IMG/VR virus record: IMGVR_UViG_3300046506_000114
Coordinates: 1 to 42,113 of that record
Direction: 5' to 3' (one strand)
Source of the DNA: a virus
Length of the DNA stretch: 42,113 nucleotides
Shown here: one piece after another, positions 1-42,113 of the stretch
Numbering within the stretch: the first letter of the stretch is position 1
How the letters are laid out: the number at the start of each line of letters is the position of its first letter
Notes under the pieces: generated by a model
Told to the model about the DNA's origin: nothing
The model's database searches: none
Seen by the model: only the letters and a program-made list of their open reading frames with translations
Made by a program: the position numbers and the translations under genes

Positions 1-683
1 ATGTATTCCTTAGCAGCGATCAGCATACCGCCCGAGCCACAGCAGGGGTCGTAGATGTCGTGCTTTAGCTCGGGCTTGATGAGCCGCACCATCATGCGCA
101 CCACCGAGCGAGGCGTATAAAACTCACCACCTTTCTTACCAGCAGAATCAGCGAATTCGCCAATCAGGTACTCATAAGCCGCGCCGAGGAGGTCTGGGAA
201 CTCGAAGTCTTCATTGCACAAGCGATACTTACCAAAATGCGTAATAAGTTGTTGTAACTTGATGTCCGGAATCTTGCTCTGGCCAATCTTGCGATTGAAG
301 TCGATGTGCTCCAGCACGTCTTGGAGGCTGACGTTTTCACCTTCAATCCCTGTCAGTGCCGTGTTAAGAAGGTCACCCAAATTGACCCGGCGCGAATTAT
401 CGAGCAGGTAAGCGTAGCGCGACTCCTCTGGCACCCAGAAATAGCCGTCCTTCTTATACCAACGCTTGTTCTCGGCAGACAATTCAGCATCTGCGCGAGG
501 CTTGCCGGCATCGATTTCAAACTTGATAACTTCAGCGCGGCGCTGGTCGAACACGTCGGAGCAGCGCTTCAAAAAGAGCATCCCGAAGATATATTCCTTA
601 AATTCGGATGCATCCATCTTTCCGCGCAGAATGTCGGCGGCCTTGAATAAGTGACGTTCAAGCTGAGGTAGGGTTAAAGGCAT
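1..683 (-). CDS. hsdM: Type I restriction-modification methylase subunit HsdM, N-terminal part (cut by window edge)
   Basis: The reading frame starts at the ATG ending at 683 and stays open to the left edge, giving about 227 residues. The N-terminus ([20 protein letters not shown]) matches the HsdM N-terminal helical domain. Near the left edge the frame encodes [15 protein letters not shown] followed by [10 protein letters not shown], the AdoMet-binding motif I of N6-adenine methylases. HsdM methylates the recognition sequence of a type I R-M complex together with HsdS and HsdR, which should lie further left. This is host (or island) DNA outside the prophage, visibly less GC-rich than the phage genes. 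The NPPF/DPPF catalytic motif is beyond the window. Confidence 0.93.
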
Positions 684-964
684 TGGAAAATCCTAAACGG
701 CGTTGGAGTGAGCGCCTATAACAGTATCTTTAAAGAAAGATCTACAGTTTCGCAATGAATAAGCACTTGCACAAGGACTTGTTGTAGCAAGTACCTAGCG
801 CAACCGCTTTTATGATAGGCGCATAAATCGAAGGGGGAAGCTGTCGCCAAAACAACAAAGCCCGCACGAGGCGGGCTTCCGAGAAAACGCTTGTTTCACG
901 CAATCTCATATTTTTTGAGGGGTCGTTTGGGGGGTAGCACCCTTTTCGAACATTGCCTCATTCC
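684..964. other. Intergenic flank between hsdM and the left att site
   Basis: No gene is supported here. The part next to hsdM (about 700-780) is A/T-rich and probably holds the hsdM promoter on the minus strand; a TGTTATAGG extended -10-like string is present but no convincing -35. The rest carries the orphaned tRNA-Ser terminator (858-878) and a T- and G-rich stretch (about 909-945). Confidence 0.5.
858..878 (-). terminator. Orphaned host terminator, originally downstream of tRNA-Ser
   Basis: The inverted repeat AAGCCCGC / GCGGGCTT has a 5-nt loop and, read on the minus strand, is followed by a T-rich tail (TTTGTTGTTTT). Before integration it would have lain about 90 nt beyond the 3' end of the tRNA-Ser gene, which is read on the minus strand. 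The prophage now separates the two. Confidence 0.7.
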
Positions 965-1013
965 TATTCTGGCGGAGAGAGGGGGATTCGAACCCCCGAT
1001 AGGCTATGAACCT
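965..1013. repeat. Left attachment site: 49-bp copy of the tRNA-Ser 3' end
   Basis: These 49 bases are identical to 41866-41914. They cover the T-arm, 3' acceptor strand, discriminator and CCA of tRNA-Ser (minus strand) plus 5 bases beyond. Identity ends at 1014, so this is a tRNA remnant and not a second gene. The integrase gene begins 56 bp away, the usual arrangement for an int-adjacent att site. Confidence 0.95.
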
Positions 1014-1069
1014 CTAACACAGGGCATTGTAGGGTAAACGTGGGGAATGCGCCATAGGAGAGCGCCCCC

Positions 1070-2254
1070 TTATGATGCCCTAGTTTTCCCCTCGTTTTCC
1101 CCGACAAATTCCCCGGGAATCGATATCGCCTGTTCCAGCTTCGCCATCTCGCGGTCGTCGTCGGCGCCGCTGATCCATTTCGCGTAGACCGTGAAGAACA
1201 TCCGCAGGCTGTGGCCCAGCTGGCCGGCCATGAACCCGGGCTTCACGCCGCTCATCAGGCCCACCGTCGCATAGGTGTGGCGCATATTGTACGGCCGCCG
1301 GTACCTGACCCCCAGTTTTGTCAGCGTGGCCTTCCAGAACGACCGCACATCGGTGATCTTGACATAGGTCCATGGCTCGCCGGTCTTCGGGTCGTGGAAC
1401 ACGTGGTCGCCGGCCAGGAAGGTGTGCGCCTTCTGCCGCTGCAGCGCTTCGAGCGCCATGGCGTTCAGTTTGACGATCCGCGATTCGTAGGTCTTCGTGG
1501 TGTCCGCCTCCTCGTCGTAGACGTTGGCGCCGTCGACCAGCACCTCCTTCTTCCGGAAGTCGATATCGGCCCAACGTAGCGCAATCCCTTCCGAGGTGCG
1601 CAGGCCAGTGAAGAACATCAGCTGGACGAAGTTCAGGATCTGCTCCGGCCGGTGGTCACGCAGGTGCCCGAGGATCGCCTGCACCTCGCCCAGGTCGAAC
1701 GGGTCGGGCCCGGGCTTCTGGTACCCTGCCCGCTTCACCTCCGCGCACGGGTTGTCCTTGATCAGCTTATCCAGGCGCGCGAACTCGAACACTCCATTGA
1801 TCAGGGACAGCTCGTTGTTCCTGCTCTTGCCACTCTTCCAGGTGCCGCTGTTCAGCGCCGTCAGGATGTCCGAGTAGCTGACCTCTCCGATCGGGCGGTT
1901 CTTCAGCGCCTTCTTCCAGAAGCTGTTGAGCCGGGTCTGGTACTGCCCTTTCGTCGACGCCTTGCCATCGTAGACCTCGACGAACTTATCCATGACGTCA
2001 TGCAGCATCGGCACACCGGCTTCCGGCTCATCCGCGTGCTGCGATTTCGGGAAATAGGCTGCATAGTCGAATGTCCCGTTGGCGATCTTCTGCCGGATCT
2101 CGGCTACCAGCCGCTTCGCATACTTGGCATTGGCCGGCGTCGGGGCCATCGGCTCGTCGTCGATGTACAGCGTCTCTCGCCGCTGCTTGCCCCGCCATTC
2201 GAACCGTACCCGAATGCTCTTTTCGCGCAGTTCTACTCCGCCTGCTCCACCCAC
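1070..2254 (-). CDS. int: Tyrosine recombinase integrase
   Basis: This enzyme carries out site-specific recombination between attP and the tRNA-Ser 3' end. From the chosen GTG start (2254) it is 394 residues. The N-terminus (ELREKSIRVRFEWRGK.RRETL) matches the DUF3596-type arm-DNA-binding domain; a SAM-like core-binding region follows. The catalytic set is visible: R219 (TGLRTSEG), R325 (YNMRHTYAT), H348 (LGHS) and nucleophile Y357, nine residues after the histidine. The usual box II histidine three residues before R325 is Asn here. No ATG lies near the domain start; the longer frame upstream is out-of-frame excisionase sequence, so GTG inside the excisionase end (22-bp overlap, GGAG nearby) is the best guess. 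Last gene of the leftward operon. Confidence 0.95.
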   Translation of the reverse strand: MGGAGGVELREKSIRVRFEWRGKQRRETLYIDDEPMAPTPANAKYAKRLVAEIRQKIANGTFDYAAYFPKSQHADEPEAGVPMLHDVMDKFVEVYDGKASTKGQYQTRLNSFWKKALKNRPIGEVSYSDILTALNSGTWKSGKSRNNELSLINGVFEFARLDKLIKDNPCAEVKRAGYQKPGPDPFDLGEVQAILGHLRDHRPEQILNFVQLMFFTGLRTSEGIALRWADIDFRKKEVLVDGANVYDEEADTTKTYESRIVKLNAMALEALQRQKAHTFLAGDHVFHDPKTGEPWTYVKITDVRSFWKATLTKLGVRYRRPYNMRHTYATVGLMSGVKPGFMAGQLGHSLRMFFTVYAKWISGADDDREMAKLEQAISIPGEFVGENEGKTRAS

Positions 2255-2430
2255 TTGTAGTACTCCTGAATGTTCATTGTGATGCGGCCGTCCGGCGCCT
2301 TGCGGAATTGCTTGCCCTGGAGCCAGACCCCGTCCTCGATCTTCCTGCGCACCGCCTTCTCGGTGTACCCGGTCAGGCTGCAGAACATGGGCAACAGCAC
2401 CCACTCCACCTGAATTGCAAGATTACCCAT
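2233..2430 (-). CDS. xis: Excisionase (Xis)
   Basis: A 65-residue protein with the excisionase signature of lambdoid and related phages: EWVLLPMFCSLTGYTEKAVR, then EDGVWLQGKQF and DGRITMNIQEYYKWVE. This winged-helix family binds and bends att DNA so that integrase favours excision. I chose the ATG at 2430 because GGGGAA sits 4-5 nt upstream; an in-frame ATG at 2460 would add 10 residues. The stop overlaps the integrase start, which suggests translational coupling and a fixed Xis:Int ratio. Confidence 0.93.
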   Translation of the reverse strand: MGNLAIQVEWVLLPMFCSLTGYTEKAVRRKIEDGVWLQGKQFRKAPDGRITMNIQEYYKWVEQAE

Positions 2431-2470
2431 ATTATTTCCCCTGTCGTTGGTCACATGCATTTTCCTTCCC

Positions 2471-2665
2471 CTATTCCATTCCGGATTCCGGATAACGGCG
2501 GCGCTCGACGAAAGGGCGCGCCTCCCCTGGTGCTGGCCTTATCGATTCCGGGCCGGCCGGCACGGCGCCGACCAGATGCGCCCGGCGGTCGAGGCCGTCA
2601 CGGCGGTCCGGCAGCATTCGCGCGCTGTCTTTCTTCCAGCGGCGGTCTGGTCCACGTGCTTTCAT
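2471..2665 (-). CDS. Small Arg-rich early phage protein, unknown function
   Basis: 64 residues with repeated D-R-R / R-R steps (GPDRRWKK, PDRRDGLDRRAH). I do not recognise a named family, though short DRR-rich proteins are common in early operons of related phages. Support for it being real: an AAAGGAG ribosome site 8 nt before the ATG, an ATGA overlap with the gene upstream, and correct orientation within a tightly packed operon. High charge suggests nucleic-acid contact, but that is only inference. Confidence 0.62.
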   Translation of the reverse strand: MKARGPDRRWKKDSARMLPDRRDGLDRRAHLVGAVPAGPESIRPAPGEARPFVERRRYPESGME

Positions 2666-3438
2666 GATCCGATCTCCTTTGACATCTGCGCATCGATGGC
2701 CTGATCTACGGTCTCGCGCTTGAACTTCACGTCCTTAAACGCCTGGCCGACCGACATATAAAACGCGCAAATTCCAGGCTCACTCTTGTCCCGTAGCCAG
2801 CGATACCGGGCAGCGTCCTCCGCCATCCGGCGGAACTGCTCGAGCACTGACACACTGCCCCCGTCCGGTGGGTCCATGTAGGTCACGCCCGGCAGCAATG
2901 CGACGAACTCGGCCGGAACCGCTTCCGGATTGGCGTGGCCGACCAGCAGCTGCTCGATCACCAGGCCGGCCGCATCGAGTGTCCCGCATACCGCGAAGGG
3001 ATGCTGCTCTGCGGGGTCGGTAGATCGGATCTCGAAACCGCAGGCGCCGAACAGCGCGGCTACGTCCTCTGGTAAGGTCGTCTGCTGGGCGCGCTGATCA
3101 TCGATGTGGCCGGAACCACCGCAAGCCGTGCAGTTCAGGTGCTCCGTGTCCTCGGGCTGGTCGCCATAGTTGATGAAGACCGCCGAGCCGTCAGGCAGCA
3201 CGGCGCCGGCGGCGCGGATCTTCGCGGCCTCCCCCAGCGCGGCCTTCAGTTCCGGCGCCAGCTCAGGCTTCGGCAGCAGGGCGCGTATCTCCAGCGGCGT
3301 GCCGATCGCGATGTAACGCTCAGTGCCCGGAATCGGGATCACGTTTGCCGCCGTCTTCGTGCACTGCTGGTGGCCGATGGCCGCCGCGATCAGGCGGATC
3401 CTAGTGTGCTCGCACTTCGGGTCAATCTTGTTATGCAT
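2662..3438 (-). CDS. Phage early protein with CxxC zinc-like motif and C-terminal AARYRWLRD segment
   Basis: 258 residues from the ATG at 3438, preceded by AAGGAAAAAGAC; the same frame reads on upstream but that part belongs to the H-NS-like gene. Visible elements are an N-terminal Cys/His cluster (DPKCEHTRIR), a CTACGGSGH motif near the middle that resembles half of a zinc knuckle, and the C-terminal AARYRWLRDKSEPG segment that recurs in many phage proteins of unknown function. No catalytic domain is recognised. The stop overlaps the next gene (ATGA). Confidence 0.75.
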   Translation of the reverse strand: MHNKIDPKCEHTRIRLIAAAIGHQQCTKTAANVIPIPGTERYIAIGTPLEIRALLPKPELAPELKAALGEAAKIRAAGAVLPDGSAVFINYGDQPEDTEHLNCTACGGSGHIDDQRAQQTTLPEDVAALFGACGFEIRSTDPAEQHPFAVCGTLDAAGLVIEQLLVGHANPEAVPAEFVALLPGVTYMDPPDGGSVSVLEQFRRMAEDAARYRWLRDKSEPGICAFYMSVGQAFKDVKFKRETVDQAIDAQMSKEIGS

Positions 3439-3454
3439 GTCTTTTTCCTTGTGT

Positions 3455-3673
3455 TTATGGATTCGTCCCTGGAACCCGCAGGGCCTCGAGCGATTTGCCG
3501 CTCTGAACCCACTCGCTGACCCACCGCGGCGGTTTGCCTCGACCGGTCCAGGCCTGTGCTGGCTGGTCGGGATTGCGATAGCAGACTTCCGGCCGGCCAC
3601 CCTTCACCGGTGGCAGGTCGACCGGCATCCGCGCCGGCGCCAGCGGCGCATCGAACAGTCCCAGCTGGTTCAC
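3455..3673 (-). CDS. H-NS family DNA-binding domain protein, without oligomerisation domain
   Basis: 72 residues. The C-terminal half (about 24-65) has the H-NS/MvaT-type DNA-binding signature: Y-R-N-P-D-Q-P-A-Q-A-W-T-G-R-G-K-P-P-R-W, followed by VQSGKSLEALRV. The GRG loop inserts into the minor groove of AT-rich DNA in this family. The N-terminal coiled-coil oligomerisation part of host H-NS (about 60-90 residues) is missing, replaced by about 23 residues. Start is GTG with AGGAG 8 nt upstream, overlapping the previous stop (GTGA). It could compete with host H-NS at its sites or bind phage DNA; this is inferred from the truncated form. Confidence 0.8.
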   Translation of the reverse strand: MNQLGLFDAPLAPARMPVDLPPVKGGRPEVCYRNPDQPAQAWTGRGKPPRWVSEWVQSGKSLEALRVPGTNP

Positions 3674-4440
3674 GATGTCAGCTCCTGGAAAAGGTGCTCC
3701 ACTAGATCAGCCGCTTTCGTGCTGATCCTTCCCTTCTTGTTCGGCGCAAGCGACGGCGCCGCCTCGCCGAGTTTTGCCGCCAGCGCAGCGAGGCGCTGCT
3801 CTACCTGGTGCTGCGTGTAGCCTTCGTCCCTCAGCTTCGCCAGCAGCTTCATGGTCGGCTTGGCGCATTCGCATTTCAGCTGCTCGAACAGACGCTCGAC
3901 CAGGTAGGCGCTGCGCACGGTGACGAAGTCCCGCTTGAGCTGCAGCTGTGGAACCTTGCTTTTGCTGCCGAGCTTCGCGCCCAGATAGGTCCTGGTGTAG
4001 CCGTCGGCTATCAGCTGGTCGAGCATCTTCCAGGTGGCTTTCGCTGGCACTAGGGCGCCGTCGCCGGCGGCGCCGGCCGTCACCGCCAAGATGGCCCGCT
4101 CGGTCGCGGCGCGGATGTTCGTCTTGCGCCCCGACATGACGTCGGCCAGGACTGTCATTGCCACGTCCGACGCCGCATGGACAGAACGCCGCCCCACGCC
4201 CTGTGCCGACAGCGCCTTCAGATGCGCGCGTGCCTTCTCGGCCGACACGATCCCATTCCCTTCACCGGCAGCGCGGGCTACCTTGCGGGCGGCTTCGTAA
4301 GCGGTGTTGGCGCGCCTGCAGGAAAAGCAGCGGCAGCCGGCCTTATAGCGCAGTCGGTCGCCGTGGTCTCGGTCGGCGGCGAGCTCGGCCACAGGCTTCA
4401 GGCCGCGTGCGCTGAGCGGATTTGTCGATAACTGATTCAT
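3670..4440 (-). CDS. Early phage protein with RYKAGCRCFSCRRAN motif, putative DNA-binding
   Basis: 256 residues. The N-terminus carries D-R-L-R-Y-K-A-G-C-R-C-F-S-C-R-R-A-N (about 28-45), a cysteine motif seen in short phage proteins that probably binds a metal. Two later segments look like helix-turn-helix repeats of similar plan: GYTRTYLGAKLGSKSKVPQL (about 148-168) and GYTQHQVEQRLAALAAKLGE (about 210-230). It is therefore likely a regulator or DNA-binding protein; no exact family is recognised. The start uses the AGGAGCAGCAGC ribosome site inside the end of the upstream gene. Confidence 0.7.
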   Translation of the reverse strand: MNQLSTNPLSARGLKPVAELAADRDHGDRLRYKAGCRCFSCRRANTAYEAARKVARAAGEGNGIVSAEKARAHLKALSAQGVGRRSVHAASDVAMTVLADVMSGRKTNIRAATERAILAVTAGAAGDGALVPAKATWKMLDQLIADGYTRTYLGAKLGSKSKVPQLQLKRDFVTVRSAYLVERLFEQLKCECAKPTMKLLAKLRDEGYTQHQVEQRLAALAAKLGEAAPSLAPNKKGRISTKAADLVEHLFQELTS

Positions 4441-4637
4441 GCTGCTGCTCCTGGTGCCGGCGGCAGGTGCATCCAGTGCGTCACACGCTCGCTAGTGATC
4501 GGCATAGCGTCGACGTAACGCCAGATGTCACCGTCGCGGTAGCCCGGCCAGACGTCCTCATCGTTCAGTGCGATTAGCACAAGGGTGTCGTCGTCCGGAA
4601 GTGCCGCTGCTGGATCGGTCCACGCGAGCGCCATCAT
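4437..4637 (-). CDS. DUF551-like small phage protein
   Basis: 66 residues: AWTDPAAALPDDDTLVLIAL then GDIWRYVDAMPITSERVTHW. The pattern W...P....VLV...W.Y.D..P....VTHWM.LP is typical of DUF551, a family of small proteins common in early regions of phages and prophages with no established function. Start at 4637 has a strong AAGGAG ribosome site 7 nt upstream and overlaps the previous stop. A much longer frame (to 5291) exists, but its upstream part is a shadow of two neighbouring genes. Confidence 0.82.
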   Translation of the reverse strand: MMALAWTDPAAALPDDDTLVLIALNDEDVWPGYRDGDIWRYVDAMPITSERVTHWMHLPPAPGAAA

Positions 4638-5026
4638 GCTGCTGCTCCTTGCGCTGGCCCGAACAGCGCCACATCCATCCAGTGGCGGGACATGCCGACC
4701 TGCTGCGCCGGCACTATCACGGCGCCGATCGGCCGCTTTGCCGTCGCGTGCAGCTTCTCCGGATCCTCGGCGCCCAGCTCCCACTTCTCCCTGCGATCGG
4801 CGTCGAACTCGCCCGAGCGGCGCACTTCGCCCATCTCGGCCATGTAGCGCAGGTAGCCATACACCGTGTTGGAGTTGATGCGCAGGACGCGCGCGAGATC
4901 GACCACGGACAGCCGGGCCTTGCCGAGCAGTTCGCGGATGCGCGCTACCGCTTCGGCGCGCAGCGCGATCTTCGCGGCGTTCGAGAGATTCTTGCCCCTG
5001 CGGGGTTGGATGGCGTGGGCGGTCAT
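4634..5026 (-). CDS. Helix-turn-helix early phage regulator, unknown target
   Basis: 130 residues. The region about 20-70 reads as a winged-helix/HTH fold: IALRAEAVARIRELLGKARL, SVVDLARVLRINSNTVYGYL, RYMAEMGEVRR, meaning a helix, a recognition-like helix and a wing. It should bind DNA as a regulator, possibly of early genes. The C-terminal half (KRPIGAVIVPAQQVGMSRHW) is unassigned. ATGA overlaps on both sides place it firmly in the operon. Confidence 0.75.
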   Translation of the reverse strand: MTAHAIQPRRGKNLSNAAKIALRAEAVARIRELLGKARLSVVDLARVLRINSNTVYGYLRYMAEMGEVRRSGEFDADRREKWELGAEDPEKLHATAKRPIGAVIVPAQQVGMSRHWMDVALFGPAQGAAA

Positions 5027-5472
5027 TGTTTGCCGCCCTCCAGCTGTAGCAGGCCAGCGGCCTGGGTGTGCTCAAGCACGGATTTCCCATTCGGCAGCAT
5101 GATCTGGCCGAGGAACGCGCCTTCGAAGCTGAGAATTCCCACCTCGATGGCAGTGACCTGCCCCTTGATCCAGTCGCGCAGGATCGAGCACACGCTGATC
5201 TTGGCCTGCTCGAGCGCGGCATCTTGGTGCTGCCTGAGGGTCTTCCTGGTGCGGCTGGTGTGCGGGTGCTCCCGCAGCCAGGCCGCCGCATAGCCGCGGA
5301 AGCTGGCCTTCACTGAAATGTTGCGACCCTGGTGCGTGAACTGCACCAGCAGCTCGCCGGTTTCGTGGTCGGTCATCGTGCCGAAGCGCGCGCAGCCGAA
5401 GCGAGTCAGGATCTTGCTGATCTCGTCCAGTGCTGCAGCACCGCTGGTGGCGTTCTCGTATGGCAGGCTCAC
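5023..5472 (-). CDS. Early phage protein, unknown function
   Basis: 149 residues from a GTG start that overlaps the previous stop (GTGA) and has AAGGAG 8 nt upstream; the longer frame with an ATG at 5529 lacks this. Visible: an N-terminal segment (ISKILTRFGCARFGTMTDHE), a beta-rich stretch with VQFTHQGRNISVKASFRGYA, and a C-terminal part (QVTAIEVGILSFEGAFLGQI) ending in LPNGKSVLEH. Alternating strands and a helix suggest a compact folded protein. I do not recognise a named family. Confidence 0.7.
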   Translation of the reverse strand: MSLPYENATSGAAALDEISKILTRFGCARFGTMTDHETGELLVQFTHQGRNISVKASFRGYAAAWLREHPHTSRTRKTLRQHQDAALEQAKISVCSILRDWIKGQVTAIEVGILSFEGAFLGQIMLPNGKSVLEHTQAAGLLQLEGGKQ

Positions 5473-5678
5473 TGCTGCTCTCCTTGGTAGTCGATCGCCG
5501 AGCACGCGCCCGGCTGGTACTTGGCGCACATGCGCGCCTCTTCACCGCGGCGGTTCGATAGCGGAAGGCACGGCAGGCGCAGCAACATGCGGAAGGCGCC
5601 GCCGCCGGCCAGGCCCATGTAGTTGACGCCCTGGGCGCACTGCTCCTCGCCGACGTGGGTGAAGTGGGCGCACGTCAT
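5469..5678 (-). CDS. Small Cys-rich early phage protein
   Basis: 69 residues with five cysteines in the pattern C..HF....E.QCAQGVNY...LPC......MC..Y.PGACS. Short proteins of the form C.HF.G....C.AGV.Y...LPC...C occur in many phage early regions, possibly as metal-binding proteins; their function is not known to me. Start chosen at 5678, 2 nt after the upstream stop, because the preceding part of the open frame is a shadow of the neighbouring gene. Confidence 0.72.
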   Translation of the reverse strand: MTCAHFTHVGEEQCAQGVNYMGLAGGGAFRMLLRLPCLPLSNRRGEEARMCAKYQPGACSAIDYQGEQQ

Positions 5679-5680
5679 GG

Positions 5681-6202
5681 TCAGGCTGCCTTCTGCTCGC
5701 CGAACAGCTCGTGCACCGTGGTCGGCGCCGGCGGCGCCAGGTCGAGCTCGATGTCGCGTTGGATGAATTCGCACAGCTTGCCGGCGTCCTCAGCCCTCGG
5801 GTGGGCGATGATCCGGAAGGTCAAGATCACCGAGCCGCCATTCTGGGCTTCGATCTTGACGTGGTCGACCTTGCAGTCGTTCAGCACGATGTTGCTTTCG
5901 CCACCCAGACCGTAGTCGACGGTCGCGGTGTAGCCGGCGCCTTCCCAGTCCCACTTGATCTGGCCCATCTTCGGGTAGCGCAGCACCGTCAGGCCATCGC
6001 CCTCGATTACCTGATCGACCAGGTCAGGGTTCTCGTCCTTCTTGAAGAGGTGCTGGCGCAGCTCCGGGTGGAAGTGCAGCAGCACGCTGCTCGGGCAGGT
6101 TGCCTCGATCTTCAGGTCGAAGGCGGGTTTGGGGTCTTCGCCGTGCATCTCGGCACGCGGGTTCACATTGGCGAGTTTGACGGTCTGCTTGAGGTCGAAC
6201 AT
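5681..6202 (-). CDS. Early phage protein downstream of the recombination genes, unknown function
   Basis: 173 residues, acidic and beta-rich: FDLKIEATCPSSVLLHFHPE, LRYPKMGQIKWDWEGAGYTA, VDYGLGGESNIVLNDCKVDH, GGSVILTFRIIAHPRAEDAG. AGGAG precedes the ATG at 6202. The all-beta look and position in the RecT/exonuclease operon would suit a single-stranded DNA-binding or accessory recombination role, but I see no OB-fold signature and this is only a guess. Confidence 0.7.
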   Translation of the reverse strand: MFDLKQTVKLANVNPRAEMHGEDPKPAFDLKIEATCPSSVLLHFHPELRQHLFKKDENPDLVDQVIEGDGLTVLRYPKMGQIKWDWEGAGYTATVDYGLGGESNIVLNDCKVDHVKIEAQNGGSVILTFRIIAHPRAEDAGKLCEFIQRDIELDLAPPAPTTVHELFGEQKAA

Positions 6203-6205
6203 TGA

Positions 6206-6454
6206 TTACATCTCCTGGTCCTGGTTGTGGTGAGTGGTGGGGTACTGCTGGTGTTTCAAGTAAGCGCGCCGGATCCGCTCATCCCAGCGCGCCTGCGCGG
6301 CCGGGTCGCTGTCCAACTCGGCGCGAGTGTCGATCTCGCACACTTCCTTCACCCGGCGCGCGGCGGCTGCTTCGCCGTCGACGCCGAGGAAGCGCTGGAA
6401 GTCCTGCTCCTTGCACTGCAGGATCGTCCAGAGGCAGGGGCGCAGGCCGGTCAC
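6206..6454 (-). CDS. Small early phage protein (SRAELD-like family)
   Basis: 82 residues from a GTG start overlapping the exonuclease stop (GTGA). The plan LWTILQCKEQDFQRFLGVDG, RRVKEVCEIDTRAELDSD, AQARWDERIRRAYLKHQQ resembles small phage proteins carrying a C-x-I-x-(S/T)-R-A-E-L-D motif beside recombination genes. Function unknown. The overlap indicates coupled translation with the exonuclease. Confidence 0.7.
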   Translation of the reverse strand: MTGLRPCLWTILQCKEQDFQRFLGVDGEAAAARRVKEVCEIDTRAELDSDPAAQARWDERIRRAYLKHQQYPTTHHNQDQEM

Positions 6455-8187
6455 GCAGCTTTCGCCTGCTGGGCCACGGCGGTGACGTGGCGGATAAGGG
6501 CTGCGCACATGGCCGGGAAGTCGTGGTCGTGGTACAGGACTGCGGCGCGGTCGCGGCCGGCGGCGGCGAACCCGAGCGAACCGAGGAAGTCGGCCGTCAG
6601 GGCGAAGCCCAAGCGCTCGGCGATCTGGCCCAAGCGCAGCGTCGGCGGCGTGCCGGCGGCTGCGGCGCGCGCGGCAGCGATCGGCGTCACGGCGGCGCCC
6701 AGCGCGGCCAGCGCGGGTGGCACTTCCTGGAAGTCGGGATCGCCCGCAGGGGTGCTGGTGGCGGCCGCGGCCTGGGCTGTAGCTTCCGTTTGGGCGCGCG
6801 CTACGGCTTCCTCCCGTTCGCGGGCTTCGGCCTCAGCGCGGCGCCGTCCTTCGGCTTCAGCACGCTCGCGTGCCGCTTCCTGCTCCTGGCGCGCGCGCTC
6901 GGCCTTATCGGCCTCCTGCCGCTGGTGGTTCTCGATGCGGGTGCGTACGGCCAATTGGAAATCTTCGTCGGCCTTTTGGATAACGGTCTGCAGGTCAGCG
7001 AACAGGAATTCGAAACCCTTCGCGTGCTCGCGGTACCAGGTCAGGCGGCCACGCACGGCCTGGGCGATGGCGTCGACGGCGATCTTGGCATTGGCCAGCT
7101 CGGTGTCGACGGCATCCTGCAGGGTGGCCAGCGTGCGCTTGTTCTTCATGGCGCCGGCAAAGTCCCGGGCTTGGAACACAAGGCGCAGCGGCGCGATTTC
7201 CTGCTCGAGCGCGGCGACGTGCTCCTGAAAGGCCAGCTTCACCTGGTTCAGGATGCTGGCCTTGATCAGCTCCTTCTTGTCCTTCACGGTACGGGCAAGG
7301 GTCAGGCGCTTGGCGCGCAGCTGTTCGCTGATGTGGTCGATCGTGCGCATCAGCTCAGCGATGTCGACGGTCTGCTCCAGCGCGGCGCGCTTCGCCTGCT
7401 CCAGGTCGCTCTCGGCCTTCTCACAGAATTTGACGGTCGCCTCGGCGTCGGCGAAGTCCTGGTCGGTGACCAGGTCGGTCTTGATGTTTGCGATGAAGCG
7501 CTCGGCCCGGGCCTGGAAGGCCGGCAGGTTGCTGGTGGCCACCTCGCCGCGGATCTGGATGACGAGCGCCGGCAGCGACATGATCGGCTCGGCCGCCGGC
7601 TTCGATGCGTATTCCTTCGGCTCGTACACGGCGAGATCGGCTTCGAACTGGGCCCAGCCGGCGCGGATGCGTTCCTGCCAAGCCGGATCCGGCAGCACGT
7701 CCATATGCACGAAGTTGTCGAGCGTGCCATCGGAGCACACGAACACGACCTTGCTGCAGCCAGTGACCATCATGATCTGCTGGCACTGCGGCATATACTC
7801 GTCCGGCAACTGGCCGGCGGCGACGGCATCAGCAAGGGCCTGATTCCACTGCTTGTGCTCGAAGGCGACGTCTTCGGCCATGGTCAGGCCATCGCAGGAC
7901 GCAGACAGCAGGCCGTCCGAGCAGGTGACCGGGTACAGCTCGGTACCGATCAGGTCTTCGACCAGCGGGCGCGCCAGCGCTTCGACGTAGTGGCCGTGGT
8001 CCAGGATGTTCTTCTGCACCCAGTCGCTGAACTCTTGCGCGGTGCCGGTCGCCTTCATGTGCAGCAGCTCGGTGCGCGAGACATTGCTGGAGAGGCCGAG
8101 CATTGCCGCAGCTTCACTGGCGCCACGGCGCTCCAGGCGGAAGGCCTGCCAATCCGGCGAGCCCTGGACGAGATTATGGATCTGCAT
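6451..8187 (-). CDS. YqaJ-type (lambda exonuclease fold) recombinase nuclease with coiled-coil C-terminus
   Basis: 578 residues. The N-terminal 200 residues fit the YqaJ viral recombinase family: QGSPDWQAFRLERRGASEAA, DHGHYVEALARPLVE, SASCDGLT (D99) and EHKQWN (E110, K112), the PD-(D/E)xK nuclease residues that resect double-stranded DNA ends. The C-terminal part (about 240-480) is long, charged and helical with an R/E/A-rich stretch (about 430-475), likely a coiled coil; such tails are variable in the family. It pairs with RecT, 54 nt upstream in the operon, for single-strand annealing recombination. AAGGAA lies 5 nt before the ATG. Confidence 0.93.
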   Translation of the reverse strand: MQIHNLVQGSPDWQAFRLERRGASEAAAMLGLSSNVSRTELLHMKATGTAQEFSDWVQKNILDHGHYVEALARPLVEDLIGTELYPVTCSDGLLSASCDGLTMAEDVAFEHKQWNQALADAVAAGQLPDEYMPQCQQIMMVTGCSKVVFVCSDGTLDNFVHMDVLPDPAWQERIRAGWAQFEADLAVYEPKEYASKPAAEPIMSLPALVIQIRGEVATSNLPAFQARAERFIANIKTDLVTDQDFADAEATVKFCEKAESDLEQAKRAALEQTVDIAELMRTIDHISEQLRAKRLTLARTVKDKKELIKASILNQVKLAFQEHVAALEQEIAPLRLVFQARDFAGAMKNKRTLATLQDAVDTELANAKIAVDAIAQAVRGRLTWYREHAKGFEFLFADLQTVIQKADEDFQLAVRTRIENHQRQEADKAERARQEQEAARERAEAEGRRRAEAEAREREEAVARAQTEATAQAAAATSTPAGDPDFQEVPPALAALGAAVTPIAAARAAAAGTPPTLRLGQIAERLGFALTADFLGSLGFAAAGRDRAAVLYHDHDFPAMCAALIRHVTAVAQQAKAA

Positions 8188-8241
8188 GTCGATTCCTTTA
8201 TATGGTGGGTGGTCCCCTCACGAATGAGGGCACCATGCGGT

Positions 8242-9219
8242 TTAGTCGTTCTCGTGGGCCCAGCTGTCGATCGTGGTTCGCTGGTCTTCGGTCAGCAGTT
8301 GGCGGGTTTCGATCATGGCGACCAGCTCCCGAACGGTCTTCTTCTTCGAGACGATCTGTTCGCGCCAGCCAGCCTTGTTTTTGTCGAAGTTCTCGGCCGT
8401 GCAGGTCGGCAGCTCGCCGCGCGCCGGCGCTACTGCGGCTTGACTGGTACCGACATCACCGCCGACGCCGGTGTCGGCCTGGTCGTCGTCGCGGTCATCG
8501 ATCACGACCATGTCGCTGTCGATGGTGAACGGCTTGCCTGAGTCCACCGCGGTGGCCACGTCGACGGCGCGCTGCACCTCGATGGACTTGGGCATGTACT
8601 TGAGCACTTGGAGCAGCACCACCTTACGGGCGTACATTTCCATGTTCTGGCCGTTCTTCTCCAGCGCGTAGTGGCGCGCGCCGACCTTGTTGAACTTGTT
8701 CAGGTGCTTCACCACCTTATCCATGCTCCAGACCTCGATGACCGGGAACTGGCTGCCGTTCACGCGACCGACTGCGTATACATGGGTGATGTCCTTCCAG
8801 CTGTCGCCGCCGGCGCCGGGGCGGTGGCGCACATAGGGTGCGTCGCCGAGCGCCCAATCGAATTCGTCGCCCTGGTACACCGCACCGGTCCAGACGGTGG
8901 CGCGGCCGGCGCGCGAGACCAGATCGACCAGCCCCTGCCAGCCGGGAACGAACTGCGCCTTGCCGCCGTAGGGCACCAGATAGCCCTGGCCGCCGACGCC
9001 GATCTCCAGGCCCAGCTGCGCGGCGACAACCACCGAGCCGAAGATGCTGTGCAGGTCGCACTTCTGCAGGGCTGTGTTCTGGCTGAACGCGGTCATGGTC
9101 AGGCGGACCATGCGGTCGGGGCTGATGTGCTTTGGGAGCGCGTTGGCGATCTGTCCCTTGTACTTGTCCAGGAACGTGCTCAGGCTCTTGGCCGGGCTGA
9201 CGGCTACTTGGTTATTCAT
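8242..9219 (-). CDS. recT: RecT single-strand annealing protein
   Basis: 325 residues. RecT-family features: the N-terminal KHISPDRMVRLTMTAFSQNT, then GSVVVAAQLGLEIGVGGQGY, LVPYGGKAQFVPGWQGLVDL and EMYARKVVLLQVLKYMPKS. RecT anneals complementary single strands exposed by its partner exonuclease, the YqaJ-type gene just downstream. The Asp-rich stretch VVIDDRDDDQAD (about 245-256) marks the junction to a variable C-terminal tail. Start set at the ATG at 9219 (AAGGA 9 nt upstream), because residues further upstream in the same frame look non-coding. Confidence 0.95.
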   Translation of the reverse strand: MNNQVAVSPAKSLSTFLDKYKGQIANALPKHISPDRMVRLTMTAFSQNTALQKCDLHSIFGSVVVAAQLGLEIGVGGQGYLVPYGGKAQFVPGWQGLVDLVSRAGRATVWTGAVYQGDEFDWALGDAPYVRHRPGAGGDSWKDITHVYAVGRVNGSQFPVIEVWSMDKVVKHLNKFNKVGARHYALEKNGQNMEMYARKVVLLQVLKYMPKSIEVQRAVDVATAVDSGKPFTIDSDMVVIDDRDDDQADTGVGGDVGTSQAAVAPARGELPTCTAENFDKNKAGWREQIVSKKKTVRELVAMIETRQLLTEDQRTTIDSWAHEND

Positions 9220-9232
9220 AGATACGGGTCCT

Positions 9233-9418
9233 TCAGGAGTTGACGATAAAGAGAATTGCGATCGCGATAGCAGGCGGTACCCAGGGGCACGCGTCACAGA
9301 CCGCGACGATTGCGTCGACGATGCGGCTCAGCAGACCGCGGCGGGTCGGGATGCACACGGTGCGAACCGGGCAGGTGCGGCCCTGGTGGCAGGCCCCATC
9401 GCAGCAGCGGCGGCTCAT
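9233..9418 (-). CDS. Small Cys-rich protein with one membrane segment
   Basis: 61 residues. The N-terminus MSRRCCDGACHQGRTCPVR matches the C..CxQGRxCP pattern of tiny phage proteins widespread in early regions. The C-terminus (VPPAIAIAILFIVNS) is hydrophobic, probably one transmembrane helix. Overlaps the neighbour upstream by ATGA. Function unknown. Confidence 0.65.
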   Translation of the reverse strand: MSRRCCDGACHQGRTCPVRTVCIPTRRGLLSRIVDAIVAVCDACPWVPPAIAIAILFIVNS

Positions 9419-9546
9419 GGCAGCACCAGGATGGTTACGCCCAAGGCGCCAGCCGCGTAGGCGGCGTCCATCAGCTCATTACGATCGCCGATCGCTGGAT
9501 AGGTGCGCGTGCTGGCTGCGTTGCGGACGGTGATGAGGAATTTCAT
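9415..9546 (-). CDS. 43-residue early phage protein, unknown function
   Basis: A short frame from ATG 9546 to TGA 9415, fitting exactly between its neighbours with ATGA overlaps on both sides. The product begins MKFLITVRNAASTRTYPAIG and ends GVTILVLP, a plausible small alpha/beta fold. The two perfect overlaps and the absence of any other gene between 9418 and 9543 support it. Confidence 0.65.
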   Translation of the reverse strand: MKFLITVRNAASTRTYPAIGDRNELMDAAYAAGALGVTILVLP

Positions 9547-9863
9547 GCGGCGCCCCCAGTGGCCTTGGCGATCACGGCATCGATTGCAGCGCGCGCCGCG
9601 GCGGGGATGCGGGGCAGGTTTTCACGGCCGCAGTCGTCATCCGCGTCGCGGACCATGATGACGACGTCGAGCAGCGCGGGCGCCGCAGCGATCAGCGGGA
9701 TGTTCTCTTGCGCGACGGACTCGGCGATGAGGTTCCCGCCGTAGTATTCGACGGCATCCGAGCCGCTGAGCGCTCCGGCGGCCAGCTGGTCAGAGACCAC
9801 CGAACCTTTGCCACCGGTACCGCTTCCGGCGCGCCACGGCCCCGGCGTATGTTTCAGTTCCAT
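9543..9863 (-). CDS. HTPGPW-type small phage protein
   Basis: 106 residues from ATG 9863 (GAGGAG ribosome site). The start MELKHTPGPWRAG and the later LIAAAPALLDVVIMVRDADD (about 60-80) are the two marks of a very common phage early family: an HTPGPW opening and an LIAAAP-x-LL helix. No function is established. The open frame upstream of 9863 lacks protein-like composition. Confidence 0.82.
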   Translation of the reverse strand: MELKHTPGPWRAGSGTGGKGSVVSDQLAAGALSGSDAVEYYGGNLIAESVAQENIPLIAAAPALLDVVIMVRDADDDCGRENLPRIPAAARAAIDAVIAKATGGAA

Positions 9864-9969
9864 CCTGCTGCTCCTCGTTCTGGCCGGCGGCGCCGGCGGT
9901 TGTTGTTGTCGGTCCCGGCCTTTCACCGGGCGGCAAGCTCTATCCGCGCTCGTCACGGGCCTGTGCGCC

Positions 9970-10170
9970 TCAGGCTGGCGTTGTGAGTTCGGTCCTGCCG
10001 TGCTGGTAGACCAGCCACATCGCGGCGGTGGCGCCGTGCTTGGTGATCAGGTCAAAGGCCCAGGCCTCGAGCTTCGCGCGCTCGGCGGCGACGTCGCAGT
10101 GGGCGCAGTCCAGGTAGCCGTCGAGCGCCTTAGACAGGCTGCCGGTGTCGCTGCAGTGGATGCACTTCAT
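9970..10170 (-). CDS. Small early protein with two CxxC pairs (zinc-ribbon-like)
   Basis: 66 residues from ATG 10170, overlapping the previous stop (ATGA). It opens MKCIHCSDTGSLSKALDGYL followed by DCAHC: two CxxC pairs 15 residues apart, which suggests one zinc site. The rest (KLEAWAFDLITKHGATAAMW) is helical. A hairpin-prone 106-nt gap separates it from the next gene. Confidence 0.7.
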   Translation of the reverse strand: MKCIHCSDTGSLSKALDGYLDCAHCDVAAERAKLEAWAFDLITKHGATAAMWLVYQHGRTELTTPA

Positions 10171-10385
10171 GCCGCGACCTCTTCCGCCGGCACAGCGTCC
10201 CAGCTCACCACCGGCGCCATGAAACTGCCGAACGGATGGCCCATGCGGGCATCGATCAGGGCGAGCTTGAAAGCGCCGTCGCGCGACACCGACCAAGCGG
10301 CAACCCTGTGGACGTCGCCATCAGCAAAGCTGATCCGGACTTCCCATTTGCTGCGCTGATCTTCGGGGGTGAAGGTGCTGCTCAT
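10167..10385 (-). CDS. First gene of the leftward early operon, small phage protein
   Basis: 72 residues: SKWEVRISFADGDVHRVAAW, then FKLALIDARMGHPFG and PVVSWDAVPAEE. GGAG lies 6 nt before the ATG at 10385. It is the promoter-proximal gene of the leftward transcript, so it would be made first after induction. No family recognised; a small beta-rich fold is likely. Confidence 0.72.
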   Translation of the reverse strand: MSSTFTPEDQRSKWEVRISFADGDVHRVAAWSVSRDGAFKLALIDARMGHPFGSFMAPVVSWDAVPAEEVAA

Positions 10386-10424
10386 CGTGCTCTCCAGTTC
10401 GGCCCAGCGGATGCTGAGTTCGTT

Positions 10425-10470
10425 TGCGTGATTTGCATATTACGCATATCGATAATATGCGTCAAGCGCA
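10425..10470 (-). promoter_or_regulatory. Leftward early promoter pL with operator sites
   Basis: On the minus strand TTGACG (10465-10460) and TAATAT (10442-10437) are separated by exactly 17 nt, a near-consensus sigma-70 promoter reading into the gene at 10385. A perfect TGCG-N5-CGCA operator (10458-10470) covers the -35. Two one-mismatch copies sharing a half-site (10425-10437 and 10434-10446) cover the -10. The same operator form occurs at the cI/cro promoters, so repression by CI is likely. Confidence 0.85.
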
Positions 10471-10512
10471 AATTCGTGCGCGAACGAAATATTGTTGGAG
10501 AACGGCAGACGT

Positions 10513-10537
10513 GAAAAAGCCCGCACGCGGCGGGCTT
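10513..10537 (-). terminator. Terminator of the cI operon
   Basis: The inverted repeat AAGCCCGC / GCGGGCTT (10517-10524, 10530-10537) has a 5-nt loop and a TTTTT run on the minus strand. It lies 19 nt beyond the stop of the HIRAN-like gene, so it closes the cI transcript before the pL region. Confidence 0.85.
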
Positions 10538-10555
10538 CAGGGGGAACTCGTCAGA

Positions 10556-10903
10556 TCAATCTTCGAAAGGTAGGTCTAGCCGGACACCGTACTGGCCGAC
10601 CGTACCTTGGATGAGGGCCGCGCACTCGAAGGTTTCGTGTGGACTGCGCTCGCCGTACCGGACGATGCGGTGTAGGGCTTGACCGTTAGCGCGTGACAGG
10701 TGGCCCACCTGCTGGCTATTGATCGATACCAGCACATGGGGCTCATCATCCTGCAGCACCAGTTGGGCACGCACTCTTATGTTGAGCCGCTCTTGCAGCC
10801 GTCGGCCGACCAGGTTAGATAAGACAGCCTGCTGATCGCCATCGTCTACCACGTTAACGCCATAGCGTCGTAGCCCTGGAATAAACAGAATCCCAGTGCC
10901 CAA
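10556..10903 (-). CDS. HIRAN-like domain protein, co-transcribed with cI
   Basis: 115 residues from a TTG start, 3 nt after the stop of the membrane-protein gene. The part after about residue 40 follows the HIRAN pattern: AQLVLQDDEPHVLVSINSQQ, VGHLSRANGQALHRIVRYGE, then CAALIQGTVGQYGVRLDLP. HIRAN domains, in HLTF and in many stand-alone bacterial proteins, bind DNA 3' ends or damaged DNA. Position behind the repressor gene with a terminator after it means expression in the lysogen, so it may affect the host (lysogenic conversion) rather than lytic growth. The first 15 residues are uncertain; no ribosome site is obvious, so coupling to the upstream stop is likely. Confidence 0.7.
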   Translation of the reverse strand: MGTGILFIPGLRRYGVNVVDDGDQQAVLSNLVGRRLQERLNIRVRAQLVLQDDEPHVLVSINSQQVGHLSRANGQALHRIVRYGERSPHETFECAALIQGTVGQYGVRLDLPFED

Positions 10904-10906
10904 GCT

Positions 10907-11080
10907 TTATGCCATGAAAAGCGGAGCAACGGCGGAAAATATAACCACCTCTCCAATCCACGCGCCAGCCATTACTAGAAGAAAGGGAATTTTCGATAAG
11001 CGAGTGAAATGATTTCGGCCGTATTTAGCCACAAAATAACTAAGAAACAGCAAGCCCCATGAAACATAAATCATCCACAT
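10907..11080 (-). CDS. 57-residue double-spanning membrane protein, co-transcribed with cI
   Basis: ATG at 11080 overlaps the cI stop (TGATG) and has GAGGAG 6 nt upstream; the stop is at 10907. The sequence has two hydrophobic helices, MIYVSWGLLFLSYFVAKYG (about 3-21) and IPFLLVMAGAWIGEVVIFSA (about 31-50), joined by a basic loop (GRNHFTRLSK). Base composition is clearly more A/T-rich than the early genes. Not recognised. Small membrane proteins made by lysogens often block superinfection, which is a reasonable but untested idea here. Confidence 0.8.
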   Translation of the reverse strand: MWMIYVSWGLLFLSYFVAKYGRNHFTRLSKIPFLLVMAGAWIGEVVIFSAVAPLFMA

Positions 11081-11799
11081 CAAACTCTCCTCAGTTTCTT
11101 GCGGTGTTCTGTCACAACCCCAATTACGATCAAATGTTCGATGTCGCTACGCATTGTCGGATAGTCGTCATTCAGAGGGACTAACTCAAAAATCATTTCC
11201 CCTTTTGAATCCATGCCACGAGGCCGATACTTTTTGAATGTCGCCTGATCACTTCCGTTGCGGGCGATAACATAATCACCTGGCTGCGGTGCTAAATCCG
11301 GGTCAACAATAAGCCGGTCGCCTGGTTTAAAAATGGGCAGCATAGACTCGCCCTCTACTTCCAACGCAAATGCCCAACGCGACAACTTTTGATCCGTATA
11401 TTCAATGCTGTAACCATCCCCTGGTGCGTAGGGGTTCTCCATATCCTTAAGCTGTCCAGCCTGAACGGCCGAGATAACAGGAATTGGTCGGACGCCGGGA
11501 ATTGCCGGGCTTACGTTCTCATCGAACGATGACGTTTGAGGCTTTTTAAATTCAAACAAATAGACTTTGTCATCACTTGCCAAGATGAGGTCGATCTGTT
11601 GTTCGGTTTCAGCGAAAAGCGCTGCCTGGGGCACGTTCAATGCGCTGGCCAGCTTACTAATGATCTGATCGCTGTAGCCCTGTAGCCCGCGCTCGACACG
11701 CGACAGGTTCCCGACATCGCTTCCGATCTCGTTGGCTAGCTGGTTCAGCGTCAGCCCTCGCCTCTTCCGAAGCATTCGAATATTAGTTCCCACAGTCAT
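11080..11799 (-). CDS. cI: CI-type phage repressor (HTH plus S24 peptidase)
   Basis: 239 residues from ATG 11799. An N-terminal XRE helix-turn-helix (RKRRGLTLNQLANEIGSDVG, NLSRVERG, about 11-38) is followed by a linker and a LexA/S24 self-cleaving domain: cleavage site A114-G115 (SAVQAGQ), catalytic S152 (EGESML) and K189 (ATFKKY), 37 residues apart as in LexA. It should keep the prophage silent and be inactivated through RecA during DNA damage. No ribosome site is clear before the ATG, so the message may be leaderless, as lambda cI is from pRM; an in-frame TTG at 11817 is the alternative. Transcribed away from cro. Confidence 0.95.
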   Translation of the reverse strand: MTVGTNIRMLRKRRGLTLNQLANEIGSDVGNLSRVERGLQGYSDQIISKLASALNVPQAALFAETEQQIDLILASDDKVYLFEFKKPQTSSFDENVSPAIPGVRPIPVISAVQAGQLKDMENPYAPGDGYSIEYTDQKLSRWAFALEVEGESMLPIFKPGDRLIVDPDLAPQPGDYVIARNGSDQATFKKYRPRGMDSKGEMIFELVPLNDDYPTMRSDIEHLIVIGVVTEHRKKLRRV

Positions 11800-11818
11800 C
11801 CATAGATGTTGATGCAAC

Positions 11819-11881
11819 TTTGCGACGTGCGCAAAGCGTGTTGCGCAAATTTAGCGGCGGCGTTAATATGCGCTACACGCA
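11819..11881. promoter_or_regulatory. cI/cro control region: pR promoter and three operators
   Basis: Three dyad sites share the form TGCG-N5-CGCA: 11821-11833 (perfect, extended to CTTTGCG/CGCAAAG), 11835-11847 (first base changed) and 11869-11881 (perfect). The rightward promoter has -35 TTGCGC (11841-11846), a 17-nt spacer and -10 TAATAT (11864-11869), so two operators overlap it. The first operator lies next to the cI start and would tune pRM. The layout parallels lambda OR1-OR3. Confidence 0.85.
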
Positions 11882-11901
11882 AAACATTCCACAGGAAAAA
11901 T

Positions 11902-12150
11902 ATGAAATCTCCTCTTCGCCTCGTGCGCGAGCGTAAGGGCCAGACCATCGTCGAGGTCAGCCGCGCTGTGCAGACTGACCCTGGCAACCTGTCCCGCATC
12001 GAGAACGTCAAGCAGAACGCTTCGCCCGAGCTGGCCGAGAAGCTGGTCAAGCACTTCGACGGCGAGATCACCGAAGTCGAGATCCTGTATCCGCTGCGCT
12101 ACATGGCCACGCTGCCCGACGCGCACCGCGCCGAATCCCAGCCGCAGTAA
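11902..12150 (+). CDS. cro: Cro-like HTH regulator
   Basis: 82 residues from ATG 11902 (AGGAAAAAT upstream). It opens with MKSPLRLVRERKGQTIVEVS, then RAVQTDPGNLSRIENVKQNA, a compact XRE-type helix-turn-helix, and ends with DGEITEVEILYPLRY, a tail common in Cro-like proteins of Burkholderiales phages. Divergent from cI across the operators, it is the first gene of the rightward transcript and should repress cI and early promoters during lytic growth. A terminator overlaps its stop codon. Confidence 0.88.
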   Translation: MKSPLRLVRERKGQTIVEVSRAVQTDPGNLSRIENVKQNASPELAEKLVKHFDGEITEVEILYPLRYMATLPDAHRAESQPQ

Positions 12151-12165
12151 CCCCTGCGGTTTTTT
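12142..12165 (+). terminator. Terminator at the end of cro (tR1-like)
   Basis: CCGCAG (12142-12147), a 6-nt loop containing the cro stop codon, CTGCGG (12154-12159), then TTTTTT. A second weaker hairpin (TGCCCAA/TTGGGCA, 12168-12191) follows. Genes beyond it need antitermination or read-through; no N-like gene is evident. Confidence 0.8.
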
Positions 12166-12244
12166 GATGCCCAAAAAGTTGCACTTGGGCAGTTTCCTTG
12201 CATCACCCCGAAGTCCTGAACCGCCGCACTACTAGGAGAAAACC

Positions 12245-12526
12245 ATGAGCATCACCAAGCCGAACCTGAAGCGCCAGAAAACCCTGAAGGTTCCGTTGAA
12301 CGACGTCGAAGAGACGGCGCTGAAGAAGTTCTGCACCGGCATCGGCCGTAAGCAAGTGGCGCCATGGGTGCGCGATCTCGTCTCCGCTCATATCCGTCAG
12401 GAGACGAATCGTACCGTGGAGAAGCGCCCTGGAGAGCGGCCACGGCATGGCCATCAGCATGGCCACGCAGTGCGCTTTCCCGGCCGGGCCGTCGCTGCAG
12501 GTAACTGCGGCCGCCTGCGGCTTTAA
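12245..12526 (+). CDS. Ribbon-helix-helix-like small protein
   Basis: 93 residues with AGGAGAAAACC before the ATG. Residues 10-52 (QKTLKVPLNDVEETALKKFC, then VAPWVRDLVSAHIR) look like a ribbon-helix-helix DNA-binding domain of the Arc/CopG kind, often a phage regulator or antirepressor. The C-terminal 40 residues are Arg/His-rich and look like out-of-frame sequence over the next small ORF, so either the tail is unstructured or the ancestral end was shorter. Confidence 0.7.
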   Translation: MSITKPNLKRQKTLKVPLNDVEETALKKFCTGIGRKQVAPWVRDLVSAHIRQETNRTVEKRPGERPRHGHQHGHAVRFPGRAVAAGNCGRLRL

Positions 12527-12572
12527 CGGCGATTTCAAACTGCGTTCCCTTGCCTGGGCCGCACCTGACTAG
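12447..12572 (+). CDS. Possible 41-residue protein overlapping the end of the RHH-like gene
   Basis: ATG 12447 to TAG 12572. The product (MAISMATQCAFPAGPSLQVT then AACGFNGDFKLRSLAWAAPD) has balanced, protein-like composition, unlike the Arg/His-rich frame that overlaps it. The only GGAG is 12 nt upstream, too far for a good ribosome site, so translation would rely on coupling. Not recognised. Confidence 0.35.
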   Translation: MAISMATQCAFPAGPSLQVTAAACGFNGDFKLRSLAWAAPD

Positions 12573-12586
12573 AACGGAAGGACCAC

Positions 12587-12766
12587 ATGCACGACCAAGA
12601 AACCGGAAAGGCGACGCCGGATAAAAAGATCGCCGACCAGGCCAGGACCTGGAGGACGTTTGACCAGGCCGCAATCGCCGACAAGAGCAATCCGCAGAAG
12701 CAGCGCGAGGAATACCGCGCGCGCCAGCACCTGCGTCGCGTGATCGATGACGCGGGGGTTCGTTGA
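12587..12766 (+). CDS. 59-residue charged early protein, unknown function
   Basis: Begins MHDQETGKATPDKKIADQAR and ends QHLRRVIDDAGVR; almost entirely helical and highly charged. GGAAGG precedes the ATG by 5-6 nt, and the stop overlaps the next start (TGATG). Not recognised. Confidence 0.6.
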   Translation: MHDQETGKATPDKKIADQARTWRTFDQAAIADKSNPQKQREEYRARQHLRRVIDDAGVR

Positions 12767-13002
12767 TGGATTTGTCGATTCGCCTCATCACCCCTGAGCT
12801 GATGGAAGAACTTGGCGCCGACGCTTTTGACCGCGGCGTGGGCGTCAACGACCACGGCATGAGCGAATGCGCGACGGCCCGCAAGAGCTGGCAGTACGGC
12901 TGGCACAAGCGCCGCGTCGTGCGTTCCCGCCAGAGCGGGGACCATTTTACTGACGTCACTAACATGGTCGACCAGCAGCTGGCGGAGGTATGCCCGCCAT
13001 GA
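12766..13002 (+). CDS. Small early protein, unknown function
   Basis: 78 residues: MDLSIRLITPELMEELGADA, FDRGVGVNDHGMSECATARK, then SWQYGWHKRRVVRS. The A-x-x-x-W-x-x-G-W-H-x-x-R segment is like the WQ-x-GW-x-x-ARR motif of phage Rmf/CrpP-related small proteins (F-x-x-G..A......NPY....  .W..GW), which links it loosely to ribosome-modulation-type proteins; this is tentative. TGATG and ATGA overlaps on both sides. Confidence 0.62.
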   Translation: MDLSIRLITPELMEELGADAFDRGVGVNDHGMSECATARKSWQYGWHKRRVVRSRQSGDHFTDVTNMVDQQLAEVCPP

Positions 13003-13136
13003 CGAAGCCGACCAACTCCCCTACCCTGCGCGTGCTTCTCACAGCGGAAGCGCGCCGCGCCGCACGCGCATCCCGCACGGCCACCGCCATCCTGTCGCAG
13101 ATGAACCTGCGCAGCCGCGGAGGCCGTCGCCCATGA
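12999..13136 (+). CDS. 45-residue basic protein, unknown function
   Basis: ATG 12999 to TGA 13136, with ATGA overlaps on both sides. The sequence MTKPTNSPTLRVLLTAEARR then AARASRTATAILSQMNLRSR is strongly basic. It may bind nucleic acid or simply couple translation into the replication gene that follows. Confidence 0.55.
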   Translation: MTKPTNSPTLRVLLTAEARRAARASRTATAILSQMNLRSRGGRRP

Positions 13137-13939
13137 ATTTCTACAAACGCCACATCGGCGACTACATCAAGAAGGCCGGCCACCTGACGCTGCTCGAGCA
13201 CGGCATCTACGCGCGCCTGATGGACGTGTACTACACCCGCGAGGCCGGCATCCCCGAGGACAAGGCCGCGCGCCTGATCGGCGCCAGGTCGAAGGACGAG
13301 CTGCAGGCGCTTTCCAACGTGCTCGATGAATTCTTCACCTTGGTCGACGGCGCCTGGACGCAAACCCGCTGCGAGGAAGAAATCGGCATCGCCAGCGCGA
13401 AAGCGGACAAGAACCGTGAGAACGGCGCGAAGGGTGGACGGCCTAAGAAAGCGTTAACCAATCAACAACCCGGAGAAAACCCAGATGGTTCTGATGTTGG
13501 AAACCATGTGGGTTCTGAAAATAACCTTAGCCAGACTCCAGACTCCAGACTCCAGACTAAAACCCTTGGAGACAGCGCGTCTACTCAAGCGGAGTTGAGC
13601 GCGGGGGAAGAGATCGATCCGACGTCTGTTGGCCTGCTGAGCAAGGCAATGCGCGCCTTCGGCATCAGCTCGAACCCTGGCGACCTGCGCCTGATCGCTC
13701 TGGCCGACCAGGGCGTGAGCGTCGAGACCATGCAGGCCGCCTGCGAAACCGCGAAGAAGGCGAAGCCGAACGAGCCGATCTCACCCGCCTACGTGATGGC
13801 TATCGTCGAACGCTGGGCCAAGGAAGCCGCGGCGCTGAACGCCACCGGCGCCGCACAGCCGCAGCAGGGCAACGGCCACGCACGCACCGAGCCCTTCGAC
13901 CCTGTCGCCCACGTCAACCGCAACCGGAGAACCGCATGA
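13133..13939 (+). CDS. DUF1376-containing replication protein (O-like initiator)
   Basis: 268 residues. The N-terminal 90 residues match DUF1376: MNFYKRHIGDYIKKAGHLTL, LEHGIYARLMDVYYTREAGI, then DEFFTLVDGAWTQTRCEEEI. The low-complexity middle (about 105-155, KGGRPKKALTNQQPGENPDG and SQTPDSRLQTK) is a linker, followed by a C-terminal helical region (about 165-235). DUF1376 proteins sit where lambda O sits and probably bind the phage origin. The linker DNA contains four perfect 7-bp tandem repeats. The stop overlaps the P-like gene (ATGA). Confidence 0.85.
   Translation: MNFYKRHIGDYIKKAGHLTLLEHGIYARLMDVYYTREAGIPEDKAARLIGARSKDELQALSNVLDEFFTLVDGAWTQTRCEEEIGIASAKADKNRENGAKGGRPKKALTNQQPGENPDGSDVGNHVGSENNLSQTPDSRLQTKTLGDSASTQAELSAGEEIDPTSVGLLSKAMRAFGISSNPGDLRLIALADQGVSVETMQAACETAKKAKPNEPISPAYVMAIVERWAKEAAALNATGAAQPQQGNGHARTEPFDPVAHVNRNRRTA
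13531..13558 (+). repeat. Four perfect tandem copies of CCAGACT inside the DUF1376 gene
   Basis: CCAGACT is repeated four times without a mismatch. Seven is not a multiple of three, so gain or loss of one copy would shift the frame of the replication gene. It encodes the QTPDSRLQT linker. Confidence 0.95.
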
Positions 13940-14685
13940 ACGACCTCGCAGCATTCCCCGACCAGCTGCCGTCGGCGCCCAGCACGCGCCCGTTGTCGCG
14001 CTGGTTCGACCCGATGCCCGAGCTGGGGATCTCGCTGATCGACCACCTGTTCAACCGCCTGGACGGCGCCTACCCGGGCAAGTGGCGCCAGATGTTCCGC
14101 AATCAGCAGGCGATCGACAACTGGGCCGAGAGCTGGGTCGAAGCCTTCGAGGAGGAAGGCATCACCCCGCACGACGTCAAGGTCGGCTTGCGCGAGTGCC
14201 GCCGCCGCTATGGCTGGCCGCCAAGCGTTGCCGAGTTCATGCAGGCCTGCCGGCCGACCCTGGACCCTACGAAGGCGTACTACGAGGCCATCGCCGGTCT
14301 GGAAGCCCGCGGCAAAGGAGAGTTCGGCACCTGGTCACACCAGGCGATCTTCTGGGCCGCATGGTCGATGCGCAAGGAGCTGCGCGAGCAGGCCTACAGC
14401 GCTGTTCGCCCGCGCTGGGAAACCATGCTGCAGCAGCAGCTGGACAAGGAAGCGCTGGACGAGATCCCCCAGCCGGCCCTCGAGCTCACCGCACCAGGGC
14501 AGTCGACCACTTCACCCGCGGCTGCAAAGGCTGCGATCGCCAAGCTGGTGAACACCGTGGTGAACCGTCCGGCCAGCACCGACCCGAAGGCCTGGGCCCG
14601 GAACCTGCTGGCACGCGCTGACGCCGGCGAGAAGCTGACGCCGACGACCGTGCAGATGGCGCGCGAGGCACTTGCCGAAGCATGA
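13936..14685 (+). CDS. P-like replication protein (putative helicase loader)
   Basis: 249 residues. The core SLIDHLFNRLDGAYPGKWRQ, then NWAESWVEAFEEEGITPHDV, KVGLRECRRRYGWPPSVAEF and MQACRP is the layout of phage replication protein P families, which recruit host DnaB to the origin. Directly follows the O-like gene with an overlap, the usual O-P order. The C-terminal region (LDEIPQPALEL onward) is less conserved. Confidence 0.82.
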   Translation: MNDLAAFPDQLPSAPSTRPLSRWFDPMPELGISLIDHLFNRLDGAYPGKWRQMFRNQQAIDNWAESWVEAFEEEGITPHDVKVGLRECRRRYGWPPSVAEFMQACRPTLDPTKAYYEAIAGLEARGKGEFGTWSHQAIFWAAWSMRKELREQAYSAVRPRWETMLQQQLDKEALDEIPQPALELTAPGQSTTSPAAAKAAIAKLVNTVVNRPASTDPKAWARNLLARADAGEKLTPTTVQMAREALAEA

Positions 14686-14930
14686 ATCAGCAACCCTGCG
14701 TCGCCTGCTTCGAGTTCGACTGCGCCGCGCATTACTGCCGCGGCCATGAGCGGCCAGAGCAACCGGACGGCCAGCCGTGCCCACTGTTCCTCGAGCGCGG
14801 ATCGAAAGCAGCAAGGCTGGCGGGGCGAAGCAGCACGGAAGTGCTGGCGGACCTGCGCCGGCGCTACCCAGACGAGACCACTTCGCGCGCGAGCGCACCA
14901 CCGCAGCACCAACCTGAAAGGGCAACATGA
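14682..14930 (+). CDS. Small Cys/His-rich early protein
   Basis: 82 residues. The N-terminal 35 (MNQQPCVACFEFDCAAHYCR then GHERPEQPDGQPCPLF) contain C6, C9, C14, H17, C19 and H22, a likely zinc site. The rest is charged and probably disordered. ATGA overlaps link it to both neighbours. Not recognised. Confidence 0.6.
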   Translation: MNQQPCVACFEFDCAAHYCRGHERPEQPDGQPCPLFLERGSKAARLAGRSSTEVLADLRRRYPDETTSRASAPPQHQPERAT

Positions 14931-15331
14931 ACGACCAAGCAATCGAGCAGGAAATCCAGGCCAAAGGCAAGACCGCGCCCCGCGTGACCCCGGCGGACAT
15001 TGAGGCGAACATCGCTAGCGAGCACTACTTCACGGCCGGCGACGGCGTGGTTGGCGCCGAACCGGGAGCCGAACACGACAGTCGTTACCCCTGGCAGGCG
15101 CTGGGCCTGCTGACGTTCTGCGTGCTGGTCCTCAAGAACGGCTTCACCGTAACCGGCGAGAGCGCGTGCGCCAGCCCGGAGAACTTCGACGCCGAGATCG
15201 GCCGCAACATCGCGCGCCAAAACGCCGTGCAGAAGATCTGGCCGCTGATGGGCTACCAGTTGCGCGACCAGCTGCACCACCAGGCTACCAACGAGCAGTT
15301 GTGGCAGCAGGCCAACGGGGGCAAAGCATGA
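14927..15331 (+). CDS. Phage Gp49/66-family protein, unknown function
   Basis: 134 residues. The stretch ALGLLTFCVLVLKNGFTVTG, ESACASPENFDAEIGRNIAR, then QNAVQKIWPLMGYQLRDQL is the conserved core of the phage Gp49-like family. Its role is unknown, but it often accompanies replication genes and DUF2829 proteins, as here. The conserved core takes up the C-terminal two thirds. Confidence 0.85.
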   Translation: MNDQAIEQEIQAKGKTAPRVTPADIEANIASEHYFTAGDGVVGAEPGAEHDSRYPWQALGLLTFCVLVLKNGFTVTGESACASPENFDAEIGRNIARQNAVQKIWPLMGYQLRDQLHHQATNEQLWQQANGGKA

Positions 15332-15846
15332 ACCGCTTCATCGGAACCAAGATCATCATCGCCGAGGCCATGACCAGGGCCGCCTACGTGGCCTTCCGCG
15401 GCTGGCAGCTGCCCGCGAACGAGAACGGCGCGGACCCGGGCTACCTGGTCGAGTACGAGCCGGACGGGAAACCGAACGTCCCAGGCCGTGCCGGCTACGT
15501 GAGCTGGACGCCGAAAGCCGCGTTCGACAACGCCTACCGCCCCTGCGACGCCATGACCTTCGGGCTGGCCCTGGAAGCCATGAAGCGTGGCGCCAAGGTG
15601 GCGCGCGCTGGCTGGAATGGCAAGGGCATGTGGATCTCGCTGTCCGGCAGCACGACCAACCCGCGCAACATCGCCTTCGAAAACTTTTGGTCGAAGAACG
15701 CCAGCGAATGGGCGCGCACCGAGAACGGCGGCGGCGCCGAAGTCCTGCCCTGCATCCTCATGAAGACGGCCGATAACCGGATCCTGATGGGCTGGCTCGC
15801 CTCGCAGACCGACATGCTGGCCGAAGACTGGCAAATCGTCCCGTAA
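15328..15846 (+). CDS. DUF2829-containing phage protein
   Basis: 172 residues. The C-terminal part begins MTFGLALEAMKRGAKVARAG, WNGKGMWISL and ends NRILMGWLASQTDMLAEDW, matching DUF2829 (G.AL...K.G..V.R.GWNGKGM). The N-terminal 70 residues (GTKIIIAEAMTRAAYVAFRG, GYLVEYEPDGKPN) form a second recurring unit in phage proteins, giving VSWTPKAAFDNAYR at the junction. No activity is known. Overlaps the previous gene by ATGA. Confidence 0.85.
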   Translation: MNRFIGTKIIIAEAMTRAAYVAFRGWQLPANENGADPGYLVEYEPDGKPNVPGRAGYVSWTPKAAFDNAYRPCDAMTFGLALEAMKRGAKVARAGWNGKGMWISLSGSTTNPRNIAFENFWSKNASEWARTENGGGAEVLPCILMKTADNRILMGWLASQTDMLAEDWQIVP

Positions 15847-15855
15847 CAGCATCAC

Positions 15856-15876
15856 CCGCCCGGCCAGCCCGGGCGG
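15856..15876 (+). other. GC-rich hairpin between the DUF2829 and resolvase genes
   Basis: CCGCCCGG, a 5-nt loop, CCGGGCGG. There is no T-run, so it is not a standard terminator; it may stabilise the upstream message or slow polymerase. The resolvase ribosome site (AAGGAG) lies about 14 nt further on. Confidence 0.6.
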
Positions 15877-15904
15877 CAACAACAACGACAAGGAGAACCC
15901 ACCC

Positions 15905-16375
15905 ATGAACATCCTCGCCATCGACATCGGCACCACCACCGGCTGGGCGCGTTGCTCGCGCGACGGCTCGATCGCCAGCGGCAGCGAGAGCTTCGCGGTC
16001 CGACGCATGGAAATGGCCGGCCAGCGCTGGTTGAAGTTCCGTGCTTTCCTGGCCGAGCAGCGCCTGCAGGCAGGCGAGATCCACGCGATCTACTACGAGG
16101 ACGTGAAGCAGCACGCCGGCACCCTGGCGGCGCACATCTACGGTGGCTTCCTGGCCTGCTTGGAGATGTGGTGCGCGGCGAACAACGTGCCGCTGCGCCC
16201 GGTGGGCGTCGGTCAGGTCAAGAAGCACTGGACCGGCAACGGCGCTGCCGACAAGGCAGCCATGTGCGAGACGGCACGCGCCAAGGGCTTCCGCCCGAAG
16301 GACAACAACGAAGCCGACGCGCTGGCGATCCTCTCGCTGGCTCGCGTGCGCGAGCAACTTCCGGAGGCCGCGTGA
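15905..16375 (+). CDS. RuvC-like Holliday junction resolvase
   Basis: 156 residues with an RNase H-like fold. The acidic residues are D7 in MNILAIDIGTTTGWA, E65 in IYYEDVKQH and D138 in NNEADALAIL; a basic pair K106-K107 precedes KHWTGNG. The size is typical of RuvC-like phage enzymes, which cut four-way junctions formed in replication and recombination so that DNA can be packaged. AAGGAG precedes the start. Confidence 0.88.
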   Translation: MNILAIDIGTTTGWARCSRDGSIASGSESFAVRRMEMAGQRWLKFRAFLAEQRLQAGEIHAIYYEDVKQHAGTLAAHIYGGFLACLEMWCAANNVPLRPVGVGQVKKHWTGNGAADKAAMCETARAKGFRPKDNNEADALAILSLARVREQLPEAA

Positions 16376-16503
16376 TTGTCCCCGCCGTACTCGTACTCTG
16401 GTTCTGTGCTTCGGTGCTGATCGGCTGGCTCGCCGGCCGTTTCATTCGTGTTGGAATGGTCGAGCTTCAGCCCAGTGACCAAGGTCTGGCAACGCACGAA
16501 TAG
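16372..16503 (+). CDS. 43-residue single-span membrane protein
   Basis: The GTG start overlaps the resolvase stop (GTGA) and CGGAGG lies 5 nt upstream. The first 24 residues (IVPAVLVLWFCASVLIGWLA) form one hydrophobic helix, followed by GRFIRVGMVELQPSD. It is the last gene before the early terminator. Function unknown. Confidence 0.6.
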   Translation: MIVPAVLVLWFCASVLIGWLAGRFIRVGMVELQPSDQGLATHE

Positions 16504-16511
16504 CTGGCAAC

Positions 16512-16550
16512 GGCAGATTTTGCGCGCGACGCAATTATCTGCCAGTTTTT
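16512..16550 (+). terminator. Terminator of the rightward early operon, with an operator-like loop
   Basis: GGCAGAT (16512-16518) pairs with ATCTGCC (16537-16543); an inner stem TTGCG/CGCAA closes a 5-nt loop, and AGTTTTT follows. The inner stem also spells TGCG-N5-CGCA (16521-16533), the operator form of the immunity region, so the element could have a double role. Confidence 0.78.
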
Positions 16551-16551
16551 C

Positions 16552-16564
16552 TGCGAATTACGCA
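16552..16564. promoter_or_regulatory. Distant CI-type operator upstream of the packaging genes
   Basis: TGCG-AATTA-CGCA is a perfect match to the immunity operators, with the right flank CGCAAAT the same as in the pL site at 10458-10470. It lies in a 131-bp A/T-rich gap before the regulator gene at 16635. A TAAAAT string (16597-16602) could be a -10, but no clear -35 is visible. Confidence 0.6.
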
Positions 16565-16634
16565 AATTACAGACACTATTTCCTGTTCACAAGCTGTAAA
16601 ATTTCCATATTCCAATGACTATGGGAATTAAACG

Positions 16635-16964
16635 ATGGGCTCCAGAATCCCGCTTCAGGTCGAAGAAATCGACCAGGTCGTACCGACCACCAGTCGCAAA
16701 GTCTTCATCGCGGTCGACGAAAACGGGTTGCGCATCGGCGAAACCCATCCCAACGCCAAGCTGACCGACGCCCAAGTCGATGATATGCGCGAGAAGCGCG
16801 AGTCCCTGGGCTGGACCTACGACCAGCTGGCCGAACACTTCGGCGTCCCGTACATCACCGTCCAGAAGATCTGCACTTACCAGCGCCGCGCTTCGACGAT
16901 CGCGCGCTGGAAAGTCTTGCTGCTGCATTTTCCGATTTCCCTTTCCAACACCGCGGAGGCCTGA
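16635..16964 (+). CDS. Helix-turn-helix phage regulator ahead of terminase
   Basis: 109 residues. After an N-terminal strand region (RKVFIAVDENGLRIGETHPN) comes an HTH: AKLTDAQVDDMREKRESLGW, TYDQLAEHFGVPYITVQKIC, TYQRRAS (about 55-95), close to a sigma-70 region 4-like fold. Found just before terminase genes in related phages, it may control late genes. It is the first gene after the early terminator and the distant operator. The last 14 residues are not conserved-looking. Confidence 0.78.
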   Translation: MGSRIPLQVEEIDQVVPTTSRKVFIAVDENGLRIGETHPNAKLTDAQVDDMREKRESLGWTYDQLAEHFGVPYITVQKICTYQRRASTIARWKVLLLHFPISLSNTAEA

Positions 16965-16967
16965 CCC

Positions 16968-17294
16968 ATGAACATCGCACCGAACACGCAAGCCAACATC
17001 TCTGACCTGCCACACGTGCCGGGTGGTCCGAAGCCCGCGTTTCTCACGCCCGAGCAGCAGCAGGCCCAGCAGGTTATCGATGACAACAACGTCAAGGCGA
17101 TGCTGACCAGCTGCCTGCCGACGCTGCGCAGCGAACTGTACGCTGCCGAGTTCATGCATGCCGAAGTCACACACGCCCGCGATGTCCAGACCCGTAAGAA
17201 GAAGTTCCTGAAAGCGGCCGGCAAGGTCACCGGCGGCATTCCCCCGATGACGGAGACCGCCCTGCGCGTGATCGCCAATTCGGCCCGGACCTGA
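16968..17294 (+). CDS. Hypothetical protein between the late regulator and terminase
   Basis: 108 residues, start preceded by GGAGG (overlapping the previous gene's end). The Q-rich segment FLTPEQQQAQQVIDDNNVKA is followed by helices (LTSCLPTLRSELYAAEFMHA) and a basic C-terminus with TRKKKFLKAAGKVTGG. Not recognised. Position suggests a packaging or regulatory accessory. Confidence 0.65.
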   Translation: MNIAPNTQANISDLPHVPGGPKPAFLTPEQQQAQQVIDDNNVKAMLTSCLPTLRSELYAAEFMHAEVTHARDVQTRKKKFLKAAGKVTGGIPPMTETALRVIANSART

Positions 17295-17315
17295 TCCGCG
17301 AAGCTGTGCGACCCC

Positions 17316-17843
17316 ATGCCTATCACCGCGAAAAAGCAACGATTCGTCGATGAATACCTGGTTGACCTGAACGCAACCAAGGCTGCGATTCGTGCCGGCT
17401 ACAGCGCCAAGACGGCACATTCGCAGGGCCCGCGTTTGTTGGAAGATGTTGACGTTAAGGAACTTGTGTCAAAAGCCATGGAAGAACGCTCCAAGGCGAC
17501 ACAAATCACCGCCGAGCGGGTTCTGAGGGAGGTCGGACGCGTGGCCTTCTTCGACCCGCGCCGCCTGCTGAACGCCGATGGTTCCCCGAAGCCGATCAAC
17601 GAGCTGGACGATGACACCGCCGCCGTGCTGGCCGGCATGGACATCTCCGAGGAATACATCGGCTCGGGCGAAGATCGGCGCTTCGTCGGCTACACGAAGA
17701 AGGTCAAGCTGGCCGACAAGGTCGGCGCCCTGACGCTGGCCATGCGCCACCTGGGCATGCTGACCGACAAGCTGGAAGTGAAGGACGTCACCACCCGCGC
17801 CGACCGGCTGCGCCTGGCGCGCGAACGGAAAGCGAAGGCATGA
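17316..17843 (+). CDS. terS: Terminase small subunit
   Basis: 175 residues of the Terminase_2 family: MPITAKKQRFVDEYLVDLNA, TKAAIRAGYSAKTAHSQGPR (HTH), then VLREVGRVAFFDPRRLLNAD and DKVGALTLAMRHLGML. The small subunit selects phage DNA for packaging and hands it to TerL. No strong ribosome site is visible; the stop overlaps terL (ATGA). Confidence 0.92.
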   Translation: MPITAKKQRFVDEYLVDLNATKAAIRAGYSAKTAHSQGPRLLEDVDVKELVSKAMEERSKATQITAERVLREVGRVAFFDPRRLLNADGSPKPINELDDDTAAVLAGMDISEEYIGSGEDRRFVGYTKKVKLADKVGALTLAMRHLGMLTDKLEVKDVTTRADRLRLARERKAKA

Positions 17844-19309
17844 CCGAGGCCGAGCTCGAAGAATCCCTGATCGATGACATGGCCGAGCTGTCGAAAGACC
17901 CGCTCGGCTATTGCCATTACGCCTACGACTGGGGCGAGGGCGAGCTGGCCGGCTACACCGGGCCGCGCGCCTGGCAGGTCGACATCCTCTCCACGATCCG
18001 CGACCACCTGCAGGGCCCGAACCGCTTCCAGCCGCTGCGCATCGCCGTCGCGGCCGGCCACGGTATCGGCAAGTCCGCGCTGATCGGCATGGTGACCGGC
18101 TGGGGCATGGACACCTGCGAGGACTGCCGCATCGTGGTCACCGCCAACACGGAGGGCCAGCTGCGCACCAAGACGTGGCCGGAAATCTCGAAGTGGCGGC
18201 GCCTGACCATCACCGAGCACTGGTGGAACGTGCCGGCCATGTCGATCTATTCGAACGAGCCCGGCCGCGAAAAGAGCTGGCGCGCCGACGCCACGCCCTG
18301 GAGCGAACACAACACCGAGGCGTTCGCCGGCCTGCACAACAAGGGCAAGCGCATTATTGTCATCTACGACGAGGCCTCCAAGATCGCCGACAAGGTCTGG
18401 GAAGTCACCGACGGCGCCCTGACCGACGAGGGCACCGAGATCATCTGGATCGCCTTCGGGAACCCGACGCAATCCACTGGCCGCTTCCGTGAGTGCTTCC
18501 GCCGGTACCGGCACCTCTGGGTCACCCGCCACATCGACAGCCGCACCGTCGAAGGCACGAACAAGCAGTACCTGGACGAGTTCGTCGCGACCCACGGCGA
18601 GGACAGCGACATCGTGAAGGTGCGCGTACGCGGCCTGTTCCCCTCGCAGTCGGCCAAGCAGTTCATCAGCTCCACCGACGTCGACGCAGCGCGTGCGCGG
18701 ATCCTGCGCCCCGAGCAATACGACTTCGCACCGAAGATCCTCACCTGCGACCCGGCCTGGGACGGCGACGACATGCTGGAGATCGGCCTGCGCCAGGGCT
18801 TGCACTTCCAGATCCTGCGCACGATCCCCAAGAACGACAACGACGTCCATATCGCGAACATCCTTGCCAACCTGGAGGATCAGCACCAGGCCGACGCCGT
18901 CTTCCTCGACAACGGCTTCGGTACCGGCATCATCAGCGCCGGCCGCACGATGGGCCGGACGTGGATCGGCGTCTGGTTCAGCGGCGAGTCGTCCGATCCC
19001 GGCTGCCTGAACAAGCGCGCCGAGATGTGGAAGGCCGCCCGCGACTGGCTCAAGGATGGCGGCGCGATCGACAAGAACGACCAGGTGCTGGCCGACGACC
19101 TGACCGGGCCCGAGACGGTGCCGCGCCTCGATGGCAAGATCCAGCTGGAGTCGAAGAAAGACATGAAGGCGCGCGGGCTACCGTCGCCGGGCCGCGGCGA
19201 TGCCCTGGCGCTGTCGTTCGCCTACCCCGTGGCGAAGAAGTCGCCGCTCGAACGCATGGGCCTGGGCAGCAACCGCCAGAAAGAGCACGACCCCTACGCC
19301 AACATGTGA
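17840..19309 (+). CDS. terL: Terminase large subunit
   Basis: 489 residues. ATPase domain: Walker A GHGIGKS (73-79), Walker B IIVIYDEAS with D177 and E178. Nuclease domain (RNase H-like): D304 in LTCDPAWDGDD, then FLDNGFGTG and RGDALALSF near the C-terminus. It powers DNA translocation into the prohead and makes the packaging cuts. Length and motif order are normal for the family. Confidence 0.95.
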   Translation: MTEAELEESLIDDMAELSKDPLGYCHYAYDWGEGELAGYTGPRAWQVDILSTIRDHLQGPNRFQPLRIAVAAGHGIGKSALIGMVTGWGMDTCEDCRIVVTANTEGQLRTKTWPEISKWRRLTITEHWWNVPAMSIYSNEPGREKSWRADATPWSEHNTEAFAGLHNKGKRIIVIYDEASKIADKVWEVTDGALTDEGTEIIWIAFGNPTQSTGRFRECFRRYRHLWVTRHIDSRTVEGTNKQYLDEFVATHGEDSDIVKVRVRGLFPSQSAKQFISSTDVDAARARILRPEQYDFAPKILTCDPAWDGDDMLEIGLRQGLHFQILRTIPKNDNDVHIANILANLEDQHQADAVFLDNGFGTGIISAGRTMGRTWIGVWFSGESSDPGCLNKRAEMWKAARDWLKDGGAIDKNDQVLADDLTGPETVPRLDGKIQLESKKDMKARGLPSPGRGDALALSFAYPVAKKSPLERMGLGSNRQKEHDPYANM

Positions 19310-19355
19310 CCGGGCGCGCGCTACAATCGCGGCTCGATACGAACATGGAGGAAGG

Positions 19356-19718
19356 ATGAACCAGGACGAAAGCTACGAGGTGGACGAACTGCCGGCGCCG
19401 CCGCGCAAAGTCATCCCGTCCGCCGACCGCGAGCTGCTGGAGCTGGCCGCGCGCGCCCTCGGCGCTCGGTTCGAGGAGGTCGAGGGCGAGGGCTACGGTA
19501 ACCTGCACTTCCAGGACGGCTCAAGCCTAGTCGGCTGGAATCCGCTGCTGTTCGGCGGCGACACCTTCGAACTGGCGGTGACGCTAGACCTGCTGGGCGA
19601 CAACGCAACGTTTCAGCACCACCTGGCAACCGAGCAAAGCCGCGGCGGCGACCCGCTGGCGGCTGCCAAGCGCGCCGTCGTGCTTACCGCTGCCGCGACC
19701 GGGAAAGCAATGCGATAA
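19356..19718 (+). CDS. Phage protein of DUF2591-like type, unknown function
   Basis: 120 residues from ATG 19356 with GGAGGAAGG directly upstream. Residues 30-80 (LLELAARALGARFEEVEGEG, NLHFQDGSSLVGWNPLLFGG, DTFELAVTLDLLG) follow the small DUF2591-like phage pattern ending in W-N-P-L..G....L. A TACAAT -10-like string lies at 19322-19327 without a clear -35. A terminator follows at 19743. Confidence 0.75.
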   Translation: MNQDESYEVDELPAPPRKVIPSADRELLELAARALGARFEEVEGEGYGNLHFQDGSSLVGWNPLLFGGDTFELAVTLDLLGDNATFQHHLATEQSRGGDPLAAAKRAVVLTAAATGKAMR

Positions 19719-19742
19719 CCAGCCCTGCCCGCCACACGTAAC

Positions 19743-19765
19743 GCCGGCCCCGCGCCGGCTTTTTT
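19743..19765 (+). terminator. Terminator after the terminase block
   Basis: GCCGGC, a 5-nt loop, GCCGGC, then TTTTTT. It ends transcription after the terminase genes, and a promoter-like motif begins 13 nt later, so the virion genes probably have their own start. Confidence 0.85.
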
Positions 19766-19777
19766 ACGCCCGCGCCG

Positions 19778-19809
19778 GTATACGTACCCGGTAGCCCCCC
19801 TCATACGAT
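19778..19809 (+). promoter_or_regulatory. Late promoter-like motif, copy 1
   Basis: GTATACGTACC at 19778 and TACGAT at offset 27-32. The expected start (about 19816) lies just before the GGAGGGG ribosome site of the acetyltransferase gene. The same motif and spacing recur at 22635, 23726 and 37576. Confidence 0.6.
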
Positions 19810-19830
19810 GCTCGTCCATAGGAGGGGTCC

Positions 19831-20271
19831 ATGCTCACCATTCGAGAAATCCAAGCCGCCGAGCACATCGGCAAGGTCCAGCGCCTGCTGGCCGAGAACT
19901 GGGCCGAAACCGGCTTCGACTTCGACCTGTGTCCGGACGGCGAGATGATGCGCCGGCTGCAGGACGCCGATCTGCTGTTCGTCCTGGGCGCCTTCGACAA
20001 TGGCGAGCTGGTCGGCTACTCGTCCGCCCTGATTGCCCCTCACACCTTTAACCCCTCGATCGTCTGCTGCAACAGCGACGCGCTGTTCGTGCGCCGGGAA
20101 TGGCGCCCGCGCGGCGTCGGTGCCCGGCTCATCCTGGAGACCGAGCGCGTGGCCAAGGAAAAAGGCGCGTCTCGCATGCTCTGGCATACGCGCGCCGGCA
20201 CGCCACTGGCCGCAGCCCTCGAACGCAGGGGTTATGAACCCGCCGATGTCATTGTCATGAAGGAAATCTAA
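19831..20271 (+). CDS. GNAT-family N-acetyltransferase
   Basis: 146 residues. The acetyl-CoA site is visible as RREWRPRGVGARLILETERV (about 88-108; R-x-x-G-V-G-x-R-L form of the Q/R-x-x-G-x-G/A motif), followed by KEKGASRMLWHTRAGTPLAA and ERRGYEPADVIVMKE. It transfers an acetyl group to an unknown target. Its position between terminase and portal suggests modification of host or virion proteins. AGGAGGGG precedes the start; it would be the first product of the motif at 19778. Confidence 0.88.
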   Translation: MLTIREIQAAEHIGKVQRLLAENWAETGFDFDLCPDGEMMRRLQDADLLFVLGAFDNGELVGYSSALIAPHTFNPSIVCCNSDALFVRREWRPRGVGARLILETERVAKEKGASRMLWHTRAGTPLAAALERRGYEPADVIVMKEI

Positions 20272-20274
20272 TCT

Positions 20275-20592
20275 ATGGGTATCGAAGCCGCACTGATCGC
20301 CACTGCAATCGCAAGCACCGCCGCAGCCGTCTACAACGGGAACAAGGCTGCGAGCGCGCAGAAGGACGCCACCAACCAGGCCACCGCGAACGCCAAGGCC
20401 ACGGCCACGGCCGCCGAGCAGGCCAACAACAAGGCCAACCAGAAGAAGCCGGACAGCGGCGCGCTGCTGTCGGCAAACCTGACGGCGGGACAGAGCGGCC
20501 AGGCCAGCACCATGCTGACCGGCCCAGCAGGTGTCGACCCGAGCACGCTCACGCTCGGCAAGACCACGCTGCTGGGCGGCGGGGGTACCTGA
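20275..20592 (+). CDS. Small Ala-rich virion-associated protein, unknown function
   Basis: 105 residues. The N-terminal hydrophobic helix (IEAALIATAIASTAAAVYNG) is followed by a long Ala/Lys/Gln-rich helix and a conserved-looking end (LTGPAGVDPSTLTLGKTTLL). Proteins with the same ending sit before the portal gene in related phages. It starts 3 nt after the acetyltransferase stop and overlaps the portal start (TGATG). Confidence 0.72.
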   Translation: MGIEAALIATAIASTAAAVYNGNKAASAQKDATNQATANAKATATAAEQANNKANQKKPDSGALLSANLTAGQSGQASTMLTGPAGVDPSTLTLGKTTLLGGGGT

Positions 20593-22271
20593 TGACCCAA
20601 ACCACGACCCGCAACCAGTTGCTAAACCGGTGGAGCATGCTCAAGCGCGAGCGCGCCAGCTGGTTCTCGCACTGGCAGGAGATCTCCCGCAACCTGCTGC
20701 CCCGCCAGGGGCGCTTCTTCATCGAAGACCGCAACCGCGGCGAGCGCCGGCACAACGCAATCTACGACTCGACCGGCACCAGGGCGCTGCGCGTGCTGTC
20801 CGCTGGCCTGATGGGCGGCGCCACCTCGCCGGCCCGGCCGTGGTTCCGCCTGAAGGTCAAAGACACCGAGATGATGAAGTCCCAGGCCGTGAAGCAGTGG
20901 CTGGACGACGTCACCGGTCTGATCCTGGCCGTCTTCCAGAAGTCGAACACCTACCGCGCGCTGCACTCCCTCTACAACGAGATGGGCGGCTTCGGTACCG
21001 GCGCCAGCCTGATCGTCCCGGACTTCCGCAACGTCCTGCACCACCACCCGCTGACGACCGGGGAATACTGCATCGCGACCGACTGGCGCGGCGAGGTGTG
21101 CACGATCTACCGCGAATTCCAGACCACCGTGGGCAGCCTCGTGAAGGAGTTCGGCGCTGACAAGGTCAGCGCGACTGTCAAGGCGCTCTACGACCGTGGC
21201 GACCTGGACAGCTGGGTGACCGTCATCCACGCGATCGAGCCCCGCGCCGACCGCGACCCGACGAAGCTGGACCCGGCAAACATGGCCTGGGCCAGCACCT
21301 ACTTCGAGGCCGGCGTGAACGATGATCGGTACCTGCGCGAATCCGGCTTCAAGCGCTTCCCGGCCATCTGCCCGCGCTGGGACCTGGCCAGCGGCGACAT
21401 CTACGGAAACAGCCCGGGCATGGAAGCGCTGGGCGACATCAAGCAGCTCCAGCACCAGAACCTGCGCCTGGGCCAGGGCATCGACTACCAGACGAAGCCG
21501 CCGCTGCAGGTGCCCATCACGATGAAGAACCAGCCGATGGACACCCTGCCTGGCGGCGTCAGCTACTACGACCCGGCGACTGGCGGCGGCAAGGGCGCCA
21601 TCCAGAGCGCCTGGCAGGTGAATCTCGACCTGTCGCACCTGCGCGTGAACATGCAGGACGTTCGCCAGCGCATCGACGAGGCCTTCTACAAGGACCTCTT
21701 CCTGATGCTGTCGAACCTCGACAAGTCCGGCATGACCGCCACCGAGGTGGCCGAGCGCCACGAAGAGAAGCTTCTGATGCTGGGTCCGGTGCTGGAGCGC
21801 TTGGACAATGAGGCGCTGAGCCCGCTGGTCGACAACGCCTTCGACATGCTGCTGGCGGCGAACGCCCTGCCCCCGCCACCGCCCGAGCTCCACGGCCAGC
21901 AGCTGGACGTGGAATACACCTCGGTGCTGGCGCAGGCCCAGCGCGCCGTGGCCACCAACGGCGTCGACCGCTTCGTCGGCAACCTGGGCACGATCGCCCA
22001 GATGAAGCCTGACGTGCTGGACAACTTCAACGCTGACGAGTGGACGAAGATTTACAGCGACATGCTGGGCGTGCCGCCGAGCCTGATCACGGCATCCGAC
22101 CAGGTCGCAATGATCCGTCAGCAGCGCGCGCAGGCCCAGCAGCAGGCCGCCCAGCTCCAGGCCGCCGAGCAGGCGTCCGCCGCGGCGCGGAACCTTGGCG
22201 CCACCCCGACCGACGGCGGCAACGCCGCTTCCGACGTCATGGGAATGTTTTCCCAGGGCTTCGGCCAATAA
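20592..22271 (+). CDS. Portal (head-to-tail connector) protein
   Basis: 559 residues of the podophage head-tail connector family (T7 gp8/BPP-1 type): KRERASWFSHWQEISRNLLP, RQGRFF, then FGTGASLIVPDF, YGNSPGMEALGDIKQLQHQN, and GMTATEVAERHEEKLLMLGP. It forms the dodecameric ring through which DNA enters and leaves the capsid. The C-terminal 60 residues are Gln/Ala-rich (QQRAQAQQQAAQLQAAEQAS), as is common in this family. Length is typical. Confidence 0.93.
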   Translation: MTQTTTRNQLLNRWSMLKRERASWFSHWQEISRNLLPRQGRFFIEDRNRGERRHNAIYDSTGTRALRVLSAGLMGGATSPARPWFRLKVKDTEMMKSQAVKQWLDDVTGLILAVFQKSNTYRALHSLYNEMGGFGTGASLIVPDFRNVLHHHPLTTGEYCIATDWRGEVCTIYREFQTTVGSLVKEFGADKVSATVKALYDRGDLDSWVTVIHAIEPRADRDPTKLDPANMAWASTYFEAGVNDDRYLRESGFKRFPAICPRWDLASGDIYGNSPGMEALGDIKQLQHQNLRLGQGIDYQTKPPLQVPITMKNQPMDTLPGGVSYYDPATGGGKGAIQSAWQVNLDLSHLRVNMQDVRQRIDEAFYKDLFLMLSNLDKSGMTATEVAERHEEKLLMLGPVLERLDNEALSPLVDNAFDMLLAANALPPPPPELHGQQLDVEYTSVLAQAQRAVATNGVDRFVGNLGTIAQMKPDVLDNFNADEWTKIYSDMLGVPPSLITASDQVAMIRQQRAQAQQQAAQLQAAEQASAAARNLGATPTDGGNAASDVMGMFSQGFGQ

Positions 22272-22297
22272 CCCCACCACCCGAGAGGAACCCCGCC

Positions 22298-22627
22298 ATG
22301 GCCAACTTGGCAATGACACCCGAAGAAGCGAAAAGCGAATACGGCGCCGAGCCGACCGACAGCGACCTGCCGCGCTACCCGTACGGCCTGTCGATCTACC
22401 TGGACGACGACACCCTGAAGAAGCTGGGCATCACCGATCTGCCGAAGGTCGGCACTTCGATGCCGGCCACGATCACCGTCACGGTGACCGGTACCAGCCA
22501 GCGCGCCACCCAGTCGAACAAGGACGGCGAGCAGATGCGCACCTGCGTCGACCTGCAGATCACCGACATGGACATCACCATGCCCACCAAGTCGGCCGCC
22601 GACGTCCTGTACGGCACCAAGGGCTGA
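22298..22627 (+). CDS. Probable capsid staple/stabilising protein
   Basis: 109 residues from ATG 22298 (GAGAGGAA upstream). MTPEEAKSEYGAEPTDSDLP, then RYPYGLSIYLDDDTLKKLGI, TDLPKVGTSMPATITVTVTG and CVDLQITDMDI match small head proteins encoded beside portal genes and annotated as capsid staple-like. This is recalled from family patterns; a decoration or stabilising role on the capsid is inferred. Confidence 0.72.
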   Translation: MANLAMTPEEAKSEYGAEPTDSDLPRYPYGLSIYLDDDTLKKLGITDLPKVGTSMPATITVTVTGTSQRATQSNKDGEQMRTCVDLQITDMDITMPTKSAADVLYGTKG

Positions 22628-22634
22628 CGCCCGC

Positions 22635-22666
22635 GTATACGTCCCACACATGGCCGCGCCTACAGT
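22635..22666 (+). promoter_or_regulatory. Late promoter-like motif, copy 2
   Basis: GTATACGTCCC at 22635 and TACAGT at offset 27-32. If it is a promoter, the start would be at about 22673, next to the ATG at 22674, giving a leaderless message. Confidence 0.5.
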
Positions 22667-22673
22667 GGCGGCC

Positions 22674-22997
22674 ATGGAAGACTTTGACCCCCTCGATACC
22701 GAACTGCAGCAGGCCCAGCGCGAAGCCGACGACAAGCGCCGGGATCTCGCCCGCAAGCAGGAAGTAGCCGATTTCCAGTGGTTGATGGCCGACCCGCGCG
22801 GCCGGCGCATCGTGTGGCGCCAGCTGGCCGCCGCCGGCGTTTTCCAGTCCAGTTTCGACCCCACCGCCATGAATATGGCTTTCAACGAAGGGCGCCGCTC
22901 GGAAGGCCTGCGCCTGCTCGCGCAGGTGCATGAGCTGGGCCCCGATCTCTACGTGACCATGATGAAGGAGCAATCGAAATGCCAGGAGAAACCCTGA
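22674..22997 (+). CDS. Bbp19-like phage protein
   Basis: 107 residues from ATG 22674; an in-frame ATG at 22650 would add 8. The C-terminal half (DFQWLMADPRGRRIVWRQLA, GVFQSSFDPTAMNMAFNEGR, RSEGLRLLAQVHELGPDLYV) matches the small head-region protein of Bordetella phage BPP-1 known as Bbp19. The N-terminal half is a charged helix. Role unknown, probably head assembly. It overlaps the scaffold gene by 19 bp. Confidence 0.8.
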   Translation: MEDFDPLDTELQQAQREADDKRRDLARKQEVADFQWLMADPRGRRIVWRQLAAAGVFQSSFDPTAMNMAFNEGRRSEGLRLLAQVHELGPDLYVTMMKEQSKCQEKP

Positions 22998-23710
22998 TCA
23001 CCGACGCAGCACCGGCAGCCGCAACCCCAGCCGCAACGGCACCCGCCGCCGGCGACGCAGCCGCAACCGCAGCCCCGGCAGCAGGCCAGGCCGACGCGCA
23101 AGCCGCAGCAGCCGGCGCAACACCGGCGGGCGGCAACGAAGGCGGCGAAGCCGGCCAGCCTGGCGAGCAGACCGCCGAACAGAAAGCCGCCGACGAAGCC
23201 GCGGCGGCTGAAGCTGCCGCAGCCGAGGCTGCCAAGGCCGCAGGCGCACCCGAGAAGTACGAGCCCTTCGTTGCCCCGGAAGGCACCGCGCTCGACGCCA
23301 CCGTCCTGACGCAGTTCGAAGAAGCCGCGCGCGAGCTCAACCTGCCGCAGGACAAAGCCCAGCAGCTGATCGACAAGATGGCGCCGGCGATGGCCCAGCA
23401 GCAGGCTGCGCAGATGCAGCAGCTGTCCCAGGACTGGCAGGCGGCTGCCACCGCCGACAAGGAATACGGTGGCGACAAGCTGGCCGAGAACCTGGCCTAC
23501 GCCACCAAGGCGGTCGACACCTTCGCCAGCCCCGAGCTGAAGACCATGCTGCGCGAGACCGGCTTGGGCAACCATCCCGAGCTGGTGCGCTTCATGGTCC
23601 GCGCCGGCAAGGCCATCAGCGAAGACAAGATCGTCACCGGCGGCGCTCCGGCCAGCGCGAGCCGCTCGGCTGCCGAAGTGCTGTACGGCGCCACCGCAGC
23701 AAAGAAATAA
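22979..23710 (+). CDS. Scaffold/head assembly protein
   Basis: 243 residues. The first 90 are low-complexity Ala/Pro/Gly/Glu-rich, probably disordered. The folded part (FEEAARELNLPQDKAQQLID, KMAPAMAQQQAAQMQQLSQD, LGNHPELVRFMVRAGKAISE) is helical and typical of scaffold proteins encoded just before the major capsid gene. It should guide prohead assembly and leave before packaging. The Ala-rich GC run may cause alignment trouble but not a frame break. Confidence 0.83.
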   Translation: MPGETLITDAAPAAATPAATAPAAGDAAATAAPAAGQADAQAAAAGATPAGGNEGGEAGQPGEQTAEQKAADEAAAAEAAAAEAAKAAGAPEKYEPFVAPEGTALDATVLTQFEEAARELNLPQDKAQQLIDKMAPAMAQQQAAQMQQLSQDWQAAATADKEYGGDKLAENLAYATKAVDTFASPELKTMLRETGLGNHPELVRFMVRAGKAISEDKIVTGGAPASASRSAAEVLYGATAAKK

Positions 23711-23725
23711 GTCCCCTCCGCGGCG

Positions 23726-23757
23726 GTATACGTACCGCCGCGCGCCTTATCTACTCT
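23726..23757 (+). promoter_or_regulatory. Late promoter-like motif, copy 3 (upstream of the capsid gene)
   Basis: GTATACGTACC at 23726 and TACTCT at offset 27-32. Here the motif core sits within a 10-bp perfect inverted repeat (CGCGGCGGTA-TACG-TACCGCCGCG, written with its loop), so an RNA hairpin with a UACG loop is also possible. The major capsid gene starts at 23816. Confidence 0.58.
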
Positions 23758-23815
23758 TCAGTCTCACCGAACAAGCAGCCCTCGGTTTTACCCTCACCCA
23801 CTGGAGAAACAACAT

Positions 23816-24835
23816 ATGGCACTTTTAGCAGCTGGCGCCCTCACCCTCGCCGACTGGGCAAAGCGTCTCGATCCTGACGGCCAGGTGCCGAAGGTGGCAG
23901 AGCTCCTGTCCCAGACCAACGAAATCCTGGAAGACGCCGTTTTCAAAGAAGGCAACCTGCCCACCGGCCACCGCGTGACCATCCGCACCGGCCTGCCGCA
24001 GGTCTTCTACCGCATGATCAACCAGGGCGTTCCGACCTCCAAGTCGACCAGCACCCAGATCGACGAGGCATGCGGCATCCTGGAAGCACGCTCGCACATC
24101 GACGTCGAACTGGCGAAGCTGAACGGCAACGAAGCCGCGTTCCGCCTGTCGGAAGACGAAGCCTTCATCGAGGCGATGAACCAGACCATGGCCGGCGCCA
24201 TGTTCTACGGCAACCCGGGCACCGACCCGCGCCAGTTCTTGGGCCTGCAAACCCGCTACAGCTCGCTGAGCGCTGGCAACGGCCAGAACATCCTGGACGC
24301 CGGCGGCACCGGCTCGAACAACACCTCGATCTACCTGGTGGTCTGGGGCGAAAACACCGTGTTCTGCCCGTTCCCGAAGGGCTCGAAAGCCGGCCTGCAG
24401 CACCAGGATCTGGGCGAAGAGTCGGTACCGGACTCCAACGGTAACTTCTTCCAGGCGCTGCGCGCGCTGTACCAGTGGAAGAACGGCCTGGTGGTCAAGG
24501 ACTGGCGCTACGTGGTGCGCATCGCGAACATCAACGTGTCCGACCTGACCGGCCAGACCGCTACCCAGGCTGCCGCAGCCGCGACCGCCATCATCAACCT
24601 GATGATCCGCGCCATGGACCGCCCGCCGAATCTGGCGATGGGCCGCCCGGTGTTTTACGCCAACCGCACCGTGTACTCGATGCTGCGCGTGGCCGCCCTC
24701 AACAAGTCGAACAACGCCTTGTCGATCGAGAACGCCACCAACCAGTTCGGCAATGCGTACAAGATGACCAACTTCATGGGCATCCCGCTGCGCAAGGTCG
24801 ACCAGCTGCTGAACACCGAGTCGCGCGTCGTCTAA
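23816..24835 (+). CDS. Major capsid protein
   Basis: 339 residues: MALLAAGALTLADWAKRLDP, QVPKVAELLSQTNEILEDAV, then TRYSSLSAGNGQNILDAGGT and NLAMGRPVFYANRTVYSMLR, the layout of the BPP-1-type major capsid protein with an HK97-like fold. Position after portal and scaffold and before the cement protein agrees. It forms the icosahedral shell. Own ribosome site (GGAG) and an upstream promoter-like motif suit high expression. Confidence 0.92.
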   Translation: MALLAAGALTLADWAKRLDPDGQVPKVAELLSQTNEILEDAVFKEGNLPTGHRVTIRTGLPQVFYRMINQGVPTSKSTSTQIDEACGILEARSHIDVELAKLNGNEAAFRLSEDEAFIEAMNQTMAGAMFYGNPGTDPRQFLGLQTRYSSLSAGNGQNILDAGGTGSNNTSIYLVVWGENTVFCPFPKGSKAGLQHQDLGEESVPDSNGNFFQALRALYQWKNGLVVKDWRYVVRIANINVSDLTGQTATQAAAAATAIINLMIRAMDRPPNLAMGRPVFYANRTVYSMLRVAALNKSNNALSIENATNQFGNAYKMTNFMGIPLRKVDQLLNTESRVV

Positions 24836-24865
24836 GCGCTACTCACTGAATAAGGAACCATAGAC

Positions 24866-25354
24866 ATGATCCTCGACGCAGCAATGCTTCTCTCCGGTTC
24901 GTATAGCGCCAATGGCGTGCTGACCGGCCAGGCGGTGAACGGCGCAGGCAACATCCTGTCGTCCAACACCATCGACATCGCACCGCTGACTACCGGCGGC
25001 AACCAGGCAGGCGACATCGGCGTCGGCGAAGAACTGTACGTCGAGTTCTCGGTGCTGACCGCGCCCACCGGTGGCACCAACGTGCGCTTCCAGCTGATCC
25101 AGGCGGATGACGCCGCGCTGACCCAGAACGTGCAGGTCATCAACCAAACCGACGATCTGCCGATCGCCAACCTGGCAGCCGGCACCATCGTCCCCCTGCA
25201 CTGGGATCCGGCGGCGCCGTACGCGCCGAAGCGTTACGTCGGCGCGCGCTACGTGAACACCGGTGCGATCGCGACCTTCTCGGTGGCGGCCGCGGTCACG
25301 AAGAACGTCCAAGCCCGCCAGACCAGCCTGAAGTCGGGCTACTCGGTCTCCTGA
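24866..25354 (+). CDS. Bbp16-like capsid cement protein
   Basis: 162 residues: DAAMLLSGSYSANGVLTGQA, SSNTIDIAPLTTGGNQAGDI, GVGEELYVEFSVLTAPTGGT, HWDPAAPYAPKRYVGARYVN. Beta-rich, beginning MILDAAMLLSG, it matches the cement protein of BPP-1 (Bbp16), which binds the capsid surface as dimers and stabilises it. It directly follows the capsid gene, with AAGGA upstream. Confidence 0.87.
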   Translation: MILDAAMLLSGSYSANGVLTGQAVNGAGNILSSNTIDIAPLTTGGNQAGDIGVGEELYVEFSVLTAPTGGTNVRFQLIQADDAALTQNVQVINQTDDLPIANLAAGTIVPLHWDPAAPYAPKRYVGARYVNTGAIATFSVAAAVTKNVQARQTSLKSGYSVS

Positions 25355-25414
25355 TAAACCATGAAGCGGCGGGGGCGCTGCCCCTGCCAACCTTCCCCTG
25401 ACATAGGAAAGAAC

Positions 25415-26017
25415 ATGAACCGTCATCTGAAAAACTCGCGCTTCGGCGCTTCCCTGGTGGCCGTGGCCCTGGCCGGTTGCATGATCGAAGCCGCAGGCGC
25501 TGGCGAAGTCGGCGCTGCTCGCAAGCCGGTTAAGTACCGCGTGAAGGAAAAATCCCTGATCGGCAACACGCTGTACGAAGCTGGCCAGGAAGCTGAATAC
25601 GACGGCCTGCCGGCTGACAACCTGGAACCGTTGTGCGACGAAGGCCGCGCCCGCGCCGCCGAATACGAGCAGTCGAACAAGGCTCGCGTGCAGAAAATGG
25701 TCGCTGCCAATCAGGAAAGCGCCGTGGGCGACCCGGCCGCCTTTGCCGCTGCCTTCGCCAAGCAGCTGGCCGAAGAGCGCGCCGAACATCAGGCGCAGCT
25801 GGCCGCACAGCAGGAAACGATGGCCAAGATGCTGGAGATGCAGCAGCAGTCCGCCACCCAGCTGGCCGAGGCAGCGAAGAACATGGCTGTTCTGGCCGCC
25901 GCCCTCACCCAGGCGCAAGCCGCACCTGCACCTGAGCCCGCAGCGCCGGTGGCACCGGAAGCACCGGCCATCGAGGAGAAGCCGACCGAGAAGGCCGCAG
26001 CCAAGACCAAGGGCTGA
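25415..26017 (+). CDS. Head-region protein with coiled coil and a lipobox-like N-terminus
   Basis: 200 residues from ATG 25415 (AGGAAAGAAC upstream). Residues 1-22 (MNRHLKNSRFGASLVAVALA then GC) look like a lipoprotein signal: basic start, hydrophobic core, L-A-G-C. The middle (KYRVKEKSLIGNTLYEAGQE, AEYDGLPADNLEPLCDEGRA) resembles proteins encoded beside capsid genes. Residues about 105-170 form a Gln/Glu/Ala coiled coil, followed by a Pro/Ala/Glu tail. It may be a structural protein with a chance signal or a real envelope protein. A terminator follows. Confidence 0.75.
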   Translation: MNRHLKNSRFGASLVAVALAGCMIEAAGAGEVGAARKPVKYRVKEKSLIGNTLYEAGQEAEYDGLPADNLEPLCDEGRARAAEYEQSNKARVQKMVAANQESAVGDPAAFAAAFAKQLAEERAEHQAQLAAQQETMAKMLEMQQQSATQLAEAAKNMAVLAAALTQAQAAPAPEPAAPVAPEAPAIEEKPTEKAAAKTKG

Positions 26018-26049
26018 TCCGGCACCTCGCCAGCACCCCGACCATGACA

Positions 26050-26079
26050 AAGGGCGATCTCTCGGGGTCGCCCTTTTTT
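26050..26079 (+). terminator. Terminator after the capsid block
   Basis: AAGGGCGA (26050-26057) pairs with TCGCCCTT (26068-26075), followed by a T-run. It lies 33 nt past the coiled-coil protein gene and 17 nt before the adaptor gene, so it should limit read-through from the strongly expressed head genes. Confidence 0.85.
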
Positions 26080-26095
26080 CTTTCCGGAGAACCGC

Positions 26096-26752
26096 ATGTC
26101 ATCTGAAGTAGAAATCTGCAACCTGGCGCTGGCCCACCTGGGCGACGGCGCGACCGTGGCCAGCATCGACCCGCCCGAAGGATCGGCGCAGGCCGAGCAC
26201 TGCGCACGGTGGTATCCGACCGCGCGAGACTCGCTGCTCGAGATGCAGGAATGGGGCTTCGCGACTACGCGCGCCCTGCTGGCCGAGCTGGTGAATCCGT
26301 TCCCGCAATGGGCCCACGCCTATGCGCGCCCATCCGACTGCCTGAAGGTGCTGGGCATTCTGCCGGCTGACGCCACTGGCGACGTCGCCAGCGTCATCCC
26401 TCAGGACTGGGTCTACGGCGGTGTGCAATGCACGACCTATACCCCGCAGGACTTCGCCACCGAAATCGACGCCGCCACCGGAAACCAGATCATCTTAAGC
26501 AACCAGGGGAATGCACTGGTGCGCTACACGCGCGCGATCACCGACACCAGCAAGTTCTCGCCGCTGTTCCGTGATGCGCTGGGCTGGTACCTGGCCAGCT
26601 ACCTGGCCGGCCCGGTCCTGAAGGGTGAAACCGGCATCAACGTCGGCCAGGCCATGCTGAAGATCGCCCTGGGTCTGCTGAGCAATGCCGCGGTGTCGAG
26701 CGCGAACCAGAACGGCCGGCAGCAGGTGCAGGCCTATCCCTGGAGCCGCTGA
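26096..26752 (+). CDS. Tail adaptor protein (tail tubular protein A-like)
   Basis: 218 residues: SSEVEICNLALAHLGDGATV, then HCARWYPTARDSLLEMQEWG, YARPSDCLKVLGILPADATG and ALGWYLASYLAGPVLKGETG. The ICNLALAHLG opening and the W-x-F/W-A...A.L helix are the marks of podophage gp11-like adaptor proteins that join portal and nozzle. Its gene lies just before the nozzle gene, as usual. Confidence 0.85.
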   Translation: MSSEVEICNLALAHLGDGATVASIDPPEGSAQAEHCARWYPTARDSLLEMQEWGFATTRALLAELVNPFPQWAHAYARPSDCLKVLGILPADATGDVASVIPQDWVYGGVQCTTYTPQDFATEIDAATGNQIILSNQGNALVRYTRAITDTSKFSPLFRDALGWYLASYLAGPVLKGETGINVGQAMLKIALGLLSNAAVSSANQNGRQQVQAYPWSR

Positions 26753-26753
26753 C

Positions 26754-28811
26754 ATGGGCGCCAACATCCGCACCTATAAAACCAGCTTCAACGGCGGCGA
26801 GCTCACGCCCGAGTTCTTCGGCCAGATCGGTGACGCCAAATTCCAGACCGGCCTGGCGCTGTGCCGCAACTTCGTGGTGAAGCCCCAGGGCCCGATCGAG
26901 AACCGGGCCGGCTTCGGGTTTGTGCGCGAGGTAAAGGACTCCGGTAAGGCCGTCCGCCTGCTGCCCTTTACCTTCTCGACTACCCAGACGATGGTTCTGG
27001 AGCTGGGCGCCGGCTACTTCCGCTTCCACACCCAGGGTGCGACAGTTCTAGACGGCGCGGTGCCGTACGAGATCGCAAACCCCTATGCCGAAGCGGACCT
27101 GTTCGACATCCACTTCACCCAGTCTGGCGATGTCTTGACGCTGGTTCACCCCAAGTACGCGCCGCGCGAGCTTCGCCGGCTGGGCGCCACCAACTGGACT
27201 CTCGTAGCCGTCGCCTTCACGCCGCAAGTACAGCCTCCCACCGCCGTCGGCGCGGCGTCGAGCGGCGCCGGCACGCAGTACGACTACTCGTATGTGGTCA
27301 CCACGTTCTCGCCCGACCTGCTCACCCAGTCGGTGGCCAGCGCCGCCGCCACCTGCCAAAACAACATTTTTGCCTCGGGTGCGAAGAACACGATCACCTG
27401 GACCCCGCCGGCTGGTGCGCCGGCAGGTACGCAATATGCGGTCTACAAGCTGCAGGGCGGCACCTACGGCTACATCGGCCGCACCACGGATACCAGCCTT
27501 GTAGACGATAACATTGCCGCCGACCTGTCGCTGACGCCTCCGAACTATGACCAGGTGTTCCAAGCCGCCGGCGACTACCCCGCCGCGACCAGCTATTACG
27601 AGCAGCGCCGCGTCTTCGGCGGCACCAGCAACGCCCCGCAGAAGATCTGGATGACGAGGTCCGGTACCGAGGCGGACATGTCGTATTCGCTGCCGACCAA
27701 GGACGACGACAGAATCGCCTTTCGTATCGCCGCACTGCAGGCCAACACGATCCGCCACGTGGTCCCGCTGTCCGACCTGCTGGTGCTGACCAGCTCGGCC
27801 GAATTCCGGATCACCTCGGTGAACACTGACGCACTGACGCCTTCCAGCATCTCGGTGAAGCCGCAGTCGTACATCGGCGCCAATAACGTCCAGCCGGTCA
27901 TCATCAATAGCAACCTGCTGTACGGCGCGGCGCGCGGCGGCCACATGCGCGAAATGGCCTACTCCAGGGATGCCAATGGCTACATGTCGGGAGACCTGTC
28001 GCTGCGATCCATTCACCTCTTCGACGACTACGAGCTGGTCGACATGGCATACGCGAAAGCGCCGATCCCGATCGTCTGGGCCATCAGCAGCTCGGGCAAG
28101 TTGCTGGGCCTGACCTATGTTCCAGAGCAGCAGGTCGGTGCCTGGCACCAACACGACACCGATGGCGTGTTCGAGTCCTGCGCGGTGGTGGCCGAAGACC
28201 GCGAAGACGTCCTGTATGTGATCGTGCAGCGTCAGGTAAATGGCGTGTCGCGCCGCTATGTTGAGCGCTTGGCAAGCCGGAAGTTCAGCAGCTTGGCCAC
28301 CGCGTTCTTCGTTGACAGCGGCTCGACCTATGCTGGGGCACCGACCACGACGATCAGCAACCTCAGCTGGCTGGAAGGAAAGACAGTCAGCATCCTGGCC
28401 GACGGCGCCGTGCACCCACAGCGCGTGGTGACCAACGGAGCGATCACATTGGACAACCCGGCCAGCGTAGTGCAGGTCGGCCTGCCTATCACTGCCGACG
28501 CCAAAACCCTGCCGCTGGCAGCTCAGATCGACACCGGTTATGGCCAGGGTCGCATAAAGAACGTCAATAAGGTCTGGATGCGCATGGTCTCGTCCAGCGG
28601 CATCTTCGCCGGTCCGTCGACCGACAAGCTGGTCCAGTTCAAGCAGCGCACGACCGAGCCGTACGGCACCGCGCCGGCGCTGCGCACCGAAGAGATCGAG
28701 CTGGACGTGCGGCCAGACTGGGGCAACGACGCGGCCATCGTGGTGCGTCAATCCGACCCACTGCCCATCACCATCACTTCCATGACGATGGAAGTTTCAA
28801 TCGCAAACTGA
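26754..28811 (+). CDS. Tail nozzle protein (tail tubular protein B-like)
   Basis: 685 residues from ATG 26754, 1 nt after the adaptor stop. The opening YKTSFNGGELTPEFFGQIGD, then CRNFVVKPQGPIENRAGFGF is typical of podophage nozzle proteins; later parts (LVLTSSAEFRITSVNTDALT, VWAISSSGKLLGLTYVPEQQ) suggest the beta-propeller core. It forms the tail tip that opens for DNA ejection. The long opposite-strand frame over it is a shadow. Confidence 0.87.
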   Translation: MGANIRTYKTSFNGGELTPEFFGQIGDAKFQTGLALCRNFVVKPQGPIENRAGFGFVREVKDSGKAVRLLPFTFSTTQTMVLELGAGYFRFHTQGATVLDGAVPYEIANPYAEADLFDIHFTQSGDVLTLVHPKYAPRELRRLGATNWTLVAVAFTPQVQPPTAVGAASSGAGTQYDYSYVVTTFSPDLLTQSVASAAATCQNNIFASGAKNTITWTPPAGAPAGTQYAVYKLQGGTYGYIGRTTDTSLVDDNIAADLSLTPPNYDQVFQAAGDYPAATSYYEQRRVFGGTSNAPQKIWMTRSGTEADMSYSLPTKDDDRIAFRIAALQANTIRHVVPLSDLLVLTSSAEFRITSVNTDALTPSSISVKPQSYIGANNVQPVIINSNLLYGAARGGHMREMAYSRDANGYMSGDLSLRSIHLFDDYELVDMAYAKAPIPIVWAISSSGKLLGLTYVPEQQVGAWHQHDTDGVFESCAVVAEDREDVLYVIVQRQVNGVSRRYVERLASRKFSSLATAFFVDSGSTYAGAPTTTISNLSWLEGKTVSILADGAVHPQRVVTNGAITLDNPASVVQVGLPITADAKTLPLAAQIDTGYGQGRIKNVNKVWMRMVSSSGIFAGPSTDKLVQFKQRTTEPYGTAPALRTEEIELDVRPDWGNDAAIVVRQSDPLPITITSMTMEVSIAN

Positions 28812-28821
28812 GGAGAACACC

Positions 28822-29370
28822 ATGGGAATTGCAGCAGGAGCAGCAGGACCAGCGCTGCTGGGCGCACAAGTGGCCGGGGCCGCGGCCTCGACCGTCGGCG
28901 CCTACTACAGCGCCCGGTCACAACAGATCAGCGCACGGGGCGCCGCCGAGATCGCGGACCTCAACGCCGGCCAGTCTGAACTCGCCGCCCAGCAGGAGCT
29001 GGCGCGCGGTAACGCTGCCGTGGCGACAGCCACCCAGCGCGCCGGCCAGGTGAAGGGAGCGCAGCGCGCGGCGTTCGCTGCCAACGGAGTGGATCTCGGT
29101 ACCGGTAGCGCGGCCGAAGTGCTGACGTCTACCGACCTGGCGAAAGAGAACGACATCAACACCATCACCGCCAATGCCGTGCGCGCGGCGTGGGGACAGC
29201 GCATGCAGGCGACGAACTTCAAGAACGAGGCGCTGACGAAGCGCGCCGGCGCCGACTCGATCAGCCCGGGCATGGCCGCCTTCACGTCGCTACTGGGAAG
29301 CGCGACCCAGGTGGCCAGCACCTGGTACATGCTCAACAAGCCTGTGGCGCCAGCCACGAAAGGAGCCTAA
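28822..29370 (+). CDS. Internal virion protein (gp14-like)
   Basis: 182 residues. Two hydrophobic Ala/Gly-rich segments near the start (AAGAAGPALLGAQVAGAAAS) and end (AAFTSLLGSATQVASTWYML) surround a long helical middle (GQVKGAQRAAFAANGVDLGT, GSAAEVL). The pattern fits small ejected proteins of podophages such as T7 gp14, which form a channel in the outer membrane. Ribosome site GAGGAG upstream. Confidence 0.8.
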   Translation: MGIAAGAAGPALLGAQVAGAAASTVGAYYSARSQQISARGAAEIADLNAGQSELAAQQELARGNAAVATATQRAGQVKGAQRAAFAANGVDLGTGSAAEVLTSTDLAKENDINTITANAVRAAWGQRMQATNFKNEALTKRAGADSISPGMAAFTSLLGSATQVASTWYMLNKPVAPATKGA

Positions 29371-29373
29371 TCG

Positions 29374-31566
29374 ATGCCTACCGTCCCAACCTATAACGGC
29401 GTCGGCGTGGCGCCATCCTCTGCACCGGGCGGAGGATTCTCGACAACCACGGCCGGCAACGCCCAACCGCAGCAGCTCCAGCAGCTGGGCGAAACCGTCC
29501 AACGTGGCGGCCAGCAGCTTGCCAATGTGGTGGTCGACATGCAGCAGCAGGTCAACCAGGTGCGCGTCGACGACAGCCTGAACAAGCTGCGCCAGCAGAT
29601 GCTGAACCTTACATACGACGAGAAGACCGGCTACAAGGCGCTCACTGGCGATGCGGCGCTGACCCGCCCCAGCGGCCAGCCCCTGGCCGAAGAATACGGC
29701 GGCAAGCTGCAATCCTCCATCACCGAACTGGCAAGCAGCTTGGGTAACGATGCGCAGCGTCTGACGTTCAGCCAGCAAGCCAACAACCTGCTGACCCAGT
29801 TCCGCGGCGGCATCGAGCAGCACACCCTTGAGGAATACCGGAAATTCTCCCTTTCCACGCAGGACGGCACGATCAAGCTCGGCGCCGAGGAAGCGAAGCG
29901 AAACTGGCAGGATCCGGACAAGATCAAGCCGGCGCTGGACAGCGTACGGGCTGCGGTCGTACGCATGGGCACCCTGCAAGGCTGGTCGGCCAACGACACC
30001 ACCGCCCGCATGCGCGAGGTCACCAGCAGCGTGCATAGCAACGTCATCGACGCTGCGCTGCAGCAGAACAACCCCGAGTACGCCATGGGCTACCTGGAGC
30101 GATTCAAAGATGAGATGACCGCCGACGACGTGCTCAAGGTGCGCGGCGTGATCAATAAGGACGTCTATCAGCGCGTGGCCGACGGTATCGCTACCAACGT
30201 GGTCACCGCGGCGCGCTCGCAGGCCACGCCTTCCGACCTCGGCCGCATGGTCGACATCACCCTGAAGAGCGAAAGCGGGAATCGCGAGCGCAACGCCGAC
30301 GGCAGCCTGATCACCTCCGCGAAAGGAGCCCAGGGCGCCATGCAGGTGATGCCCGGTACCCGCATCGATCCGGGCTTCGGCGTCACCCCGGCCAAGGACG
30401 ACAGCGACGCCGAGCGCAGCCGCGTGGGCCGCGACTACCTGCAGGCCCTGGTGAAGAACTATGCGGGCGACCCCGCGAAGGCCTGGGCAGCGTACAACTG
30501 GGGCCCGGCCAAGGTCGACGCCGCGATCAAGGAACACGGCGTCGACTGGCTGAGCCACGCACCAGAGGAAACCCGCAACTACGTGGCGAAAAACATGGCG
30601 GCCCTTGGTACCGGCGCCGGCGCGACGAAGCCCACGCTGCAGCAGGTGCACGACCAGGTGCGCTCCCAGGTCGAAGCAAAGTTCGGTGCCACGCCCCCGG
30701 CGGGCGTGCTGAAGCTGGCCCTGGCGAGCGCCACCCAGCAGTTTGAGGACTTGAGCAAGGCGATCAAGGCGGACGAGGACCAGCGCGTCACCGTCGCCAT
30801 GCAGGGTCTGATGCAGAACGGTGGCCGGTTCTCGGCGCTGCCCTATGCCGTGCGCTCGCAGATCCCGGCCGACCGGGTCGACAACGTGCTGTCGTTCGCC
30901 CAGAAGGTGGCCAAGGGCGACGACATCACCAACCCGGCCGTCTACCAGAAGCTGAGCGACCCACTGACCCTGCGCCGCCTGTCGGACAACGAATTTTTCC
31001 AGCTGCGCGCCGAGCTGTCCGAAGCGGACTTCAAGCACTTCAGCGCACAGCGGGCGGCTGCTCTCGACAAGAGCACCAACAAGACCGAGGAAATCAACAT
31101 GTCGGCCATGAACTCCGCGCTGCGCGACCGCTTCCAGAGCCTTGGAATGGACCCGACGCCGAAGGACGGCAGTGACGAGGCCGCGCGCGTGGGCGCCATC
31201 AAGAAGTTCGTCACCGACAGCATGCTGTCGCAGCAGAAGATTACCGGAAAGCAGATGACGGATGCCGAAGTCGAGAAACACATCGACGGACTGTTCGCGA
31301 AATCGGTCAGCTTCCGCACCTCGTTCCTCGGCTTCGATTCGGGCAAGACCAGCCAGCGGCTGCTGACGGTCCAGGCCAGCGACATCCCGGGCGAAACTCG
31401 CGACGCCCTGATCAAGGACTTCAAGGCGCACGGCATCGACAAGCCGACCGACGCCGACCTGCTGGGCGCGTACTTCCGCCTGAAGCAGCTGCCCGGCCAG
31501 CCCGCGCCGTTCCGCCAATCCGCCCAAGCCAAGGCTGGGAAAATCACCCTCGCAAAAGGACAGTAA
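29374..31566 (+). CDS. Internal virion protein with lytic transglycosylase domain
   Basis: 730 residues. A soluble lytic transglycosylase domain lies at about 292-395: catalytic E300 in TLKSESGNRERN, then AKGAQGAMQVMPGT and PAKAWAAYNWGPAKVDAAIK. It cuts peptidoglycan so that ejected proteins and DNA can cross the cell wall. The long flanks (Gln-rich helical N-terminus, helical C-terminus) are typical of ejected proteins. It stands between the gp14-like protein and the giant internal protein, as in related podophages. Confidence 0.9.
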   Translation: MPTVPTYNGVGVAPSSAPGGGFSTTTAGNAQPQQLQQLGETVQRGGQQLANVVVDMQQQVNQVRVDDSLNKLRQQMLNLTYDEKTGYKALTGDAALTRPSGQPLAEEYGGKLQSSITELASSLGNDAQRLTFSQQANNLLTQFRGGIEQHTLEEYRKFSLSTQDGTIKLGAEEAKRNWQDPDKIKPALDSVRAAVVRMGTLQGWSANDTTARMREVTSSVHSNVIDAALQQNNPEYAMGYLERFKDEMTADDVLKVRGVINKDVYQRVADGIATNVVTAARSQATPSDLGRMVDITLKSESGNRERNADGSLITSAKGAQGAMQVMPGTRIDPGFGVTPAKDDSDAERSRVGRDYLQALVKNYAGDPAKAWAAYNWGPAKVDAAIKEHGVDWLSHAPEETRNYVAKNMAALGTGAGATKPTLQQVHDQVRSQVEAKFGATPPAGVLKLALASATQQFEDLSKAIKADEDQRVTVAMQGLMQNGGRFSALPYAVRSQIPADRVDNVLSFAQKVAKGDDITNPAVYQKLSDPLTLRRLSDNEFFQLRAELSEADFKHFSAQRAAALDKSTNKTEEINMSAMNSALRDRFQSLGMDPTPKDGSDEAARVGAIKKFVTDSMLSQQKITGKQMTDAEVEKHIDGLFAKSVSFRTSFLGFDSGKTSQRLLTVQASDIPGETRDALIKDFKAHGIDKPTDADLLGAYFRLKQLPGQPAPFRQSAQAKAGKITLAKGQ

Positions 31567-34500
31567 ATGCCTGACGATCTCCAGCCCGACACCGCCGGCG
31601 CCGTCGCCGCCTACTTGAACCAGCAGCAGCCGGCGCGCGCCGCGCAGGCCTCGATGTCGGTGGCCATTGACGCCAACCCCGACTTCGAAGCGGAGCTGCG
31701 CCGCGCCAGCGCGCGCACCGGTGTGCCGCTCGATTCCGCCCGCGCTTTCCCGGAAGATGTGAAGCGTCAGGCCGCCGTCCAGCAGCACGACTACGACGAG
31801 CTGGCCGCGCGCTTCCCGACTACCACCAAGTTCCTGGTCGATCCGGACAACGCCCGCCTGGCGCACGACGATGTGCAGAACCTGTCCAGCACCGAGGCAA
31901 CCATCGGCCCCATCGTCGGGCCGAAGCCGTCGTTCTTCAGCGTGGCCGGTGGATTGCTCAAGTCTCTGCCAACCGGTGCCGACATGGCACGCCAGGGCAT
32001 CCGCATGCAGATGGCCGACCTGTTTGGCTTCAAGGCGGTAGGCGACGATGCCCGCAGCAAGTATTCCCAGCTGGCCCTGGAGCAGCAGATCGACACCCCA
32101 GAGTTCCAGAGCAGCACAGCGCAGGCGGTGTATGGCGGCGCCACCAGCACCGTGCGTGCCGTGCCCGGCCTGCTTGCATCGCTGGCCACGCGCAGCCCCA
32201 CCCCCCTGCTGGCTACGATCGGCGTGCAGACTGAAGCCGATGCCTATGGCAAGTACCGCGCGCGCGGCGCCACGCCGGGCGAGGCCCTGGTCGGCGGCGC
32301 TGCCGAGGGTGCTGTCGAGGTCGGTACCGAATTGCTGCCGATGTCCTTCCTGGTGAAGAACCTGGGCAGGACCGGCGCGGGCCACTTCCTGACCGGCCTG
32401 CTGGCACGCGAGGTGCCGGGGGAACAGATCGCCACCGTGGTGCAGGATGCGATCGACACTGCCGTGGCGAACCCCGACAAGACCTGGCGCGAGTACCTGG
32501 CCGAGCGGCCGAACGCCGCCTATCAAACGTTGGTCGCCACGGTGACGCAGGCGGCGATCATGGAAGGCGGCAACGCCGGCCTGGCGCGCGTGCACGGCCG
32601 CACTCAGGAAGCCCAGCACGCTGCCGACGTAGGCCAGGCACTCGGCCAGCTCAACACCCTGGCCGCCGCGTCGAAGGTGCGAGAGCGCGACGCCAGCACG
32701 GCGCAGGCCTTCTTCCAGTCCCTGATGCAGGACGGGCGCGATACCGTCTGGATCACCCCGCAGGCGCTGGCCGATTCCGGCATGCTGGAACATGTGGCGC
32801 AGGCGCTGCCGGGCGTGGCCGCCCAGCTCGAGCAGGCTGCTAACACGAACACCGACATCTGGATCCCGGTGGCCCACCTGATGGCGAACATGGCTGGGCC
32901 CGAGCTGGCGCAGTCGATCATCCCGCACCTGTCCGACGAGCCGGGCGGCTTCACCCAGACCACCGCTGCCGAATACCTGCAGAGCGGTGCTGCCAAGGAA
33001 CTGGCCGACGAGGTCGCGCGTGCGCTGGCTGCCAAGCAGGCCGACGACGCCTTCACGGCGTCGCGCCAGAAGGTCGAAGCGGGTTTCCTCGAACAGCTGA
33101 ACAGTATCGACCGGTTCGCGCCCGAGGTGAACCAGGCGTACGCCGCCATGATCAGCAACTTCTTCGCCGTCCAGGCCGCTCGGCTGGGCGTCACGCCCGA
33201 GGCCATGGCGCAGAGGTATCCGCTGGAGGTGCAGGCCGAAAGATTGGTCGGCCCCCGTACGCTCGATCAGGGCGCCACTGGTCTCGATGCTGTACGCCAG
33301 GCGTGGGACGCCGCCGGCATCGACCACTTCGTCAGCGAGCGCAAGGGCGTCATCACCCTGGCCAAGATCGTTGTCCCGGAAAACGAGCGCGAGGAAGGAC
33401 GGGGCACGGCCGCGCTGCAGCAGCTGGTCGACTATGCGGACCAGACCGGCCAGAGGATCGCCCTGACGCCGTCGGCCGATTTCGGCGGGAACAAGAAGCG
33501 GCTGACCGAGTTCTACAAGCGCTTCGGCTTCGTCGAGAACAAGGGCAAGAACGCCGACCACGAGATCAGCGACAGCATGTACCGCCCGGCAAGCACCGTG
33601 CTGCACCAGCCGCGAGACACCCGGGCGGAGCCAGACACTCGGCGCGGTTCGATCGCGCTGGCCGAGGACATCACGGAGGCGCCGAGCATCATCACCCTGC
33701 TGCGCAACGCCGACCTGTCCACCTTCCTGCACGAATCGGGTCACTTCTTCCTGGAAGTGATGAGCGACATCGCCAACCGTCCGGATGCCCCCCAGAGCGT
33801 GAAGGACGACATGGCCAAGACGCTGGAATGGTTCGGCGTGCCGGACCTGGCCACGTGGAACACGCTCGACATGGAGGAAAAACGCCCGCTGCATGAGCAG
33901 TTTGCCCGCGGCTTCGAAGCCTACCTGTTCGAAGGAGGCGCGCCTGCCACCGAGCTGCGGGGCGTGTTCGCGCGGTTCCGCAGCTGGCTGGTCAACGTGT
34001 ACCGTACCATCACCGCTCTGGACGTCGAGCTCTCGACCGAGGTGCGAGGCGTGTTCGGCCGCATGTTGGCCAGCACCGAGGCGATCAGCGAAGCTGAGCA
34101 CGAAGCCGGGCTCGCCGGCATGTTCGGCACCAAGCCGGAATTTATGACCGACGAGGAGTGGACGGCGTATCGGGCCCTGAGCATCGGCGCCACTGAGAAG
34201 GCTACCCGCGAGCTGGAGACCCGCGCCCTGCACGACATGAAGTGGCTGTCGAACGCGAAGGCCAAGGAGCTGGCCCGCCTGCAGCGCGACGCCGCCGCGA
34301 AGCGCAAGGCGATCCGGGACGAGGTCAGCGCCGAGGTAATGGCGCAGCCGATCAACCTGGCGCGCCGGTTCCTGACGCATGGCGAATTGCCGGATGCCGA
34401 TCGCAACCGCACCCAGCGCCGCATTCTGGAAGACGCGGGCCTGAACGGCACGAAGCTGAACCTGGACGTCCTGAAGGAGATGTACGGCGATGGCCCGGCC

Positions 34501-37500
34501 GCGCCCTGGCGCTACCTGCCGCCCGGAAAGCGCGGCCTGGTCACCGCCGAGGGCGGGCTGACGCCGGACGTGGTGGCCGAGCTGTTCGGCTTCGACTCTG
34601 GTGACCAGCTGGTGCGCGAGCTGCTAGCGGCCGAGAAGCCGGCCGACGAGATCTCACGCCTGACCGACCAGCGCATGCTGGAGCGCCACGGCGACCTGGT
34701 GGACGAGCAGGCCCTGGCGCGCGCCGTCGACGAGGCGGTCTATTCGAACGCGCATGCCCGCTTCGTCGCCACCGAGATGAACGCCCTGGCCAAGGCTGCC
34801 GGCAAGCCGGCCGTGCTGGCCAAGGCCGCCAAGCTGTACGCCGAGCAGATCGTGGCGCGCACGCCGGTCAACCAGCTGCGCCCCGACCAGTTCACCCGCG
34901 CCGCCGCGCGCGCCGGCAAAGCCGCCGACGCTGCCTTCAAGAAGGGCGACATCCAGACGGCAGCCGCCGAGAAGCAGACCCAGCTGATCAACACCTACGC
35001 CGCCAAGGCTGCGCTCGATGCGCGCGCCGACATCGAGAAGATCATGGATCGCTTCGGTACCATGACGCGCGGGAACAACGAAAAGGTGTCGAAGACCCGC
35101 GATCTGGACATGGTGATGGCCACCCGTGCCATTCTGGCCGAGTTCGACATCGGCACGCGAGGCAAGAAGGCGACCGAGTACTTGGCCGCCGTCGAAGCCT
35201 ACGATCCGGCTATGGCCACGGTGCTGCGCGAGCGCATCGACGCCACCACCGAGAACGCCCGCCCGTACCAGGAACTGACGGTCGAGCAACTGCGCGGCCT
35301 GCGCGATGAGGTCGAATCGCTGTGGTACCTGGCCCGCCGCTCGCGCCAGATGGAGGTCGATGGCGACCTTTTGGACCGCGAGGAGATCCAGAGCCAGCTG
35401 CGCGCCCGACTGGAAGAGATCGGCATCCCGGAAACGGCCCCCGGTGAAGGCCGCTCGATCACGCCCGGCGAGGTGAACCTGTCTAAGCTGCAGTCGCTGC
35501 GCGCTGCGCTGCGCCGCGTGGAGGCCTGGGCCGACGCCAAGGACGGCGCCAACACGAAGATGGGTCCGTTCCGCCGTTTCATCTGGAACACGATCAAAGA
35601 CCCGGCCGATGCCTACCGCGCTGACAAGGCCCGGTACCTGAAGAAGTATCGCGACCTGCTCGATGCGATCGCGCCGACCCTCAAGCCGGTGAAGATTGCG
35701 GCGCCCGAGCTGGGCTATACCTTCGGCTTCGACCAGGGTGGCATGGGCAAGGTCGAGCTGCTGCATGCGATCCTTCACACCGGGAATGCCGGCAACAAGA
35801 AAAAGCTGCTGCTGGGCCGCGGCTGGGGCCAGGTGCTGGAGAACGGCGAGTTGGATACCAGCCGCTGGGATGCCTTCGTCAACCGCATGATCAAGGAAGG
35901 TACGCTGACCAAGGCAGACTTTGACTTCGCCCAGGGCGTATGGAACCTGCTCGAGGAAATGAAGCCGATGGCCCAGAAAGCGCACCGCGAGGTGTTCGGC
36001 CGCTACTTCGACGAGGTGACCGCCGATGCCTTCGATACCCCTTGGGGTCGCTACGCCGGCGGCTACGTGCCGGCCATGACCGACTCGCGCATCGTCACGG
36101 ACGCCAAGACGCGCGGCATCATGGAAGAGGAGAACGCCAACCTGATGAACGCCCTGCCCAGCACCAGCAAGGGATTCACCAAGGCCCGCGTGGAGTACAA
36201 CCGCCCGCTGCTGCTGGACCTGCGCCTGCTGTCCCAGCACATCGACAAGGTGCTGCTGTTCTCTCACCTGGAAGGGCCGGTGCGCGACGTGCGTCGGATC
36301 CTGGGCAGCAACGACGTGGCCACGCCGCTGCACCGGGTCGACCCGGCAGCTTACGACGGCCTGCTGACCCCATGGCTGAACCGCACCGCGCGCCAGCAGG
36401 TCGAGACGCAGGTGTCCGGCTCGAACGGCCTAATGCGCTTCTTCTCGGTGGTGCGCTCGCGCGCCGGCATGGCGGCGATGTTCGCCAACGTGTCGAACAC
36501 GGCCCAGCAGATCACCGGCTTCTCGATCGCCGCTCTGCGCGTGAAGCCATCCTACCTTGCCAGCGCCGCCGTCGACTTCATCCGCTCGCCCAAGCAGATG
36601 GCCGACTTCGTGGCCGAGGCCTCGCCATACATGGCCAACCGGATGGAAAATGAGGTCGGCGCTATGACCGACGCCATCAACGACATCCTGCTGAGCCCGA
36701 ACGTGTACCAGAAAGCGGTAGCCTGGACCCAGAAGCACACCTACTTCCTACAGTCGGCGGTCGACAACGTAATGGGGCCGATCATCTGGCATGGCGCCTA
36801 CAACCAGGCGATGGAAACAGCGCCGGACGGCATGTCGCAGGAGGAGCTGCAGCTGTACGCCCGCCGCCTGGCCGATTCCGCCGTGCGCGAGACCCAAGGC
36901 AGCACCCTGCCCGAGGACATCAGCCGCATCGAAACCGGCAACGCCTTCGTCCGGATGTTCACCCAGTTCGCCGGCTACTTCAACATGCAGGCCAACATCT
37001 TGGGCACCGAGTTCGCCAAGGTGGCGCAGGACACCGGCCTGCGCAAGGGCGCTGGACGTGGCTTCTATATCCTCCTGTTCGGCTTCTTCGCCCCGGCCTG
37101 GGTGGCGCAGGCCATCGCGCTGGCCTTCCGCGGCGGCCCGGACGACGACGACAAGAACGGCAGCTATCTGGACGACTGGATCGCCCAGGTGTTCGGCTGG
37201 GGTACGCTGCGCGCGGGCACCGCGCTCGTACCGGTGGTCGGCCAGACCGTCAATGCTCTGGCGAACAGCTTCAACAAGAAGCCGTACGACGACAGGATCA
37301 GCACCAGCCCCGCGATCAGCATGATCGAAAGCGCGGTCAGCGTGCCTTCGGACGTCTACCGCCTGGCGGCCGGCAACGGCTCGGCGACCAAGACCGTGCG
37401 CGATGTGGCCAGCCTGATCTCGCTAACCGTCGGCGTGCCCGCCAGCGCGGTCGCTCGCCCGGCTGCCTACCTGACCGACGTCCAGACCGGGAAGGCGCGG

Positions 37501-37572
37501 CCGACCGGGCCGGTAGACGTGGCGCGCGGGGCTATTACCGGCGCCGCCAGCCCGGCCAGCAAGGACCGATAG
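31567..37572 (+). CDS. Giant internal virion (ejection) protein, polyvalent: GNAT and zincin-like regions
   Basis: 2001 residues, starting directly after the previous stop. Regions: about 570-680 resembles a GNAT acetyltransferase (GVITLAKIVVPENEREEGRG, TAALQQLVDYAD, FYKRFGFVENKGKN); about 715-800 resembles a zinc metallopeptidase, H722-E723-S-G-H726 with E784 in FARGFEAYLFEGG as a possible third ligand. Long helical stretches (about 870-1450) follow, and hydrophobic segments near the C-terminus (GRGFYILLFGFFAPAWVAQA) could enter membranes. It fits the T7 gp16-like last core protein, and the polyvalent proteins ejected by phages to act on the new host. The large opposite-strand frame here is a shadow. 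Confidence 0.88.
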   Translation: MPDDLQPDTAGAVAAYLNQQQPARAAQASMSVAIDANPDFEAELRRASARTGVPLDSARAFPEDVKRQAAVQQHDYDELAARFPTTTKFLVDPDNARLAHDDVQNLSSTEATIGPIVGPKPSFFSVAGGLLKSLPTGADMARQGIRMQMADLFGFKAVGDDARSKYSQLALEQQIDTPEFQSSTAQAVYGGATSTVRAVPGLLASLATRSPTPLLATIGVQTEADAYGKYRARGATPGEALVGGAAEGAVEVGTELLPMSFLVKNLGRTGAGHFLTGLLAREVPGEQIATVVQDAIDTAVANPDKTWREYLAERPNAAYQTLVATVTQAAIMEGGNAGLARVHGRTQEAQHAADVGQALGQLNTLAAASKVRERDASTAQAFFQSLMQDGRDTVWITPQALADSGMLEHVAQALPGVAAQLEQAANTNTDIWIPVAHLMANMAGPELAQSIIPHLSDEPGGFTQTTAAEYLQSGAAKELADEVARALAAKQADDAFTASRQKVEAGFLEQLNSIDRFAPEVNQAYAAMISNFFAVQAARLGVTPEAMAQRYPLEVQAERLVGPRTLDQGATGLDAVRQAWDAAGIDHFVSERKGVITLAKIVVPENEREEGRGTAALQQLVDYADQTGQRIALTPSADFGGNKKRLTEFYKRFGFVENKGKNADHEISDSMYRPASTVLHQPRDTRAEPDTRRGSIALAEDITEAPSIITLLRNADLSTFLHESGHFFLEVMSDIANRPDAPQSVKDDMAKTLEWFGVPDLATWNTLDMEEKRPLHEQFARGFEAYLFEGGAPATELRGVFARFRSWLVNVYRTITALDVELSTEVRGVFGRMLASTEAISEAEHEAGLAGMFGTKPEFMTDEEWTAYRALSIGATEKATRELETRALHDMKWLSNAKAKELARLQRDAAAKRKAIRDEVSAEVMAQPINLARRFLTHGELPDADRNRTQRRILEDAGLNGTKLNLDVLKEMYGDGPAAPWRYLPPGKRGLVTAEGGLTPDVVAELFGFDSGDQLVRELLAAEKPADEISRLTDQRMLERHGDLVDEQALARAVDEAVYSNAHARFVATEMNALAKAAGKPAVLAKAAKLYAEQIVARTPVNQLRPDQFTRAAARAGKAADAAFKKGDIQTAAAEKQTQLINTYAAKAALDARADIEKIMDRFGTMTRGNNEKVSKTRDLDMVMATRAILAEFDIGTRGKKATEYLAAVEAYDPAMATVLRERIDATTENARPYQELTVEQLRGLRDEVESLWYLARRSRQMEVDGDLLDREEIQSQLRARLEEIGIPETAPGEGRSITPGEVNLSKLQSLRAALRRVEAWADAKDGANTKMGPFRRFIWNTIKDPADAYRADKARYLKKYRDLLDAIAPTLKPVKIAAPELGYTFGFDQGGMGKVELLHAILHTGNAGNKKKLLLGRGWGQVLENGELDTSRWDAFVNRMIKEGTLTKADFDFAQGVWNLLEEMKPMAQKAHREVFGRYFDEVTADAFDTPWGRYAGGYVPAMTDSRIVTDAKTRGIMEEENANLMNALPSTSKGFTKARVEYNRPLLLDLRLLSQHIDKVLLFSHLEGPVRDVRRILGSNDVATPLHRVDPAAYDGLLTPWLNRTARQQVETQVSGSNGLMRFFSVVRSRAGMAAMFANVSNTAQQITGFSIAALRVKPSYLASAAVDFIRSPKQMADFVAEASPYMANRMENEVGAMTDAINDILLSPNVYQKAVAWTQKHTYFLQSAVDNVMGPIIWHGAYNQAMETAPDGMSQEELQLYARRLADSAVRETQGSTLPEDISRIETGNAFVRMFTQFAGYFNMQANILGTEFAKVAQDTGLRKGAGRGFYILLFGFFAPAWVAQAIALAFRGGPDDDDKNGSYLDDWIAQVFGWGTLRAGTALVPVVGQTVNALANSFNKKPYDDRISTSPAISMIESAVSVPSDVYRLAAGNGSATKTVRDVASLISLTVGVPASAVARPAAYLTDVQTGKARPTGPVDVARGAITGAASPASKDR

Positions 37573-37575
37573 CGC

Positions 37576-37607
37576 GTATACGTACCCGGGGCGCTACTGC
37601 TGAGAAT
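37576..37607 (+). promoter_or_regulatory. Late promoter-like motif, copy 4 (upstream of the tailspike gene)
   Basis: GTATACGTACC at 37576 and GAGAAT at offset 27-32, 4 nt past the stop of the giant ejection gene. The expected start (about 37614) would give a short leader for the tailspike gene at 37634. AGCGC/GCGCT flank the motif as an imperfect inverted repeat. Confidence 0.55.
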
Positions 37608-37633
37608 GCAGCTTTCCCAGCGGAGCGCCCCGT

Positions 37634-39559
37634 ATGCCCATCAACAACACCAGCCGCACTGCCGGGCCATTCATCGGCAACGGCGTGACCAAAGATTTCC
37701 CATTTAACTACAAGGTCTTCACCCGTCAGGACGTTTTAGTCGCCGTCACCAACACTACCACCGGCGCCGAGTCCATCCTGACGTTGGACTCCGACTACAG
37801 TGTTACCCTGAATTCGAATCAGGACCTGAACCCTGGCGGCGTCATCACCACTACGGTGGCGCCGGCGGTCGGCACGTCCTTGGCGGCCACCAGCAACATC
37901 GCCATCACGCAGAACCTGGACCTCACAAACCAGGGCGGCTTTTACCCGAAGGCAATTTCCGACGCGCTCGACCGCATGGTCATCCAGATCCAGCAGGTGG
38001 CTGCGCGTGTTGGCCTCGGGCTCAACGTTGGCGCCGCAGCGACTATCGCAGCGGTCCTGGAGTTCACCCAGAACCTGAAGCTCTCGACCGGGTCCTCGCT
38101 TGTCGGCTTTATTCAGTCTGGCGTCGGTGCGGTCCTCCGGACGGTGCAGGACAAGCTGCGCGATGTGCCACGCAGCGTGCGAGACTTCGGCGCGAAGGGT
38201 GACGGCGTAACCGACGATACCCAGGCATTCCAGAAGGCCTTTGACGCGTCGAACGTGGTTTACATCCCGGGCGGCGACTACAAGATCAACGGCACCATCG
38301 CGAAGATAACGACCAAGTCGTTCCGCGTGTACGGCGACGGTATAGGTGTCACCAATATCCTGCAGTACGCCGATGCCGACCTGTTCTATGTCGGTAACGC
38401 CGGTGGCGGTTCCGGGCAGTTCACGGTCGAACACATGTCCCTGCGCCCGCGCGCGGCCATGACGGCCGGTGCCGCACTTTCCTTCCGTAACGACACCGTA
38501 CTGCCGTCCCTGATCGTGTCGCACGTGTACATCGGTAGCGAATCTACCTACGAATTCAAATACGGCATCAAGTGCCACAACTGTATGGAGACCCTGTTCC
38601 ACCGCGTCGTGCAGTACGGCCTGGGAACGGCGAACTTCATCCCTTGGTACCTCACTTCGAGCACTGCCGCGACCACTCCGAAATGGTCGTACTGCGCCGT
38701 CTACAACGCGCGCTATGGTGTGCAGATCGTGAATACCGTCAGCCCGGGCATCGAGGGTGCACAGTTCTACGGTTGTGACTTCGTCGCTGTGTCGACCGGT
38801 GTGCTGTTCCAGAATCCTTATGGGCCGACCTATTTGCCCCCGCAGCTGGCCTGGTTCGGCGGCCACATCAATGCGACGATTCGCAACTTCGATGTCGCGA
38901 ACATGTCGCAGCTGGTGATCCAGGGCGCGCTGCTCTACAACAGCGGCACAGGTCCCTTCATCAATGTGAACACCTGTTCCGACCTGCTTGTCGTGGGCAA
39001 CAAGTTCATCACGATCGGCGCCGGGAACGCTATCGGGATGGACATCTATACCCTGGCCGACCCGATCAACGGTGGCTTCATCGGCATGAACAGCTTCAGC
39101 GTCAACGCTGGTGTGCCGTGCATCAACATCAACGCGTCGCGGATTATCCAAAACCTGAAGATCGCCGGCAACCAGCGCATCACCGGGTCCAAGACGGTCA
39201 ACGTGTTCGGCGGCTACATTCCCAACTCGGTGGAAATCGTCAACAACACGCAGGACAGCGAGGACATCTACGACACCATCACCGTGACCGGATCGACTAC
39301 GGGCCTGGGCGGCACGCGCGCCAACTTCTTCCTGATCAACGCCAGTCCGAACGCCACCATCACGCAGCTGATCGGTCGGCGGCCCAGCGAAACCATCACG
39401 CTGAAATCGGACGATGCGACGCTGAAGCTGAAGCACAACGGGATTGCCAACGGATTCATCTTGAAAGGCAGTGTCGATTTCTCGTTCGGGCCTGGCGCAA
39501 ACATCACCCTCACGAAAGCAAACGGCAGCATCTGGTACGAGACCGCCAGGTCTGTCTGA
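37634..39559 (+). CDS. Tailspike / receptor-binding protein with beta-helix
   Basis: 641 residues. The N-terminal 170 (NTSRTAGPFIGNGVTKDFPF, NYKVFTRQDVLVAVTNTTTG) match the virion-attachment domain of T7-like tail fibres. From about 180 a pectate-lyase-type beta-helix starts: VRDFGAKGDGVTDDTQAFQK, followed by Asn/Gly-rich repeats to about 560. Such spikes bind and often degrade surface polysaccharide. No diversity-generating repeat or reverse transcriptase accompanies it. The C-terminal 80 residues are a separate beta-rich part. Confidence 0.9.
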   Translation: MPINNTSRTAGPFIGNGVTKDFPFNYKVFTRQDVLVAVTNTTTGAESILTLDSDYSVTLNSNQDLNPGGVITTTVAPAVGTSLAATSNIAITQNLDLTNQGGFYPKAISDALDRMVIQIQQVAARVGLGLNVGAAATIAAVLEFTQNLKLSTGSSLVGFIQSGVGAVLRTVQDKLRDVPRSVRDFGAKGDGVTDDTQAFQKAFDASNVVYIPGGDYKINGTIAKITTKSFRVYGDGIGVTNILQYADADLFYVGNAGGGSGQFTVEHMSLRPRAAMTAGAALSFRNDTVLPSLIVSHVYIGSESTYEFKYGIKCHNCMETLFHRVVQYGLGTANFIPWYLTSSTAATTPKWSYCAVYNARYGVQIVNTVSPGIEGAQFYGCDFVAVSTGVLFQNPYGPTYLPPQLAWFGGHINATIRNFDVANMSQLVIQGALLYNSGTGPFINVNTCSDLLVVGNKFITIGAGNAIGMDIYTLADPINGGFIGMNSFSVNAGVPCININASRIIQNLKIAGNQRITGSKTVNVFGGYIPNSVEIVNNTQDSEDIYDTITVTGSTTGLGGTRANFFLINASPNATITQLIGRRPSETITLKSDDATLKLKHNGIANGFILKGSVDFSFGPGANITLTKANGSIWYETARSV

Positions 39560-39589
39560 CAACCTCCCACCACCTGAAAGAGAAAAATA

Positions 39590-39937
39590 ATGAACCAACT
39601 ATGGCAACAAGAAGCCATGCGCATGGGCGGCCAGCCCCTGGTGCAGCTGCTCGGCGAAGTCCGCGATAACCAGTTGGACCTGATGGCCAACTTCGAGGCG
39701 CTGAATGCGAAGGTGTCCCATCTGGAAGCAACCAACAAGCGGCTGCTTTCCGGATTTCCGGCCGATGACGTCGAGGGACACCGTCGCTATCACGAATCAG
39801 TCATCGAGTGGCGTGAGCTGCGGAACAAGATGGTGCGTGAGGCGCTGGTGAACGTTGCCAAAGCGGGCACACTGGCCGGCCTCGGCTGGCTGGCTCTGGC
39901 CATCTGGAAGGCTTTTCAAATCTCGGTGACGCGATGA
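39590..39937 (+). CDS. Phage lysis-cassette membrane protein, holin-like accessory
   Basis: 115 residues. An N-terminal helical region (LVQLLGEVRDNQLDLMANFE), the recurrent motif GFPADDVEGHRRYHESVIEW (about 54-73), and a C-terminal membrane helix (AGTLAGLGWLALAIWKAFQI). Proteins with the GFP..D..GHRRYHE motif stand next to lysis genes in many prophages; a holin-related role is likely but not shown. ATGA overlap with the endolysin gene. Confidence 0.72.
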   Translation: MNQLWQQEAMRMGGQPLVQLLGEVRDNQLDLMANFEALNAKVSHLEATNKRLLSGFPADDVEGHRRYHESVIEWRELRNKMVREALVNVAKAGTLAGLGWLALAIWKAFQISVTR

Positions 39938-40482
39938 AGAGCATCGACCAGATGATCGACGAGCTGGTCGGCCGCGAAGGCGGCTATAGCCACAATATCA
40001 ATGATGCCGGCGGCGAGACCATGTGGGGCATCACTGCCGCGACCGCTCGCCGCAATGGCTATACCGGGCCGATCTCGCAGATGCCGCGCACCACCGCATT
40101 GGCCATCTACCGCATTGAGTACTTCATTCAGCCGGGCTTCGATAAGGTGTACGAGGTCGCGCCGCGCATCGGGGAGGAGATGTTCGATACCGGTGTGAAC
40201 CTCGGCGTCTCGATCCCTGGACCCTGGCTGCAGCGGACGTTGAATGCCCTGAACCGTCAGCAGAAGGATTTTCGCGACATCGAAGTCGACGGCAAGATCG
40301 GCGCCGCCACGATCGGTGCGCTGCGCGCCTATCTGGCGCTGCGCGGCGCCGACGGCGAAAAGATCGTACTGCGCCTCCTCAACTGCCTGCAGGGCGTGCA
40401 CTACCTGACCATTTCCGAAAACCGCCAGGCCAACGAAACTTTCACCAATGGCTGGCTGTTCAACCGTGTGGAGATCGCATAA
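39934..40482 (+). CDS. Endolysin, glycoside hydrolase 108-type muramidase
   Basis: 182 residues. Catalytic E15 in LVGREGGYSHN, then DAGGETMWGITAATARRNGY, the signature of GH108 lysozymes, followed by a peptidoglycan-binding part (GVNLGVSIPGPWLQRTLNAL, VDGKIGAATIGALRAY). It cleaves the glycan backbone at the end of infection. No signal peptide is visible, so it should need a holin to cross the membrane; a holin-like gene follows. Confidence 0.92.
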   Translation: MKSIDQMIDELVGREGGYSHNINDAGGETMWGITAATARRNGYTGPISQMPRTTALAIYRIEYFIQPGFDKVYEVAPRIGEEMFDTGVNLGVSIPGPWLQRTLNALNRQQKDFRDIEVDGKIGAATIGALRAYLALRGADGEKIVLRLLNCLQGVHYLTISENRQANETFTNGWLFNRVEIA

Positions 40483-41009
40483 TGGAACCCATCTCGATCG
40501 CTCTGGCGCTGGGTCAGCTCGTGCCCGGCATCATCAAGCTCGTGACAGGATCGGACAAGGCGGCGGAAGTTGCTGACCACGTCGTCGGCATCGCCAAGAC
40601 CGTGACCGGCGCCGACACCGGCCGCGCCGCGCTGCAGGTGCTGCAGGCCGACCCGAACAAGCTGCTGGAGTTCCAGACCGCTTTCGGCGCCCAGCAGGCT
40701 GATCTCGAGAAAGCCTACCTGCAGGACCGCCAAGACGCGCGAGCGCACGATACCGAAGTACGCAAGCTGAACGGCGGCCACAATATGCGCGCCGACCTGG
40801 CCGTGCTGGCTGTGGTGGTGGGCCTGATCGCCTGCCTGGGCGTGATGTGCCTGTACCGCGACAAGATACCTGGCGAGGTGGTTGGCATCCTGTCGACGAT
40901 TGCCGGCATCTTTGGTGCTTGTCTGAAGGATTACTTCGCCTTCGAGTTTGGCAGCTCGCGCAGCTCGCGTGAGAAGGATGAGACGATCAGCAAGCTGTCG
41001 GGCGTCTGA
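40482..41009 (+). CDS. Holin, three-TM GTA-holin-like
   Basis: 175 residues. Membrane segments: about 5-20 (ISIALALGQLVPGIIKLVTG, weak), 104-122 (LAVLAVVVGLIACLGVMCLY) and 130-150 (GEVVGILSTIAGIFGACLKD). An amphipathic linker with LQVLQADPNKLLEFQTAFGA and DLEKAYLQDRQDAR connects them. The layout matches the 3-TM holin family, which times lysis by opening the inner membrane. It overlaps the endolysin stop and the next start. Confidence 0.8.
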   Translation: MEPISIALALGQLVPGIIKLVTGSDKAAEVADHVVGIAKTVTGADTGRAALQVLQADPNKLLEFQTAFGAQQADLEKAYLQDRQDARAHDTEVRKLNGGHNMRADLAVLAVVVGLIACLGVMCLYRDKIPGEVVGILSTIAGIFGACLKDYFAFEFGSSRSSREKDETISKLSGV

Positions 41010-41179
41010 TGGACTTCCACGTGATCACGCCGCGTGGCAGCGAACTGATCATGCAGCTGGTTGGCGGCCAGGTTGTCATCGTGCCGCCAGCGCCAGCCGG
41101 GCATCAGGTAGACCGGCCCCTTGCGTTGGACCGCTCTGAGACCAGGCAGGCTGCTGAACGCCTTCAAGATGCTGCGTGA
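41009..41179 (+). CDS. 56-residue protein at the end of the late operon
   Basis: The ATG overlaps the holin stop (TGATG). The product MDFHVITPRGSELIMQLVGG then QVVIVPPAPAGHQVDRPLAL has a beta-hairpin-like start and a polar helical end. It overlaps the convergent gene at 41164 by 16 bp. Not recognised; it lacks the lipobox or membrane anchor of a spanin. Confidence 0.55.
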   Translation: MDFHVITPRGSELIMQLVGGQVVIVPPAPAGHQVDRPLALDRSETRQAAERLQDAA

Positions 41180-41757
41180 GGCTCAACAAAAAATGCTTCC
41201 GCTGAATTAAGGAAGTCAGCGTAAAAGGCAATCGCTTTCTCAGCTATATCGAAAAGGTTCTGCGGATCAATCGGCTGAGCCAGATGTTCCTTGGGGATTT
41301 CGTACACGATACCGCGGTTCCGGACTGGCATGAGTTGAACCTGTGCCGGGCGCGCCTCAACGACAGCTTCGCCAAACACCTCGAATTTCGTGAACGTGCC
41401 CTTTTCGAACACTACATTTCTCAAATGCAGGTTCCCGCTCGGCCCTGGATTAATTGCCAAGAACGCAGGTTCACGCTGCGTAATTTCGCTAATGGTGTGC
41501 TCGTCTGCCCCGCGAGCATTGATCAAGTAAGAAAGCAGCGGGTCCGCCTTTCGCAACTTCAGATACTTTCCCTGCCAGCCGTTCCACTTTGGGCTCTTGC
41601 CGAAGTGGTTCACCGCCTTATTCCAAACCCTCTCAATGCGGTGCAGGTAATCCTTCCAATGCTCCTCGACATCGATAAGCGTCTTCGCTTCCCGCATCAA
41701 GTCGACAGATTGCCTTGCTCTTTCCAACGCGCGAAAGGGCTGATCAGAGTGCTGCAT
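41164..41757 (-). CDS. Unknown convergent accessory gene (moron) beside the right att site
   Basis: 197 residues; AGGA lies 5 nt before the ATG. The N-terminal half is helical (ALERARQSVDLMREAKTLID, VEEHWKDYLHRIERVWNKAV), followed by KWNGWQGKYLKLRKADPLLS and RGADEHTISEITQREP; the C-terminal half has beta segments and a helix (NLFDIAEKAIAFYADFLNSA). It is less GC-rich than the late genes and on the opposite strand, as expected of a lysogenic-conversion gene. No family recognised. Function unknown; defence or superinfection immunity would suit the position. Confidence 0.8.
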   Translation of the reverse strand: MQHSDQPFRALERARQSVDLMREAKTLIDVEEHWKDYLHRIERVWNKAVNHFGKSPKWNGWQGKYLKLRKADPLLSYLINARGADEHTISEITQREPAFLAINPGPSGNLHLRNVVFEKGTFTKFEVFGEAVVEARPAQVQLMPVRNRGIVYEIPKEHLAQPIDPQNLFDIAEKAIAFYADFLNSAEAFFVEPHAAS

Positions 41758-41775
41758 AATTCCTGGCTCCGGCCA

Positions 41776-41795
41776 AAAATTCCCCCAAAATTCCC
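41776..41795. repeat. Two direct repeats AAAATTCCC, possible integrase arm site
   Basis: AAAATTCCC occurs at 41776-41784 and 41787-41795, 11 bp apart, about 70 bp inside the right att core. Arm-type integrase sites are often short direct repeats at this kind of distance. A related GTGGGGAAT string lies at 1040-1048 near the left core. Confidence 0.35.
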
Positions 41796-41833
41796 TGACG
41801 CTTCAGGTCGCCAAGCTGATGAGGGCACTGCAA

Positions 41834-41863
41834 ACAAAAAAGCCCTTGAAGATCAAGGGCTTT
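41834..41863 (-). terminator. Phage-supplied terminator for the host tRNA-Ser gene
   Basis: A perfect 11-bp stem (41839-41849 with 41853-41863), 3-nt loop, and TTTTTT on the minus strand. It lies 7 nt past the tRNA 3' end and inside the prophage, in the orientation of the tRNA. Confidence 0.88.
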
Positions 41864-41865
41864 CG

Positions 41866-41914
41866 TATTCTGGCGGAGAGAGGGGGATTCGAACCCCCGA
41901 TAGGCTATGAACCT
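41866..41914. repeat. Right attachment site, 49 bp within tRNA-Ser
   Basis: Identical to 965-1013. Here the core is part of an intact tRNA gene, so the phage carries the tRNA 3' end and restores the gene on integration. Confidence 0.95.
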
Positions 41915-41961
41915 ATACACGCTTTCCAGGCGTGCGACTTAAACCACTCATCCATCTCTCC
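41871..41961 (-). tRNA. tRNA-Ser (anticodon GGA)
   Basis: On the minus strand GGAGAGA (acceptor 5', 41961-41955) pairs with TCTCTCC (41881-41875), then G and encoded CCA (41873-41871). Anticodon arm CACGC-CTGGAAA-GCGTG gives anticodon GGA; the T-arm is GGGGG-TTCGAAT-CCCCC; a long variable arm is present as expected of a class II serine tRNA. It reads UCC/UCU codons. It is the integration target of the prophage. Confidence 0.95.
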
Positions 41962-41992
41962 TGATGGTGTTCGTAGTGCTACGAAGCCGCCT

Positions 41993-42020
41993 ATTATAAC
42001 AAGGATTCCCAGCAGTACAA
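41993..42020 (-). promoter_or_regulatory. Promoter of tRNA-Ser
   Basis: On the minus strand TTGTAC (42020-42015), a 16-nt spacer and a perfect TATAAT (41998-41993) with an extended TG motif, about 32 nt before the tRNA 5' end. Confidence 0.75.
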
Positions 42021-42113
42021 GAGCAAGAATCCAAGCGTCACCCAAGCACCTCCAGCCGGCGCCGCCACGGGCGCAGGATATGCCTGACCGGGTTGACCTG
42101 CGTCCCCGTCTCT
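41994..42113 (-). CDS. Possible C-terminal end of a host membrane protein (cut by window edge)
   Basis: An open frame of 39 residues enters from the right edge and ends with TAA at 41994. It reads GDAGQPGQAYPAPVAAPAGG then AWVTLGFLLLYCWESLL: a Pro/Ala linker and a hydrophobic end. The composition is protein-like and the stop coincides with the tRNA promoter, but another frame is also open here, so this is uncertain. No family can be named. Confidence 0.35.
   Translation of the reverse strand, partial: RDGDAGQPGQAYPAPVAAPAGGAWVTLGFLLLYCWESLL

Follow-up and report, generated by a model that had tools for sequence, protein, structure and literature searches.

A BPP-1-like provirus and its late region

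By its gene content, the window (the whole stretch of DNA that we analysed, 42,113 nt) is the provirus of a BPP-1-like podophage. It encodes an integrase, replication genes, a terminase small subunit, a portal, Bbp19 and a PF20911 capsid protein, and it carries a 56-nt direct repeat (961-1016 and 41862-41917, 96% identical) whose two copies are probably the prophage attachment sites; the copy at 41862-41917 overlaps a tRNA-Ser gene. In a scan that took a single genome from each species, Massilia sp. PDC64 had the closest capsid relative among the matches listed. An ORF at 15166-15846 contains a Tad2-like (Thoeris anti-defence) domain within its C-terminal part. The features considered below are the following (promoter numbers refer to predicted promoters).

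16635-16964, + strand: 109-aa helix-turn-helix (HTH) protein, proposed late activator, orthologue of Bbp27; recognition helix at residues 73-80
19743-19759, + strand: intrinsic-terminator-like stem followed by a T run, preceding promoter 1
19778-19788, + strand: element copy 1 (GTATACGTACC), 5' of the acetyltransferase/portal operon; same gap in relatives such as L005, L006, L007, L052 and L085
19804-19809, + strand: -10-like hexamer of copy 1, TACGAT; TACGAT, TAGGAT or TAGCAT at equal spacing in relatives
19831-20271, + strand: GNAT acetyltransferase, first gene past promoter 1
22635-22645, + strand: element copy 2 (GTATACGTCCC), 5' of the Bbp19-like gene
22661-22666, + strand: -10-like hexamer of copy 2, TACAGT, 7 nt ahead of the ATG at 22674
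22674-22997, + strand: Bbp19-like protein; proposed start ATG 22674, not 22650
23726-23736, + strand: element copy 3 (GTATACGTACC), 5' of the major capsid gene, within a 10-bp perfect inverted repeat at 23719-23742
23752-23757, + strand: -10-like hexamer of copy 3, TACTCT
23816-24835, + strand: major capsid protein (PF20911)
37576-37586, + strand: element copy 4 (GTATACGTACC), 5' of the putative tailspike gene; same gap in relatives
37602-37607, + strand: -10-like hexamer of copy 4, GAGAAT, kept in the relatives examined
37634-39559, + strand: putative tailspike ORF past promoter 4 (label from the first-pass annotation; here an ORF only)

A repeated element at a fixed distance from -10-like hexamers

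The window contains exactly four copies of the sequence GTATACGTMCC, always in late gaps and on the + (late) strand, with none on the other strand. The first-pass annotation had placed copies at 19778, 22635, 23726 and 37576; a scan of the whole window recovered each of them on the + strand and no additional ones inside genes. In 100 dinucleotide shuffles of the window the element never appeared (chance expectation 0). When two mismatches were allowed, 9 occurrences were counted against a shuffle mean of 6.6, which is no excess above chance. The signal thus consists of four near-identical copies, with no gradient of degenerate ones, and degenerate extra copies were rejected.

The description of the copies as lying directly past a stop codon or a terminator proved accurate: stop codons precede copies 2-4 (22625-22627, 23708-23710 and 37570-37572) and the terminator-like stem precedes copy 1. 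Likewise, all four are followed by a hexamer with A at offset 28 and T at offset 32 (1-based), and the distance between the end of the 11-mer and the start of the hexamer is 15 nt in every case. Three hexamers have the TAnnnT form of a -10 box and the fourth, GAGAAT, is a weak -10. Beyond element and hexamer, the four copies have little sequence in common. No promoter of the sigma70 consensus (TTGACA-like -35 at 16-18 nt from the -10) was found in 19600-38000, so that ordinary consensus promoters were rejected as drivers of the late region. No element copy lies upstream of the window terminase genes, and the transcription of these genes must therefore come otherwise.

A capsid search retrieved 80 viral loci. 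A subset of close relatives contained the exact motif, mostly in the same gaps and with the hexamer at equal distance, including the tailspike-gap copy with its GAGAAT; absence from these gaps, which the first-pass annotation would have counted against a promoter, was not what we found. The broader word GTAYACGTHCC was present in eight viral records, with 3-4 copies each, all on one strand per record. One relative (L007) carries GTACACGTMCC at every one of its copies and has a recognition helix unlike that of its close relatives; such a concerted change of all copies is expected if they share a trans-acting reader. Conserved gaps and spacing, together with this concerted change within a phage, argue strongly for the late-promoter reading proposed in the first-pass annotation. 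Six other relatives (L010, L012, L026, L029, L033 and L043) have an extra element copy at or just past the end of the HTH gene, where none was found in the window.

The capsid gap is particular. In five relatives (L051, L053, L009, L024 and L058) the 3' end of the protease gene, with GGIRSTADTLYP-like codons, contains the element. These codons constrain the element, which counts against the promoter reading, and the window capsid copy, one frame of which encodes GIRTAARLIYS, may be left over from such protease codons.

A family-wide site and a covarying HTH protein

GTATACGTMCC is one variant of a predicted late promoter found family-wide in BPP-1-like podophages, with the consensus GT-n3-n4-n5-C-G-T-n9-n10-C / 15 nt / TAnnnT. 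More distant relatives have a different yet alignable word in the same gaps, among them BPP-1, Limnohabitans phage DC33, two Manatee Spring podoviruses and Caulobacter phage SR18. When each of 59 phages was searched with the word of its own bbp19 gap, we obtained 162 forward against 4 reverse matches, the words having been chosen by eye and one match per phage being the seed itself; counting only matches with a -10-like hexamer, the figures were 141 and 0. As a control, searching with words from other phages produced 0.08 forward and 0.15 reverse matches per locus. Of 222 loci with bbp19 and sufficient sequence ahead of it, 170 had a site according to a caller that takes no account of bases 3-5. 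The spacing was 15 nt in 157 of these 170, and at these 157 sites the -10 bases T, A and T had frequencies of 0.90, 1.00 and 1.00, although the caller rewards these bases. In 110 of the 170 sites the bbp19 start codon lies 6 nt past the -10 hexamer, that is, about where transcription should begin, which implies a leaderless bbp19 mRNA; the transcript from copy 2 of the window is probably leaderless too.

In the Bordetella phage BPP-1 itself (L097), GTGCCCGTGCC occurs four times exactly, always on the late strand: three copies lie ahead of bbp24, bbp19 and bbp9, and the fourth is close to where the small terminase gene is annotated to begin. This last copy, near 26293, lies inside the annotated start of bbp26 and is followed by AAAACT and, 6 nt on, by an ATG that may be the true bbp26 start. 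A literature search, mainly of openly accessible papers, found no description of a late promoter or late regulator of BPP-1.

The first-pass annotation had named the HTH protein at 16635 as a candidate reader of the element. Its gene (16635-16964) is located directly ahead of the window terminase genes, and its BPP-1 orthologue is Bbp27, annotated 'endonuclease', whose gene adjoins that of the small terminase. Relatives of the HTH gene are present in many of the loci with enough upstream sequence. Among loci with at least 8 kb upstream of bbp19, 54 have both HTH gene and site, 13 have neither, 7 have the HTH gene only and 2 the site only. Three of the HTH-only loci (L007, L058 and L054) contain the element elsewhere, and the available sequence of one site-only locus (L051) begins inside the large terminase gene. 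The phages that the HTH protein matched included neither phiV10 nor BcepC6B. No part of the HTH protein alignment was sufficiently conserved to serve as a query against the collection. The adjacent protein (16968-17294) was rejected as reader of the element, as it matched only close relatives among the loci searched.

In an AlphaFold model of the HTH protein, residues 45-80 form a confidently predicted three-helix HTH with strands on either side (20-27 and 91-98), and helix 73-80 contains residues 77 and 78. Its profile matches are weak and fall on the HTH domains of endonucleases, recombinases, transposases and sigma region 4; a fold search returned generic three-helix HTH matches only, none of them at E 0.001 or better. 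Among the best profile matches (phrog_6156 and phrog_20467) are the HTH domains of phage HNH endonucleases, from which the 'endonuclease' label of Bbp27 may stem. However, at 78-109 aa the HTH part alone is matched, and both gene position and covariation with the element point to regulation.

The covariation concerns above all two positions of the recognition helix. In a pooled set of 74 phages, Arg77 goes with G3 and Gln77 with A3 in 39 out of 39 cases; Arg-G and Gln-A are the usual residue-base pairings. The class of residue 78 agrees with the state of base 5 in 73 of the 74, where Gly, Ser, Asp or Ala goes with G5. Residues 77 and 78 were the top HTH columns for bases 3 and 5, respectively, already in the first set of 39 phages, whose elements were read off by eye. 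In 36 new phages from further scans, whose elements were called without sight of the HTH sequence, the pairings were R77-G in 7/7, Q77-A in 6/6, D78-G in 6/6, K/R/N/Q78-not G in 27/27 and G78-G in 2/3. Two phages were left out of the pooled test, L211 on account of two element calls with nearly equal scores and L175 for want of a credible site.

Shared ancestry can produce such patterns, and the MI z-scores, which it inflates, were dropped as proof. For base 3, capsid columns reached z 12.9 against 21.0 for residue 77, but for base 5 a capsid column reached 21.9 against 15.0 for residue 78. As MI z alone fails to separate HTH protein from capsid, the case rests on leave-one-out prediction, tree simulation and the held-out set. 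In leave-one-out prediction among 55 non-redundant phages, the HTH column that best predicted base 3 was residue 77 (0.89, against 0.80 for the best capsid column), and for base 5 it was residue 78 (0.82 against 0.67); residue 32 predicted base 10 at 0.85 (capsid 0.71). Residue 78 and base 5 underwent 12 changes on the capsid tree, and none of 4000 simulations on either tree reached the observed value. For residue 77 and base 3, with only 2-3 independent changes on the trees, the value was reached by 2 of 4000 simulations on the capsid tree and 0 of 4000 on the HTH tree. Other positions are less clear-cut. Residue 32/base 10 had no exception in the first set and was weaker in the second (Y-T 10/13, L-C 8/12), and a residue 84/base 7 pairing is suggestive (I-A 5/5 in the second set). 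The recognition helix does not explain base 4, for which the best predictor column lies outside it and has little margin over a majority guess. Co-occurrence and recognition-helix covariation, the latter partly out of sample, thus favour the HTH protein as the reader.

Predicted late activation and alternative explanations

We consider it highly likely that the four copies form the -35-region part of sigma70-type late promoters, in which the -35 box would be replaced by the predicted binding site of a phage HTH activator. The HTH protein at 16635 very probably turns on the late genes through this element. The early right operon would supply the HTH protein, which would bind the 11-bp element at about -38 to -28 in place of a -35 box, while host RNA polymerase with sigma70 would recognise the TAnnnT -10 box, leading to the switch-on of the head, Bbp19, capsid and tailspike operons. 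The missing -35, the position of the element and the -10 box agree with an activator that would stand in for the contacts of sigma region 4. From the comparisons above we infer the RNA start at these sites, binding of the element by the protein, activation instead of repression, contact with RNA polymerase and the early-to-late order. The covariation between residue 32 and base 10 would suit a single protein that spans the site, and the GGTA-TACG-TACC symmetry seen in some copies would be in keeping with a dimer. A more ambitious proposal is that one small HTH protein with an N-terminal arm replaces the sigma region 4 contacts family-wide and follows a readable code (77/base 3, 78/base 5, 84/base 7 and 32/base 10), from which the element of an unseen phage could be predicted from its protein; we advance it tentatively, as a serious possibility that we lean slightly against.

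It is improbable, but less so than the other alternatives, that the element is an operator through which the HTH protein represses late promoters, activation coming from elsewhere. Repressors, too, bind in the -35 region, with which the site overlaps, and covariation identifies the reader, not its effect. Yet, in a late region without sigma70-consensus promoters, there would be little for a repressor to block, and the HTH gene is placed between the replication region and the terminase, a usual place of late activators or Q. A -35 box for a host alternative sigma factor, with the HTH gene uninvolved, would suit the position of the element; we regard this as very unlikely, since the 7.5-Mb genome of Massilia sp. 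PDC64 has only four GTATACGTMCC copies, all within a prophage, and the element varies among phages and covaries with a phage HTH protein.

Equally hard to credit is that the copies act as RNA hairpins in processing or termination, an option that the first-pass annotation had kept beside the promoter, reporting flanking inverted repeats in three of the four copies. The capsid copy does form a strong hairpin (10-bp symmetrical arms, shuffle z -2.97), and in the relative L042 the shorter stem of this gap retains its pairing despite changed flanking bases. By contrast, copies 1, 2 and 4 fold no better than shuffles, which leaves a stable stem in one of four copies and the fixed -10 spacing and HTH covariation unexplained; a processing hairpin was thus rejected as the general function. 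Least probable of all is a duplicated or codon-conserved sequence devoid of promoter function and covarying by shared ancestry only: capsid columns correlate with element bases too and the capsid copy may derive from protease codons, but the tree-aware simulation, the held-out phages and the scarcity of shared sequence outside element and hexamer speak against it.

A late promoter read by the HTH protein would resemble the T4 middle promoters activated by MotA/AsiA, in which the host sigma70 -10 is kept and the -35 is replaced by a phage element with a phage activator; the MotA box is centred at -30, 12 +/- 1 bp from the -10 (PMC2988021). Here, instead, 15 nt separate the end of the element from the -10 and the proposed reader is a small HTH protein. 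The mode would be functionally like that of T4 MotA or Mu C, with a different protein. Mor and C of Mu are phage DNA-binding activators that act at promoters without a -35 box. The likeness is one of activator type: profile similarity is very weak (phrog_836, 'late transcriptional activator', E 0.004, for one orthologue), and the Mor/C family was absent from the Pfam matches of 38 HTH orthologues. Xpf of PBSX and the positive control sigma-like factors are small sigma-like HTH proteins controlling phage late genes; one orthologue showed a weak likeness to them (NF005385, E 0.0009), far below the cut-off, and no membership follows from this score. No match to a Q-type antiterminator was found among the scanned window ORFs between replication and terminase, and the distant relative Tr60_Ab31 has an annotated Q-like gene. 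In phiV10 (L098), a different word, CATATGTGGTT, is repeated at 3308 and 20921 ahead of two late genes and is followed by an A/T-rich -10-like sequence; the pre-terminase gene there encodes a different regulator.

If our reading is correct, it would show how a widespread family of podophages switches on its late genes; BPP-1, the model phage for diversity-generating retroelements, belongs to this family. One predicted promoter of BPP-1 lies just 5' of bbp9, the gene preceding the mtd/avd/brt tropism cassette, and may therefore set the timing of cassette expression. A protein now labelled endonuclease would be re-labelled as a likely regulator, and the family would offer a natural series of activator/site pairs for studying the joint change of a DNA-binding protein and its sites.

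Finally, a SAAxxLYG-like C-terminal peptide ends different head-region genes: those at 22040-22627 and 22979-23710 in the window (...KSAADVLYGTKG and ...RSAAEVLYGATAAKK), bbp20 (SSAAQRLYGASSMSA), and p09 and p13 of phiV10 (AAEVLYGK and KSAAETLYGNGGE). This ending is possibly a shared recruitment or cleavage tag.
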